A DNA stretch of 54,782 nt. It comes from Maridesulfovibrio ferrireducens (GTDB lineage: Bacteria > Desulfobacterota > Desulfovibrionia > Desulfovibrionales > Desulfovibrionaceae). A model generated the notes under the pieces. That model was not told the DNA's origin. It searched no databases and was given only the letters and a program-made list of their open reading frames with translations. The position numbers and the translations under genes are program-made. The first letter of the stretch is position 1, and every line of letters begins with the position of its first letter. Positions 1 to 54,782 of this stretch are shown piece after piece. The stretch is taken from assembly GCF_016342405.1 (NCBI RefSeq), contig NZ_JAEINN010000019.1, positions 1 through 54,782 on the forward strand. Direction: 5' to 3'.

Positions 1-14
1 TGATGAATTTGAAA

Positions 15-1016
15 TCAACTGTCAGGAAAATATTTTTGTGGCTTAACTAACTGTCCAGAAAAGTGTGGCAGGATCAATGGCCCAGATAACACCTGAGGAA
101 ATATGGATGCTAGATATTGCGAAAGGGATCGAATAGTGTTCACGTTGCTTTTAGAAGATGAGCTAGCTCTAGCCCAATAACTGAGCACAGCGTCCGTAGA
201 GTCTCTCAGCAAAGTTGGATACAATTTATTATTAATCTTTAGAGCAACAACTGGATTAGCTAGCCCGGCCATGAGCTTATCGCCGAAGTCACTAATTGTC
301 TCAAACTTGGAACATTGACCTAATTCTAACACTAACTCCTTGCTTACTGTTCCCAATTCCCCTGTAGAAATAGAATCAGTAAGTTCTTTCAGAGCAGCAC
401 TACAAACGTCCCAAAATGAATCCGAAGGTATTTCTAAATGCCCGCTATCTATATTCTCAGGGACATACATTTCCGAATTAGGAATCAACGATAAAATACG
501 GTTTTGTACTCGCAAAACAAAATTAATATCATTCAATGCTTTTCTATTCTCAGAATGAACTATCCTGAAAGCCTCAATAAAATCAGAAATTCTTTCTATA
601 CTTCCGCCATAAAAAATCTTCATTATCCCATCATCAGAAACCAGTTTAATTTCTCCCCAATCTGGTTCCGGTACAAAGTCCTCAAGCATTGGATTGGATA
701 GCAACAACTTGTATAATTCTAAGCAAAAAGAGCTAAATTCATTATACGTTCTGATTGGCTTTTCTTCTAAGAATTTAGATTCAGGAATAGATCTGAAAAC
801 TGCAACTGCCATGTGATGTTTATAAATTGATGAAATATTCGGAATCCATAATTGTATCACAGACAAAGCAACGACTACGTCTTCTGGACGATATTGCTTA
901 AAAAGTTTTGGCAGCATATCACTAGTCTTAAACTCTGGAGAACTCTTCATTTTTTGTTTACGAATACTTTTAATTCTCCGCTTTATATTCTTTTTGCTTC
1001 GCCTATGCTTCCCCAT
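15..1016 (-). CDS. Hypothetical protein with basic N-terminus (element cargo)
   Basis: Not recognised. The 333-residue reading frame is complete, with a stop at 15-17. I chose the ATG at 1016 rather than an upstream TTG because AGGAG sits six bases before it. The first 25 residues are packed with Lys and Arg (GKHRRSKKNIKRR), suggesting nucleic-acid contact. The rest is a mixed soluble sequence without membrane segments or a catalytic signature I can name. Its AT-rich composition resembles the other cargo genes of the element and differs from the chromosomal genes beyond the tRNA. It is about 220 bp downstream of the relaxase gene, on the same strand, and may be co-transcribed with it. A cargo role is inference. 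Confidence 0.6.
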   Translation of the reverse strand: MGKHRRSKKNIKRRIKSIRKQKMKSSPEFKTSDMLPKLFKQYRPEDVVVALSVIQLWIPNISSIYKHHMAVAVFRSIPESKFLEEKPIRTYNEFSSFCLELYKLLLSNPMLEDFVPEPDWGEIKLVSDDGIMKIFYGGSIERISDFIEAFRIVHSENRKALNDINFVLRVQNRILSLIPNSEMYVPENIDSGHLEIPSDSFWDVCSAALKELTDSISTGELGTVSKELVLELGQCSKFETISDFGDKLMAGLANPVVALKINNKLYPTLLRDSTDAVLSYWARASSSSKSNVNTIRSLSQYLASIFPQVLSGPLILPHFSGQLVKPQKYFPDS

Positions 1017-1234
1017 TTTTTGCTCCTGCCGTAACAACTTTCTAATTCAAATTATCTCTAAACAAACAATACACCTATCTAAATAAAAATAACACCAACA
1101 CTTACCGAACTGCTCGACTCAAGTCTATAGGCAGATGTATATTTACATAACCTTTCAAATTCAAACTACATCACTTTGAATAAACAAAGGAACATGCGCC
1201 ACTGAATAATAAACTATTAATATACGCTGTACTC

Positions 1235-2698
1235 TTAATTGTTCATATTAAAACCTTTATTGTGCGTTTTCTTTATCGCCCGCCGCGCAAATTCTCTGAC
1301 AACCGCCCCAACTCCCGCAACGCACCATCCAATCCGCTCTGCAAGTCTAGGCAACCCTGCACCTCCTTTTCCAGCTCGGAGATCCTTTGCCCCTGCTCGG
1401 CTATCCGCTGGTCTTGCTGTTCCAATCTTTCTTTCTGCGCTTTCTCCATTTCTTCCAGACTCTCCGATAAGTTCCGACTCAACTCGTTCATAATCTACCT
1501 CTTTAATAAAACGGCTGGCTGGCCGTTGTTTGTCTGGGTTATTTCCAGCTTCATTCCTTTGGGAAAGACCAAGTATTTTTGATTCTCGGTCTGATATGCG
1601 TTGATCTTCCATGCTGTAAACTTGCTTATACTCTTCTTCTGGCTTGCTATTTGTGTTTTGATTTGCGTTAAATCCTCGCTTTGAGCTTGAATTCGCCAAC
1701 CGAAGTATCCGGTTATGCAGACTGATATGATGACTAGAAGCAGAGCGGATATAATGTTTGCCAAAATGTTTTGCTTCCAGTGATACGCTGAGATTTTGGA
1801 TTGCTTTTTCCTTAGCTTCTGAAGATGGGTGTCCATATCGCTGATGATGGTATTCAGTTCGCTTTCGGCATATTTCAGCAAGTTCTCGCTCAAGTCTTCC
1901 AATGCGCTCTTGACGACTTGCTCGACCTCCTGAGAACGTGAGTCCATCTTCTCTTTTAATTTCTCGGTCAGCTCTCCAAGATGATTCATATATCCCTCCT
2001 TTAAGCCGGACGCGCTTTTTATCTTTTGGCAACTCCAAAGTGATGTAATTCTTACCCTGCCTAGGCACTGCATAACCTAACTCTTGAAGAGCCGTGACCA
2101 AGTCCTTCCTGTCCTTAAGCAAACCGTCAGCTATCCCTTGAACCAAATAGTCAGTTACGGTTTTTCGGAAGTCGTTCAGTTGCTTACCCTTTGGAGAATG
2201 CATATCTTTTCCCGGCTGTGTAAGCCGAGACCGTTTCAAATCATCAGGCTTTGCCCACTCCTTACGTTCATTCCAAAGGTCGCGCCAAACGTCGTATTGT
2301 TTCTGCCAGTTGGGAGGACATGGATTCATGGCTTTATCCTGCCTGAGTTCCGTTCGAGGAATAATAAAGTGCAACTCAGGATGTCCGGCATGACTGTGCC
2401 GAACCCAAAGGATGGAATACTGATCCGGTTCCATGCCTGCGAAGGCCACTCTTTCAAAATCGTCCATGACCTCTTTTTCAGTCCGTGGTAAAACGTCATC
2501 TTCTGGAGCCCATGAAAGAACACCGGAAGTGTATTTCCAGACACGGTCAGTTGAACCGATCACTCGTTGTACAATTTCTGGATCTCCCCTCACAACTTCG
2601 GGCGGGGATTCTTCGCGTCCATCCCGTTTCGGATCAAGGACATAATTTATGGCCTCGGTTCCGTTCCCTTTTCCATGTGGGAAAACCTTCATATACAT
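1235..2698 (-). CDS. mobA: MobA-type relaxase (ColE1 MbeA-like)
   Basis: DNA-nicking relaxase that would cut oriT and pilot the strand during conjugative mobilization. The N-terminal domain has the candidate catalytic Tyr19 (motif AINY) and a metal motif at 101-110 (HSHAGHPELH). From family knowledge, ColE1 MbeA uses Tyr19 and the triad His97, Glu104, Asn106. Here the same spacing gives His101, Glu108 and His110, so the third ligand is His rather than Asn. The C-terminal 200 residues are charged and low in complexity because two other genes are encoded in the same DNA. The start ATG has GAGGAG five bases upstream and overlaps the end of mobC, indicating coupling. The length of 487 is close to the ColE1 relaxase. 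Confidence 0.9.
   Translation of the reverse strand: MYMKVFPHGKGNGTEAINYVLDPKRDGREESPPEVVRGDPEIVQRVIGSTDRVWKYTSGVLSWAPEDDVLPRTEKEVMDDFERVAFAGMEPDQYSILWVRHSHAGHPELHFIIPRTELRQDKAMNPCPPNWQKQYDVWRDLWNERKEWAKPDDLKRSRLTQPGKDMHSPKGKQLNDFRKTVTDYLVQGIADGLLKDRKDLVTALQELGYAVPRQGKNYITLELPKDKKRVRLKGGIYESSWRADREIKREDGLTFSGGRASRQERIGRLERELAEICRKRTEYHHQRYGHPSSEAKEKAIQNLSVSLEAKHFGKHYIRSASSHHISLHNRILRLANSSSKRGFNANQNTNSKPEEEYKQVYSMEDQRISDRESKILGLSQRNEAGNNPDKQRPASRFIKEVDYERVESELIGESGRNGESAERKIGTARPADSRAGAKDLRAGKGGAGLPRLAERIGWCVAGVGAVVREFARRAIKKTHNKGFNMNN
1273..1491 (-). CDS. mobD: MobD/MbeD-like coiled-coil protein nested in mobA
   Basis: A 72-residue, highly charged protein predicted to be almost wholly coiled coil (repeated Glu/Gln/Arg heptads). 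It lies inside mobA in a different frame. Its ATG is three bases after the TAG of the nested MobB-like gene, with an AGAGG ribosome site overlapping the end of that gene. In ColE1, mbeD is a roughly 70-residue protein encoded entirely within mbeA downstream of mbeB, so size, order and nesting all agree. MbeD is linked to mobilization and entry exclusion in ColE1; that function is transferred by analogy only. Confidence 0.65.
   Translation of the reverse strand: MNELSRNLSESLEEMEKAQKERLEQQDQRIAEQGQRISELEKEVQGCLDLQSGLDGALRELGRLSENLRGGR
1495..1989 (-). CDS. mobB: MobB/MbeB-like membrane protein nested in mobA
   Basis: A 164-residue protein encoded inside mobA in another frame. I place the start at the ATG at 1989, because a very strong AAAGGAGGG ribosome site lies five to six bases upstream. 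The frame is open further upstream, but only through mobA coding sequence. The N-terminal 50 residues are amphipathic (LGELTEKLKEKM) as in the MbeB N-terminal family. A single hydrophobic segment at about 74-97 predicts a membrane anchor, followed by a small soluble tail. ColE1 mbeB has the same nested position and a similar size. Its likely role is to help the relaxase reach the membrane coupling protein of a helper plasmid. Confidence 0.7.
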   Translation of the reverse strand: MNHLGELTEKLKEKMDSRSQEVEQVVKSALEDLSENLLKYAESELNTIISDMDTHLQKLRKKQSKISAYHWKQNILANIISALLLVIISVCITGYFGWRIQAQSEDLTQIKTQIASQKKSISKFTAWKINAYQTENQKYLVFPKGMKLEITQTNNGQPAVLLKR

Positions 2699-2985
2699 TT
2701 CAACTCCTCTTCGACTGCTGCAAGTTCAGCGAGAATCAAAATTGAATCTGCATTGCTTTTATAAGTATTTGCCCAGCGAGCAAGCTGGTTAAGATTGTTT
2801 CCGATACGAGCAATATGAAGCAGCTTCTCTCTTTCACGTCTGGTTTTCCGAACTCGCGGCTTTCCCAATTTCTGGCGAACAAAATCGCAAGTACTCATTC
2901 CTCTTGCTTCGGCTTTAGCTGATACTTTCTTTTTTTCTTCCGGCGTGACTCTGAGATTAATCCACTCACTTCGTTTCGCGCTCAT
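2689..2985 (-). CDS. mobC: MobC-family mobilization protein
   Basis: A 98-residue accessory protein that should bind oriT and help the relaxase open the nic region. The N-terminus reads as a ribbon-helix-helix DNA-binding fold (EWINLRVTPEEKKKV), and the middle has the MobC signature IGNNLNQLARWAN at about 73-85. The ribosome site is GGAGGGAG directly before the ATG. The gene overlaps the mobA start by ten bases and sits immediately left of the candidate oriT, the usual arrangement oriT-mobC-mobA. Confidence 0.9.
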   Translation of the reverse strand: MSAKRSEWINLRVTPEEKKKVSAKAEARGMSTCDFVRQKLGKPRVRKTRREREKLLHIARIGNNLNQLARWANTYKSNADSILILAELAAVEEELKCI

Positions 2986-3022
2986 ACTCCCTCCATTTCT
3001 CTGGCGTAATCGGTGGGATCGA

Positions 3023-3103
3023 AGGGAGGCTTGCCTCCCTCGCCAGCCCCAACAAAGACACTGATCGCGCAGCGGGCTGTGTCACGTTGGGTAGGCTGGC
3101 TAA
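3023..3103 (+). other. Candidate origin of transfer (oriT)
   Basis: The gene-free stretch between mobC and the primase gene holds three signals in order. First is a perfect 8-bp hairpin (AGGGAGGC, TT, GCCTCCCT at 3023-3040). Second is a larger imperfect inverted repeat, CCAGCCCCAAC against GTTGGGTAGGCTGG, enclosing GACAC/GTGTC. Third, at the right end of that repeat, is CTGGCTAA at 3096-3103. The ColE1 nic site is CTGG/CTTA (from memory), so this differs at one base. A nick on the plus strand here would send the mob genes in last, as is usual for this relaxase class. The assignment rests on pattern and position. Confidence 0.55.
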
Positions 3104-3245
3104 GATTCGATAATATTCGCCGCTCAAGTCCTTTTTCTGTCGTGCGTCGAGAGCACCACTTATTAATTGATGGCTCCATATTTGTGTATCTCACTTACTT
3201 TTATGATTTATTGCTTTATGTACGAATTAAACGAACAAAACGATT

Positions 3246-5357
3246 TTATTCATCTGGGACATCGCTTTTATTTTCGTTTAATTCGTTTTTTTCGTAGAGA
3301 GAGAATATATTTTTAGGACGTCCACGAATTCCAGTTTTCCTCTTTTCAACAACAATTCTGGAACTAGCGATCAAAGATGAAAGAGCATTTTCAAGACGCC
3401 GCTTCGTAATATTCCTTGAAAAAACATCGTACAAAGCCCGCGTATCCATCTCATCAACTTCACGTAAAGCTTCAATAATTCGCCGCTCTGTTGAATCAAA
3501 CTCAACTTCTCCAAAAATAAAATGAGTGGACTGTTCGCAATAATCCCAAAAAGCCAAAGCAGACTTTAAGTGTGTGATTGTTATTTCCGAGGAAGAGTCA
3601 AGGAGAGCATAAAGCAAGGCAAGCCGAATTGTATTTGTCTCAGCCCTGTTCATAATGGCTCCCGGCAAGCCGGGACGATCTTGAGAAAGTGAAGGATAGA
3701 TATCAGCCCAAAAAGTTCTTGCTTCAGGGTCAAAACAAATCTCGTTATATTCAACACTGCTTTTGAGAATATCCAAGAGACGCATCCTGAAGCTCTGAAG
3801 CTTTTTTTCGTCCAGAGCAGTTGGAAACGCGACAAGCTTCGGGCGGCGTACACAGAGCCAAAGGAAACGATTTGCAAAGCCATTGAAAGCTTCGACCGTA
3901 TCCATTTTGCTACTAAGCTCGTGTGTTGTGATGTGAGTGACGATGGCAACATGCGGATCTGTAGCCGTAATCTTGCTAGTCTTGGTCAGCGGCTCCACTT
4001 TATGCCCGTCAAAAAGAGCACGAATAATGGAAGACAGCGTATTACCGTCCCGCTTTGAACAGGACAATGCCCCGGCAAATTCCTGATCAAGCACAAAAAG
4101 CCTTTTATCTTTAATGCCCAAATCAACCGTAACATCTTTCCCTGAACCTTTCTGTCTATCGACAATATATTCAGTACGTTCATCCCTGACCGCAAAGATC
4201 AGGCCTTCTCCGCTTGATAAAGGTCCGTGGCTGACATGCGAAAGCTTCCATTCATCTTCAGAGAACTTGAATAGTTCTCGAATAGGCATAAACGAAGTTC
4301 CTTTTCGTGCCTTCGAACTCTGCCCGACAAGAACAGCATTAACGCGGGCATGCTGCTGCTCTCCGGCCAAAACAAATGGACTACGTCCAGCTTCAACGCC
4401 AAAGCGTGACAAAAACGTTGCTAAAACTGCGATCGGATCAGCTTCTGAATATTCCGTGGCAAACTCCACAAATTCACCAGCAAAACCATAAAACATAGCC
4501 CTATCAACTATCGGCCAAGGGAACACATTCAGTTCCTTGAGTGAACGTTTTAAAGCCGCAACTCCGCTTTTAGGACTATCTTTCCCAGCTTCAATTCCAT
4601 TTTGAATAGTCTTGAAATACTCCGCAGTAGGCAGCCCCGTTGCTTCAGCAGCAGCATAGATATACTTAATGATCTCTTTCTTAGTAAAATCACCCTGAGC
4701 AATCAGCTGACCGAGAGAAAAGCAAGACGCATTCAAAGTGTCATTGCGCTGCCCTTCTTTAGCTGAAGCAATTGTTTTAAGATGGCTTCGTGCTGAAGCC
4801 GGTGCATTGTCAAAACTGTCCGGCAAGTATTTGCTACCCTTGCCAATAATCTTTTCAACTAACCAAGCAGGAGCCTCTTGAAGAGTTGCATTCCCTTGCC
4901 ACTGATACTTTTGCTGAGATGGGTGCAGCGAAGGAGGCAGGATCACATACCCTCCAGAACCTCGAATATCCAAGCCCTTGCCAATCTTACCAGCCGTGTT
5001 TTTGATTTTTATGTCTTGAGGAAGTTTGAAGAATAGATGTTTGCCGCCGCTCCCGGTAATCTGCTCCAATGTTTCAGGGAGACTGCCATTGGCTTTTTCC
5101 AGATCTGCAAGTGAGGCAGGCCCGTCCGGCAAATCAACATCAAGAACAAAACTATTGAGTCCGGTAGGGCTTCCAATATTTGCATCCGGAAATTGCTGCC
5201 ACCAAGCTTTCACCTGATCCAGATTTGTAGAAGCGTCTTTAAAGCCATGAGAGGTCAAAGGCCTCTTTTCCCGACAAGGGAATACCGGAATGCCTGACGA
5301 GGCATATTCCAAGGCGGCCTTAAATGTATCAAGCTCGTTTATATCAGTAAGATTCAT
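3246..5357 (-). CDS. Primase-polymerase / DUF3987-type replication protein
   Basis: A 703-residue protein of mobile-element type. Residues 1-170 match the bifunctional primase-polymerase (Prim-Pol) fold: a catalytic acidic pair in VLDVDLPDG, the TGSGGKHLFF strand, and LDIRGSGGYVILPPS near the end of the domain. The part after about residue 290 resembles DUF3987/YfjI-like helicase-type regions, with a P-loop-like VGQSSKARKGTS and a HITTHEL segment. It would prime or drive autonomous replication of the excised element. It follows the small HTH gene with a 12-bp gap, so the two are one operon. The ORF appears intact. Confidence 0.8.
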   Translation of the reverse strand: MNLTDINELDTFKAALEYASSGIPVFPCREKRPLTSHGFKDASTNLDQVKAWWQQFPDANIGSPTGLNSFVLDVDLPDGPASLADLEKANGSLPETLEQITGSGGKHLFFKLPQDIKIKNTAGKIGKGLDIRGSGGYVILPPSLHPSQQKYQWQGNATLQEAPAWLVEKIIGKGSKYLPDSFDNAPASARSHLKTIASAKEGQRNDTLNASCFSLGQLIAQGDFTKKEIIKYIYAAAEATGLPTAEYFKTIQNGIEAGKDSPKSGVAALKRSLKELNVFPWPIVDRAMFYGFAGEFVEFATEYSEADPIAVLATFLSRFGVEAGRSPFVLAGEQQHARVNAVLVGQSSKARKGTSFMPIRELFKFSEDEWKLSHVSHGPLSSGEGLIFAVRDERTEYIVDRQKGSGKDVTVDLGIKDKRLFVLDQEFAGALSCSKRDGNTLSSIIRALFDGHKVEPLTKTSKITATDPHVAIVTHITTHELSSKMDTVEAFNGFANRFLWLCVRRPKLVAFPTALDEKKLQSFRMRLLDILKSSVEYNEICFDPEARTFWADIYPSLSQDRPGLPGAIMNRAETNTIRLALLYALLDSSSEITITHLKSALAFWDYCEQSTHFIFGEVEFDSTERRIIEALREVDEMDTRALYDVFSRNITKRRLENALSSLIASSRIVVEKRKTGIRGRPKNIFSLYEKNELNENKSDVPDE

Positions 5358-5369
5358 ATAATACCAACC

Positions 5370-5609
5370 TTACTGACTGCGAGCTTCAAGCCACTTAACA
5401 AGGCTTTCACGCGTGTATACAATTCGGCCACCAATCTTAATTGAAGCAGGACCGAGTCCGGCTGAATCTAAATTAGCCATATGGCCAACACTGATAAGAG
5501 AGCCTAAGTACTTAGTAAGGTCTTTCCTTGGAACAAGGAGAGGAAGGGTTTCGAGAAGGTTCTCGAATACTGTCTGGTGAGAATAATCTTTTAATTTTTG
5601 TCGAGCCAT
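5370..5609 (-). CDS. Small helix-turn-helix protein, excisionase/AlpA-like
   Basis: A 79-residue DNA-binding protein. The second half has the pattern of the HTH_17/excisionase family: a recognition helix after LLVPRKDLTKYLG, then the wing IKIGGRIVYTRESLVKWLEA, which is typical of these proteins. The ribosome site GGAGGT lies six bases before the ATG. It is the first gene of the leftward operon with the primase. In integrative elements such proteins direct excision or regulate replication; which applies here cannot be told from sequence. Confidence 0.7.
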   Translation of the reverse strand: MARQKLKDYSHQTVFENLLETLPLLVPRKDLTKYLGSLISVGHMANLDSAGLGPASIKIGGRIVYTRESLVKWLEARSQ

Positions 5610-5678
5610 TGGGTTACCTCCAGATTTATTTGTTAATCTGAAGGTAGACGTAAATTCAGGTATTTAAAGTACTATGAC

Positions 5679-6872
5679 TTAGCTATTACCTACTATTATT
5701 TCATTAATTACTTTTTTAACCTTTGCGTTGTAATTTCTCAAAAAGGATTCTTCCTCCATCGCGCTTTTCTTTTTGTCATTTACGTGATTACACAGCCATT
5801 TGCCGTCAAAAAAGACTGTCCTACGGACCTTTTCAGACTCATTTCTGCCAAAAGCATTTTCAGAACCAGTATGATTTTTCCGCATTGCTTCCCACAGATC
5901 AGGACAAGATATTTCTGGATTATCACTCAGAAAAGGAGCTGCCATAAACGCGAGTGTAACCGTATATGCATCAAAACCACCAACCGTCACATAATCCGCA
6001 GACTTATTAATCGAGACGTCATCTGATACTTTTGATTTTTCGTCATGACCATCTATATTGCCCTCTATAGCATTAACAATTGAAACTTTCTTTTCTGAAA
6101 ATCCAGTCTCTTGTTGCTCATGTAGTTTATCCCTCAATTCCAGACTGGTTACTATTATTGGATTTGGATTTTCCAAAGCCAAATCACGCATACATCTATT
6201 TCGTTCTGATTCGAGCTGAAACCTATGCTCTGGAGAATTCTGCCTTAACAACAATTCTGCGAGCAACTCTAGCTCATCAAATAGAAAACGACTTTCCTTT
6301 ATGGGGAACTCACCATAAACAAAGCCATATTTGATAAGATGATTGGATGTTTTAAAAAGTCTCCACAATGAAGCAAATTGGATAACTGCAAGCTTGCTCC
6401 TCTGCCCCATTGCTCTTTGCAAGCTACTTCCAGAAATACTTGGTAAATCTTCGTCAAAAATGAATCTATCAAAAAAATCTAGAATATTTGCAGGCTCAAC
6501 ACGACTCTCATTCCTAGCCATCAATTCTGAAATAAAATGTTGGACAGGGTGCCCTGCAATTAAATCCATTCTATAGTGGCTATCTAGAATAGCGAATGCC
6601 CAATGAACATGACCTTCGCAAATATTTATAAAACTCTCATCAAACATATTTTCACTGATTAATGTCTCAGCAGACCCAACTAGTGAAAATGCATTTAGAA
6701 TATCTCGGTACAAGTTATCTTCGGCTTCAAGTATTTTCACTCGATCTTCCCGTCTTCCCGGCAAAAGTGCCATTATCAAATTTGTTTTCAACAAAATATT
6801 AAATGGCTTCTCGGGACAGAGCATATTTTTTAGTTGGGAAGAGCGAACTGACTGATATATTTTTTTAAACAT
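5679..6872 (-). CDS. Hypothetical protein (element cargo)
   Basis: Not recognised. A 397-residue soluble protein without signal peptide or membrane segment. The first 230 residues are rich in Leu and Phe and look mostly helical. A polar linker around 240-285 (many Ser, Asp, Lys) leads to a C-terminal block ending in a basic helix (NYNAKVKKVINEI). The DNA is AT-rich. It is transcribed away from the HEPN-like gene on its right, sharing a 240-bp promoter region with it, and towards the HTH gene on its left. The ribosome site before the ATG is weak. Divergent cargo next to an attachment tRNA is often defence-related, but nothing in the protein proves it. Confidence 0.6.
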   Translation of the reverse strand: MFKKIYQSVRSSQLKNMLCPEKPFNILLKTNLIMALLPGRREDRVKILEAEDNLYRDILNAFSLVGSAETLISENMFDESFINICEGHVHWAFAILDSHYRMDLIAGHPVQHFISELMARNESRVEPANILDFFDRFIFDEDLPSISGSSLQRAMGQRSKLAVIQFASLWRLFKTSNHLIKYGFVYGEFPIKESRFLFDELELLAELLLRQNSPEHRFQLESERNRCMRDLALENPNPIIVTSLELRDKLHEQQETGFSEKKVSIVNAIEGNIDGHDEKSKVSDDVSINKSADYVTVGGFDAYTVTLAFMAAPFLSDNPEISCPDLWEAMRKNHTGSENAFGRNESEKVRRTVFFDGKWLCNHVNDKKKSAMEEESFLRNYNAKVKKVINEIIVGNS

Positions 6873-7112
6873 ATTTTTAGCACCAAATCTTAATTTATTA
6901 ATTTCAAGACAGTTTACCGCATAACGCTAACATGAGCCAATATGATATTTCATGATTTTTTAGTGGGGCATAAGTAATATTTTAATTACGGGATAAGCCC
7001 GAGTTGACCGCTACTTTCTAATTCAATATCATTGTTATTTAACAAGTTAAGCAAGCACACAATCCAACATAATTTAGTATTGATAAACATAAAATTTTAT
7101 CAGGAGAACACT

Positions 7113-8306
7113 TTGTTTGAACTAGAGAAAGCCTCTCTATTTTTTGAAACAATGGCATCGAAAAACCCCACTTTGGTTCAGAACATAGAAATAGTACATG
7201 AGAACAAGACTCTTCTTGGAAGTTCGTATCACTCCCCTAAAAATTTCATTCTAAACCTAAACAATCTGCTAAGATCATTGCTCTTCTTTGTAGAGACATC
7301 ATTACAAAACACACCTAAATGGTTACATGATTGTATTCGTTCCTTTCAACAAGACAACCACCAAGATTTTGAAAAGCTAAAAAAATTAAGAAACGTAAGC
7401 GCCCATCAAGCTCTCATTTTTCCTAAAGAATCAATTGTTACAGGTTTATTTCGTATCCGTTCAGAACGTGATTATACGCCAAAGATTGGGCTAGGTGATC
7501 TTAATAAACCGATGGACTACTCTTGGGACCTTGCCATGAAAAATACCGATGAAATATTTCATGACTTATTAGTGTTTCACAGTATGGTATTTATGGACTT
7601 GGAACATAGCGCATTATGGGAATGTTTAGGAGTTACGAGGAGATGGCTTTATGATCTCAAATACAAATATGAAAATAATATATTTAGAGAAACTATCGAT
7701 GTATATGAATTAACAAGCAATTTTTCATCTTCACTCCTTGATGCAGTTTGTCACTCATACGCGGAATATAAAAAAATTAAATTTGAATCATCATTCCATT
7801 ACCCTGTTAAAGAGTACAACCACGTCAACACATTATTAGAGCTAGATATTTACCCATCACTCTTCTGTGAATGGTGGGATCAAAAAATTGAACCACTGAA
7901 CTTTGGTGTAAGAAGCAATTCCCTATTTGGAAATTCCATTAAACATTTTGATCAAGTCCACGCACATTGTTATGATAATTTGAGCTCCAGCGAAGAAAAA
8001 TACCTATCACTTCTTGAAAAATATAAAGATACACCAACAGACGAATGGCTTGATGAGAACAATATTAATGAATTTTATTCATTTATATATTTCAATCATT
8101 GGCATGTTAAGAATTCATTCAAAGGCAATCTTTTAACAACTCCGGTTGAACCTCACGAAATCGCACATCTTCAACGGTTAGGTAAAATTTTTCTCGCTGA
8201 GAACCAAAAAGATAAATTATGTACTATTAAAGCCACTGCTATAAATTTCAAAGAGTACTGCGGAGAACTAATAAAAAAAATAAAAAAAAGTAATCACCGA
8301 GCCTAA
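7113..8306 (+). CDS. HEPN-like protein, possible RNase (element cargo)
   Basis: A 397-residue protein read from a TTG start at 7113, preferred because AGGAG lies six bases upstream; the in-frame ATG at 7032 has no ribosome site. Residues about 45-100 form helices ending in KLRNVSAHQ. Arg93 and His98 make an RX4H motif, with Asn directly after the Arg, which is the catalytic signature of HEPN RNases. The remainder is an unrecognised, mainly helical region with Trp-rich stretches. The gene is AT-rich and is the last one before the tRNA. HEPN domains are common in toxin and abortive-infection proteins; assigning that role here is inference, and a non-catalytic role is possible. Confidence 0.5.
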   Translation: MFELEKASLFFETMASKNPTLVQNIEIVHENKTLLGSSYHSPKNFILNLNNLLRSLLFFVETSLQNTPKWLHDCIRSFQQDNHQDFEKLKKLRNVSAHQALIFPKESIVTGLFRIRSERDYTPKIGLGDLNKPMDYSWDLAMKNTDEIFHDLLVFHSMVFMDLEHSALWECLGVTRRWLYDLKYKYENNIFRETIDVYELTSNFSSSLLDAVCHSYAEYKKIKFESSFHYPVKEYNHVNTLLELDIYPSLFCEWWDQKIEPLNFGVRSNSLFGNSIKHFDQVHAHCYDNLSSSEEKYLSLLEKYKDTPTDEWLDENNINEFYSFIYFNHWHVKNSFKGNLLTTPVEPHEIAHLQRLGKIFLAENQKDKLCTIKATAINFKEYCGELIKKIKKSNHRA

Positions 8307-8371
8307 AAATATCAGTTCCCCAACTGAGAATAGAGTTGCTATAATTCTCCCCCATAAATAAATAGCTCTCA

Positions 8372-8393
8372 AAACTGGTACCAAACTGGTACC
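8372..8393. repeat. Tandem 11-bp repeat with GGTACC core
   Basis: Two exact head-to-tail copies of AAACTGGTACC, about 60 bp from the tRNA 3' end inside the element. Each contains the palindrome GGTACC. Short spaced repeats beside an attachment site are often integrase arm-type or excisionase sites; that role is inferred from position only. Confidence 0.7.
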
Positions 8394-8410
8394 TGAGACA
8401 AAGACCACAA

Positions 8411-8445
8411 AAAAAGGTTTACACCTAAAAAGATGTAAACCTTTG
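8411..8445 (-). terminator. Intrinsic terminator of tRNA-Thr
   Basis: An 11-bp perfect stem (AAAGGTTTACA with TGTAAACCTTT), followed on the minus strand by a run of seven T. It lies just after the tRNA 3' end and may also stop plus-strand transcripts of the HEPN-like gene. Confidence 0.8.
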
Positions 8446-8453
8446 ATTTTACT

Positions 8454-8529
<76 letters not shown>

Positions 8530-8574
8530 ACCACCGGGATTCTTAGTATATCGACTGTTATTTATCGTCAAGCT

Positions 8575-9498
8575 TTACAATACATTCCACAGAGTTTCTG
8601 CCATGGGTTGATACTCTTCTTCCTGTGCTTTAATATCCAGATAAACTAATCCGAGTGGAGCGATGCGGGCATCCGGCATTTCGGCAAGCTCGCGCGTATC
8701 AATAGTCACGAAATAGCGTTTACAACTATCGCAAACGTCAATTCGCTCAGTCTTGCGCTCTTCGGACTGGAAATATTTAAGTTTCTTATAGTCTTCACTT
8801 TCACACCACGGGCAAATATTGCGTTTAATGCGCCACTGATGATCACAACAGGAACAATGCATCCAACGCTGTCCGCCATGTCCTGCCATATATTCTGCAT
8901 TTTCCGTCAGCTTTTTCTTAAGCAATGACATATCCGGAAAAGAACCGCAGATCGGACAATAGCCCTTATCCCACTGCATTTTTTCAATCTTTAATGCGGC
9001 TTCATCCTTCATACGATTCATGAAAGGTTTCATTGCGAGTGACGCCAGCATCAATAATACAGAACCATCAAGGCTTAATTTTTTAGCCAAAATTTCGAAG
9101 AGCCCGTCATCGTCATTCCACACAGATCTTGCCAATTCATTAACTTCTTCTGTTCCCTGCAAAACATCTGTTATTGCGCTTATTTTATCTGAAAGAGCAG
9201 GCATTCCTTCTGCAACAGCCTTGCTGAACAACCAAAAAATTTCTGAATAATATTGTTCAAAATCAGGCATATCCATATCGGCCAAAAGCGACACCCCCTG
9301 CTCAAAACGCAAGGCATCAGCTTCCGGGAGAATAAAATTATTCCATTTTACTAAAAGATTGCATCCATCTTCATGCGCCGTTGCAATCGGACCGAATGCG
9401 TCAAAAATATTTTCCAAAGCGGGAGTCTGCTCACGTAAAGCAAGGAGTCCAGTTCGAACATCGCGCTGACTGGAAGAAGGGGATTGTATATTATTCAT
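8575..9498 (-). CDS. fdhE: Formate dehydrogenase accessory protein FdhE
   Basis: A 307-residue cytoplasmic maturation factor for molybdenum/tungsten formate dehydrogenases. The C-terminal half holds the family hallmark of four zinc/iron-binding CxxC pairs: CPICG, CSCC, CPWC and CDSC. The N-terminal half is the helical region typical of FdhE. It is the last gene of the leftward fdh operon. A stable hairpin sits between fdhB and fdhE, which may lower expression of this catalytic-amount factor relative to the enzyme subunits. Confidence 0.95.
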   Translation of the reverse strand: MNNIQSPSSSQRDVRTGLLALREQTPALENIFDAFGPIATAHEDGCNLLVKWNNFILPEADALRFEQGVSLLADMDMPDFEQYYSEIFWLFSKAVAEGMPALSDKISAITDVLQGTEEVNELARSVWNDDDGLFEILAKKLSLDGSVLLMLASLAMKPFMNRMKDEAALKIEKMQWDKGYCPICGSFPDMSLLKKKLTENAEYMAGHGGQRWMHCSCCDHQWRIKRNICPWCESEDYKKLKYFQSEERKTERIDVCDSCKRYFVTIDTRELAEMPDARIAPLGLVYLDIKAQEEEYQPMAETLWNVL

Positions 9499-9521
9499 GG
9501 AGATCTGCTCCTGCTTTAAAA

Positions 9522-9547
9522 CGAGGCCCGGATAAATCCGGGCCTCG
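9522..9547 (-). terminator. Intra-operon hairpin between fdhB and fdhE
   Basis: A perfect 11-bp stem (CGAGGCCCGGA with TCCGGGCCTCG, four-base loop), followed on the minus strand by only four T. It is placed just after the fdhB stop. It is more likely an attenuator or 3'-end protector than a full terminator. Confidence 0.6.
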
Positions 9548-9561
9548 GGTTATAAGTGCAA

Positions 9562-10296
9562 CTATCCGAAGATACGTTTTGCGGGTTTAGTAATGCCAGC
9601 AAGAAAATTCTTGCGTGACATTGGCTGCCCTACGCCTGAATTGTCGGCGGTCACGTATTCATAATACAGTTCAGGTTTGTCCATAACCAGATAGATTACG
9701 TTCACCTCATCTGCATCAACCACTTCAGCTCTGGGATATTCTTTTTTTACTTTAGCAAGAGTTTTTTCAGCCAAAGCAACCATCTCAGAACGTTCACCGA
9801 AGTTCATAGTTCCGGTTGGACAAGTTTTGACACAAACAGGAACAAGACCTGCTTGCTGACGGTCAATGCACATATCACATTTAACCAGCATTCCGGTGCC
9901 TGTGTTATGGCGCGGAACATTGTAAGGACAAGCTTCGGCAATTTCTTCACACTCATCTGATTTCAATTTCTTGCAAAGATCAGTGTAGAGAATAGCTCCA
10001 GTTTTTTTGTCCTGAATTACCGCACCTTCCACATAACTGTCAGCAACCTCTTTACAAGGGGCATCAAGACAGTGGCGGCACTGATCGGGGAAGAAAAACC
10101 ACTCGATCTTGCCATCTATGCGGTGTTCACTGAAACGCACCACTTTATAAGTAAAAGGATTCAAATCAGGTGGATTCTGATGTGAACCACGTTGTTTTGT
10201 TTCTGTCGCAGGTAGATCGTGCCATTCCTTACAGGCTATCTGGCAACCGCGACAAGCCGTACATCTCGATGTATCGACAAAGAATGCTTTAGGCAT
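9562..10296 (-). CDS. fdhB: Formate dehydrogenase beta subunit, 4 x [4Fe-4S]
   Basis: A 244-residue ferredoxin-like electron-transfer subunit that passes electrons from FdhA to periplasmic cytochromes c. The cysteine groups appear in the usual order: CTACRGCQIAC near residue 15, CRHCLDAPC, CEEIAEACPY, and CDMCIDRQQAG followed by CVKTCPTG. There is no membrane helix at the C-terminus, so the enzyme is the soluble FdhAB form found in Desulfovibrio rather than the membrane FdnGHI type. It lacks a signal peptide of its own and would be carried out with FdhA by the Tat system. The gap to fdhA is 47 bp. Confidence 0.95.
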   Translation of the reverse strand: MPKAFFVDTSRCTACRGCQIACKEWHDLPATETKQRGSHQNPPDLNPFTYKVVRFSEHRIDGKIEWFFFPDQCRHCLDAPCKEVADSYVEGAVIQDKKTGAILYTDLCKKLKSDECEEIAEACPYNVPRHNTGTGMLVKCDMCIDRQQAGLVPVCVKTCPTGTMNFGERSEMVALAEKTLAKVKKEYPRAEVVDADEVNVIYLVMDKPELYYEYVTADNSGVGQPMSRKNFLAGITKPAKRIFG

Positions 10297-10343
10297 TTTT
10301 TACTCCCTATCGGACGGGTCTACTGACCCGGCTTAGTTGCGAA

Positions 10344-13300
10344 TTACTCAAGTTCTGTGACTTTATCCGCTTTGCGGACGTTCACAAGACTGGCCTTATA
10401 CTCAGGAATAGTCGTATTTGGATCACCTACTGCCGGAGTCAGACGGTTGGTTGCGTCACCGACTCCTTTAGTTGTCCAACCAAAGCAAAACGGCATACCC
10501 ACTTCGTGGATAATTTTGCCCTTAATTTTGAATGGAGTCATACGAACGGTAACCATCGCAATTGCTTCAACTTTGCCACGAATACTTTCAACGATAACAG
10601 CATCACCGTTGGCAATACCTTTTTCCTTGGCAAGTTCGAGGCTCATTTCAACATAAAGCTGAGGTTCTGCTTCCAAAAGCGCAGGGATGTTACGGGTTTC
10701 ACCGCCACCACACCAATGCTCGGTCATACTGTAAGTGGTGAGAACAATCGGGAATCGTTTATCACCGGGTTCTGCAAGCTTATCTAGGTCACTCTTAACG
10801 CTCTTGTAGCATGGACTGCTTAGCTGCTTGGAGAATGGATGACTCGTAATCGGAGTTTCCACCGGCTCATAATGATCAGGGAAAGGACCGTCTTGGAGAC
10901 CGGGACCATAAAGCTGACCATGCCCTTCTTTGCGCATGATAAACGGATAACGTCCTTTGCCTGTTGCATTCGGTGGCCATCCACCATCAGGGACATCCCC
11001 TTCCCAGCCTTTGCCGTTCCATTCAATAACAGCTTTCTGAGGCGCCCAAGGCTTACCGTTTGCATCCACAGATGCACGGTTATAGAGAATACGACGGTTA
11101 ACAGGCCAGCACCATGCGAAGTTCGGGAAAAGACCAATCTTGGCCTGCATTGGAGTCTGTGCCAAACTGCGGCGTTTCGCCTTGTTACCATCTTCTTCAG
11201 TATAACTTCCGGCATACAGCCAGTTCATGCTGGATGTTGATCCATCATCACCAAGAGCAACAAATGAAGGAACCTGCTGCCCCTTTTTGTATTTCTTGCC
11301 TTTGAAGTTTACATCCTTAGTGAATCTACCGTTAATTCTCTGAGCTACATCTTCAGCGTCATAGAAAGAAGGCCAGTCGAGAGTCAGAATAGGTTCTGGA
11401 TATGCACCATTTTTAGTGCTGTATAATTCACGGACGCGGTTAATAATATCCACGTACATGTTACCCATGCTTCTGCTCTGCCCCATAGGTTTGCAAGCTT
11501 CATAATGCCACAGCAGCCAGCGGCCGCTGTTACTGATGGAACCTGCTTTTTCTGCGCGCTGAGCGGAAGGCAGAAGGAAGACTTCGGTCTTATTCTTAAG
11601 AGGGTCGACTCCCGGACGATGCCAGTTATCGGAGGTCTCAGTGTGATGCAGTTCACCAACAACCAGCCAGTCCAGATTATCAAGACCTTTGCGTGATTTA
11701 TTGGCATTAGGAGTACTCTGAGCAGGATTAGTTCCGAAAACAAAACCACCGCGAATTTCACCTTTATACATACGGTCAAATAGGAAGATATATGAATAAT
11801 CTACGCCGTCATCAGCTTTAGGCAGCATCTTATAGCCAAAGCCATTTTTAGCCGTAGCATTGTCGCCACGCCAAGACTTAAGCAAGCTAGCCATATATTT
11901 AGGTTTATGCTGCCACCAGTTCGCACTTTCAGGATCATGACTTACAGGTGTGGTTGCCTTGGTATATGCATCAAAGCTAGGCATACTAGCTTTAGGCACA
12001 GGCAGGTATCCAGGCAGAATGTGCCACAGAATACAGTGGTCGGTGGAACCCTGAACATTAGGTTCACCGCGCAAAGCATTAATACCACCACCGGCAACAC
12101 CTATATTACCAAGAAGAAGCTGGAGCATCGCGCTGGTACGAATGTTCTGTACACCAACAGTATGATGAGTCCAGCCCAAAGCATACATTATGGTTCCGGC
12201 TTTATCTTTCTGACCTGTAGCGGCAAAAGTCTTATAAACCTTAAGAAGGTTCTCTTTGCTTACGCCTGTTGTCTTGGAAACGTTATCAAGTGAATAGCGG
12301 GAGTAATGCTTCTTAAGCATCTGGAATACACAACGAGGATCTTTCAAAGAAGGATCACGTTTAGGTACACCCTTATCGTCAAGCTCGAAAGCCCACTTGG
12401 ACTTATCATATGTGCGAGTTTTGGCATCGTATCCAGAAAACAGTCCATCTTTGAACTTGTAATCTTTACCTACGATAAAAGCAGCATTGGTATAGTTCGC
12501 AACATACTCTTTAAAATAGAGTTTGTTGGAAAGAACGTAATTAATCATACCACCCATGAACGGAATATCCGTTCCTGAACGGAGAGGGACATGAAAATCA
12601 CTTCTAGCGGATGTACGGGAGAATTTGGGGTCCACATGCATAACAGTGGCGCCTTTATCTTTGGCCCGTAAAACCCATTTAAAGGAAATTGGATGATGTT
12701 CAGCAGCATTACTACCAATAATCATGATAGAATCTGCATTTTCAATATCACACCAATGGTTTGTCATCGCACCGCGCCCGAACGACTCTGCCAGAGCCGC
12801 AACTGTTGCGCTGTGTCAGATCCTTGCCTGATGATCGAAATGCACCAGGCCCAGTCCGCGCACGCCCTGATGGACTAATGCACATTCTTCGTTATCCATC
12901 TGCGAGGAACCGAGATGAAAAATGGATTCAACGCGATTAACTTCCTGTCCTTTAGCATTATGAGTTTTAAAATCAGCATCGCGAGTTTTTTTAACATTCT
13001 TCGCAATACGATCAATAACCCAATCCCACTCTTTTTCTACCCATTTATCACTGTAAGGAGCGCGATATTTAGGTTTCTGTAATCTGTGGGTACTATTGTG
13101 CATGGAGAGCATTGCTGCCCCTTTTGCACAGAGTGCGCCTTCACTGACCGGATAATCAGGATCGCCTTCGGTGCTGACAATTTTACCGTCTTTTACATGA
13201 GCGATAAAATGACAACTGACTGCACAGAATGGACAGATGGAGATGACTTCCTGAGCCCCCTCAATCTTGAGTCCGGCGGCATAGGCCTGAACCGGAGAAA

Positions 13301-13382
13301 GATCGAGTCCCATCTGACCCAAACCGATGCTTGCCACGCCTATTCCGGCAAGCTTCATAAAGCCGCGCCGTGAAATATTCAT
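10344..13382 (-). CDS. fdhA: Formate dehydrogenase alpha subunit, selenocysteine at residue 189
   Basis: Catalytic Mo/W-bis-MGD subunit, 1012 residues if the in-frame TGA at 12816-12818 is read as selenocysteine. The context QARI-U-HSATVAALA is the conserved active-site motif of formate dehydrogenases, and the same frame runs on for 800 residues to a clean end, so this is a readthrough gene and not two genes. The N-terminus has a Tat signal (SRRGFMK), and Cys50, Cys53, Cys57 and Cys85 bind the [4Fe-4S] cluster. The ribosome site AGGAGGT precedes the ATG. It is transcribed with the ModE-like and MoeA-like genes upstream and with fdhB and fdhE downstream. It is likely periplasmic. Confidence 0.96.
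12780..12818 (-). promoter_or_regulatory. Selenocysteine codon and probable SECIS hairpin
   Basis: The TGA codon is followed on the minus strand by CACAGCGCAACAGTTGCGGCT and then CTGGCAGAG. This can fold with a TGC/GCA top stem around a GGCTCTG loop, resembling the GGUCUG loop of the E. coli fdh elements. I folded it by eye, so the exact stem is uncertain; the position directly after the UGA is as expected for bacteria. Confidence 0.55.
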
Positions 13383-13523
13383 GGAGTACCTCCTAGTTTT
13401 TACCGGACAGAGAGCGGCCTAGACTGCTTTTAGCCCGATATTTGTGTTTATTCTCACACTAAAGAAGATATCAAGAAAAAAGTCAATGATTCCAATGTGT
13501 TAAAATAAACACATATCAAGACG
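13383..13523 (-). promoter_or_regulatory. Probable internal promoter/operator region before fdhA
   Basis: A 141-bp gap between the ModE-like gene and fdhA. It holds a perfect 7-bp inverted repeat with a six-base spacer (ATGTGTT, AAAATA, AACACAT at 13495-13514) and a second weaker dyad with GTGT/ACAC arms near 13445-13460. A TTGACT at 13481-13486 with a weak -10 TTTAGT seventeen bases on could be a promoter. The binding protein is unknown. Confidence 0.45.
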
Positions 13524-13943
13524 TCAAGATTCTCCGAAACTTTTTGAGCGCCATGGAAAAATTTCATCGGCCCGTAAACGGGCATCGCATTCTACCTTCC
13601 TGAACCATTCAAAATATTTGTCACGTACAAGCCGCCCTGCATCCGTTAAACGATAACCGCTGCGCTTGCTGCCGACCCGCTCAATAAGCTGAAAACCAAG
13701 AACCTGCTCGGTCTGCTTAATTTTCCCCCACGCGGCTCTATACGACATTCCCATAGCCTCGGAAGCTTTTTTCAAAGAACCGCATTTCTCGATCTGATCG
13801 AGAAGAAGTAAGCGCCCATAGCCAAAAAAAACTCCTTCCCCACCTTCAAGCCAAAGATGGAGGCGGATTGTGGGACTATGAGAGTCTATTGCCGGTTGAT
13901 CATTTAAATAATCAAATTGTGGGTTGGAGGTGACTTCTTGCAT
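13524..13943 (-). CDS. ModE N-terminal-like winged-helix regulator without a molybdate-binding domain
   Basis: A 139-residue DNA-binding protein. The core (about residues 40-120) matches the LysR-type winged helix of ModE: GRLLLLDQIEKCGSLKKASEAMGMSYRAAWGKIKQTEQ, then a wing with GSKRSGYRLTDAGR. ModE proteins carry two C-terminal TOBE domains for molybdate; here the chain ends after the DNA-binding domain. The start at 13943 is chosen for AAGGAG six bases upstream, placed directly after the stop of the MoeA-like gene. It may sense metal through a partner or act as a constitutive DNA-binding factor for the fdh operon. TunR, which has TOBE domains, is encoded 3 kb away. Confidence 0.8.
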   Translation of the reverse strand: MQEVTSNPQFDYLNDQPAIDSHSPTIRLHLWLEGGEGVFFGYGRLLLLDQIEKCGSLKKASEAMGMSYRAAWGKIKQTEQVLGFQLIERVGSKRSGYRLTDAGRLVRDKYFEWFRKVECDARLRADEIFPWRSKSFGES

Positions 13944-13953
13944 TTCATTCTCC

Positions 13954-15642
13954 TTATTTCCCAAATGGACATTTAGGAAACGTACAGGTCTTGCATTCCA
14001 TACAATATCCGCCATCAGCAAATGCGGCGAGATCTTTGCGGGTTAAGGTCTGTCCGGCCAACACGCGAGGAAGAACAAGATCAAGACTGGTGCTCTTAAA
14101 GAACAATGCACAAGCAGGAACACCTATAATCTGAACATCACCTGCGCGGGCAAGCAACAACATAGTTCCCGGCAGAACCGGGGCTCCATAAAGAAGATCT
14201 GTTACGCCGGCGTCCACCAGTCCATGTCGTGTCACATCATCGGGATCTACTGACATTCCGGCTGTGGTGATAATCAAATCACAGCCCTCGTCCATAAGAG
14301 ACTTGGCTGCGTCGCGAATACAGTCCCGGCTGTCCGGTCCAATCACGGTGCGAACTACTTCACTGCCCAGAGCCTGAACTTTGGCAGTAATAATTGCTTC
14401 GAATTTATCCTCAATCAGCCCGCTAAAAACTTCATCTCCGGTAATAAGCAATCCGACTTTAGCTTTACGCAGTGGAGCAATTTTAAATAAGGGATCGCCA
14501 TTCAATGAAGAAACAGCTTTGGAAAAATTATTTCGGGATAAATAAAGAGGAATAGCTCTGGTTCCCGCAAAACGAGTACCTTTTTTTACAAGAGACCCAC
14601 TTTTTCGAGCCGCGACCATGACATCAGGTACTAAATTAAATCGATTCATCATTTCAAGATCAGTAACGAGAAGACCATCTTGCTCCGCCACCAAAGTGAC
14701 CTTACCTTCTCGCGGAAGACCAGCCTGAATGACTCCTTCTCCCGCCATGATACGTCCAAAGGTTTCAGCAACTTCATTTTCATGAACCCACTCACCATCG
14801 GGAATATCACCTTCATCTACATAAATATGATTTTTGCCGATAAGCTGTAACCGACAGACATCTCCGGCACTGAAATTATGATCTTTAAAGAACTCAGGCC
14901 CTTTGCTTTTACCAGGGACAATACGCGTCATGTCATGAACGGCTGTTTTACCCACAGCTTCACTGAGAGGAACAGATTTAAGGCCATGAGGCAGGTTATC
15001 AACTATTAAATTACGACTGGACTTCCGTTCAAGATATGGCCCTTCTCCCTGACAGGTCCGGCAGATAGCACCGAAGGATCCGGGATAAGCATCTCCACAA
15101 AGAGGACAAGTAGTTATGCCGCCCTTACTGCGATGACCCATAACTTCGGGCTTCATCTGAATTGTTTCCAGCGAACATAAGGAAGCTCCCGCCTGACGAA
15201 TTTCAGATTGCAGTCTTTCAGTATCCTGCTCTTTTTTAGGCTTTAACTTATAGAACCATGATTTAACTTCAGGCCAAGCATCAAGTTTAGTGGGGTCAAC
15301 CCGAATACGGATGCCTTTGCCAGTATATTTGTCGTAGAGTGAAAGAGCATAAACGCCGAGATTTTTGATCTTGAGCCAGCCGTTACCGACACTGCAAAAA
15401 GTAAGCATCTGCACGGCATCCGGCAAACACCATGACGTTTCGCTAACGGCATCAAATATAGTTCCCTCAGGAAGATGCTTACGAGCTTCTTCCATCATAT
15501 ACCCACCAAGCATCAGTCCCGGGGCGGGATATCCATGAAACCTCCGAGCGGCTTCAAAGAACTCTTCGTAGGTATAAGACCCAATAGAATCATCATGTGA
15601 GGGGATGTCTGTTTTTAATGTTACGGCGGCTTCAAGGTTCAT
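13954..15642 (-). CDS. FmdE-MoeA fusion, molybdenum cofactor handling protein
   Basis: A 562-residue protein joining three parts. Residues about 15-165 are an FmdE-type domain (FHGYPAPGLMLGGYM, then SETSWCLPDAVQMLT). A zinc ribbon follows (CPLCG and CRTC). From about 210 to the end is a MoeA/molybdopterin-binding region with the MoaB/Mog-like fold (LLITGDEVFSG, then TTAGMSVDPDDVTR). The tail has four cysteines, CMECKTCTFPKCPFGK. The start at 15642 has GGAG six bases upstream; an ATG at 15654 lies inside a long palindrome. As first gene of the fdh operon it probably inserts or sorts Mo/W for FdhA. The gene at 22360 is a paralogue of its C-terminal part. Confidence 0.85.
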   Translation of the reverse strand: MNLEAAVTLKTDIPSHDDSIGSYTYEEFFEAARRFHGYPAPGLMLGGYMMEEARKHLPEGTIFDAVSETSWCLPDAVQMLTFCSVGNGWLKIKNLGVYALSLYDKYTGKGIRIRVDPTKLDAWPEVKSWFYKLKPKKEQDTERLQSEIRQAGASLCSLETIQMKPEVMGHRSKGGITTCPLCGDAYPGSFGAICRTCQGEGPYLERKSSRNLIVDNLPHGLKSVPLSEAVGKTAVHDMTRIVPGKSKGPEFFKDHNFSAGDVCRLQLIGKNHIYVDEGDIPDGEWVHENEVAETFGRIMAGEGVIQAGLPREGKVTLVAEQDGLLVTDLEMMNRFNLVPDVMVAARKSGSLVKKGTRFAGTRAIPLYLSRNNFSKAVSSLNGDPLFKIAPLRKAKVGLLITGDEVFSGLIEDKFEAIITAKVQALGSEVVRTVIGPDSRDCIRDAAKSLMDEGCDLIITTAGMSVDPDDVTRHGLVDAGVTDLLYGAPVLPGTMLLLARAGDVQIIGVPACALFFKSTSLDLVLPRVLAGQTLTRKDLAAFADGGYCMECKTCTFPKCPFGK

Positions 15643-15651
15643 GCTGTTCTC

Positions 15652-15713
15652 CATAGATAAACTTTATTATGTCAAGATGGACATAATAAAGTTTATCTAT
15701 GACAAATCGTCAA
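15652..15713 (-). promoter_or_regulatory. Promoter and long perfect palindromic operator of the fdh operon
   Basis: Arms of 22 bp (15652-15673 and 15680-15701) are perfectly complementary around a six-base spacer. The inner core is TATTATGTC-N6-GACATAATA on the minus strand. A -35 TTGACG (15708-15713) and a -10 TTTATT (15685-15690), 17 bp apart, overlap the palindrome, so a bound repressor would block the promoter. The six-base spacer recalls tyrosine-recombinase core sites such as dif, which fits TunR, a regulator with a recombinase-like DNA-binding domain. A shorter copy lies at 22231-22246. Confidence 0.7.
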
Positions 15714-15776
15714 TGAAGGTGCCTATTGCTCTTAGTTTGGAACTAATAACCGGATAATATATTATTTATAAGCAAA

Positions 15777-15813
15777 AAAATGCCCCTTACAGAATATCTG
15801 CAAGGGGCATTTT
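15777..15813 (-). terminator. Intrinsic terminator of tpx
   Basis: TGCCCCTT pairs with AAGGGGCA, with an inner CAG/CTG pair, and is followed on the minus strand by a run of T. It is 20 bp beyond the tpx stop. Confidence 0.85.
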
Positions 15814-15832
15814 GAATTGATTCTGATTTTAT

Positions 15833-16348
15833 CTAAACGAGTTTCGTAGCGGCAGCGAGGGCTGCGTCGTAATCAGGTTCTTCTGTGATTTCTTTCAAGT
15901 ACTGAACATATTCAACCACACCGTTTTTACCAACAACAAACACAGCCCTGCTGAGCAGACGCAATTCTTTAATCAACACGCCATACCCTTCACCGAAAGA
16001 TGCGTCTTTATGATCGGAGAGAGTTTTAACAGCCTCAACTCCGGCGGCTCCGCACCAGCGCGCCTGTGCAAATGGCAGGTCCATGCTGAGAGTCAGGATT
16101 GCAATATCATCACTCAGCTTTGCAGCTTCATTATTGAATCTGCGGGTTTCCATATCGCACACAGGAGTATCAAGCGATGGAACAGCGCTGAGTATCAGCA
16201 CTTTGCCTTTATAATCAGCAAGAGTTTTGGGAGCCAAACCGTTATCAGTCACGCTGAAATCAGACGCCTTGTCTCCAACTTTAACTTCAGCCCCGATAAG
16301 GGTGAGAGGATTGCCTTGAAAAGTTATTACTCCGGTTCTTTCACTCAT
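15833..16348 (-). CDS. tpx: Thiol peroxidase (Tpx, atypical 2-Cys peroxiredoxin)
   Basis: A 171-residue peroxiredoxin reducing hydrogen peroxide and alkyl peroxides with thioredoxin. Peroxidatic Cys64 lies in PSLDTPVCD, and resolving Cys99 in RWCGAAG, spaced as in bacterial Tpx. The length is normal. It is a single-gene unit with its own terminator, between the fdh operon and tunR, with no obvious functional tie to either beyond protection of oxygen-sensitive metabolism. Confidence 0.96.
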   Translation of the reverse strand: MSERTGVITFQGNPLTLIGAEVKVGDKASDFSVTDNGLAPKTLADYKGKVLILSAVPSLDTPVCDMETRRFNNEAAKLSDDIAILTLSMDLPFAQARWCGAAGVEAVKTLSDHKDASFGEGYGVLIKELRLLSRAVFVVGKNGVVEYVQYLKEITEEPDYDAALAAATKLV

Positions 16349-16431
16349 GATGTATTCTCCATTGTTTGTTTTAATTTCTACTCAAAATACCATAGCTCAT
16401 AAACTGCGGCAACGGGCAATTATAATTTAAG

Positions 16432-17478
16432 CTAAACTACATGTAAAACAATGGACAAAGCTTTAAAACTAAATTCCACCTTATTCCCCTTCTTTATTCC
16501 CTCTTCTTCAATGCTCCATGACTCGACAAGCGCACATAATCTTGTACCGGATTCTGTTTCACCGGAAACTTCGGCAAGTATTTCAGTCTTTTTTATTTCT
16601 GTAACTGTCGCACTAATGCAGTTTCTAGCGCTTGAGTTTTGACCTTCCGATAGCGGACGTACCGCCACAAGCGGTGCTTTAATTGTTGCGGAAACAGGAA
16701 CACCCACTTCAAGATCAAGTTTATACAAACTCTCAAGAGTAATAACAGAACTGATACAGCTACCTTCGGCTGTCTCAAACTCCACATCAGCAAGAATTCC
16801 ATCACGCCGGATCTGCGTGACATGGCCTATAAAGGTATTACGCGCGCTAGTTTTTAATGAAGACTCTTCAAGTGCCATACGCCGGACAATATTTTGCACA
16901 TCCCCTTCAGGCCAATCCTGATAAACCGCTGACAGATCTGCAGAAGACTGCCCCAGTACTTTACGCATCACCCCGAGCGGCACCCCGTTTCTGAGCAATT
17001 CCACAGCACGCGAGCGGCGAAGCACGCTTGGAGAACCCAGTTCACGGGGAATATTACAAGCCTCGGCCCTGTCATAAAAAATACGCCGCACATAACCCGG
17101 ATCAAGGTGAAAAATATGCCCCTCAAGCCCCATACCCATGGGTCCTTCTATGAGAGCTTTGAGCTCGCGGCAGACGTTCTGCGGAAGAGGAACCTCGCGT
17201 TTGTTTTTCCCCACTCCCAGTAAGACAGTCGCACGCCCGAAATTAAAACTTTTGCTTTCATCCATTTTCAGGATTTCACCAAGTTTTGCTCCGGTATGAC
17301 GCAAAGTCAAAAACAGACAAAAGACTCGTGTCCGTGACCGTAACCGATCAGCCCTACCGGCCTCATCCCGCCATAAACGATAACCGGATTCTAAATAATC
17401 AAGCATCCGGGTATCAAGATGTTTTATATTTTCGGGCACATCAAAGAATTTAAACGGAGCCAGTTTGCCTGATTTCAC
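16432..17478 (-). CDS. tunR: TunR-type tungstate/molybdate-responsive regulator
   Basis: Regulator with a tyrosine-recombinase-like N-terminal domain and two C-terminal TOBE (Mop) domains (about 225-285 and 290-348), the architecture described as TunR in sulfate reducers. The recombinase catalytic set is degraded: Lys in TGAKLGE where Arg is expected, Ser in SVLRR where His is expected, and Gln in LGQSS; Tyr remains in AVYQDW. It should therefore bind DNA without cutting. I use the GTG at 17478 (AAGGA seven bases upstream, 348 residues); the longer frame from 17568 would run through a palindromic operator. It is divergent from the mod operon, which it probably represses when oxyanion is plentiful. 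Confidence 0.9.
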   Translation of the reverse strand: MKSGKLAPFKFFDVPENIKHLDTRMLDYLESGYRLWRDEAGRADRLRSRTRVFCLFLTLRHTGAKLGEILKMDESKSFNFGRATVLLGVGKNKREVPLPQNVCRELKALIEGPMGMGLEGHIFHLDPGYVRRIFYDRAEACNIPRELGSPSVLRRSRAVELLRNGVPLGVMRKVLGQSSADLSAVYQDWPEGDVQNIVRRMALEESSLKTSARNTFIGHVTQIRRDGILADVEFETAEGSCISSVITLESLYKLDLEVGVPVSATIKAPLVAVRPLSEGQNSSARNCISATVTEIKKTEILAEVSGETESGTRLCALVESWSIEEEGIKKGNKVEFSFKALSIVLHVV

Positions 17479-17497
17479 GGAATATTCCTTCGTAGAA

Positions 17498-17521
17498 TCA
17501 CGTTTTTTATAATTAACGTGA
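17498..17521. promoter_or_regulatory. Palindrome in the tunR-modA intergenic region
   Basis: TCACGTT and AACGTGA are perfect 7-bp arms around a ten-base AT-rich spacer that itself contains TTATAA. It lies 20 bp upstream of the chosen tunR start and about 90 bp before modA, well placed to control both directions. A plausible autoregulatory TunR or other operator site; the sequence differs from the TATGTC-N6-GACATA sites elsewhere in the window. Confidence 0.5.
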
Positions 17522-17612
17522 CTGCATTGTTTCTTGCTGTTGATCTGAATAAGTATGAGATCGATCAATAATAGTAATCTGATATAATCACAATAAAATT
17601 GGAGATTTTACA

Positions 17613-18347
17613 ATGAAACGCATTCTTACTCTGGTTCTTACAGTACTTCTGGCACTGCCTGTCGCAGCGAATGCAGCAGACTTGCTGATCGCACAGGCTG
17701 CCAACTTTACCCCTGCAATGCAGGAAATTATCCCCGCCTTTAAAAAGGCTACAGGATTTGAAGTTCAGGCAACTTATACATCAACAGGAAAACTTTATGC
17801 ACAGATTACTAACGGCGCTCCTTTCGATGTTTTCCTTGCAGCAGATGAAAAACGCCCGAAAAAACTTTATGCTGCCGGCCTCTCCGAAAAACCATTTGTC
17901 TACGCAAAAGGTAAAGTAGTTTTCTGGTCGCTTAAAAAAGAAATAGGTTCAACACCTTGGCATAAAGCAGTGATAAATCCCGATCTGCATAAGATTGCCA
18001 TCGCAAACATTGAAACAGCTCCTTACGGAACCGCTGCTATGAAAGCGCTCCAAAAAGTAAAGCTCTGGGAAAAAGTAAAACCAGAACTCGTATACGCGCA
18101 ATCAATTGCCCAAGCCTTTCAATATGCGGCAACAGGCGCTGCGGATGCCGGATTTTGTGCCTACTCATCAGTCTTCACAACAGAAGGACGCAAAGGAACC
18201 TTCACGGTTGTAAACGAAGCTCCTCCAGTAATTCAAGCAGCCTGTATTCTTAACTCTTCCGAGCATAAAGACATCGCTCAGAAATTCGTCAAATTCCTTG
18301 CAAGTCCCGAAGTTAAAACTATCAAAAACAAATACGGATACGAATAA
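17613..18347 (+). CDS. modA: Molybdate/tungstate-binding protein ModA
   Basis: A 244-residue periplasmic binding protein for oxyanions. It has a clear Sec signal peptide (residues 1-22, ending AANAAD) and ModA family features: LLIAQAANFTPAMQEI after the signal and FDVFLAADEKRPKKLY in the middle. It is the first gene of a six-gene operon divergent from tunR. GGAG lies eight bases before the ATG. Molybdate versus tungstate preference cannot be read from the sequence. Confidence 0.93.
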   Translation: MKRILTLVLTVLLALPVAANAADLLIAQAANFTPAMQEIIPAFKKATGFEVQATYTSTGKLYAQITNGAPFDVFLAADEKRPKKLYAAGLSEKPFVYAKGKVVFWSLKKEIGSTPWHKAVINPDLHKIAIANIETAPYGTAAMKALQKVKLWEKVKPELVYAQSIAQAFQYAATGAADAGFCAYSSVFTTEGRKGTFTVVNEAPPVIQAACILNSSEHKDIAQKFVKFLASPEVKTIKNKYGYE

Positions 18348-18348
18348 C

Positions 18349-19002
18349 ATGGATTTTTCTCCGCTCGTTCTGTCTGTCAAACTGGCTCTTGCAACAACTC
18401 TGTTAATTCCGATTGTTGCAGCGCCAACGGCATACATACTGGCGTTCTGCCGATTTCGTGGAAAAAGTTTGATTGATGCGATTGTCTCTCTCCCCATGGT
18501 TCTCCCTCCAACGGTTCTGGGCTTCGGGCTCCTCATTTTGATGGGCCCGCATGGACCGCTGGGGAAACTTTGGAAAGATGCCACGGACGAACGTATGGTT
18601 TTTAGTTTTTCAGGAATTTTACTCGCCTCACTTGTTTATAATCTGCCCTTTGCGGTTCAGCCAATGCGCGCCGCCTTTGAAAAACTGGATATCAGGTTGC
18701 TGGAAAACTCGGCAGTGCTGGGACTTTCCTCCACAGCTACCTTCTTCCGGGTGGTTCTGCCGAACAGTTTACCGGGACTTGCGGCGGCGGCAATGCTTGT
18801 CTTCGCACACAGTCTTGGAGAATTCGGGGTAATCCTCATGGTAGGCGGAAGTATTCCCGGCACTACAAAAGTGGCATCCATTGCAATTTATGAGGCGGTG
18901 GAGGCCATGCGATATCAGGACGCATTATTCATGTCGCTGGCAATAATTCCAGTTAGTTTTCTGGCTCTGCTTGCCATTAACCGCATCAACGGAAGGCGCT
19001 GA
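18349..19002 (+). CDS. modB: Molybdate ABC transporter permease ModB
   Basis: A 217-residue inner-membrane permease with about five membrane helices. The conserved cytoplasmic loop that meets the ATPase reads FFRVVLPNSLPGLAAAAMLVFAHSLGEFG, the normal permease EAA-type signature of ModB. The start at 18349 follows the modA stop by one base; an in-frame upstream extension would lie wholly in modA. The stop overlaps the modC start (TGATG), so the two are translationally coupled. Confidence 0.93.
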   Translation: MDFSPLVLSVKLALATTLLIPIVAAPTAYILAFCRFRGKSLIDAIVSLPMVLPPTVLGFGLLILMGPHGPLGKLWKDATDERMVFSFSGILLASLVYNLPFAVQPMRAAFEKLDIRLLENSAVLGLSSTATFFRVVLPNSLPGLAAAAMLVFAHSLGEFGVILMVGGSIPGTTKVASIAIYEAVEAMRYQDALFMSLAIIPVSFLALLAINRINGRR

Positions 19003-19706
19003 TGACTCTCCATTTAGATATTCGCAAAAAACTTGCAAACTTTACTCTGGACGTCTCACTTTCCTGTCCGGCGGGAACTCTTACCGCCATTGTCGGCCCG
19101 TCCGGAGCAGGCAAAAGCACTTTGATCAGAATCATTTCAGGTTTAGATCTTCCTGATGAAGGAACCGTGTCGCTCGGAGGAACTTGCTGGAACGATACTT
19201 CAAAAAAATTCCATGCCACACCTCAAAAGAGAGGTTTAGGACTGGTTTTTCAAGAATACACATTGTTTCCCCATCTGACGGTTCGCAAAAATGTAGCCTT
19301 TGCGGCAGTGGACAAAAACTGTGTTCAAGATCTGTTGAATAAATTCGGTATTGCCCACATTGCCGATCGCAAACCATCCGGGATTTCCGGAGGGGAAAGA
19401 CAACGTGCGGCCTTTTGTCAGGCTCTGGCGCGTGAACCTGTTTTACTGCTACTTGATGAGCCTTTCTCGGCTCTTGATATTGCAACCCGCGAATCTTTGC
19501 GGCGTGAACTGAGAGATCTGAAAAAAGATCTGAATATTCCAATGATTCACGTCACTCATGATCTGGAAGAAGCTTACTACCTCGCAGACAAGATATTTGT
19601 AATGGAAAACGGAGTTGCCTCCCCTCAATGGCTGGAGCGGCAAAATTCACGCCGGAATATGAACTTTATCGTTCCTAATCAATATGAACTCGTGGAGAAC
19701 ATGTAA
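19002..19706 (+). CDS. modC: Molybdate ABC transporter ATPase ModC
   Basis: A 234-residue ATPase with Walker A GPSGAGKST (about 30-38), the ABC signature SGGERQR, Walker B LLLLDEPFSAL and the switch HVTHD. It ends soon after the ATPase fold, lacking the C-terminal TOBE domain that inhibits many ModC proteins, so control of uptake may be mainly transcriptional. It overlaps modB and the next gene by single bases. It is the only ATPase in an operon with two permeases. Confidence 0.93.
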   Translation: MTLHLDIRKKLANFTLDVSLSCPAGTLTAIVGPSGAGKSTLIRIISGLDLPDEGTVSLGGTCWNDTSKKFHATPQKRGLGLVFQEYTLFPHLTVRKNVAFAAVDKNCVQDLLNKFGIAHIADRKPSGISGGERQRAAFCQALAREPVLLLLDEPFSALDIATRESLRRELRDLKKDLNIPMIHVTHDLEEAYYLADKIFVMENGVASPQWLERQNSRRNMNFIVPNQYELVENM

Positions 19707-20428
19707 TGCGTATCAATCAATTATTTCTGATCCTTTTATTAGTCCTATGCGTTCCTGCGGCAGCGCAGGCAAAAATAGTGATAGCATCCGGTGCGGGCTA
19801 CCGTTCGCTCGTTGACGATCTTACCGCCTCCTATACAAAAGACACCGGCAATCAAGTGGAGCGCATCTACGGCAATATGTCCCGCGTCACAGCTCAAGCC
19901 AGTGTCAGCGGCGCTGTCGATATGGTTATAGGTGATTTAGGTTTTCTTGAAAAAGCCCAACTGGATTTCAAAACCACAGATAAAATTGGAAACGGCAAAC
20001 TTGTCGTAATCTTCCCTAAAGGTTCAGCTTTTAATGGTGAAGCAGATCTGCTTGCATCTAAAGTCACCCGCATAGCTCTTCCTGATACAAAACGGGCAAT
20101 ATACGGAAAAGCAGCTTTGCAATATATGCGCAGCAAAGGAATATATGACAAAATTGAATCCAAACTCCTTATCGTTGCCACCGTTCCTCAGGCCGCATCA
20201 TACGTTATTGCCGGAGAAGTTGATTACGCCCTGATAAATCTTACCCATGCCCGCAAGATTTCGAAATCAATAGGTGGATTCTCCCTCATTGATGAAAACA
20301 CTTACTCTCCTATCAGTATTGTCATCGGCCAACTGAAAAGCTCTACAAACAAGAAAGAATGTGACACCTTCTTGAAATTTCTAAAGACTGATAAAGCACA
20401 GAAAATTACTGCCAGCCATGGCATGTAG
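19706..20428 (+). CDS. Second ModA-like periplasmic binding protein
   Basis: A 240-residue binding protein with a Sec signal (residues 1-22, ending AAAQAK) and ModA-like order of motifs: KIVIASGAGYRSLVDDL, VDMVIGDLGFLEKAQ, and a C-terminal FLKFLKTDKAQKI. It is clearly diverged from the ModA at 17613. Its start overlaps the modC stop (TAATG). With the following permease it forms a second binding protein/permease pair, perhaps with a different oxyanion preference, that would have to borrow ModC. Confidence 0.85.
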   Translation: MRINQLFLILLLVLCVPAAAQAKIVIASGAGYRSLVDDLTASYTKDTGNQVERIYGNMSRVTAQASVSGAVDMVIGDLGFLEKAQLDFKTTDKIGNGKLVVIFPKGSAFNGEADLLASKVTRIALPDTKRAIYGKAALQYMRSKGIYDKIESKLLIVATVPQAASYVIAGEVDYALINLTHARKISKSIGGFSLIDENTYSPISIVIGQLKSSTNKKECDTFLKFLKTDKAQKITASHGM

Positions 20429-20436
20429 GGTATTTA

Positions 20437-21108
20437 ATGGATTTCACGGCAATCATTTCTGACAGCGCAACTTTAAACCCGCTCATTCTTTCGGGTAAAG
20501 TTCTAGCTGCCTCAGGGTTCCTTCAATTATTGCTGGGAATTCCACTGGCGTGCTGGCTTGCCCGTTCGCGAAGCACTCTCAGTAATATAATGGATACAGT
20601 CGTTACGCTGCCCCTTGTATTTCCTCCAGTAGCCATGGGATTCGGGCTTCTTCTTTTGCTTGGCAGAGAAGGACCGATGGGCGCCCTGCTTGGTGAAAGT
20701 ATTATTTTCAGCTTTCCCGGTCTAGTAGTCGCGGCTTTCGTTGCCGGACTACCGCTGGCGGTCAAACCGATTCAAGCGGCACTTAAATCTGCAGAAGCCG
20801 CAAGGCTTAGCGAAGTGGCGGCTGTATTGGGAAAATCTGAAACAACGATCTTTTTATGCGTGCTTTTACCTTATGCAAAGCGCAGTATTGCCGCAGGGAT
20901 GTTGCTGGCCTTAGGAAGATCTCTCGGTGAAGTCGGGATGACTTTAATGCTTGGCGGAAATATTATAGGTAGAACAAATACTCTTTCACTCGAAATATAC
21001 AACGCAGTTTTTAACGGAGAATTTGAAAGAGCCATAATGCTTTCACTGATGATAGGAACTGCTTCAATTGCAATGTTTGTCGTGCTGAAAAAAGTATCCG
21101 ATACATAA
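20437..21108 (+). CDS. Second ModB-like permease
   Basis: A 223-residue membrane protein with about five helices and the permease loop YAKRSIAAGMLLALGRSLGEVG, where RSLGEVG matches HSLGEFG of the first ModB. The ribosome site AGGG lies six bases before the ATG. No ATPase gene follows, so it probably pairs with the ModC upstream. A duplicated and diverged modAB pair around one modC is the simplest reading. Confidence 0.88.
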   Translation: MDFTAIISDSATLNPLILSGKVLAASGFLQLLLGIPLACWLARSRSTLSNIMDTVVTLPLVFPPVAMGFGLLLLLGREGPMGALLGESIIFSFPGLVVAAFVAGLPLAVKPIQAALKSAEAARLSEVAAVLGKSETTIFLCVLLPYAKRSIAAGMLLALGRSLGEVGMTLMLGGNIIGRTNTLSLEIYNAVFNGEFERAIMLSLMIGTASIAMFVVLKKVSDT

Positions 21109-21139
21109 ACTCAAACACCCAAAAAACACAGGTAATAAA

Positions 21140-21871
21140 ATGAATGAATCTATTCTGAAAACCGTACAGGAAAAAGCTCGCGAAATATGGGAAAAAGAAG
21201 GAATTCTAGATGAACACATCACCATAACAGCCAGAACTCTCAGTACAGAAGAAGCTATCGGTAACCCCGAAGGTGATGACTTTCCTTTGCTGCGCGGAAA
21301 AGAAAAACTGATGGAAGCTGAATTTCGAGGATCAAAAGGTCAGGCATTTACCGATCGTTTCGGCGATTTCAATTCTTCACTTCGCGAAGTTTCCGAAATG
21401 AATCTCGAAAACAATTTTCGCCGCGCAATTTTCGTAGCATCCCTTAATGCAGTCCAATCCAATCTAGGGCTGACAGATCACGCCATCCACTGTAAAGACG
21501 AAGGCCCGGCGCTTTGCGCTCCCAAATTTGCTGATCATGTTATGGATAAATATGGTAAAATACGTATCACACAAATAGGATTCCAGCCTGCCATGATTAA
21601 ATCCTTTGCCGACAAATTCGAGCTGAGAGTGATTGATCTGGATCCGGACAACATAGGCAGTAAAAAATGCGGAATAACAATTGAAGGGCCGGATGAAACA
21701 GCTGCGGCTATCGAATCTGCAGAACTGCTGATAGTGACAGGCTCAACCATAGTAAACGAAACTCTCACTGACTTTTTAGTGGATAACAAACCGACAATTT
21801 TCTTTGGAACCACTGTAGCCGCTGCGGCCGACCTTATGGGTTGGACTCGTTTTTGCGCAGAAAGTAAATAA
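21140..21871 (+). CDS. DUF364 / DUF4213 putative metal-chelation protein
   Basis: A 243-residue cytoplasmic protein of the DUF364 family (annotated in family databases as a putative heavy-metal chelation domain), with a DUF4213-type N-terminus. A Rossmann-like C-terminal half is visible: ITQIGFQPAMIKSFADKF, then LRVIDLDPDNIG and ELLIVTGSTIVNETL. Such proteins often accompany molybdate or other metal transporters in anaerobes. As last gene of the mod operon it may buffer or sort the incoming Mo/W; that role is inferred from context. Confidence 0.8.
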   Translation: MNESILKTVQEKAREIWEKEGILDEHITITARTLSTEEAIGNPEGDDFPLLRGKEKLMEAEFRGSKGQAFTDRFGDFNSSLREVSEMNLENNFRRAIFVASLNAVQSNLGLTDHAIHCKDEGPALCAPKFADHVMDKYGKIRITQIGFQPAMIKSFADKFELRVIDLDPDNIGSKKCGITIEGPDETAAAIESAELLIVTGSTIVNETLTDFLVDNKPTIFFGTTVAAAADLMGWTRFCAESK

Positions 21872-21890
21872 CATAATCCCATGGCAACTT

Positions 21891-21929
21891 GTGACACACA
21901 CACCTACTATTGTGAGACAAAACGACACA
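21891..21929 (+). promoter_or_regulatory. Upstream activator sites of the mop operon
   Basis: GTGACACAC starts at 21891 and CAAAACGACACA at 21918, 27 bp apart. Exactly the same 9-mer and 12-mer with the same 27-bp spacing occur before the alcohol dehydrogenase gene (39185 and 39212). In both places the sigma-54 element follows 196-197 bp downstream. They look like paired binding sites for the NtrC-type regulator encoded at 37822. Confidence 0.75.
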
Positions 21930-21950
21930 CACCTCCTTAACATCAGTATT

Positions 21951-21968
21951 TATGTGTGCTTTCACATA
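21951..21968. promoter_or_regulatory. Inverted repeat TATGTG-N6-CACATA
   Basis: A perfect 6-bp dyad with a six-base spacer between the activator sites and the sigma-54 promoter of the mop operon. It resembles, but differs at one base per arm from, the TATGTC-N6-GACATA operators. A possible weak or related site. Apart from the regulatory elements listed, the gene-free stretch 21872-22359 shows no coding sequence I can support. Confidence 0.35.
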
Positions 21969-22085
21969 TTAACTTCATTATAATAACAAATATTACCGAC
22001 TTACAACTTCATTTCTATTCATAAAACGATCCACATTCCCACCCACCCCATCATATAACATATTAAAATATAACCAATATTTTTT

Positions 22086-22101
22086 TGGACCTTTTTTTGC
22101 T
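22086..22101 (+). promoter_or_regulatory. Sigma-54 promoter of the mop operon
   Basis: TGGACC, then five T, then TTGCT. The invariant GG (22087-22088) and GC (22099-22100) have the required ten-base spacing. It matches the consensus TGGCAC-N5-TTGCW except for two bases in the -24 hexamer. It lies 196 bp downstream of the first activator site, giving a leader of about 250 bases before the MoeA-like gene. Confidence 0.7.
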
Positions 22102-22219
22102 TAGAGAATCTCTTAATGAGCACATAAAAGAAGTGCCAAGGTGAACTGTTACTAGATTTACGGATATAAAAGATAGAGCACTGAACTGCATTTCTTTCAT
22201 ATCTGCTAGAACTAACAGC

Positions 22220-22250
22220 TTGACTTATTATGTCCATATAGACATATAAA
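22220..22250 (+). promoter_or_regulatory. Second promoter with dif-like operator before the MoeA-like gene
   Basis: A -35 TTGACT (22220-22225) and a possible -10 TATAAA (22245-22250, spacing 19) flank TATGTC-CATATA-GACATA (from 22230). This is the core of the long palindrome at the fdh operon promoter, again with a six-base spacer. The layout suggests a housekeeping promoter that is repressed in step with the fdh operon, in addition to the sigma-54 promoter upstream. Confidence 0.55.
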
Positions 22251-22359
22251 TTCTAGTTATAACAACACAATTCACCTGAAAGATCACTATTTTGAGATTT
22301 TGTGCTCATACAAACGGTGCATATAATAAGTATAAAATAAGACTCTGGAGCCACTACTC

Positions 22360-23379
22360 ATGATGAAAACAGTGCCTGTTGAAGATTCCATAGGAAACGT
22401 ACTTTGCCATGATATGACCCGCATTGTTCCGGGAGAATTCAAAGGACCCGCGTTCAAAAAAGGGCATATAATCCGGCAGGAAGACATTCCCGTATTGCTC
22501 GAAATAGGCAAAGAACATGTCTATATTCTTACACTTGAAGAAGGTCAGCTGCATGAAAATGATGCAGCAAGACGCATTGCAAAAGCTGCAGCAGGACCGG
22601 GTATCACTCTTTCCGATATAAGCGAAGGCCGCATTAATATGAAGGCTTCACCGGGCTTGCTTTCTGTTAATGTTGAAGCTCTTGAACGCATTAACTCTAT
22701 TGAAGAAGTCGTGATTGCAACCATGCATAACGGGCTTCAAGTTTCCACACCGCGCGACGTTGCCGGGACACGCGTTGTTCCGTTGATCATCGATGAAAGT
22801 AAAATTATCGAAGTGGAAAAAATCTGTAGAGAATGCGGACCCATTATCAGTGTTAAACCTTTTAGACACCTCAAAGTCGGCATTATCACCACCGGCAGCG
22901 AAGTATACAGCGGACGCATAAAAGATAAATTCGGCCCTGTTATCCGCAAAAAATTTGATGCTCTTAATTCTGAAATACTTTCTCAGACTTTTGTCAGTGA
23001 CGATCCGGAAATGACCCGTGAAGCCATCCTGAAATCCATTGATGACGGCGCACAAATGGTCGTGCTGACAGGCGGAATGAGCGTCGACCCCGACGATCAA
23101 ACTCCTTCAAGTATCCGCTCAACCGGAGCTGAAATAATCACATACGGTTCTCCAACTTTTCCCGGTGTCATGTTCATGCTGGCATACCTGAACGGTGTCC
23201 CTATTGTCGGGCTGCCCGGTTGCGTGATGTACTACCGGGCCAGCATTTTCGATCTTGTCGTGCCGCGAATTGTCGCTGGCGAACGTCCTACACGAAAGGA
23301 AATTGCAGCTCTCGGGCACGGCGGATTCTGCGCCGGATGTGACACTTGCCACTACCCGCTTTGCTCCTTTGGTAAATAG
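22360..23379 (+). CDS. MoeA-like molybdopterin-binding protein with C-terminal cysteine tail
   Basis: A 339-residue paralogue of the C-terminal part of the FmdE-MoeA fusion at 13954: shared CHDMTRIVPGEFKGP opening, MoaB/Mog-type binding core (GIITTGSEVYSG, TGGMSVDPDDQTP), and the same tail CAGCDTCHYPLCSFGK with four cysteines at identical spacing. It lacks the FmdE domain and zinc ribbon. First gene of the mop operon, it probably handles the molybdenum cofactor for the aldehyde oxidoreductase encoded next. An ATG three bases on is an alternative start; GGAG is nine bases before the first. Confidence 0.85.
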   Translation: MMKTVPVEDSIGNVLCHDMTRIVPGEFKGPAFKKGHIIRQEDIPVLLEIGKEHVYILTLEEGQLHENDAARRIAKAAAGPGITLSDISEGRINMKASPGLLSVNVEALERINSIEEVVIATMHNGLQVSTPRDVAGTRVVPLIIDESKIIEVEKICRECGPIISVKPFRHLKVGIITTGSEVYSGRIKDKFGPVIRKKFDALNSEILSQTFVSDDPEMTREAILKSIDDGAQMVVLTGGMSVDPDDQTPSSIRSTGAEIITYGSPTFPGVMFMLAYLNGVPIVGLPGCVMYYRASIFDLVVPRIVAGERPTRKEIAALGHGGFCAGCDTCHYPLCSFGK

Positions 23380-23447
23380 CAAATTGACGTCTGTTTCAGA
23401 CGCCTAATTATATTAAAACAGCAATAATTTTAAGGAGGCTACTTCGT

Positions 23448-26171
23448 ATGATCAAAAGAACTCTCAAAGTTAACGGCGTAGAACGCGTAGTTATCGTAGA
23501 AAAAGATACTGCGCTTGCTACTGTTTTGCGCGAAAGCTTAGGTCTTACCAGTGTTAAAATCGGTTGCGGAACCGGACAATGCGGTAGTTGCTCTGTCATC
23601 GTAGGCGGAAAACTGAAACGCACATGTACCCTTAAAATGACTAGGGTTGAAGATTACACCGAAATAATCACTCTCGAAGGAATCGGTACTCCACAGCATC
23701 TGCATCCAATCCAGATTGCATGGATGGCACACGGTGGGGCTCAGTGCGGATTTTGTACACCGGGCTTTATCGTCTCAACTTATGCTTTGATTCTGTCCAA
23801 CCCTTCTCCAAGCCGTGAAGATATTCGTGACTGGTTCCAGAAACATCGCAACGCCTGCCGTTGTACAGGTTACAAACAGCTTGTTGATGCAACCATGGAC
23901 GCAGCAGCAGTTATGCGCGGCGACATGAAGATTGACGAATTACTATTCAAGATGCCTGAAGACGGTCGCATCTGGGGTTCCAAATATCCACGCCCAACAG
24001 CAATCGCAAAAGTTACCGGAACACTTGATTACGGCGCAGACCTCGGCCTTAAAATGCCTGAAGGCACTCTCAAATGTGCTCTGGTACAAGCAGAAGTTTC
24101 TCATGCAAATATAATTTCCATCGACACCAGCGAAGCTGAAAAGATGGAAGGCGTGGTAAAAGTTGTTACTCATAAAGATGTTAAGGGTAAAAACCTCATT
24201 ACCGGCCTGATCACTTTCCCCACCAACAAAGGTGACGGATGGGACAGACCTATTCTCGCTGAAAAGAAAATCTTCCAGTTCGGTGATGCAATTGCAATTG
24301 TTTGTGCAGATACCGAAAAGCACGCAAAAGCCGCTGCTGAAAAAGTTGTAGTAAAACTGGAACAGCTGCCTGAATACATGAGTGCTCCTGCGGCTATGGC
24401 TGATGATGCTATCGAAATTCACCCCGGCACTCCTAATATTTACTTTGAGCAGAAAGTTGCCAAAGGTGAAGAATCTGCACCTATTTTCGATAAAGCAGAT
24501 GCTGTTATTGAAGATAGTTTCTACGTCTCACGTCAGCCGCATATGCCTATCGAACCTGATGTAGGTTTCGCTTACCTTGATGACGACGGTAAACTTTGCA
24601 TTCATTCCAAATCAATCGGCCTGCATCTGCATGCTGCCATGATTGCTCCGGGTATGGGAATCGAAGTTGAAAACCTCATCATGGTTCAGAACTTTGCAGG
24701 TGGTACCTTCGGTTACAAATTCAGCCCGACTATGGAAGCACTTGTAGGTGTTGCATGTCTTGCTACCGGTAAACCTGTCTTCTTGAACTACACATGGTTC
24801 CAGCAGCAGACTTACACAGGCAAACGTTCACCATTCTTCACAACCGTACGTCTGGCTGCCGATAAAGGCGGTAAACTTCTTTCCATGGAAACCGACTGGA
24901 TATGTGACCACGGTCCTTACTCAGAATTCGGTGATTTACTGACCCTTCGTGGCGCTCAGTTCATCGGTGCAGGTTACAACATTGATTCCATTCGCGGTGA
25001 AGGTCGCACAGTTTGCACCAACCATGCATGGGGTTCTGCTTTCCGTGGATACGGTTCAACAGAAGTTGAGTTTGCATCCGAAGTTCTGATGGATGAACTG
25101 GCTGAAAAATTAAATATGGACCCATTCGATCTTCGCTACAAAAACATTTACCGCGAAGGTTCTACAACTCCGACAGGACAGACTCCTGACGTTCTGAGTC
25201 TGGAAAAAATATTCGACACAGCTCGTCCTCATTACGAAGCAGCCAAAAAACGTGTTGCAGCTAAATCGACTGACGCAATCAAGCACGGCGTAGGTATCGC
25301 ACTCGGCGTTTACGGATCAGGTCTTGATGGACCGGACTCCGCAGAATCTGAAATTGAACTTAACGAAGACGGCACTGTAACCATGTATGCCTGCTGGCAC
25401 GATCATGGTCAGGGTGCTGACATGGGTGTGCTCGGAACAGCACATGAAGCTCTTCGTCCACTGAAACTTGCTCCTGAAGAAATCAAACTGGTCATGAACG
25501 ACACCCGCACCTGCCCTAACGGCGGCCCAGCCGGTGGTAGCCGTTCACAGGTTGTTGTCGGTAACTCCATTATCGCTGCATGTAGAGCGTTAATGGACAG
25601 CATGCGTAAGGCTGACGGAAGCTTCCGTTCTTACGACGACATGCGCAAAGAAAACAAAGCTCTCCGCTACAGCGGTGTATGGACTGCCCCTTGTACTGAA
25701 TGTGATGCAAACGGTCAGGGTAACCCATTCGCATGTTACATGTACGGATTATTTATCATGGAAGTAGCTGTTGAACTCGCAACGGGTAAAACTACCGTTG
25801 AGAAAGCAACTTTCGTGGCCGATATCGGTAAAATCAACAACAAACTCGTTGTTGACGGTCAGATGTACGGCGGGATTGCTCAGGGTATCGGACTTGCTCT
25901 CAGCGAAGACTATGAAGATATCAAAAAGCATTCTACCATGGTCGGCGCAGGTTTCCCTTACATCAAGCAGATCCCGGACGATATGGAACTTATCTATATT
26001 GAAACACCACGCCCTGAAGGCTCACATGGAGCATCAGGAACCGGCGAACTCCCTCTGACTTGTCCTCATGGTGCTATCATCAATGCGATCTACAACGCAT
26101 CAGGCGCACGCATTACCAAACTTCCAGCTCTGCCTGAAAAGATTCTCGCAGCACTGAAAGCTAAAGCTTAA
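23448..26171 (+). CDS. mop: Aldehyde oxidoreductase Mop (molybdopterin cytosine dinucleotide enzyme)
   Basis: A 907-residue xanthine-oxidase-family enzyme oxidising aldehydes to carboxylic acids. The N-terminal plant-ferredoxin-type [2Fe-2S] cluster uses Cys40, 45, 48 and 60; the second uses Cys100, 103, 137 and 139. These are the same numbers as in the D. gigas enzyme, which also has 907 residues. The molybdenum domains follow, with GGTFGYKFSP and the C-terminal GASGTGELPL, whose Glu is the presumed catalytic base (Glu869 in D. gigas). There is no FAD domain, as expected. The ribosome site is AAGGAGG. Codon use looks biased as for an abundant protein. A strong terminator directly after it sets it apart from the genes behind. 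Confidence 0.97.
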   Translation: MIKRTLKVNGVERVVIVEKDTALATVLRESLGLTSVKIGCGTGQCGSCSVIVGGKLKRTCTLKMTRVEDYTEIITLEGIGTPQHLHPIQIAWMAHGGAQCGFCTPGFIVSTYALILSNPSPSREDIRDWFQKHRNACRCTGYKQLVDATMDAAAVMRGDMKIDELLFKMPEDGRIWGSKYPRPTAIAKVTGTLDYGADLGLKMPEGTLKCALVQAEVSHANIISIDTSEAEKMEGVVKVVTHKDVKGKNLITGLITFPTNKGDGWDRPILAEKKIFQFGDAIAIVCADTEKHAKAAAEKVVVKLEQLPEYMSAPAAMADDAIEIHPGTPNIYFEQKVAKGEESAPIFDKADAVIEDSFYVSRQPHMPIEPDVGFAYLDDDGKLCIHSKSIGLHLHAAMIAPGMGIEVENLIMVQNFAGGTFGYKFSPTMEALVGVACLATGKPVFLNYTWFQQQTYTGKRSPFFTTVRLAADKGGKLLSMETDWICDHGPYSEFGDLLTLRGAQFIGAGYNIDSIRGEGRTVCTNHAWGSAFRGYGSTEVEFASEVLMDELAEKLNMDPFDLRYKNIYREGSTTPTGQTPDVLSLEKIFDTARPHYEAAKKRVAAKSTDAIKHGVGIALGVYGSGLDGPDSAESEIELNEDGTVTMYACWHDHGQGADMGVLGTAHEALRPLKLAPEEIKLVMNDTRTCPNGGPAGGSRSQVVVGNSIIAACRALMDSMRKADGSFRSYDDMRKENKALRYSGVWTAPCTECDANGQGNPFACYMYGLFIMEVAVELATGKTTVEKATFVADIGKINNKLVVDGQMYGGIAQGIGLALSEDYEDIKKHSTMVGAGFPYIKQIPDDMELIYIETPRPEGSHGASGTGELPLTCPHGAIINAIYNASGARITKLPALPEKILAALKAKA

Positions 26172-26180
26172 TATATAACA

Positions 26181-26227
26181 GGTCGCGGCCGAACGTTTAA
26201 ACGCGTACGGCCGCGACCATCTTTTTT
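26181..26227 (+). terminator. Strong hairpin terminator/attenuator after mop
   Basis: GGTCGCGGCCG pairs perfectly with CGGCCGCGACC around a 16-base loop and is followed by ATC and six T. The next gene starts only 18 bp later in the same direction, so this is a partial terminator inside the operon, likely giving much more mop message than message for the maturation genes. Confidence 0.85.
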
Positions 26228-26244
26228 ACAGCTATGGGAGTATT

Positions 26245-28524
26245 ATGGAACAAGGCTCACTTCACGAATGGGAAGCCAAATGTATTCAGGAAGAACCTCC
26301 CCGTTGCAAAGCAGCCTGTCCGCTTCACGTGGACGGACGGGAATTCTGTAAACTTCTCGCAGCCGGACAAACGGACAAAGCGTGGGCGGTCCTCTGCCGC
26401 ACTCTTCCGTTTCCTGCTATAACTGCGCGCATCTGTGATGCCCCCTGTAAAAAAGCCTGCCTCCGTGAAGAAGTCGGCGGCGGTATAGAAATGGATAGTC
26501 TGGAAAGATTTTGCGCAGAAAACGCAAAACGTACTCCCCCTTTCAGACCTCTGCCCTCCCGTGGAAAAACAGTTGCTGTTCTCGGAGGATTTCTACCCGG
26601 CCTTGCCGCGGCTTGGGATCTTGCCAAAAAAGGATTCACTGTCACAGTTTTTTTGAACAATATTTATGAAGCATTCGAAACACTGCCTCATAAATCGTTG
26701 AGCATAGAAATTTTCAAACAGGAAATCGAAGTCATCAAAAAAATGGGCGTAACTTTTATTGAAAACAGTACGCCAGACGAAAAAATCGCCGAAGAATGTC
26801 TCCAAAATTTCGATGCGGTATTTTCAGACCCGCTATCTTGTTGCGCTGAAAAGCTAAAAATAAAAGCACCTTCCGCTACAACTCTTGAGACTGAAAAAAA
26901 TGGACTATTTGCGGCTTCAATGCCTGAGAACGAAACCTCGCCAGTCGCACTCATAGCCATCGGTCGCAAAGGAGCTTTATCCATTGAACGGTTCATGCAG
27001 AATGCGTCTCTCTCAGCCGGACGTGAACGCGAAGAACCTTTTGAAACCAGACTCTATACGAATATCAGCAAAGTAGAACCGCTTGCCCCCGTTACTATTT
27101 CAGAAGCAGGTTACACCCCCGAATCAGCACACGAGGAAGCTTCCCGCTGTCTGCTTTGCGAATGTATGGAATGTGTAAAAAACTGCGCCTATCTCGAAAA
27201 TTTCAAGGGCTATCCTAAAGTTTTTGCCCGCCAGATATATAACAATGCTTCCATTGTAATGGGTACACGCAGAGCTAACAATCTCATTAATTCATGCATG
27301 CTCTGCGATTTGTGTACAGAAATATGCCCCGAAAATTTCTCCATGAAGAATCTTTGTATAGAAGCCCGGCAGGATTTGGTTGAAAAGGGGCATATGCCGC
27401 CTTCTGCTCATGAATTTGCCCTGCGGGATATGGAATTTGCCGACAGTGAAACTTGCACTATCAACAGACATCAAGCCGGATTTGAACAAAGCGAATGGGC
27501 TTTTTTCCCCGGTTGTCAGTTGCCTGCGTCAGATCCGAATGCAGTCAAAAAGGTTTATGAATTTCTCTGCAACTCCTTAACGGGAGGAACAGGGCTTATG
27601 CTCCGCTGTTGTGCTGCTCCTGCGGACTGGTCCGGACGCATTGAACTTTTCAATAAAAAAGCAACTGAGTTGCAAACGGACTGGGAATCATTAGGAAAAC
27701 CTAAACTAATCGCGGCCTGCCCTTCGTGTCAGGAAACCCTGCACAAAGCCATTCCAGAAGCTGAAATAACATCATTATGGTCTGTGCTCTTCCAGCATCG
27801 TAAAAAATTAAACCCAGTTATACCGGACACAATTCCGGCATTGCAAGATCCTTGCACAGCGCGGCACAACGATAAACTCCTGACGGATGTGCGCGTCCTG
27901 CTTTCAGATTTAGGCATTGAATTCACTGAACCGGAACTTTCAGGCCTTCATACAGAATGTTGCGGTTTCGGAGGATTACTCAGCAATGCCAACGAACCTT
28001 TATCGAAAACAGTAGCGGAACGCCGGGCTTCAAAGTTGAACGGAGACGGCATTACGTATTGCGCCATGTGTCGTGATCTACTTGCAAAAAGCGGAAAACG
28101 CTGTCTTCACATATTAGATGTAATTTTCCCGCCAGAAAACCTCGATCCTGCGGCACGCACCGTACCCCAATACTCTGAGCGCCGCGAAAATCGAGTCAGG
28201 CTTAAGGAGCAGATGCTGGATGTAATCTGGAAGAAACCGTCTGCTCCTCGCCCTGACTTTGAATCTATTGCTTTATCTTTCACTGAAGAAGCTAAAAAGC
28301 TTATGGAAGAACGCCGCATCCTTATTTCTGACATTCAAAAGACTATTAATGCTGTGCAAAAATCAGGGCAAGAACTCGAAAATACCGAGACAGGACACAA
28401 ACTGGTATATTACAGACCAGTCACAGTCACTTACTGGGTTGAACACGAAAAAACAGGTGAAAACAGTTACTTAATCCACAAAGTATGGAGTCACCGCATG
28501 CGCATACTCGGAGGTCGTAAATGA
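26245..28524 (+). CDS. Fe-S oxidoreductase with GltD-like N-terminus and HdrB-like CCG domains
   Basis: A 759-residue cytoplasmic electron-transfer protein. The N-terminus copies the GltD-type cluster region (RCKAACPLH, CDAPCKKAC) and starts a dinucleotide fold. However, the glycine motif reads LGGFLPGLAAAW, with Phe in place of the central Gly, and most of the flavin domain is missing. Two ferredoxin-type clusters follow (CLLCECMECVKNC; CMLCDLCTEICPE). Then come HdrB/GlpC-like CCG motifs (CCAAPADW, CPSC, ECCGFGG, CAMC) and a unique 130-residue tail. It resembles the proteins called pyridine nucleotide-disulfide oxidoreductase/dicluster-binding next to Mop in Desulfovibrio. A likely redox partner of Mop or of the maturation pathway. 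Confidence 0.8.
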   Translation: MEQGSLHEWEAKCIQEEPPRCKAACPLHVDGREFCKLLAAGQTDKAWAVLCRTLPFPAITARICDAPCKKACLREEVGGGIEMDSLERFCAENAKRTPPFRPLPSRGKTVAVLGGFLPGLAAAWDLAKKGFTVTVFLNNIYEAFETLPHKSLSIEIFKQEIEVIKKMGVTFIENSTPDEKIAEECLQNFDAVFSDPLSCCAEKLKIKAPSATTLETEKNGLFAASMPENETSPVALIAIGRKGALSIERFMQNASLSAGREREEPFETRLYTNISKVEPLAPVTISEAGYTPESAHEEASRCLLCECMECVKNCAYLENFKGYPKVFARQIYNNASIVMGTRRANNLINSCMLCDLCTEICPENFSMKNLCIEARQDLVEKGHMPPSAHEFALRDMEFADSETCTINRHQAGFEQSEWAFFPGCQLPASDPNAVKKVYEFLCNSLTGGTGLMLRCCAAPADWSGRIELFNKKATELQTDWESLGKPKLIAACPSCQETLHKAIPEAEITSLWSVLFQHRKKLNPVIPDTIPALQDPCTARHNDKLLTDVRVLLSDLGIEFTEPELSGLHTECCGFGGLLSNANEPLSKTVAERRASKLNGDGITYCAMCRDLLAKSGKRCLHILDVIFPPENLDPAARTVPQYSERRENRVRLKEQMLDVIWKKPSAPRPDFESIALSFTEEAKKLMEERRILISDIQKTINAVQKSGQELENTETGHKLVYYRPVTVTYWVEHEKTGENSYLIHKVWSHRMRILGGRK

Positions 28525-28736
28525 GCACCTTAAAAGTCCTTGATGATGATTTTTCTTCATGGAAATGCTCAGCATGTGGAAAAAATCTTGAGCCTGCACC
28601 TGTTGAACTTGAATACCTTGAAAGCAGGTTCACTGTTGAGCTTCCGTCCTGCCCTGCGTGCGGACTGGTTCTTATTCCCGAAGACCTTGCTCTGGGGAAA
28701 ATGGCGGAAGTGGAGAGTCTTCTGGAGGACAAATAA
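28521..28736 (+). CDS. Small double-CxxC protein, DVU_1557-type
   Basis: A 71-residue protein with two CxxC knuckles, WKCSACGKN (about 16-19) and SCPACGLV (about 44-47), likely binding zinc or iron like a rubredoxin-type fold. Its ATG overlaps the stop of the preceding oxidoreductase gene (ATGA). The size, motif and neighbours match the family named after D. vulgaris DVU_1557 (redox protein), from memory. It could shuttle electrons between the large Fe-S protein and its neighbours. Confidence 0.8.
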   Translation: MSTLKVLDDDFSSWKCSACGKNLEPAPVELEYLESRFTVELPSCPACGLVLIPEDLALGKMAEVESLLEDK

Positions 28737-28738
28737 AA

Positions 28739-29410
28739 ATGACTCAACATGAGCGATCAATTCCTTTATGGGAGAAATCTACTCTTAAAAATGCAGCGGG
28801 AAACACATTACGCCCCGGAGGGTTAGCCCTCACAGATCGGGCTTTATCTCTGGCGAATATTCCGCGGTACAGTAGAGTGCTTGATGTTGGCTGTGGTCTT
28901 GGTGCAACAGTTCAACATCTGAATGAATCTCATTCTTTTGAAGCATATGGCATAGACTGTTCAACCAGACAGCTGGAAAAAGCACCCTCAGGGCTAGCTC
29001 TTTCACAAGCGGATGCTACGAACCTCCCTTATGCAAACAGATCCTTTGATACTTTAATTTGTGAATGTGTACTTTCACTTTTACCAGATATTTACCTAGC
29101 ATTAGCTGAATTTAAGCGAGTCCTTACTCCATCCGGAACACTTATTATAACTGATATTTATCAGCGAGGACAAACCAGTTCAAGTTGCATCTCAGATTCA
29201 TGTGCAACTAACCCCATTAATGTGCGACAGTTAAACAATACTCTTAATGAACTTGGGTTTCATACAACAGTTCAAGAAGATCATTCCAAAATGCTTGTAG
29301 AGCTTGCGGCGCGACTCATTTTCACAGGAGAAAAGTCCATTATTCCTAAAGAGAGTTGTTGCGAGAAGCCCGGCTATATGCTGCTCATTGCCAAATTGAA
29401 CGAACTCTAA
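28739..29410 (+). CDS. SAM-dependent methyltransferase, DVU_1556-type
   Basis: A 223-residue class I methyltransferase. The SAM-binding motif is LDVGCGLGATVQHL (about 47-60), with the acidic residue in YGIDCSTRQLEKA and the post motif FDTLICECVLSLLPD. Cysteine clusters near the C-terminus (SCISDSCATN, ESCCEKPGY) are unusual for a plain methyltransferase and hint at a metal or sulfur substrate. I start at the ATG at 28739; the frame is open upstream only through the preceding gene. It belongs to the row of genes following Mop; the substrate is unknown. Confidence 0.82.
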   Translation: MTQHERSIPLWEKSTLKNAAGNTLRPGGLALTDRALSLANIPRYSRVLDVGCGLGATVQHLNESHSFEAYGIDCSTRQLEKAPSGLALSQADATNLPYANRSFDTLICECVLSLLPDIYLALAEFKRVLTPSGTLIITDIYQRGQTSSSCISDSCATNPINVRQLNNTLNELGFHTTVQEDHSKMLVELAARLIFTGEKSIIPKESCCEKPGYMLLIAKLNEL

Positions 29411-29428
29411 TTACGGAGATTTTTTCAT

Positions 29429-29893
29429 ATGAATGATACAGATCTGCGCATCCTTCAATTAAACGGTTCAGGATATTGCTGCGCCCAGATAATAACACTT
29501 CTTTGTCTTGAAAATTTACAACGCGAAAATCCTGATCTTGTGCGTTCCATGCAAGGCCTCTGCCTCGGCACGGGGGATTGTTCAGGAACATGCGGGATTC
29601 TAACCGGCGGAATATGCGCTCTTGCACTCTACGGAGGCAAAGGGCTTGATAACGAGGAAAAAGATGACCGCCTTCCGTTAGTTATAGAAAATTTTAGAGA
29701 GTGGTTCAAAAGCACATCAATCAAACAATATGGCGGAATATCCTGCGGTGATATCATCGGCGACGAATGCGGAGCACCAAAACCGGACCGTTGCGGCAAG
29801 CTGCTCGTTGATGCCTATGCTCAACTGATACAAATCCTCGTTGACGAAGGGTTTGATCCGTATTCAGGCAGGGAAACAAACGATGGATACTGA
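29429..29893 (+). CDS. C-GCAxxG-C-C family protein, DVU_1555-type
   Basis: A 154-residue redox or metal protein with the family's spaced cysteines: GYCCAQ, CLGTGDCSGTCG, CGDIIGDECG and DRCG. Ten cysteines in a small cytoplasmic protein suggest an iron-sulfur cluster or a sulfur carrier. The last 11 bases overlap the start of the radical SAM gene. It lies between methyltransferase and radical SAM genes, as in the D. vulgaris DVU_155x row. The exact role is unknown. Confidence 0.85.
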   Translation: MNDTDLRILQLNGSGYCCAQIITLLCLENLQRENPDLVRSMQGLCLGTGDCSGTCGILTGGICALALYGGKGLDNEEKDDRLPLVIENFREWFKSTSIKQYGGISCGDIIGDECGAPKPDRCGKLLVDAYAQLIQILVDEGFDPYSGRETNDGY

Positions 29894-31247
29894 TTTTAAT
29901 ATTTATGAAACAGCAAGCGTCTGTCCCGTCTGTTTAAAAAGAATTTCAGCCCAAAGAATTACTGAAAACGGTGAAACCCGCATTGTAAAAAAATGCATCG
30001 AACATGGTGAGTTCAGCACGCCTGTCTGGCGCGGGGAACCTCATATTCAAAACTGGGCACGGCCTAAAATTCCATCCGCACCTCCGGTAACAGATACAGC
30101 TGCATCAAAAGGCTGTCCTTTTGATTGCGGCTTATGTCCTGAGCACAATCAGCATACATGTACCACTCTGATTGAAATCACGTGGCGTTGCGATCTTAAC
30201 TGTAAAATATGTTTCGCGTCGGCGGGGAATTCTAAATCCCAAACATTGGTTAGACCGGACCCGACTATTGATGAGCTTAAAGATTTACTGAAAAAAGTTC
30301 GCGAAACAGCCGGACCTTGTAATCTACAACTTTCAGGCGGAGAACCCGCTGTTCGTGACGATCTTCCGCAAATTGCAACAATTGCGAAGGAACTAGGTTT
30401 CCCTTTTGTACAGATCAATACAAACGGACTGCGCGTAGCCCGTCAGGAAGGATTAGCTAAACTCTGGGCGGATAGTGGCGTTGATTCCGCTTTTTTACAA
30501 TTTGATGGCACCCGCGATGATATTTATGAATCAATTCGTGGACGCGCATTAATAAAAGAAAAAAAGGAAGCCATTAAGAATCTGACCGACGCGGGAATAG
30601 GAGTGGTTCTGGTTCCGACAATTGTTCCGGGTGTGAATGATGACAACATCGGCGAAATTCTAAAGTTAGCGATATCCCATTCTCCCGGAATACGCGGTGT
30701 ACATTTTCAACCCGTCAGTTATTTCGGACGCTATCCTGAATCTCCGTCAGATAAATCCCGTATCACGCTACCTGAAATCATGAGTAAGCTCGAAGAACAA
30801 ACTTCCGAATTGGTTCATAAAGCGGACTTTTTACCTCCAGCCTGTGAACACTCCTTATGTTCTTTTCATAGCAATTATATGGTGATGGAAAATGGAAAAC
30901 TCAAAAAACTTTCAGGCAAAAATGAAGCTTGCTGCGCTCCGCGTCCTGCTTCGGAAGGCGCAGAAAAATCGAGAACTTTTGTTCGCAGACAATGGGCCGC
31001 TCCGGCAGTAGAAGAATGTGGATGTAAAAAACCGCTTGATGACTTAGACCGCTTTATTCAGCGGGCAAAAACACATATTCTGGCTGTTTCAGGCATGGCT
31101 TTTCAAGATGCGTGGACACTTGACCTCGAAAGACTCAGAGGCTGTTGCATTCATGTAGCATCGGCGAATGGAAAATTAATTCCATTTTGCGCATATAACC
31201 TGACTTCAATGGATGGATCATCTCTTTACCGAGGACAAAATGATTAA
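29883..31247 (+). CDS. Radical SAM protein (TrsS-type)
   Basis: A 454-residue radical SAM enzyme. It opens with a zinc-knuckle-like CPVCLKR and a CPFDCGLCPEH motif, then the [4Fe-4S] motif CDLNCKICF (CxxxCxxC) at about residue 112. The SAM-binding stretch is QLSGGEPAVRDD and the barrel continues through FVQINTNG. The C-terminus has RLRGCCIHVASANGKLIPFCAYN; in related proteins called radical SAM (seleno)protein TrsS, one of these cysteines is selenocysteine (from memory), while here it is a Cys codon. The chosen ATG at 29883 overlaps the previous gene. It likely modifies a cofactor or substrate for Mop; the reaction is unknown. Confidence 0.85.
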   Translation: MDTDFNIYETASVCPVCLKRISAQRITENGETRIVKKCIEHGEFSTPVWRGEPHIQNWARPKIPSAPPVTDTAASKGCPFDCGLCPEHNQHTCTTLIEITWRCDLNCKICFASAGNSKSQTLVRPDPTIDELKDLLKKVRETAGPCNLQLSGGEPAVRDDLPQIATIAKELGFPFVQINTNGLRVARQEGLAKLWADSGVDSAFLQFDGTRDDIYESIRGRALIKEKKEAIKNLTDAGIGVVLVPTIVPGVNDDNIGEILKLAISHSPGIRGVHFQPVSYFGRYPESPSDKSRITLPEIMSKLEEQTSELVHKADFLPPACEHSLCSFHSNYMVMENGKLKKLSGKNEACCAPRPASEGAEKSRTFVRRQWAAPAVEECGCKKPLDDLDRFIQRAKTHILAVSGMAFQDAWTLDLERLRGCCIHVASANGKLIPFCAYNLTSMDGSSLYRGQND

Positions 31248-32553
31248 CAATCCCCTTGAGTGCTGGCTTAATCTGCGCATGGGACGGCGACTTGATTCCG
31301 GAGGAGTTTCCCCCGAGGAATTACGCGAGTGGCAATTTGAACTTTTACGCAAAACCATAAAACATGCCGCAACATCTTCACAGTTTTATTCAAAACATTT
31401 AAGCAACATAGTCCCCGATGAAATTCGTACTCCTGCGGATTTAAGCGCATTGCCTTTCACTATGCCCAGTGACCTGAGAAACAGTCCAAACAGTTTTTTA
31501 TGTGTATCTCAAGACGAGATTGCACGCGCCATAACTATTTCAAGTTCAGGATCAAGCGGTGATCCTAAGCGGCTTTTTTTTACAACCGGAGATTTAGAAC
31601 GCACTATTGAATTCTTTCATTACGGCATGGGACCATTAGTAGGGAAGGGAGAAACAGTTCTTGCTCTGCTCCCGGATTCGCGGCCCGGCGGAGTTGGAAA
31701 TCTTTTCTCTGAAAGTATCTCAAGACTCGGAGCAAAGACTGTTTATCCAGAAGACCCTTCTGATATACCTGCTCTTCTGAATTTACTCTTGAATTCACGT
31801 GCGACTTGTATTTTAGGCCCGGCAATACATATTCACGCACTGTCCCGCCTTTGGAAAAGTAAGCGACTCCCTAAAAATCAAGTCCGCTCGGCCCTGCTGT
31901 GCTGGGATGTTTTGCCAAGTGTTACAATTCAAACCATCTCAAACACATTCGGTTGTGAAATTTTTTCTCACTGGGGCATGACTGAAACATGTCTCGGCGG
32001 CGCAGTTGAATGTTTTCAAGATTCCGGCATGCACCTGCGTGAACCGGATTTTTATGTCGAGATAGTTGACCCTGCCACCGGACAACCTGTGCCCGACGGA
32101 ACCAGCGGAGAGATTCTGTTTACAACTCTCTCAAGACGGGCGATGCCTCTTATAAGATATAAAACAGGTGATATCGGACAAATAGTTTCGGGGCCATGCT
32201 CATGCGGTCTTTCCATGCGCAGACTGACCGGTGTAACAGGCAGGTTAAACGGAGATATCCGCTTACCTACCTCCGAACAATTATCGCTTTCAGAACTTAA
32301 CGAAATAATCCTGCAATTTGTCGGTGTGCTGGATTTTAAAGTCAGCTTTCAACAACACCCGCCTAGTCTCAACATTGCTCTGGACATTTCTCCTGAAGCT
32401 AAGATTCCATCAGATCTTTCTAAATCCATAATTTCTTATCCAAAGCTCAACCGGGCAATTGTCGAAAATGATTTGAAAATCAATATTGAAATTGATAACC
32501 ATAATGGGTGTATCAGTTCAGGGTTTGGAAAAAGATTAATAACATCGGCTTAA
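31240..32553 (+). CDS. AMP-dependent CoA ligase-like enzyme, DVU_1553-type
   Basis: A 437-residue adenylate-forming enzyme of the phenylacetate-CoA ligase branch. It shows the phosphate loop SSSGSSGDPKR (about 96-106), SHWGMTETCLGG in the middle, and YKTGDIGQI before the hinge. A lysine in GFGKRL near the C-terminus could be the A10 lysine. GAGGA precedes the ATG at 31240, which overlaps the radical SAM stop. Either it activates a carboxylate such as the acid product of aldehyde oxidation, or it adenylates a cofactor intermediate. Its place inside the maturation genes favours the latter, but both remain open. Confidence 0.82.
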   Translation: MINNPLECWLNLRMGRRLDSGGVSPEELREWQFELLRKTIKHAATSSQFYSKHLSNIVPDEIRTPADLSALPFTMPSDLRNSPNSFLCVSQDEIARAITISSSGSSGDPKRLFFTTGDLERTIEFFHYGMGPLVGKGETVLALLPDSRPGGVGNLFSESISRLGAKTVYPEDPSDIPALLNLLLNSRATCILGPAIHIHALSRLWKSKRLPKNQVRSALLCWDVLPSVTIQTISNTFGCEIFSHWGMTETCLGGAVECFQDSGMHLREPDFYVEIVDPATGQPVPDGTSGEILFTTLSRRAMPLIRYKTGDIGQIVSGPCSCGLSMRRLTGVTGRLNGDIRLPTSEQLSLSELNEIILQFVGVLDFKVSFQQHPPSLNIALDISPEAKIPSDLSKSIISYPKLNRAIVENDLKINIEIDNHNGCISSGFGKRLITSA

Positions 32554-32577
32554 ATAAGCCATAAAGGTCAGCCTCTA

Positions 32578-33624
32578 ATGAAAAAACTCGTTCATAATAT
32601 CCGTTTACAGTTGGAATCCGGCAATGATCTCATTCTTGCAAGCATTGTTGAAAGTACAGGCTCCACGCCCCGTTCATCCGGCAGTAAAATGGCTGTTCGC
32701 CGTGACGGCAAAATTGACGGAACAATAGGCGGGGGACTGGTTGAAGCTCTTGTTCAACGTGCAGCAGCAAAACTTTTTGATACCCAGAACATAGCTGTCT
32801 CTTTTAAAGAATTTGACCTCTCAAATACTCTTGCCGCAAACGCTGACATGATTTGCGGAGGACATGTAACAGTTATGATGGAACATCTCTATGCGGATAA
32901 AGAGACAACTGACATATTCATTAAATTTGATAACAGCCTTAAGCTCGGACAAAAGGTTACCATTCTCTCACTCATGGACAACGAAGAAAACTCCGCCACT
33001 TCAAGTAGAATGCTACTAACCCAAAATCAGGCAACCCCCGCAGTACAAGGATTCTCCGAAAAAAGTATTTCTGAACTGCAAGCTGCATCCCTGAAAAAAG
33101 ACACCCCCATCATTCAAGACAATCACAATCAACGCCTTATTGCAGAAAGTTTTACTCCACAGCCCAGTCTTTTTATTTTCGGAGCCGGGCATGTTTCCCG
33201 CCCAACCGCAGCACTGGCAACTTCTGTAAATTTCAGAACCGTCGTCCTTGATGACCGCATCGACTTTGCTAATATTGAACGCTTTCCAGAAGCGGACGAA
33301 ATTGAGGTGCTTCCTAACTTTAACAACGCATTTGCAAATCTGGAAGTAACCGAAGATTCATATATTATTATTGTTACACGCGGACATCTACACGATAAAA
33401 CAGTGCTGGCACAGGCTCTGAAAACTCCCGCCTGCTACGTAGGAATGATCGGCAGTTCCAAAAAACGCAATGCCATTTACGACGCATTGCTTGAGGAAGG
33501 AGTCACACAAACGAGCATAGATCGCTGCCATTGCCCAATCGGCCTTGGTATCGGGGCGCAGACTCCTGAAGAAATAGCTGTCAGCATTGTTGCAGAACTG
33601 ATCAAAAAACGGGCCGGGGATTGA
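32578..33624 (+). CDS. XdhC/CoxI family molybdenum cofactor maturation protein
   Basis: A 348-residue protein with the CoxI N-terminal domain (GSTPRSSGSKMAV, DGTIGGGLVEA) and the XdhC C-terminal Rossmann domain (FIFGAGHVSRPTAA, VTRGHLHDKTVL, YVGMIGSSKKR). Family members bind the molybdenum cofactor, support its sulfuration and insert it into xanthine-oxidase-family enzymes. Here the client should be Mop. Its stop lies two bases before the chosen ATG of the cytidylyltransferase gene, fitting cooperation in making and loading molybdopterin cytosine dinucleotide. Confidence 0.92.
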   Translation: MKKLVHNIRLQLESGNDLILASIVESTGSTPRSSGSKMAVRRDGKIDGTIGGGLVEALVQRAAAKLFDTQNIAVSFKEFDLSNTLAANADMICGGHVTVMMEHLYADKETTDIFIKFDNSLKLGQKVTILSLMDNEENSATSSRMLLTQNQATPAVQGFSEKSISELQAASLKKDTPIIQDNHNQRLIAESFTPQPSLFIFGAGHVSRPTAALATSVNFRTVVLDDRIDFANIERFPEADEIEVLPNFNNAFANLEVTEDSYIIIVTRGHLHDKTVLAQALKTPACYVGMIGSSKKRNAIYDALLEEGVTQTSIDRCHCPIGLGIGAQTPEEIAVSIVAELIKKRAGD

Positions 33625-33626
33625 AA

Positions 33627-34808
33627 ATGAAAATTTATGGGCTGGTTCTTGCTGCCGGGCTTTCCTCGCGTATGGGAAAGCTCAAGGCCACGCTACCTCT
33701 GGAAGAAGGAACTGTACTCTCAAACTGCATCCGTTCCTTGCTTGACGGAGGAGTTGCTGATGTTTTTGTAGTTACAGGACACAAAACAGAGGAAATTGAA
33801 CCCGAAGTTCATAAACTCGGAATGCACGCAGTATATAATCCGGATTATGAAAACGGTATGTTTTCTTCTGTCATTGCAGGGGTAAAAGCTCTACCCGATG
33901 ATGTTTCAGCCTTTTTGGTGCTGCCGGTAGACATCCCGCTTATACGGTCCTCAACAGTACGCGCTTTGACCTTCGAATTTAAAGATTCTCCATCTGATAT
34001 TATTTATCCTGTATTTAAAGAGGAAAGAGGACACCCTCCGCTCATAAATGCAAAACTTATCCCTGAAATTCTCCTACATGACGGAACTGGAGGTCTTCGC
34101 AAAGTCCTTGAAAAACATGATTCAAGAGCCAGAAACAAAAACATGCCTGATCTCGGTATTCTGCATGATCTGGATACACCGGAAGATTACACTACTGCTC
34201 TCAAGTTTTCCCGCAACAAGCGGTTCCCCCTCCCCGAAGAGTGTGAATCTCTCTGGGAACTGGCCGAAACACCGCGAACCACACAGGAGCACTGTAAAGC
34301 TGTTGCTAAAGCAGCCTGCACTATGGCGAAAGCTCTTAATTCTGCCCGTAAAGAAGGTCCGTTATTAGATATGAATATAGTGCAAAGTGCTGCGCTGATG
34401 CATGATGTTGCCAAAATTCGCAAGAATCATGAAGCGAGGGGAGGCACTCTTCTAGCCGGATACGGTTTTACAGGCATCTCCGATATCGTAGCCTCGCATC
34501 GTGATACAAAAATAGATCCGACCTCTCCGTTAACGGAAAAAGAAATAGTATTTCTGGCGGACAAGCTTTTCGAAGGAAGCACATTGGTAACTATTAAGGA
34601 ACGGTATGGAAAAAGAATCAGCAAATGGACAAATGATCCCGATGCGCTCAAAGCTATCCATGGCCGCCTTAAACGAGCAGAAAATTTATTGACTCGATAT
34701 GAAAATGAAGCAGGAATTAAAACATCTGAACTTCTGGCAAGTTCCGCTCACAGCCCTTTAAACTCTGCGACCTTTATGCAAGAAAATAACATCAAGGCGC
34801 AATTATGA
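33627..34808 (+). CDS. MocA-like nucleotidyltransferase fused to an HD domain, DVU_1551-type
   Basis: A 393-residue fusion. Residues 1-190 are a MocA/MobA-type nucleotidyltransferase (LVLAAGLSSRMGKLKATLPL, then LPVDIPLI), expected to attach CMP to molybdopterin and form the cytosine dinucleotide cofactor used by Mop. From about 215, an HD-type phosphohydrolase domain follows (EHCKAVAKAA, LMHDVAKI, SHRD). The HD part could cleave a nucleotide by-product or regulate the pathway. An in-frame TTG six bases upstream is an alternative start. The stop overlaps the next start by four bases. Confidence 0.88.
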   Translation: MKIYGLVLAAGLSSRMGKLKATLPLEEGTVLSNCIRSLLDGGVADVFVVTGHKTEEIEPEVHKLGMHAVYNPDYENGMFSSVIAGVKALPDDVSAFLVLPVDIPLIRSSTVRALTFEFKDSPSDIIYPVFKEERGHPPLINAKLIPEILLHDGTGGLRKVLEKHDSRARNKNMPDLGILHDLDTPEDYTTALKFSRNKRFPLPEECESLWELAETPRTTQEHCKAVAKAACTMAKALNSARKEGPLLDMNIVQSAALMHDVAKIRKNHEARGGTLLAGYGFTGISDIVASHRDTKIDPTSPLTEKEIVFLADKLFEGSTLVTIKERYGKRISKWTNDPDALKAIHGRLKRAENLLTRYENEAGIKTSELLASSAHSPLNSATFMQENNIKAQL

Positions 34809-35407
34809 TTATACTCGTCCGTCATGGTGAAGCTGAAAAAGCCGGGGGACGAGCCATCGGACAAACGGATCTTCCGCTTTCAGAAAATGGACGCAATCAA
34901 GCGAATCATCTAGCTGAATATCTAAGCGATGTGCCGTTTGAACATCTCTATACAAGTCCCCTTCTGCGAACACGCGAAACTGCGGCTGAAATTGAAAAAA
35001 CCTGCACTCCAAAAGTTGTCCTCTGTCCTGAATTTGCTGAAATAAATCTCGGAGACTGGGACGGACTCAGTTTTAAACAGATTAAAAATGAATTTCCAAA
35101 TGAGTATATTAAACGCGGACAGGATCTTGCAAACTACCGCCCTCCTAACGGGGAAAGTTTTGCTGATCTAAAAAAACGAGTTCAAAGCGGCCTAAAAAAA
35201 ATCATCGACCTTGACAGTCCGGTCGTTATCGTTACTCATGCCGGAGTGATTCGGACCATGCTTCATATCGCATTAGAATTTCCTCTAAACAATATTTTTA
35301 AGATATCTCCCCTCCATTGTTACACCACTGTTTTGAAAAAAAATCCCGCAGGATTAACTCTTGAAAACTTCAATATCCCCCCGGACAGAACTCAGCGTCC
35401 AGCTTGA
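34805..35407 (+). CDS. Histidine phosphatase family protein
   Basis: A 200-residue phosphatase of the phosphoglycerate mutase-like superfamily. It has RHGEAE at the N-terminus, SPLLRTRETA for phosphate binding, and VTHAGVIRTM with the second catalytic His. It is closest in style to CobC-type cofactor phosphatases. Its ATG overlaps the preceding stop (ATGA), and it is the last gene of the mop operon. It may remove a phosphate from a cofactor intermediate. No terminator is visible after it, so readthrough into the alcohol dehydrogenase gene is possible. Confidence 0.85.
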   Translation: MIILVRHGEAEKAGGRAIGQTDLPLSENGRNQANHLAEYLSDVPFEHLYTSPLLRTRETAAEIEKTCTPKVVLCPEFAEINLGDWDGLSFKQIKNEFPNEYIKRGQDLANYRPPNGESFADLKKRVQSGLKKIIDLDSPVVIVTHAGVIRTMLHIALEFPLNNIFKISPLHCYTTVLKKNPAGLTLENFNIPPDRTQRPA

Positions 35408-35432
35408 CTTTACACCCTCCAGCGGGGACAAT
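35404..35432 (+). promoter_or_regulatory. Weak sigma-70 promoter candidate before the first adh
   Basis: TTGACT and GACAAT are 17 bp apart, between the phosphatase stop and the GTG start of the alcohol dehydrogenase. It is only a fair match in the -10; no sigma-54 element is visible here. Confidence 0.3.
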
Positions 35433-35487
35433 AAAAAAAACATTATTTCAAAAATAGTCCAGCAATACTGAGCAACAAGGAGTCTTT

Positions 35488-36630
35488 GTGCAGATAACTA
35501 AATTCGCCATACCGGAGATAATATTCGGCAACGGCAGTATCAAGTACCTTGCTTCATGTGCGCAGCGCCTTGGCGCAAAAAGGGTTTTACTAGTCAGTGA
35601 TAAGGGGCTTGAAGCTTCGGGCTGGGTTCAAAAAATCCTTAATATTCTCAAAGAAGCAAATATGGAATGTGCCTATTTTAATGACCTTACCGCCAACCCC
35701 CGGGACTGTCAGGTCCATCAGGGTGCAAAGATGTATCTGGAGCACAAGGCCGATGTAATTATCGGACTTGGGGGTGGAAGTCCCATCGACGCAGCAAAAG
35801 GTATTGCCACCATAGTCAGCAATGGCGGTAAAATAAGCGATTATGAAGGTGCTAACCGCATAAGCCGTCCTCTGCCGCCCATGATTTTTATCCCTACCAC
35901 TGCCGGAAGCGGATCAGATGTTTCACAGTACGCAATTATCACAGATAAAGAACGACAAGTAAAAATGGCCATCATCAGCCGTTCTCTGGTACCCAATATT
36001 TCAATCATCGACCCGGATCTGCTCGTTACAAAATCACGTAAATTAATTCTAGCCTCAGCTATTGACGCACTTGCCCACGCCATTGAGTCATATGTTTCGA
36101 GACTTGCTTCCCCTTTTACTGAATCCCAAGCCTTAAATGCTATTAAGCTGATTGCAGAAAACCTCAACCCTGCGGCAAATAACAAAGACCCTGAAGCTCT
36201 GAGAAATCTGGCTATTGCAAGCACTGCGGCGGGTATGTCCTTCAGTAATGCAGGACTTGGCGTAGGGCATGCTTTGGCACACTCACTTGGCGGACGCTAT
36301 GATGTTATGCACGGCATGACACTGCCGATACTGCTTCCGGCTGTAATACGCTTCAACATCCCCAGCTGTAGAAATAAAATGGCTGTAATTGCCCGTACGA
36401 TTAACGACGCACATATCTACTCTACTGAGATAGAGGCTGAGCAGGTATGCGACACATTGCAACAAATGTTTGAAGAACTGGACATCCCCATGCGACTGCG
36501 CGACCTCCTTCCTGATGACTCTCATATGGAAGAAATATGTCATATGGCTGTTCAGGATGCCTGTGCTGTTCCCAACCCCAGAAAAGCCGACTGGCGCGAC
36601 CTGCTCGGCATCTGCATCGAGGCATGGTAA
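35488..36630 (+). CDS. Iron-containing alcohol dehydrogenase (regulator-linked copy)
   Basis: A 380-residue group III alcohol dehydrogenase. It has the NAD-binding GLGGGSPIDAAKG (about 92-104) and metal ligands in DALAHAIES and GVGHALAHSLGGRYDVMHG. It starts at GTG with AAGGAG upstream. It overlaps the histidine kinase gene (TAATG), so it is produced in a fixed ratio with the two-component pair. Such coupling suggests modest expression and perhaps production of the aldehyde signal that the system senses. It is distinct from the adh at 39467, with different motif residues throughout. Confidence 0.9.
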   Translation: MQITKFAIPEIIFGNGSIKYLASCAQRLGAKRVLLVSDKGLEASGWVQKILNILKEANMECAYFNDLTANPRDCQVHQGAKMYLEHKADVIIGLGGGSPIDAAKGIATIVSNGGKISDYEGANRISRPLPPMIFIPTTAGSGSDVSQYAIITDKERQVKMAIISRSLVPNISIIDPDLLVTKSRKLILASAIDALAHAIESYVSRLASPFTESQALNAIKLIAENLNPAANNKDPEALRNLAIASTAAGMSFSNAGLGVGHALAHSLGGRYDVMHGMTLPILLPAVIRFNIPSCRNKMAVIARTINDAHIYSTEIEAEQVCDTLQQMFEELDIPMRLRDLLPDDSHMEEICHMAVQDACAVPNPRKADWRDLLGICIEAW

Positions 36631-37814
36631 TGAGCAACAACACTTCACTTCTCGACCTCATAGGAATCGAGCATAATAAGCTTAATTTCTTTCAGGAATT
36701 GCAAAATAATATTCAGGAACTCACGACTCTGAATCTTCAATCAGAAGACCAGCGGCGTGAAATTGCAGCAATTCTTGACGGCATAACAGACGTAATGATG
36801 GTTCTTTCTGAAAAATTGGAAATCATCTCGGTCAACCATGTTTTTGAACAGCTTTTTCCCGGCATCAATCCTATAGGTAAAACATGCTACAGCCTGTTTA
36901 GAAATGTCGATCATCCGTGTTCTGAATGTCCGGCTTTCCGGGCTCTTTCCACCAACTCTGTGTGTAAAGAAACAGCCATATTCCGTATCGACAACAAAAA
37001 CATGCAGTTTGACATGGTAGCCTCGCCGCTAAAAAACCCTGATCTTACTGAAAACCGCATTCTCATTTTCAAACGCGATGTAACTTTAGAAAAAGAGTAT
37101 CAAGCTAAATTTTATCAAGCAGAAAAAATGGCGACTATCGGGGTGCTGGCCGCAGGAGTTGCTCACGAAATAAATAACCCTATGGCCGCTGTAGCCGGAT
37201 TTGCAGAAGGAATTCAGCGTAGACTGGCTAGACTGGATGACTCGGTACCGGAAGAGTTGGCAGAAGATCTTAACGACTACACAAACACTATCTTAAAAGA
37301 ATGCCTGCGCTGTCAGGATATCGTAAAAACGCTGCTTTCCTTCAGCCGTCCCATTGCCGCAGATTTTCTTCCCGTTGACTTTAATCAAGTGGCAAAAGAC
37401 ACGTTAAGATTGCTGGATCATCAATTTCGCAAAAGAAAAAACATCCACTTGATAATAGAATTGACCTCCCCTTTATCTCATATATATGGAGACGAAGCTC
37501 AACTTAAGCAGGTCATACTGAATCTCATGACCAACGCTATCGATGCGGTAGGAGAATCCGGCGAGATCCATGTTAAAACCTTTACAGAGAATAACCAAGT
37601 AGGACTGAAAGTCAGCGACTCAGGGTGCGGCATTCCTCCGGAAAATAAAGATATGCTTTTCGAACCGTTTTTTACGACTAAATCCGTCGGACACGGAATA
37701 GGCATAGGGTTATCTACCTGCTACAATATCGTAAGTGAACACAAAGGTGAAATCATCGTGGACAGCAGCCCAGGCAAAGGGTCCTGCTTCACAGTACTCC
37801 TTCCAATTCAGTGA
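36630..37814 (+). CDS. PAS-domain sensor histidine kinase, soluble
   Basis: A 394-residue kinase without signal peptide or membrane segments, so it senses inside the cell. A PAS domain (about 45-160) contains four cysteines (KTCYSLFRNVDHPCSECP), suggesting a metal, Fe-S or redox sensor. The phosphoacceptor is in GVLAAGVAHEINNPMAAVAG, followed by the ATPase boxes NLMTNAIDAV, DSGCGIPPE and GIGIGLSTC. The start at 36630 overlaps the adh stop. It pairs with the response regulator seven bases downstream. Confidence 0.93.
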   Translation: MSNNTSLLDLIGIEHNKLNFFQELQNNIQELTTLNLQSEDQRREIAAILDGITDVMMVLSEKLEIISVNHVFEQLFPGINPIGKTCYSLFRNVDHPCSECPAFRALSTNSVCKETAIFRIDNKNMQFDMVASPLKNPDLTENRILIFKRDVTLEKEYQAKFYQAEKMATIGVLAAGVAHEINNPMAAVAGFAEGIQRRLARLDDSVPEELAEDLNDYTNTILKECLRCQDIVKTLLSFSRPIAADFLPVDFNQVAKDTLRLLDHQFRKRKNIHLIIELTSPLSHIYGDEAQLKQVILNLMTNAIDAVGESGEIHVKTFTENNQVGLKVSDSGCGIPPENKDMLFEPFFTTKSVGHGIGIGLSTCYNIVSEHKGEIIVDSSPGKGSCFTVLLPIQ

Positions 37815-37821
37815 GATAATA

Positions 37822-39165
37822 ATAATGCCGGAATCATATAAAATTCTTGTTATAGATGACGAAGAATCCATATTGAAACTACTTAGTAAGGAACTGGCAA
37901 GCCCTGAACGGATTCTCCATACTGCAAACTGCGCTGAAGCCGCCAGAGAGCAGATACGAAAAAACCGCTACGACGTAATCATTTCTGATATAAGACTACC
38001 TGACGGAAACGGGCTTGAACTTCTTACCGAATTCAAGGACATCGAGCCGGATGGTGAAGTCATACTCATCACCGGGCATGGCAACATTGATAACGCAGTG
38101 GAAGCAATCCGCATAGGCGCATACGACTACATAACCAAGCCTTTCAGGCTCGATAGAGTGGAGCTGGTAGTCGAACGGGCATGGCAAAGAGTCTGCCTGC
38201 AACGAGAAAACCGCAGCTATAAACATTCTCAAAACGATACAGCCAGCACACAGCTTATCGGAAAAGCCAGTTCGATAAAACATATTCACCATCTGATCAG
38301 CAAAGTAGCTCCAACGGAAGTTCCTGTCCTTATCACGGGAGATTCAGGGGCAGGTAAAGATGTTGTTGCACGCAGTATTCATACGGCAAGCGGTCGTTCC
38401 GGCAAACCTCTCATAGTAAAAAACTGCGCAACCCTGCAAAAAGAACTCGCACGCAGTGAACTTTTCGGACATACACGCGGTTCATTTACCGGAGCCATGG
38501 AAAACAGTGACGGGCTTATGACGTTTGCTCATACCGGGACTCTTTTTCTGGATGAAATAGGTGAACTGCCGATGGAAGTCCAAGCTTCCCTACTGCGCGT
38601 GCTGGAATCACATACTTTCCGCAGAGTCGGAGAAAAAGACGAACGCACTGTGGATATACGCTTTCTTTTCGCCACAAACCGTAACCTTGCGCAGGAAGTT
38701 GAAGCCGGAAGATTTCATGAAGCTCTCTTTCATCGCATCAATGTATTCAATATTAATCTGCCGCCCCTTAAAGACAGGCGGGAAGATGTGCCACTGCTCG
38801 TAGATTTTTTCCTTAGAAAACTTGGTCAGCAAATGGGGCAAGGTGAATACACTGTGAGCGAACGGGCCATGCAGTGCATGCTTTCCTACTATTGGCCGGG
38901 TAATGTCCGTGAACTCAGAAACGTTCTTGAGCGAAGTATTATCCTATCCGATAATTACGTAATTACCTGCAACTGCCTTCCCCGCGAAATTGCAGATCAG
39001 CCGGAAAGGGATAGCGAAACAGGAATACTCTCATTAGAACGCATGGAGCGGGAACATATTATCAAAGCTATTGATTTCTTTAGCGGTAACAAACTTAAGG
39101 CTGCCGAAGCTTTGGGAATCGGACGTAAAACTCTGTACCGCAAAATTGATAAGTATAATCTTTAG
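37822..39165 (+). CDS. NtrC-family sigma-54 response regulator
   Basis: A 447-residue activator with a receiver domain (LVIDDEES, phospho-acceptor in ISDIRLPDG), an AAA+ domain and a Fis-type HTH (LKAAEALGIGRKTLYRKI). The AAA+ part has Walker A GDSGAGKD and Walker B LFLDEIGE. Its sigma-54 loop reads GSFTGA instead of the usual GAFTGA. It should be phosphorylated by the kinase encoded just upstream. Matching paired sites and sigma-54 promoters before the mop operon and before the adh at 39467 are its likely targets. The start at 37822 is the ATG after the kinase stop. Confidence 0.94.
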   Translation: MMPESYKILVIDDEESILKLLSKELASPERILHTANCAEAAREQIRKNRYDVIISDIRLPDGNGLELLTEFKDIEPDGEVILITGHGNIDNAVEAIRIGAYDYITKPFRLDRVELVVERAWQRVCLQRENRSYKHSQNDTASTQLIGKASSIKHIHHLISKVAPTEVPVLITGDSGAGKDVVARSIHTASGRSGKPLIVKNCATLQKELARSELFGHTRGSFTGAMENSDGLMTFAHTGTLFLDEIGELPMEVQASLLRVLESHTFRRVGEKDERTVDIRFLFATNRNLAQEVEAGRFHEALFHRINVFNINLPPLKDRREDVPLLVDFFLRKLGQQMGQGEYTVSERAMQCMLSYYWPGNVRELRNVLERSIILSDNYVITCNCLPREIADQPERDSETGILSLERMEREHIIKAIDFFSGNKLKAAEALGIGRKTLYRKIDKYNL

Positions 39166-39184
39166 TTTGACAAGACCTCCGCGT

Positions 39185-39223
39185 GTGACACACTACCCTC
39201 ATATTCTGTAGCAAAACGACACA
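39185..39223 (+). promoter_or_regulatory. Upstream activator sites of the second adh
   Basis: GTGACACAC (39185-39193) and CAAAACGACACA (39212-39223) have the same spacing as at the mop operon. They begin 20 bp after the stop of the response regulator gene. The gene-free stretch 39166-39466 holds only these sites, a pair of palindromes and the sigma-54 promoter. Confidence 0.75.
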
Positions 39224-39227
39224 GTAG

Positions 39228-39259
39228 CTCGCGAGTGCATATTCTATATACCTCGCGAG
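39228..39259. promoter_or_regulatory. Pair of CTCGCGAG palindromes
   Basis: Two exact copies of the 8-bp palindrome CTCGCGAG start 24 bp apart between the activator sites and the sigma-54 promoter of adh. They may bind a second regulator as a pair or fold as a stem; neither copy occurs at the mop promoter. Confidence 0.5.
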
Positions 39260-39380
39260 ATTCACTTCATTCATTTTTTCTAAAAAAACGGACCACATCC
39301 CTGATGTCCGAAGCGAATACAGATCCATTCACGACCTCCCTCGAACCACATAACTGTCTAGAATAAAAGGGTTTATACTT

Positions 39381-39396
39381 TGGCACTCTTATTGCT
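39381..39396 (+). promoter_or_regulatory. Sigma-54 promoter of the second adh
   Basis: TGGCAC-TCTTA-TTGCT is an exact match to the -24/-12 consensus, with GG and GC ten bases apart. It lies 70 bp upstream of the start codon. Confidence 0.92.
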
Positions 39397-39466
39397 AATA
39401 GAGAACTATTAATAAGCACTTGGCAGGTACAACCTTCAAAAACATGTAGCTCAAGGATGGTCCCAA

Positions 39467-40648
39467 ATGGCAGTACGTGAAGAAGTATACGGTTTCTTTA
39501 TTCCTAGTGTAACCCTCATCGGTATCGGCGCACACAAGGAAATTCCAGCCCGCATTCGTTCTCTTGGAGGCAAGAAGCCTCTACTTGTTACCGACAAAGG
39601 AATCACTGCAATAGGTATGACCAAACAGATTGCAGACATCTTGAAAGCTGAAGGCATGGAATGCGTTGTTTACGATGAAACTATCCCAAACCCAACCGAT
39701 AAAAACGTTGCTGACGGTGTAAAGGTCTACAAAGACAATAAGTGTGATTCACTTATCACCCTCGGTGGCGGAAGCTCACATGACTGTGGTAAAGGTGTAG
39801 GCCTTGTTGTTGCGAACGGCGGCACAATTCACGACTACGAAGGCGTAGACAAATCAACAAAGGCAATGCCTCCTTACATCGCAGTTAACACAACTGCTGG
39901 TACCGCTTCAGAAATGACCCGTTTTTGCATCATCACCGACACATCCCGCAAAGTAAAAATGGCCATCGTTGACTGGCGCGTAACTCCAGGTATTGCTCTT
40001 GATGATCCATTACTGATGATGGGTATGCCACCAGCCCTTACCGCTGCTACCGGTATGGATGCTCTTACTCATTCCATTGAAGCATATGTTTCTACTATTG
40101 CTACCCCGATCACAGATGCTTGTGCTGAAAAATCTATCAGACTCATTTCCAAATTCCTGCGCCGCGCAGTAGCTAACGGCCAAGACATCGAAGCCCGCGA
40201 AGGCATGTGTTACGCACAGTACATGGGCGGTATGGCATTCAACAACGCCAGCCTCGGTCATGTTCATGCTATGGCTCATCAGCTTGGCGGATTCTACGAC
40301 CTGCCTCATGGCGAATGTAATGCTATCCTTCTTCCTTATGTTGAAGAGTACAACCTGATCTCCAATATTGACCGTTTCTGCGACATGGCAGAATGGCTCG
40401 GAGCAGATATCACAGGACTGTCCAAGCGTGATGCAGCAGATGCTTGTCTTGCAGCAATCCGTAAACTCTCAAGCGATGTAGGCATTCCTGCCGGCTTGAT
40501 TGCTCTCGGCGAACGTTACGGCAAGAAGGTATCTGAAAAAGACATCCCAACCATGACAGCGAATGCTCAGAAAGATGCTTGTGGTCTTACTAACCCACGT
40601 TGCATGTCAGACGCAGCAGTTGCAGCCATTTATAAAGCAGCACTTTAA
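39467..40648 (+). CDS. adh: Iron-containing alcohol dehydrogenase, probably highly expressed
   Basis: A 393-residue group III alcohol dehydrogenase oxidising short alcohols such as ethanol with NAD. It has LGGGSSHDCGKG (about 97-108) for NAD and metal ligands in DALTHSIEA and HAMAHQLGGFYDLPHG. Codon use is strongly biased (GGT, GTT, CTT-rich), as for an abundant protein, more than in the adh at 35488. A consensus sigma-54 promoter and activator sites precede it. Its aldehyde product would be the substrate of Mop, whose operon has the same promoter design. Confidence 0.95.
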   Translation: MAVREEVYGFFIPSVTLIGIGAHKEIPARIRSLGGKKPLLVTDKGITAIGMTKQIADILKAEGMECVVYDETIPNPTDKNVADGVKVYKDNKCDSLITLGGGSSHDCGKGVGLVVANGGTIHDYEGVDKSTKAMPPYIAVNTTAGTASEMTRFCIITDTSRKVKMAIVDWRVTPGIALDDPLLMMGMPPALTAATGMDALTHSIEAYVSTIATPITDACAEKSIRLISKFLRRAVANGQDIEAREGMCYAQYMGGMAFNNASLGHVHAMAHQLGGFYDLPHGECNAILLPYVEEYNLISNIDRFCDMAEWLGADITGLSKRDAADACLAAIRKLSSDVGIPAGLIALGERYGKKVSEKDIPTMTANAQKDACGLTNPRCMSDAAVAAIYKAAL

Positions 40649-40660
40649 TTAAACGAGCTT

Positions 40661-40858
40661 CGGTCGGTTCCGGCGGGCAACCCGGAATCGACCGCTCATA
40701 ATATTCAGTCAACGAACAGCCGGGTATACACAGAGAATGGATTGACTGAGGCAAACCTGACTGTTCGAAAAGTCCGACAGTAGAGTTCGGGTGGAGCCGA
40801 ATACTCACCACACTGCCGACAGACTACATATTTCCGAGGGGGGCTCACTTCCCCCCTC
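40661..40858 (+). ncRNA. Structured RNA region after adh (3'UTR or leader)
   Basis: A gene-free 360-bp gap holds four ordered stems. The first is a 13-bp hairpin (40661-40673/40682-40694, no T-run). Second is TCAGTCAA (40705) pairing with TTGACTGA (40742). Third is CGAACAG (40713) pairing with CTGTTCG (40761); this overlaps the second stem's loop, so the two are mutually exclusive or knotted. Then come a GAG-TTCGG hairpin (40783-40806) and a GAGGGGGG/CCCCCCTC hairpin (40836-40858). Nothing protein-coding is supported. It may be a riboswitch-like leader for the ATP-grasp gene, a small RNA, or a long adh 3'UTR. From 40859 to 41008 I see only AT-rich leader. Confidence 0.5.
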
Positions 40859-41008
40859 TGATCAAAAATATCTATCTACTTCGATTCCCCCAAAGCTTTT
40901 ATAATCTACCGCTGTACAATTTCGCCCGCACTTATTATTGACATCTGACAAACCAAAATCACTTCATGATTTATGTTGAAACCCTATTCACAACCTATAG
41001 GATTACAG

Positions 41009-42178
41009 ATGTTTATTTTAGAAAAACCATATGTCTCCGATTTACTTAAAAACACCCTGACCGAACTGAAAGCAAATGTTCTGGACAATGAAACAGCTCG
41101 CACGGCAATGCAGGATTCTCCTCTTTCGCTTGTGAACGAACAGGATTTTATCAATTTTTATAAGGCAAACCCTGACCAGCCTGTCTATTCTAATTCTGAA
41201 AACGCTATCAACTGGATTGACAACAATTTAACTTCCGGTGATCTGTCACAAAAGATTCGTTTATTCAAAGACAAGGCCGCCTTTCGCGATCTCGTAAAAG
41301 ATTTATATCCCGACTTTTTTTATAAAACAGTTCCGTTCGAAGAACTTGATTCAATAAATCCTGAAGACCTGCCTATCCCCTGTGTAATCAAACCGAGCGT
41401 TGGCTTTTTCAGTCTTGGTGTGCACATAGTAGAATCAATTCAAGGCTGGCATGACGCAGTTACCGCAATCAAAGAAGAAATTGAACACATCAAGACAATG
41501 TATCCCGCCAAAGTTCTTGAACTGGATATGTTTATCATTGAACAGTGTATAGAAGGCGAAGAATTTGCTGTTGATGCGTATTTCGACAAGGAAGGAAAAC
41601 CAGTAATTCTCGACATTCTGGGACATCTTTTCGCATCAAGTGATGATGTAAGTGACCGGGTCTATATAACCTCCACTGATATCATCAAAAAATGGCATGA
41701 CAAATTTGAAGGACTGCTGACTGAAATAGGAAAACGCGCCGGACTCAAAAATTTCCCGCTCCATATTGAAATCAGAGGCTATGAAAAAGGTAATCTAGGC
41801 GTAATTGAAGTTAACCCCATGCGCTTTGCAGGCTGGTGCGTAACGGATCTTGCCTACTTCGCATACGGAATCAACCCGTATAAATATTTCATGGAAGGAC
41901 TCACCCCGGATTGGGATGAGATTTTTGCTAAGAATAAAGACAAAGTCTGCGCCATGACAATAGGCGAAATAGATTCAAATGTTGACCGTTCAAAAATCAA
42001 AGATATCAACTACGAATCATTCAATTCATACTTCACTAAACCACTTGAATTACGCAAGATTGATTATAAAGAGTTCCCGGTTTTCGCGTTCATGTTCGCA
42101 GAAGTTAAAAAAGACAACATGGCTGAGCTTAAGAAAATACTCCATGCTGATTTAAGTGAATATTTGATTTTTGAGTAG
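41009..42178 (+). CDS. ATP-grasp domain protein
   Basis: A 389-residue ligase-type enzyme. The ATP-grasp fold is shown by IPCVIKPSVGFFSLGVHIV (about 122-140), FIIEQCIEGEEFAVDAYF, and a Mg-binding LGVIEVNPMRFAGWC. The start at 41009 is preferred over an ATG at 40973 because AGGA lies seven bases upstream. It would join a carboxylate to an amine or thiol with ATP; the substrate is not evident. It stands alone behind an unusually long structured leader. Confidence 0.85.
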   Translation: MFILEKPYVSDLLKNTLTELKANVLDNETARTAMQDSPLSLVNEQDFINFYKANPDQPVYSNSENAINWIDNNLTSGDLSQKIRLFKDKAAFRDLVKDLYPDFFYKTVPFEELDSINPEDLPIPCVIKPSVGFFSLGVHIVESIQGWHDAVTAIKEEIEHIKTMYPAKVLELDMFIIEQCIEGEEFAVDAYFDKEGKPVILDILGHLFASSDDVSDRVYITSTDIIKKWHDKFEGLLTEIGKRAGLKNFPLHIEIRGYEKGNLGVIEVNPMRFAGWCVTDLAYFAYGINPYKYFMEGLTPDWDEIFAKNKDKVCAMTIGEIDSNVDRSKIKDINYESFNSYFTKPLELRKIDYKEFPVFAFMFAEVKKDNMAELKKILHADLSEYLIFE

Positions 42179-42198
42179 GCGAGATATTAAAAACAAAA

Positions 42199-42224
42199 AA
42201 GGCCAAAGCGCGAGCTTTGGCCTT
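42199..42224. terminator. Bidirectional terminator between ATP-grasp and sulP genes
   Basis: AAGGCCAAAGC pairs with GCTTTGGCCTT around GCGA. On the minus strand a run of six T follows, stopping sulP; on the plus strand the U-tract is weaker. Confidence 0.85.
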
Positions 42225-42248
42225 ATATGAATTAACAAAAAGGGTATA

Positions 42249-43928
42249 TTAAGCTTTTTTAGGAGGAGGTGTATGTAATACTTCCTGAGCTATAGCTGTT
42301 GGGAAATCAGGGAAGATATTTTCTGGACCAACGAGCTTATCAGTGCCGAGCCGCTCCATAATTTTACGTATGTTGGAATGGACCCCTGACAGTAAGATCT
42401 TAATCCCCTGCGCCTGTGTCTGACGAATTACTGTTTCCAAAGCTTCAATGCCTGTTGCATCTATAACCGGAACTAAGCGCATACAAAGAACGATAACTTC
42501 AGGTTTCTTTCGAGTAAATCGCATAACGTCTATAAAACGTTGAGCCATCCCGAAAAAGAATGGCCCTGATATTTCATAGACAACAACTTTCTCACGACCG
42601 TCCTTCCTGCTAAACCTCTCCTCTCTCGGCAATCCTGTATCCAAACTGTGTATGTCTGAAATTTCACTCATCCGCTTCATAAACAATAAGGCTGCCAGCA
42701 CAACCCCAACCTCAACTGCAACTGTCAGGTCAACAAAGACTGTCAGTCCGAAGGCTATCAGCATAACCACAGAATCAGACTTTGGAGCAAAGAACAAACG
42801 GCGCATACGATGAGGATCACTCATATCCCATGCTACAAGCATGAGAACCCCAGCAAGACTAGCCAGCGGGATGTGCGATGCCAGCGGCGCACAGGCCGCA
42901 ATAAATATAATTAATGTTAACGCATGGATAATCCCGGCCATAGGGGAATAAGCACCGGCCCGAATGTTCGTAGCAGTTCTGGCAATTGCACCGGTAGCAG
43001 GAATACCCCCAAAGAGCGCAGACCCTATATTCGCCAATCCTTGGGCTACAAGTTCTGTGGAAGAATTGTGACGATCTCCACTCATTCCGTCAGCAACAGT
43101 CGCACTGAGCAATGATTCAATACCCGCAAGTATCGCAATAGTGAGAGCATCAGGAAGGAGGCTTTGAATCTTTCCACTAAAATGCCAAAAAGGAACAAAC
43201 GCAGGCAATTTTGAAGGAATTCCGCCAAATCGCGTTCCGATTGTTTCAATTTCAAGTCCAAAAATCCAAGTTACAGCCGTAGCTACAAATATACCGACAA
43301 AAGGTGCCGGAATTTTCGGAATGTATCGCCGGACAAGTAGCATTAATAGGAGGGTAACTATCCCAAGGGTGAGAGTTGTGCTGTCTGTTGTTGAAATATT
43401 CTGGGCACACACTTGAATACGTTCAATAAAATCCGAAGGTAACTGCTCAATTTTGAGTCCCAAAAAATCTTTGATTTGAGAGGTAAATATGAGCAGCCCT
43501 ATCCCTGAGGTAAATCCCGTTGTTACGGGATATGGAATATATTGTAATAATTTACCTAAACCGAATACGCCCATTAATATCAGTAAGAAGCCAGCCATTA
43601 ATGTCGCAACAATCATTCCTTCGTAACCTTGACGAGCTATAACCCCCGCAATGATAACAACAAAGGCTCCAGTAGGGCCACCGATTTGAAAACGAGTGCC
43701 ACCTAATGCAGAAATAACGAATCCGGCGACAATAGCTGTTATGAGTCCTTTCTCTGGAGGAGCTCCTGAAGCAATTGCAAACGCCATAGCCAATGGCAAA
43801 GCCACGATGCCAACAGTTATTCCTGCTGCAAAATCGCATCGAAATGATTGAAGAGAATATCCAGACTTAAAATAATTCACACTGGCTGGAATGAGAAAAC
43901 GAAACCTGGACCGTAAAGATGAGTCCAT
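42249..43928 (-). CDS. SulP family anion permease with STAS domain
   Basis: A 559-residue membrane transporter for sulfate or another anion such as bicarbonate. The N-terminal half has the SulP signature DFAAGITVGIVALPLAMAFA and many membrane helices; GLANIGSALFGGIPATGAIARTATN marks the family's second motif. The C-terminal STAS domain (about 455-545) contains VVVYEISGPFFFGMAQ and VPVIDATGIEALE. I start at the ATG at 43928, with AGGAGG seven bases upstream; the longer frame would cross a structured leader. In a sulfate reducer it may supply sulfate, but SulP specificity varies. Confidence 0.92.
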   Translation of the reverse strand: MDSSLRSRFRFLIPASVNYFKSGYSLQSFRCDFAAGITVGIVALPLAMAFAIASGAPPEKGLITAIVAGFVISALGGTRFQIGGPTGAFVVIIAGVIARQGYEGMIVATLMAGFLLILMGVFGLGKLLQYIPYPVTTGFTSGIGLLIFTSQIKDFLGLKIEQLPSDFIERIQVCAQNISTTDSTTLTLGIVTLLLMLLVRRYIPKIPAPFVGIFVATAVTWIFGLEIETIGTRFGGIPSKLPAFVPFWHFSGKIQSLLPDALTIAILAGIESLLSATVADGMSGDRHNSSTELVAQGLANIGSALFGGIPATGAIARTATNIRAGAYSPMAGIIHALTLIIFIAACAPLASHIPLASLAGVLMLVAWDMSDPHRMRRLFFAPKSDSVVMLIAFGLTVFVDLTVAVEVGVVLAALLFMKRMSEISDIHSLDTGLPREERFSRKDGREKVVVYEISGPFFFGMAQRFIDVMRFTRKKPEVIVLCMRLVPVIDATGIEALETVIRQTQAQGIKILLSGVHSNIRKIMERLGTDKLVGPENIFPDFPTAIAQEVLHTPPPKKA

Positions 43929-43954
43929 TGAGAAACCTCCTGATTTGGTGGTGT

Positions 43955-44019
43955 CTCCGTGGGGCACAGTCGGCAGGCTAAAAGGCCAGAGGCTGGAGGC
44001 TCGCGCGGGGAAGACACGG
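43955..44019 (-). promoter_or_regulatory. Structured GC-rich leader of sulP
   Basis: TCCGTG (43955) and CACGGA (44014) pair over a GC-rich inner part with CCAG-AGG-CTGG and three AGGCT copies, in otherwise AT-rich intergenic DNA directly before the sulP ribosome site. A possible cis-regulatory RNA or a small interspersed repeat. I do not recognise the class. Confidence 0.4.
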
Positions 44020-44130
44020 AACTTAATCCGTTTGTAACGTATGTCAAGAAATTCCAAATGATCACCTTTGACAAGACCGAACAATTACGGCAAATCCTAG
44101 AGTATAAAAACAACCCTTCAAGGAGATCAT

Positions 44131-44424
44131 ATGAGTTCCACAATCGAAGAATTGACCATACAATATGAAGAAGACGGCCAAATAGTTGTAAAAGAACTGG
44201 CAAAAGAAGTTCTAACCAAGGGTGCATGGACCACAATTCTTTTCCGCTACCAGCAGCTTGACCGCAAAACTGAAGAGTTCGGAAAGGACATGTACACAAT
44301 CCGCCGCTTCCGTAAAATGAACGGCGAATACCGCCCACAATCCAAGTTCAATATTTCCAGTCCTGCTCAGGCCCGCAAAATCATTGATACTTTGGGCGAA
44401 TGGCTGAAAGAAGTCGAAGACTAG
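44131..44424 (+). CDS. Small conserved-looking hypothetical protein
   Basis: A 97-residue soluble protein, not recognised. It has AAGGAG before the ATG, a balanced charge, alternating beta-like strands in the first half (TILFRYQQLD, YTIRRFRKMNGEY) and a C-terminal helix (ARKIIDTLGEWLKEVE). It is transcribed away from sulP and closed by a perfect terminator, so it is a real single-gene unit. Codon use is like that of the chromosomal housekeeping genes here. Confidence 0.8.
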   Translation: MSSTIEELTIQYEEDGQIVVKELAKEVLTKGAWTTILFRYQQLDRKTEEFGKDMYTIRRFRKMNGEYRPQSKFNISSPAQARKIIDTLGEWLKEVED

Positions 44425-44466
44425 ATTTGCCTTTCTAGATTTCTTACGACTTTTCATAGTCCACAG

Positions 44467-44509
44467 AAAAAGCCCCGCTCAGATAGTTTTATCTGAGCGG
44501 GGCTTTTTT
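44467..44509. terminator. Bidirectional intrinsic terminator
   Basis: An 18-bp perfect stem (AAAAAGCCCCGCTCAGAT and its complement), with A and T runs on either side, between two convergent genes. Confidence 0.95.
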
Positions 44510-44532
44510 ATGCGTAAAAATTAGCGGAACAA

Positions 44533-45444
44533 TTAATTAACGGTATATGCTCCGCCGGCTTCAACCTTCTGCACTGTAGAATTACTAATGGTGAACCATA
44601 AAAATTCGCTGATCCGTGAACCTACTTCATTTTGTTCGCTGTAGTTACAACCCACAAGCCACCCGCTATCTGTGAAATAACAATCTGTACATCGTTCCAT
44701 CTGCAATGTTTCGGGAAACTCTGAGTTTTCTTTCAGATATTTTTCAACTTCAACATAATATCCGTCTCCGGCTGTTCTTTCAGGCTTTTCTCCAAACTTC
44801 TCCAGATCTTTCATGAACGCGTCATACATACTTTTATAACGGTCATATTTGCTTTGATACAGCCCTTCACCCGGATTCAACCGCATCAATTCGGCATAAA
44901 TATCCATATTGGCTTTATAGTCACGCATTGGAAGGGTCTGCGCTCTAGCGTAAAGCTTTTTTTCCAGCTTTCGCTGGAGCTTCCTGTCATATCCTTTAAG
45001 CTCTTTGATATATCTTGAGTTTTCCGGTTCAAGAGAAGCCAGTTGTGAGTAATACTTGGCTAATTCTGAATAATTCCATTTAGATGTATTCTCAATTCTA
45101 AATAGCAGATCTTTCTCTGTAGCCAAATGAATAAGAGCTTGAAGCTCATCATTCATAAGATCCTTATTTTTTTCCGCGACCGTAAGAGCCGTTTCAGCAT
45201 GCCCCGTTTCTATAAGCCGTTTCATGCTGAAAACAACTTTTTCGCGAGCCTTATTCTGCTGTTCTGTAAGGATACGCTCCTGTTCAATACGATTTTGCTC
45301 AGCAATACGAGCTCTTTCCTCGGCAAAATTATTCTGCACAGTTATCACACAGAAAATTATTGCAATCAGCGCGATTACACCTGCAATTACAGCAAGCACT
45401 ACCTTTTTACTCTTAATAAATTCTTTAATTGAGGGAATATTCAT
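44533..45444 (-). CDS. Membrane-anchored coiled-coil protein, function unknown
   Basis: A 303-residue protein with one membrane helix at about 16-38 (VVLAVIAGVIALIAIIFCV), then a Glu/Arg/Gln-rich coiled coil (about 40-75) and a helical, TPR-like middle (SELAKYYSQLASLEPENSRY, YAELMRLNPGEGLYQ). The C-terminal part has CTDCYF and GCNYSE, and ends in beta-like sequence. The chain is therefore anchored with most of it on one side of the membrane, probably periplasmic. A TTG at 45480 would give a longer start; the ATG at 45444 is my choice, with no clear ribosome site for either. Confidence 0.7.
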   Translation of the reverse strand: MNIPSIKEFIKSKKVVLAVIAGVIALIAIIFCVITVQNNFAEERARIAEQNRIEQERILTEQQNKAREKVVFSMKRLIETGHAETALTVAEKNKDLMNDELQALIHLATEKDLLFRIENTSKWNYSELAKYYSQLASLEPENSRYIKELKGYDRKLQRKLEKKLYARAQTLPMRDYKANMDIYAELMRLNPGEGLYQSKYDRYKSMYDAFMKDLEKFGEKPERTAGDGYYVEVEKYLKENSEFPETLQMERCTDCYFTDSGWLVGCNYSEQNEVGSRISEFLWFTISNSTVQKVEAGGAYTVN

Positions 45445-45571
45445 ACCCGGGAAGATACGGTCAGCAGTTAAGTCCGTCAATAAAAGGAATAATTTTTACG
45501 CTTTTTTTTCAAATCAACCTAAACTGATTTAAGCAATAGACCGATATATCCAGCAAGGAAGGAATACGGTT

Positions 45572-46402
45572 ATGCATATCGACGCATCAGCATTAAAAAG
45601 TACATACGGAGCACCGAGCTGGCAAAACAGTCAGGCTTCGCTTTTAGGCGGGAGCCGATCTTCCGGCGTGGGAGCGACGCGCCTGAATGTATCGGCCCCT
45701 CCTGTAAATACTGCTAACCAATTCGCCGATCTGATCGCTCAAAAGACCGTTGCAACGGAAACTTCAAGCAATAACATTCAAAAGGGTGCTTTGGAGAACG
45801 AACCGTCTTCCAAAGACCCTTCTGAGCTTGCCGGAGCCCTTGCAGACGCTTCCGACTTTATCGAAAACAAATTCGGCAAAGACGCCGCCACTGCTTTCAA
45901 AGGAATTGTCATAGCTAATTCAGGTGATCAGATTACTGAGGATTCCCTTAGTAACGGATTGTTGAAGTCCATCCAGTTCATTGACCGCAACTTCGGTTTT
46001 TCTGCCGGAGATCAGGTGATGGAACATTTCAACTCGAACCTCAACAATGCTATGAACAATCATTTTGAAAACGGCTTGCAGGAACATTTTTTTGCTGCTC
46101 AGCCCGGAACTGCCGCGAAGATAAACCTCAGCAATACCTTTGCCCAGTTGAACAGACAATTCGGTGAAGAAACAGCCGATTCCATTAAAAGTATGATTGA
46201 TCAAGTTCTAAAGACAGAAGGCAACTCTCTAAGTTCCTTTAAAAAAGGACTCGATAAGGCACTCAAAAAAGCTGAAGAACTACACCCCGGCATAACCGCT
46301 CAAACAGCCCCGGCTGCGGCGGGTGAATTGTTGGATAAAATCCAAAATACAGGAAATCTCGCGCCTCAGGCAAAAGGGGCCGTGCTGAACCTTTCAGTTT
46401 AA
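45572..46402 (+). CDS. Hypothetical protein, low-complexity N-terminus
   Basis: A 276-residue protein, not recognised. It has no signal peptide. The first 85 residues are rich in Ser, Ala, Asn and Gly and likely unstructured; the rest is helical, with a repeated pattern around IENKFGKDAATAFKG, IDRNFGFSAGDQV and LNRQFGEETADSI. These three similar helix pairs (residues about 97, 136 and 193) suggest an internal repeat of about 40-55 residues. AAGGAAGG precedes the ATG. Cysteine-free composition would suit an exported or flagellum-associated protein, but that is speculation. Confidence 0.7.
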   Translation: MHIDASALKSTYGAPSWQNSQASLLGGSRSSGVGATRLNVSAPPVNTANQFADLIAQKTVATETSSNNIQKGALENEPSSKDPSELAGALADASDFIENKFGKDAATAFKGIVIANSGDQITEDSLSNGLLKSIQFIDRNFGFSAGDQVMEHFNSNLNNAMNNHFENGLQEHFFAAQPGTAAKINLSNTFAQLNRQFGEETADSIKSMIDQVLKTEGNSLSSFKKGLDKALKKAEELHPGITAQTAPAAAGELLDKIQNTGNLAPQAKGAVLNLSV

Positions 46403-46520
46403 TTTATACAAAGCTTTAACGACAAAACCCACTCACCCCTGAATACAGACTGTTCAAGCTCCTTTTTTTTTGCTATGAGATTAAGTCTATATTGACAAGC
46501 ATTACATGGAGGAAACGGAT

Positions 46521-46610
46521 ATGATGAGTTTTTTCTGGTTTTTTCTCGGTCTCACTATGACTATTGCAGTCATCGGTTTCATCAAGGCTAGCAGTACTAC
46601 TGACGAATAG
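46521..46610 (+). CDS. 29-residue single-helix membrane protein
   Basis: A very small gene below usual cut-offs: MMSFFWFFLGLTMTIAVIGF followed by a short polar tail ending SSTTDE. A GGAGG ribosome site lies seven bases before the first ATG, a promoter-like TTGACA lies about 30 bp upstream, and a terminator follows 15 bp after the stop. One hydrophobic helix (about 4-21) with a polar C-terminus fits a small membrane-inserted regulator or subunit. The function is unknown. Confidence 0.7.
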   Translation: MMSFFWFFLGLTMTIAVIGFIKASSTTDE

Positions 46611-46625
46611 TCTTTGTTCTCATTT

Positions 46626-46649
46626 ACGGGTAACCCCGTTTTATTTTTC
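46626..46649 (+). terminator. Terminator of the small membrane protein gene
   Basis: ACGGG, loop TAAC, CCCGT, followed by TTTATTTTT. A second hairpin follows directly. Confidence 0.7.
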
Positions 46650-46650
46650 C

Positions 46651-46680
46651 AGAAAGGCCCGCTTTATGCGGGCCTTTCTC
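46651..46680 (+). terminator. Second tandem terminator
   Basis: AGAAAGGCCCGC pairs with GCGGGCCTTTCT over a five-base loop. It reinforces the stop before the methyltransferase gene. Confidence 0.75.
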
Positions 46681-46774
46681 ATTTATAAATATCGGCCTCA
46701 TTTAAAAAATACTTTTTCTGCGACGATCTATAATGTAGTAGTTTATTAAGACTCTTAGACAAGCTGGTAAAATA

Positions 46775-48247
46775 ATGAATCAACAAGACATATTAGAGGC
46801 ACTGAAATCTCATCCCGAGACGTGGATGTCTATTCCAAGTGTATTCAAAAATGAATCAGGTGAGCCTGAATTTAAAATGCTGCTGGCTGAATCGGAAATG
46901 GGTGATGCCGGAGTATCTTCCCTACATTTCCGCGAAACAAAAACAGGAGGCTTTGAATACGCTTCCCGAGCTTTCGTTCACGCCCACTTACAACCCGATG
47001 ACATTTTTATCGATGTAGGTGCTCATTTCGGATTATATACCCTGACCGCGGCGCTTAAATTTCCCGGAAAAATTAAAGTTCTTGCTGTGGAACCACATCC
47101 CGCCAACATTAAACGGTTGCGATTGTGGGTCGACTTCAACGAATGCTCGGCCGATGTCACCATAGCAGAATGTGCGGCCTCAGACCATGCCGGATACAGT
47201 CTTTTGCGACAGAATTCCTCAATGGGACATAGCCTGATGGATCGTCCCGGCTTAACTGAAAAACTGGACCCGATAAAAGTTGCGCTTGATTCAATAGACC
47301 AGATTGCAACCAAAACCGGATTCACTGACTGCGACAACAGAATTTTCCTGAAAATTGATACTGAAGGACATGAACTGCAAACGATTAAAGGAGCTTTAAA
47401 CCTGCTCAAGACAGGGAGAGTTGCAGTTATTATATGGGAAAAAGGGCATTACCATATGACCCGGCAAGGAATGAACGATTTTGTTGAAATAATGACCATT
47501 CTGCGAGACTTAGGGTATGACTCCTTCAGATTCCCTCACGAAGATATGGGAGGTCCGCTGGTCCCTTATGTCGTAAGCCACGAATCATGCAACATCGTAA
47601 GCCTTGACCGTTCAATCACTCCTTTACCCGTTTACCATAAACCGTGGATTGCACACTGCACCATGTCTCCATCCATGCGCCCTTCAGTTACAGCTGAAAT
47701 ATTTACGGCTTATACTGAACGGCTTATCAAAGCGAAATCTACCGATTGCGGACGCTGGTCCCGCTGGAACTCCTTATATAATGAACCTGATCTGCGCGCG
47801 GGAATAGCCGGACAGTTTGTACCTGAGCACTCTACTGTTCTTGATGCCGGAGCCGGTCTTATGCTTTTACGGGATTACATACCCGAAAAATGTATCTACA
47901 TCCCGCTTGATATTGTCGCACGAAGCAGAAACTGTATTGTGGCAGACCTGAATCAGCATCAATACCCTGACCGGGAATTTGATGTTGTGACAGCTCTGTT
48001 CACCTTGGAATTTCTCCACGCGCCCGCTGAATTTATGAAATGGGCACACGAATCTTGCGAAACTCTCATTTTCACATACTTTACGGCCCAGCCTAATTCT
48101 GAAAAAAACCGAAGAATCGCGGGTATTTTTAACGATTTGAACCACACAAATATTCAAAATATGACTCAAAAATCAGGTTGGGAAATTGTAACCGCCATAG
48201 GTATATCCTCTGGTCAAATTTGCTACCACTGCAAAAAAAAGGATTAA
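46775..48247 (+). CDS. Double methyltransferase: FkbM domain plus class I SAM domain
   Basis: A 490-residue protein with two methyltransferase folds. The N-terminal FkbM type (about 60-230) has FIDVGAHFGLYTLTAA, LAVEPHPANIKRL and LKIDTEGHELQTIKGA. A second class I domain (about 350-490) has VLDAGAGLMLLRDYI, YIPLDIVAR and FDVVTALFTLEFLHAP. FkbM domains usually methylate sugars or polyketides, so modification of surface polysaccharide is a fair guess. It is followed three bases later by exonuclease III, probably co-transcribed without functional link. Confidence 0.85.
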   Translation: MNQQDILEALKSHPETWMSIPSVFKNESGEPEFKMLLAESEMGDAGVSSLHFRETKTGGFEYASRAFVHAHLQPDDIFIDVGAHFGLYTLTAALKFPGKIKVLAVEPHPANIKRLRLWVDFNECSADVTIAECAASDHAGYSLLRQNSSMGHSLMDRPGLTEKLDPIKVALDSIDQIATKTGFTDCDNRIFLKIDTEGHELQTIKGALNLLKTGRVAVIIWEKGHYHMTRQGMNDFVEIMTILRDLGYDSFRFPHEDMGGPLVPYVVSHESCNIVSLDRSITPLPVYHKPWIAHCTMSPSMRPSVTAEIFTAYTERLIKAKSTDCGRWSRWNSLYNEPDLRAGIAGQFVPEHSTVLDAGAGLMLLRDYIPEKCIYIPLDIVARSRNCIVADLNQHQYPDREFDVVTALFTLEFLHAPAEFMKWAHESCETLIFTYFTAQPNSEKNRRIAGIFNDLNHTNIQNMTQKSGWEIVTAIGISSGQICYHCKKKD

Positions 48248-48250
48248 ATA

Positions 48251-49018
48251 ATGAAAATTTACTCTTGGAATGTTAATGGATATCGAGCTATAGTTAAAAA
48301 AGATTTTACAGAATGGTTCCAGCAAAGCGATGCAGATGTGGTAATGTTGCAGGAAACTAAAGCCCACCCGGATCAAATACCGGACACTCATCGCGACTAC
48401 GAAGGGTATGAATCAATCTGGAACTGGTCAAAGGGCAAGAAAGGATATTCCGGCACAGCCTGCTTTTCACGAACACCTTTCCTCTCCTACTCTTTGGGCC
48501 TTCCTGATGAACTCTACCAAGGTGAAGGACGTGTAATTCTCATGGAGTATGAACACTTCTACCTGTTCAACATTTATTACCCTAACGGCCAGATGAATGA
48601 CGGCCGGCTTGAATATAAAATGGGTTTTTATGACTGTTTTCTCGAATATGCAGAAAAACTGCGCAAAAAGAAGCCAATTGTGGTGGGAGGTGATTTTAAT
48701 ACCGCGCACAAAGAAATCGATCTTAAAAACCCTAAAGCCAACTCTGAAAGATCAGGTTTTCTGCCCATTGAGCGGGCATGGTTGGATAAATTTATTGAGC
48801 ACGGATATATTGATACCTTTAGACTGTTCGAATCTGAAGGCAGCAATTATTCGTGGTGGAGTTACCGCTTTAATGCTCGAAAGAACAATGCGGGTTGGCG
48901 GATAGACTACTTCTTCGTATCTGAAGAATTAAACAACAATGTAAAAAAAGCCTGGATAGAACCAAATGTCCTAGGATCCGACCACTGCCCTATTGGAATA
49001 GAATTAATTTTCCCTTAA
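48251..49018 (+). CDS. xth: Exodeoxyribonuclease III / AP endonuclease
   Basis: A 255-residue enzyme of base-excision repair cutting 5' of abasic sites and degrading from 3' ends. It has WNVNGYRA at the N-terminus, LQETKAHPDQIP with the metal-binding Glu, GGDFNTAH with catalytic Asp and Asn, and GSDHCPIGIEL with the final Asp-His. The length is normal for the family. AAGGA precedes the ATG. Confidence 0.96.
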   Translation: MKIYSWNVNGYRAIVKKDFTEWFQQSDADVVMLQETKAHPDQIPDTHRDYEGYESIWNWSKGKKGYSGTACFSRTPFLSYSLGLPDELYQGEGRVILMEYEHFYLFNIYYPNGQMNDGRLEYKMGFYDCFLEYAEKLRKKKPIVVGGDFNTAHKEIDLKNPKANSERSGFLPIERAWLDKFIEHGYIDTFRLFESEGSNYSWWSYRFNARKNNAGWRIDYFFVSEELNNNVKKAWIEPNVLGSDHCPIGIELIFP

Positions 49019-49193
49019 AAACCTGATCAAAAATCTAAATTTCACTTTAATTTTTCAAAAATACAATCTGTTTTAACAAAAACGTGGCCTATTCAGAGAA
49101 TATATTATAAATAAAACTAAACTAACTTACTAAACTAATTTACTGTTTAATGGTTACTTGAGTTAGAAACAATTGCTCTCCAAGGAGATGGAC

Positions 49194-51350
49194 ATGCTGA
49201 AAAATTTGCGGATTGGACCCAAAATTGCCATTAGTATGAGTGTTCTCATGATTTTAATTTTCGTAACTTTCACCAGTATTACGGTAACCAAAACCCGACA
49301 AATTTCCAGAGATCAAGCGACTGAAATGGCTGAGGAAATGGCTGCCAGATATGGCAATCAAGTAAAAAACAATATTGAAAAAGCCTTGGATGCCGCACTG
49401 GCCGGGTCTGCCGCGTTTATGTCTTTTTCCAGTTATGGACATAACCTTGACCGCGAAATGGCTGACCATTTCATACAGCAGCTTACTCTTTCTGATCCTA
49501 TGTTTTTCGGAACTCAGGTTGTAATGGAACCGAATGCACTTGATGGTCGCGATGCAGAATATAAAGGAACAAAAGCATGGTACGGACCAAACGGTGAATA
49601 TGGACCGTACTTCTGGCGCGAAAACGGAGCATTAAAAGCCGAAGATCTAATTCAATACAAACCCGGCACAACCCGGGCATGGTACATGGGTCCAAGAGAC
49701 GCCGGTGGCCCGATCCTGACGGAACCATACTACACAGAAGTAGCTAAAACTAGTATGGCCACTATCAGTGTTCCTATGATCAAAAACGGTCGATTTATCG
49801 GTATAGTAGGAATCGACTTCGTCCTTAATGCTTTCCAAAAAATGGTCGACACTATTCGCCCAATGGAAACAGGTTATGCTTTTCTAGCTTCCAACAAAGG
49901 ATACTGTGTTGCCCACCCCGACAAAAGTCTGATCGGTAAAAACATAACTAACGCATTTCCACAAGATATCCGTGACGAAATATCCTCCACGATTGCTAAC
50001 GGAAAGCCATTTCATAAAGACATTGTTTCTCCGCTTGACGGAAAAGAATATTTTTTCCTTTTTGAACCTATTATGGTTCAAGGAACAAGCACTCCCTGGG
50101 CAATCGGACTCGCCATTCCAACACAAAAAATTTATGCTGAAGCTCAACAGTTCCTTAATATAAGTCTAATCTTATCCGCTGTAGCCATCTGTTTAGTATT
50201 AATAGTGGTACTTCTCATCGCCAACAGTGTAGCAAAACCTATCAACAGCATGGTCAAATTCGCGCAGGACATTGCTGACGGAAACTTTGACTCCAAGCCT
50301 GACAGCCGTCATTTCGGAGGTGAACTTCTTACCTTATACGACGCATTGTCCAGCATGGTGAAAAGCCTTGTTGAACTGATAGGCACTGCTGAAGAAAAGA
50401 CACAAGAAGCGGAACGCCAGACACAAGCCGCGCAAGTGGCGCTTAAAGAAGCAAGCGAAGCAAAAGAAGCAGCCGAAAGAGCTAAAGCAGAAGGAATGCT
50501 ACAAGCTGCAAACCAACTTGAAGGAATTGTGGACCAAGTTACCTCCGCATCCGAAGAGCTTGCATCACAAATCGAAGAATCCAGCAGAGGAACAGAAATT
50601 CAGCGCGAACGGACTTCTGAATCAGCAACAGCTATGGAGCAAATGAACGCCTCAGTTCTAGAAGTTGCTCAAAATGCTTCGCAAGCAGCAGAAAGCGCCA
50701 TGGATGCTAAAGGAAATGCAGAAGAAGGCGGAAGAATCGTCGCGGACGTTGTTTCCTCTATTAATGCAGTAAACTCCGCAACGGAAATCATGGCTGCGGG
50801 ACTGAATGACCTTGGTACTCAGGCAGAAGGAATCAGTCAGGTCATCACAGTCATCACCGATATTGCAGACCAGACAAACCTGCTGGCTCTGAATGCTGCA
50901 ATTGAAGCTGCCCGCGCAGGTGAAGCCGGTCGCGGATTTGCAGTCGTTGCCGACGAAGTTCGCAAACTTGCAGAAAAAACAATGCAGGCCACTCATGAAG
51001 TAGGACAGGCCGTACACGCCATTCAAGCTGGAACCCGTAAAAGCATTGAAGAAATGAATAGTGCTGCAACTATGGTAACCAAAAGCACCGATCTCGCGGG
51101 TAAGGCCGGAGACAGCCTAAACAGCATTGTGGAAATTGTAGATTCAACCGCTGATCAGGTTCGAGCAATAGCCACAGCCAGTGAAGAACAGTCCGCTGCC
51201 AGTGAGCAAATCAGTAGAGGAACAGAAGAAGTAAACCGTATCGCCGCCGACACAGCTGAAGCTATGAATCAGTCTAGCCAGGCAGTTGCGGATCTGGCTC
51301 GTTTATCCTCTGACCTGCAAGCTCTGATTGAAGACCTTAAAAACGTTTAA
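49194..51350 (+). CDS. Methyl-accepting chemotaxis protein with Cache sensor domain
   Basis: A 718-residue chemoreceptor. TM1 is at about 12-30, then a roughly 290-residue periplasmic double-Cache-type domain ([47 protein letters not shown]). TM2 is at about 323-345 and HAMP at about 346-395. The cytoplasmic hairpin tip carries [20 protein letters not shown] and then [15 protein letters not shown]. No CheR-binding pentapeptide is at the C-terminus. The start at 49194 has AAGGAG six bases upstream. The aromatic-rich Cache domain suggests a small organic ligand, identity unknown. Confidence 0.95.
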
Positions 51351-51365
51351 TTCATATTAAAAAAG

Positions 51366-51389
51366 AGAGCGGGACTCTTCCCGCTCTCA
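51366..51389 (+). terminator. Hairpin after the chemoreceptor gene
   Basis: GAGAGCGGGA pairs with TCCCGCTCTC over four bases. There is no T-run, so by itself it may protect the 3' end; a true terminator follows at 51430. Confidence 0.65.
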
Positions 51390-51429
51390 CAAAAATATAA
51401 CACTTATATTTTGGAAACTTAAGACATTT

Positions 51430-51467
51430 AAAAAGGCTTCTTCTGAATATCAGAAGAAGCCTTTTTT
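51430..51467 (+). terminator. Intrinsic terminator
   Basis: AAAAAGGCTTCTTCTGA pairs with TCAGAAGAAGCCTTTTT around a three-base loop, with six T on the plus strand. Confidence 0.9.
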
Positions 51468-51566
51468 AATAATTTAATCAAAAAGTACTATTTTTTACTT
51501 GAAATTGATTCTCATATTCAGTAAAGCTTGTTTCTAGCGGGAAACAAAAACGAAAGGAGCAACACT

Positions 51567-51734
51567 ATGACTCAGACTACCAGCATTTCATCCATGAATA
51601 AAAAATCTTTTTTGAAAAAAGCCTTTAAAGGTTTATCGTCAGATAATACAACCAACCAAAAATCGGAACTCAGTTCAAACCTACCCGTATCAAATAAGCT
51701 TAATAGTACCACCGAACAAAAAAACGGTTACTAA
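51567..51734 (+). CDS. 55-residue hypothetical protein
   Basis: A small polar protein, not recognised. The start at 51567 is set by AAAGGAG seven bases upstream. Residues 10-20 are basic (NKKSFLKKAFKG); the rest is rich in Ser, Asn and Thr and likely unstructured. It lies behind a strong terminator and is followed 48 bp later by another small gene in the same direction, perhaps as a two-gene unit. Confidence 0.55.
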   Translation: MTQTTSISSMNKKSFLKKAFKGLSSDNTTNQKSELSSNLPVSNKLNSTTEQKNGY

Positions 51735-51782
51735 TAAGTCCGAATTTCTAAACTAATACTTGATTTAATATCGGAGCAGACA

Positions 51783-51980
51783 ATGGCAGATGCTATAAAA
51801 GAAGCCGCACGAGTGCGCCGCGAATATGGCTGGAATACGTATTTGATAAAATTCAGAAACTACTACTCTTATACTTTTGACCCGACTCTTTTCCCTAACT
51901 TTGAGATAATAGGTGAAGTAAACGAGGAAGGATCAGTTTTTCCGGCTGATAAACGTAAAAAGTCTATATTCGGTAGTTAA
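51783..51980 (+). CDS. 65-residue hypothetical protein
   Basis: A small protein rich in aromatic and basic residues (ARVRREYGWNTYLIKFRNYYSYTF), not recognised. GGAG lies six bases before the ATG. It shows no signal or membrane segment. Convergent with the small gene at 52007. Confidence 0.65.
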   Translation: MADAIKEAARVRREYGWNTYLIKFRNYYSYTFDPTLFPNFEIIGEVNEEGSVFPADKRKKSIFGS

Positions 51981-52006
51981 CTAAAAAGATTGAACTGTAC
52001 GAATTG

Positions 52007-52183
52007 TCAGGACTCTTCTTTCTCAAAAACCTGAGCCGTCTGTTCGGCAACTTTCTGAACGATATCCAGAAGTTCTGCAGGAATCAGACTTTTACCTGTC
52101 AACAATTCAATAAGTTCTTCTTCTGTAAGACCGGAAGAATTCGCAATGGCAAGTTGTTTTTCTGTTAATTTAATCTGGTTCAT
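52007..52183 (-). CDS. 58-residue hypothetical helical protein
   Basis: A small acidic protein, mostly helical (LTEEELIELLTGKSLIPAELLDIVQKVAEQ), not recognised. The ATG at 52183 is chosen over an upstream TTG at 52219; neither has a strong ribosome site. Leftward, and downstream of malic enzyme but separated from it by a terminator. Confidence 0.5.
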   Translation of the reverse strand: MNQIKLTEKQLAIANSSGLTEEELIELLTGKSLIPAELLDIVQKVAEQTAQVFEKEES

Positions 52184-52238
52184 AATGTTTAGATTACTTT
52201 CATACTCTCTGATTTGCAAAGCATTAGATTGCCCAAAA

Positions 52239-52278
52239 AAAACGGCCCGATCCTCTTAAAAGAGGGTCGGGCCGTTTT
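52239..52278 (-). terminator. Terminator of malic enzyme gene
   Basis: A 19-bp stem (AAAACGGCCCGA... with TCGGGCCGTTTT, one G-T pair) with eight T on the minus strand. It lies 77 bp beyond the malic enzyme stop. Confidence 0.92.
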
Positions 52279-52354
52279 ATAAACTTAAATCAAAATCAAC
52301 CGGCCTGTGTTTTTACAAACAAACGGGCTGATGTTTCAATTAAAACCTTTTTAA

Positions 52355-53674
52355 TTAAAAGTCGTAATTGAAGGATTCGACAACCATGTTGCCGCGAGCC
52401 TGAGAAGCTTTAAGGCGTTCTTCAAGTTCAATTTTGTACTGGTCAAGATCAATCTGGATACGGGCGACGCCTGTTTCCATTGCGGCCTTGACGACAGCAG
52501 GAGCAACACGTGTCAGAACGCGAGGATCGGTTGGTTTCGGAATGATGTAATCCATACCGAATTCAAGTTTATCGACACCGAATGCGTCACAAATTTCCTG
52601 TCCGACTGGCTCTTTTGCAAGAGCTGCAAGAGCATGCGCTGCTGCGAACTTCATTTCTTTATTGATAGTGGTAGCACGGCAGTCCAATGCTCCGCGGAAA
52701 ATGAAAGGGAAGCAAAGAACGTTATTTACCTGATTGGGGTAGTCGGAACGACCGGTTCCCATGAGGATATCAGGACGAACTTCTTTAACATCAGGATAAG
52801 GGATTTCAGGATCAGGATTAGCACAGGCAAAAATAATTGCACCTTCAGCCATGGTCTTAACCATATCTTGATTGATTGCGTCTTTAACAGAAAGTCCAAG
52901 GAACATATCTGCACCGACCATACACTCAGCAAGTGAACCTGCGTTTTCTTTCTGAGCAAAATCAGCTTTAAAACCGGTTACGCCAGCGCGGCCTTCATAT
53001 AGAAGTCCGCGAGAATCAAACATATAAATGTTTTCAGGACGAGCTCCCATAGTCACATATAATGTCGAACAAGCAATTGCCGCAGCTCCGGCACCGGAAA
53101 CAATAATTTTAATTTCGTCAATTTTTTTGCCGGTAATTTCAAGAGCATTAATAATACCAGCAGAAGAAATAATCGCAGTTCCATGCTGATCATCATGAAA
53201 AACAGGAATATTCATTTCTTCAATAAGTCTTCTTTCAATCTCAAAACACTCTGGAGCTTTGATATCTTCGAGGTTGATACCACCGAAGGTAGGCTCAATC
53301 ATTTTACAAAATTCAATAATTTTTTCAGGATCGGAAGCATCAATGTTCAGATCATAAACATCAACATCAGCGAAAATTTTAAAGAGTACGCCTTTACCTT
53401 CCATAACAGGCTTACCCGCTGCAGGACCGATGTTCCCGAGTCCGAGAACTGCTGTTCCGTTAGAAACAACCGCAACAAGGTTTCCTCTGCCTGTATACTT
53501 GTAAGATAACTCTTCATCAGCGTGGATCGCACGGCAAGCTTCAGCTACGCCGGGAGAATATGCCATTGAAAGGTCTTTCTGTGTACTACAAGGTTTGATG
53601 GAAATTACTTCCAGCTTACCTTTTCTGCCATCACTATGATACTTTAGAGCTTCCTCTTTTGTGAAAAGAGCCAT
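52355..53674 (-). CDS. Malic enzyme (oxaloacetate-decarboxylating malate dehydrogenase)
   Basis: A 439-residue enzyme converting malate to pyruvate and CO2 with NAD(P). It has [20 protein letters not shown] near the N-terminus, the metal site [27 protein letters not shown] with the Mg ligands, and the nucleotide fold [10 protein letters not shown]. It is the short form without a C-terminal phosphotransacetylase domain. The start at 53674 has GGAGG seven bases upstream. Single-gene unit. Confidence 0.95.
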
Positions 53675-53932
53675 GCCTGAACCTCCATTGAAAGTGTTTT
53701 TGATGATTGACTGATCAATTACAGCTATCCTTTTTCTATTGATGAGATTCAAAATGGTCAAGCATTCTTGATAATATTGTAATACTTTCTATTCTGCCCA
53801 TAAAGTCCACGCATATGATTGTTATACAGTAGACACGAAGAGAAGATAAATTTACTAAGCCACCACTCGCTTCGCTTCTCACGAATGCGATATACACAAT
53901 TAATAATTTAGTGAGCCCCATTCGGAAATCTT

Positions 53933-54703
53933 ATGTTAAAAAATATCAGTGTCGTACTTTTCAGAACAAAATATCCCGAAAATGTAGGATCAACAGCCCG
54001 CGCCATGAAAAACATGGATTGCTCTAACCTTATATTAGTTACTCCGCCACTCTGGAGCATGGATAGAGCCATGCCTCTAGCCACAGCTAAAGCTCATGTC
54101 ATAGTTGAAAAAGCCCAGATATTCCCGGATTTAAAAACAGCCCTTGCCGGACAGACTAAAGTTTATGGAACCACCGCAAGAACAGGCGGCAGGCGAAAAG
54201 GAGTCTTAACACCTGCCACCGCAGCCCCTTTAATTATTCAGCAACTTAAGAACGGGGAAAAGGTTGCGCTTGTTTTCGGGCCCGAAGACAAGGGACTGAC
54301 AAATAAAGAAACGCAGCTTTGCTCAAGGCTTATAAATATCCCTACAAGCGATGAAAGCAGTTCTCTAAACCTTTCACAGGCCGTTCTTATACTTCTCTAC
54401 GAATGTTTCAAAGAAGCCCTTGACGCGCCGTTTACTCCTTCAGGTCCGCCGGAAGAACGCCCGACAACATTTGAAGAACAAGAAATTTTGGCTGCAAATT
54501 TGCAAGAGACTCTGTTAGCGATTGATTTTTTAAAAGAAGACAATTCTGACTACTGGATGCTTCCGGTCAAAAGATTTATGGCCAGAATTGATATTAAGCG
54601 AAATGAGTTTAACTTACTGATGGGAATTTGCAGACAAATCAAATGGATTATTGAAAAATCAAAAAAAATAATTGATAATAAACCAGAACGCCCTTCTCAA
54701 TAA
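53933..54703 (+). CDS. TrmJ/TrmH-family RNA 2'-O-methyltransferase
   Basis: A 256-residue SPOUT methyltransferase acting on tRNA (TrmJ-like) or rRNA. The knotted SAM site is marked by ENVGSTARAMKNM at the N-terminus, VFGPEDKGLTNKE (about 118-130), and IPTSDESSSLNLSQAV. The C-terminal 90 residues are the helical extension found in TrmJ. Divergent from malic enzyme across a 258-bp gap in which I see no clear operator. Confidence 0.92.
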   Translation: MLKNISVVLFRTKYPENVGSTARAMKNMDCSNLILVTPPLWSMDRAMPLATAKAHVIVEKAQIFPDLKTALAGQTKVYGTTARTGGRRKGVLTPATAAPLIIQQLKNGEKVALVFGPEDKGLTNKETQLCSRLINIPTSDESSSLNLSQAVLILLYECFKEALDAPFTPSGPPEERPTTFEEQEILAANLQETLLAIDFLKEDNSDYWMLPVKRFMARIDIKRNEFNLLMGICRQIKWIIEKSKKIIDNKPERPSQ

Positions 54704-54782
54704 CCCCTGAATTCAACTCGCAAGTGCAACTCTAATGAACTTTGCATAAAGGATAAGCTGCGTTAACTTTACAGCTTCTCCC

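Follow-up and report, generated by a model that had tools for sequence, protein, structure and literature searches.

Introduction

In D. vulgaris, DVU2394 is the published regulator of the adh-hdr operon DVU2405-2397, with a direct-repeat site and DAP-chip evidence (Rajeev 2011, PMC3333781). The part of that report devoted to DVU2394 gives DVU3298-3305 as further DAP-chip targets and a motif that accounted for only a subset of the hits, and the table of Kazakov 2015 (PMC4641369) lists the adh-hdr-flx operon as the sole target. The main published accounts follow the motif no further than D. vulgaris Miyazaki and do not list the aldehyde oxidoreductase Mop among the targets (PMC3333781, PMC4641369). 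Several D. vulgaris enhancer-binding proteins have similar motifs, with TGT and ACA half-sites, and the GSFTGA sequence of DVU2394 is shared with the regulator described below and one other of 37. DVU2405 is reported to be abundant in D. vulgaris, and DVU2396 is a low-count iron-containing alcohol dehydrogenase (Fe-ADH). DVU2395 is presumably a kinase. The relevant passages of two laboratory-evolution papers describe DVU2396, DVU2395, and DVU2394 as mutated in more than one population, and one of the papers classes DVU2395 under general adaptation to laboratory growth or non-specific stress.

Two other systems share features with the locus studied here. In ErcA-ErcS of Pseudomonas (yiaY-PP_2683), the genes for an Fe-ADH and a histidine kinase are co-cistronic, and the Fe-ADH gene is involved in regulating ethanol oxidation; however, ErcS is described as a hybrid kinase affecting AgmR and PQQ enzymes, whereas here a PAS kinase is found with a sigma-54 activator, and the ErcA-like protein falls below the NCBIfam ErcA cut-off. 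In the orp operons of D. vulgaris (PMC3897727), IHF sites lie between enhancer and sigma-54 element, as IHF-like matches do here, but the enhancers there have positions -131 and -88 relative to the start, whereas the dyads here fall about 160-215 bp upstream of the GG of the sigma-54 element, a spacing kept in most sampled genera.

We analyzed a window of 54,782 nucleotides from Maridesulfovibrio ferrireducens (GCF_016342405.1, contig NZ_JAEINN010000019.1, positions 1-54,782, forward strand; genome of 4.2 Mb). Compared by published descriptions, its NtrC-type response regulator is apparently the counterpart of DVU2394: both are NtrC-type two-component regulators with GSFTGA, and each is assigned an Fe-ADH gene whose sigma-54 promoter has a repeated site. 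Genes for Fe-ADH, kinase, and regulator stand side by side here, with adh as the predicted target, and DVU2396, two genes away in D. vulgaris, is also an Fe-ADH. We take adh to be the counterpart of DVU2405, a match made by gene context rather than by alignment. Unlike in D. vulgaris, hdr-flx does not follow adh in M. ferrireducens, and the Mop operon is a second predicted target with the same layout across Maridesulfovibrio. We propose that the adh and Mop promoters belong to a single sigma-54 regulon and that the response regulator whose gene lies between them drives both, a reading to which the sequence comparisons below lead us to give a probability of about 0.86.

Gene content of the locus

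Domain and family profile matches bore out the labels Mop, Fe-ADH, PAS histidine kinase, and NtrC-type response regulator given in the initial annotation (Table 1). Mop has long been studied in D. gigas; the protein encoded here scores 1659.6 bits against NF045668 (cut-off 1100), placing it in that family, and the NF045663 protein is a possible electron partner. In 13 of the 16 other genus loci, the Mop cluster lies next to the genes for kinase and regulator; one of these 13 clusters is cut short by the end of its contig. Genes for a TOBE/integrase regulator and an ABC transporter (16432-21108) lie just upstream of the Mop operon.

An NtrC-type activator and a PAS kinase are indeed encoded between the two promoters, as had been claimed, although the regulator starts with the ATG at 37825 and not at 37822. 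The regulator combines a receiver, a sigma-54 AAA+ domain with a GAFTGA-type loop, and a Fis-type HTH, as expected of an NtrC-type two-component activator. The matches listed by a contig scan were 35-43% identical, with no close relative among them. The stop codon of the ErcA-like gene overlaps the ATG of the kinase gene (TAATG) and the two genes are neighbors in all 16 further genus loci, from which we infer that they are co-transcribed. Against the NCBIfam ErcA model NF041833 the ErcA-like protein scores 416.9 bits, under the cut-off of 550, and the catalytic adh product 408.2. In one genome outside the genus (G131), no ErcA-like gene was found beside the kinase-regulator pair on the adh side.

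Table 1 Features of the window, with positions and strands.
Feature	Position	Strand	Remarks
Mop promoter left dyad TGGCAACTTGTGACACA	21882..21898	+	right half conserved, left half degenerate; includes most of 9-mer
Mop promoter right dyad TGAGACAAAACGACACA	21913..21929	+	includes 12-mer
GATCCA element, Mop promoter	22028..22033	+	59 bp upstream of GG
IHF-like match, Mop promoter	22056..22068	-	7/9 consensus positions; 31 bp before GG
Mop operon sigma-54 element TTGGACCTTTTTTTGCTT	22085..22102	+	GG at 22087
MoCF_biosynth protein, Mop operon gene 1	22360..23379	+	
mop, molybdopterin-dependent aldehyde oxidoreductase	23448..26171	+	NF045668
Pyridine nucleotide-disulfide oxidoreductase/dicluster-binding protein	26245..28524	+	NF045663
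Remainder of Mop cluster	28658..35407	+	methyltransferase, C_GCAxxG protein, radical SAM, DVU_1553-family AMP ligase, XdhC-family maturation factor, MobA-HD protein, histidine phosphatase
ErcA-like iron-containing alcohol dehydrogenase	35488..36630	+	proposed sensor enzyme
PAS histidine kinase	36630..37814	+	three invariant cysteines
NtrC-type response regulator	37825..39165	+	receiver, AAA+ (GSFTGA), Fis-type HTH; proposed to activate both promoters
adh promoter left dyad CCTCCGCGTGTGACACA	39176..39192	+	includes most of 9-mer
adh promoter right dyad TGTAGCAAAACGACACA	39207..39223	+	includes 12-mer
GATCCA element, adh promoter	39322..39327	+	60 bp upstream of GG
Weak IHF-like match, adh promoter	39351..39363	-	6/9 consensus positions; 31 bp before GG
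adh sigma-54 element TTGGCACTCTTATTGCTA	39380..39397	+	GG at 39382
adh, iron-containing alcohol dehydrogenase	39467..40648	+	

Two promoters with a common layout

The 9-mer GTGACACAC occurs exactly at 21891 and 39185 and the 12-mer CAAAACGACACA at 21918 and 39212, 27 bp apart before both promoters, and the sigma-54 GG follows 196 bp (Mop) and 197 bp (adh) past the first site; all these positions had been read correctly. Genome-wide, the exact pair with a gap of 10-30 bp has only these 2 occurrences (reversed-pattern control, 0). Taken singly with 1-2 mismatches, neither word exceeds its chance frequency within the window, so the evidence consists of pairing, position, and conservation. The idea of a shared activator-site geometry held, but not that of two simple sites: the two words are half-sites within a pair of tandem dyads (consensus TGKGTC-N5-GACMCA) whose centers are 31-32 bp apart. 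Counted from the GG, the left dyad starts about 205 bp upstream, and in Maridesulfovibrio the left halves of the dyads are worn.

Both sigma-54 elements fit GG-N10-GC, as expected of sigma-54 promoters. The Mop element is the weaker of the two, with 2 mismatches to TGGCAC-N5-TTGC against none in the adh element. A GATCCA element is common to the two promoters and is present in the genus but not outside it. Across the promoters of this study, the only set compared, IHF-like matches are enriched at this position, some 31 bp upstream of the GG.

Conservation in Maridesulfovibrio

A relaxed form of the pair gave 28 matches in 16 of 17 genus genomes, all 28 before the Mop operon or adh, and none with the reversed control; the wide occurrence before unrelated genes that would have spoken against the regulon was thus not seen. 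A single-letter difference in each case keeps the relaxed pattern from matching at the Mop promoters of G003, G011, G014, and G016. The site is retained in G003 and G011, yet their Mop operon is located elsewhere. The full layout (a score of at least 16 out of 24) was found at 15/16 Mop and 17/17 adh promoters, scored one per genome, leaving out the second adh copies of G012, G013, and G014; it is also visible by eye at the Mop promoter of G007. The Mop sigma-54 element is conserved in the genus as a TTGGACC type. In G001, the half-sites are different and the Mop operon is without a sigma-54 element.

Fixed-gap patterns with up to 3 mismatches matched 44 times and their reversed control 26 times, the other places being found at a near-control rate. 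With 0-2 mismatches, six sites lie away from adh and mop: one is in G000, with its counterpart in G002 over an opposite-strand reading frame, and four precede genes of one transporter type (G003, G004, G008, and G016). At these six and at three further loci with 3 mismatches, no sigma-54 element scoring at least 13 was found within 400 bp, and for this reason the nine loci were rejected as regulon members.

Comparison outside the genus

Among 199 genomes, the regulator (E up to 1e-120) is found in 75, a close adh in 106, and a MoCF match in 164. From the family hits we chose samples of adh upstream regions, 43 from genomes with the regulator and 20 from genomes without a regulator match at E up to 1e-120, each set including one second adh gene (L202 of G131 and L192 of G092, respectively). 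The layout is present in 38/43 and 0/20 (Fisher p 3.9e-12 by sequence), five of the 43 failing the threshold, and by genus in 14/18 and 0/7 (p 6.9e-4). One genus, g21, has both states, with the layout in 3/3 upstream regions with the regulator and 0/7 without. The threshold of 16 was chosen post hoc, and the consensus derives partly from the sequences then scored; 1.1% of 7300 shuffled promoters reach this score. Upstream regions L059, L062, L069 (adh), L071, and L073 were replaced by the longer L193, L194, L201, L195, and L196. The gene order at L062 is adh, hdr/flx-like genes, ErcA-like gene, kinase, regulator.

When the dyad spacing was allowed to vary from 18 to 45 bp, a value of 31 or 32 was chosen at 57 of the 68 promoters with a score of at least 18. 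Unconstrained scoring put the dyads or the sigma-54 element in the wrong place in the Mop promoters L010, L011, L014, and L021, which a geometry-constrained count finds. Distances from the right dyad to the GG cluster near 162, 173, and 184, which is suggestive only of helical phasing (nominal Rayleigh p 7.5e-4 at 10.5 bp, from 33 non-independent values with three periods tried).

Could a different enhancer-binding protein use these sites, with the neighboring regulator doing something else? The sites are predicted from sequence, several D. vulgaris enhancer-binding motifs resemble one another, and the regulator has 15 other matches in the genome (E up to 1e-60). We nevertheless judge this improbable, because the layout is absent from all 20 adh upstream regions without the regulator, including the seven in g21, and because the next-best paralogue is 41% identical. 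Moreover, the adh half of the one-regulon claim agrees with the DAP-chip placing of DVU2394 on the adh operon, as given in the published account (PMC3333781).

Mop operons outside the genus were sampled as 21 upstream regions from 20 regulator genomes and 20 from genomes without the regulator, the latter reduced to 19 because G018 (L246) shows no mop; mop lies downstream of MoCF in 38/40 fetched samples and in G131, L216 being a contig end. The layout occurs in 4/21 and 0/19, respectively. This low frequency and the weaker Mop sigma-54 element would fit adh being the sole working target and the Mop copy a relic or weak site, but we consider that quite unlikely given the TTGGACC-type element and the layout that the genus keeps at its Mop promoters, and the retention of the site where the operon lies elsewhere (G003 and G011). 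That the sites serve a molybdate or tungstate regulator, as the molybdenum in Mop and the adjacent TOBE/integrase regulator and transporter genes might suggest, was rejected as most improbable, since the exact pair is absent before those transporter genes and elsewhere in the genome, adh is an iron enzyme of a different family, and both copies lie at a similar distance from sigma-54 elements.

Predicted mechanism and implications

The initial annotation had predicted one regulon for the oxidation of alcohol to aldehyde to acid, and the 28/28 matches, the site kept in G003 and G011, and the layout tracking the regulator support it. Because the pair is conserved before mop and adh and the layout goes with the regulator, the protein encoded at 37825 very probably drives both operons. 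In this regulon, the ErcA-like dehydrogenase, encoded by a gene that overlaps the kinase gene, would serve to sense an alcohol, and the PAS kinase would phosphorylate the response regulator. Two regulator dimers could bind side by side, on one helix face, to the tandem dyads; IHF would bend the DNA between the dyads and the sigma-54 element, and the AAA+ ring of the regulator would open the sigma-54 polymerase at both promoters. Adh would then produce aldehyde along with reduced cofactor, and Mop, together with the dicluster protein as its partner, would convert the aldehyde to acid.

A broader idea is tentative, and we lean somewhat against it: the inherited unit may be a rigid promoter machine, with two dyads three helical turns apart and phased to the IHF bend and sigma-54 element, whose half-site letters drift, which other operons such as mop may have acquired, and which an alcohol dehydrogenase would drive as a sensor reporting alcohol oxidation to the PAS kinase. 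Letters drifting while the layout stays could be the reason why the published DVU2394 motif was refound only in D. vulgaris Miyazaki.

Control of the adh operon by DVU2394 in D. vulgaris looks already known, and the link to the Mop aldehyde enzyme looks new. The predicted additions are Mop in the regulon (general in the genus, 4/21 outside), the fixed architecture, and the ErcA-like dehydrogenase as a possible sensor.

In summary, the alcohol-to-aldehyde and aldehyde-to-acid steps by which sulfate reducers oxidize alcohols come under one predicted switch, and Mop gains a predicted regulator. DVU2396 of D. vulgaris becomes a possible signalling protein, and the recurrent mutations in DVU2396, DVU2395, and DVU2394, as far as the laboratory-evolution papers describe them, fit what one pathway would predict.

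Gene content of the window

From left to right, the genes concerned encode a MoCF-type protein, Mop (its match to NF045668 is far above the cut-off) and a dicluster oxidoreductase. Others follow in a row (methyltransferase, radical SAM, DVU_1553-family AMP ligase, XdhC-family maturation factor, MobA-HD and more); after them come those for an iron alcohol dehydrogenase (Fe-ADH), a PAS histidine kinase, an NtrC-type response regulator and another Fe-ADH (adh). The stop codon of the first alcohol dehydrogenase overlaps the kinase ATG in TAATG. Its residues D193, H197, H261 and H275, which we take to be the iron-binding residues of the Fe-ADH family, are invariant across 7 aligned sequences. Three cysteines of the kinase near the PAS domain (C87, C98 and C101, aligned-sequence numbering) are invariant in the 8 related kinases aligned and possibly form a metal or redox site. 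Next to the Mop operon, molybdate/tungstate-type ABC transporter genes diverge from a gene for a presumably TunR-like protein that combines two TOBE domains with a phage-integrase domain.

Positions of the main features in the window
Feature	Position	Strand	GG of sigma-54 element
Two-TOBE/phage-integrase protein	16432-17568	-	
Molybdate/tungstate-type ABC transporter genes	17613-21108		
Dyads, Mop operon promoter	21882-21929		22087
ErcA-like Fe-ADH	35488-36630		
PAS histidine kinase	36630-37814		
NtrC-type response regulator	37825-39165		
Dyads, adh promoter	39176-39223		39382
adh	39467-40648		

Architecture and conservation of the activator site

The initial annotation had described a 9-mer and a 12-mer, 27 bp apart, lying 196 and 197 bp before the GG of the sigma-54 elements of the Mop operon and adh, respectively; the words, their spacing and both distances proved correct in the window, and the 4,200,019-base genome contains two copies of the exact pair and none of the reversed control pattern. 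Taken singly, the words are at chance level in the window: allowing up to 2 mismatches, CAAAACGACACA matches 5 times for 6.2 expected, and allowing up to 1, GTGACACAC matches 6 times for 6.1. The reality of the arrangement therefore rests on pairing, position and conservation.

Promoter alignment and a reading of more distant relatives identified each of the two words as the conserved right half of its own dyad, TGKGTC-N5-GACMCA. The left dyad is intact in both halves in relatives such as loci L054, L056 and L057; the left halves are worn in the genus of the window. With dyad spacing left free over 18-45 bp (83 rows scored), 57 of the 68 promoters scoring at least 18/24 chose 31 or 32 bp, about three helical turns. 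In the mop and adh promoters, to which this search was confined, IHF-like matches (at least 7/9, minus strand) cluster immediately upstream of the sigma-54 element. The 15 genus Mop promoters have 13 such matches at 30-32 bp, the 17 genus adh promoters have 12 in the same interval, and the 42 adh promoters from outside the genus have 25 at 31-33 bp; from the mean over all offsets, each three-base bin would hold about 1.0, 0.45 and 1.4, respectively. The window itself has 7/9 (Mop) and 6/9 (adh). Only the genus has a GATNCA element 58-61 bp upstream of the GG. Locus L053 (genome G051) has tandem adh genes at 17535 and 19113, with a separate sigma-54 element and two-dyad site for each.

The regulator is present in all 17 genomes of the genus (the window's own copy, 15 at 85-99% identity and G001 at 63%), and the next matches are at most 42% identical. 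The alcohol dehydrogenase-kinase-regulator set is intact in all 16 other genus loci. The Mop cluster adjoins it in 13/16, including L012, which is cut by a contig end, and is not beside it in L008 and L016; in L022 (G001), the last of the 16, the contig starts 466 bases before the alcohol dehydrogenase. A relaxed pair pattern, which missed some genus sites by one letter each, gave 28 matches across 16 of the 17 genomes (reversed control, 0), which lie before adh (16) or the Mop operon (12) rather than before unrelated genes. Genomes G003 and G011 have their Mop operon elsewhere, yet the sites keep the same distance before the sigma-54 element. The exception is G001: its adh promoter has two dyads in the same place, which score 17 with different half-site letters, and at its Mop operon no sigma-54 element reaches a score of 13. 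Genomes G012, G013 and G014 each have a second close adh gene; the genus promoter scores cover one adh promoter per genome.

In six genus genomes (loci L261, L266, L267, L275, L280 and L284), a tandem site closely resembling the older form of the activator site, e.g. TGACCCA ... GAGTCAAAATGACACA, precedes a transporter gene starting near 1405-1790; the three such genes scanned match Pfam MFS_1, and the rest are similar in sequence. No sigma-54 element was found at these six sites.

Co-occurrence of regulator and promoter layout

The regulator was detected (E up to 1e-120) in 75 of 199 family genomes and a close adh in 106. With the genus excluded, the layout (a sigma-54 element and two dyads in register, at least 16/24) was found in 38 of 43 sampled adh upstreams from regulator-bearing genomes vs 0/20 from genomes without the regulator; upstreams from related genomes are not independent observations, and counted by genus the figures are 14/18 vs 0/7. 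Genus g21, with members of both kinds, splits cleanly (3/3 upstreams with the regulator, 0/7 without, the latter from 6 genomes). Among the five upstreams lacking the layout despite the regulator (L078, L202, L204, L205 and L206), L202 belongs to a second adh gene, while the last three come from genomes whose regulators are only 53-57% identical. Of 7300 shuffled promoters 1.1% reach 16 and none reaches 18, against 70/73 real promoters reaching 16; because the consensus and this threshold were set on part of the same data, comparing genomes that have the regulator with those that lack it gives the stronger test. This comparative evidence suggests that the regulator encoded between the two promoters very probably drives both as one sigma-54 regulon (probability about 0.86).

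Published relatives and proposed mechanism

For DVU2394, Rajeev 2011 (PMC3333781) reports action on the adh-hdr operon DVU2405-2397, with a direct-repeat site re-found only in D. vulgaris Miyazaki, further targets (DVU3298-3305) and a motif accounting for a subset of hits; Kazakov 2015 (PMC4641369) lists the target DVU2405-DVU2399 and a GSFTGA loop, also in DVU3220. The order in L062 (adh, HdrB-/HdrA-/FlpD-like and other redox genes, ErcA-like, kinase, regulator) is that implied for D. vulgaris DVU2405-2394. A 2024 proteome gives DVU2396 as a low-count Fe-ADH and groups both DVU1559 (Aor) and DVU2405 (Adh1) with ethanol metabolism; Price 2014 assigns the D. alaskensis aldehyde step to aldehyde:ferredoxin oxidoreductase. 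Two D. vulgaris laboratory-evolution papers list DVU2394, DVU2395 and DVU2396 among the genes that acquired mutations in at least two lines or groups, and reading their joint mutation as one pathway is our own interpretation. No report of Mop under this regulator was found in the paper listings and main-text passages searched.

NtrC-type regulators act as dimers bound upstream, which form AAA+ rings and open the sigma-54 polymerase. On the observed layout, conservation and co-occurrence with the regulator, we propose that the activator would be the regulator encoded between the two promoters, its dimers binding side by side three turns apart, that IHF would bend the promoter DNA, and that the ErcA-like dehydrogenase may be the sensor and alcohol the signal. 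The model for such a sensor, Pseudomonas ErcA, is an Fe-ADH whose gene is co-cistronic with that of a kinase and which is presumed to make its signal, but the window protein scores below the NCBIfam ErcA cut-off and is thus ErcA-like by setting only.

Genome G131 (L069, G131:C1:1059500-1079400) has a second kinase-regulator pair 1.7 kb before a MoCF gene and a mop carrying the layout. This pair has an adh gene on its other side and no adjoining ErcA-like gene; such a pair can therefore occur with no ErcA-like gene beside it, which weakens the sensor proposal. Together with the further DVU2394 targets, this case slightly lowers our confidence in the single regulon and also in a rigid promoter layout inherited as a unit with an alcohol dehydrogenase sensor driving the two-component system, which we consider doubtful.

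The one regulon for adh and Mop predicted by the initial annotation is supported within the genus, where 15 of the 16 Mop promoters scored have the layout (G007, outside the scored set, shows it by eye), but not as a general rule: outside the genus, the Mop layout occurs in 4 (L069, L219, L224 and L227; genera g25, g5 and g24) of the 21 upstreams sampled from 20 genomes that have the regulator, and in 0/20 without it. Checking the MoCF-mop gene order outside the genus left these counts unchanged except for G018, where no mop follows (0/19 without it). Since the Mop layout is frequent in the genus and reaches only 4/21 outside, adh appears to be the general target of the regulator, with Mop a predicted member in the genus of the window and a few other lineages.
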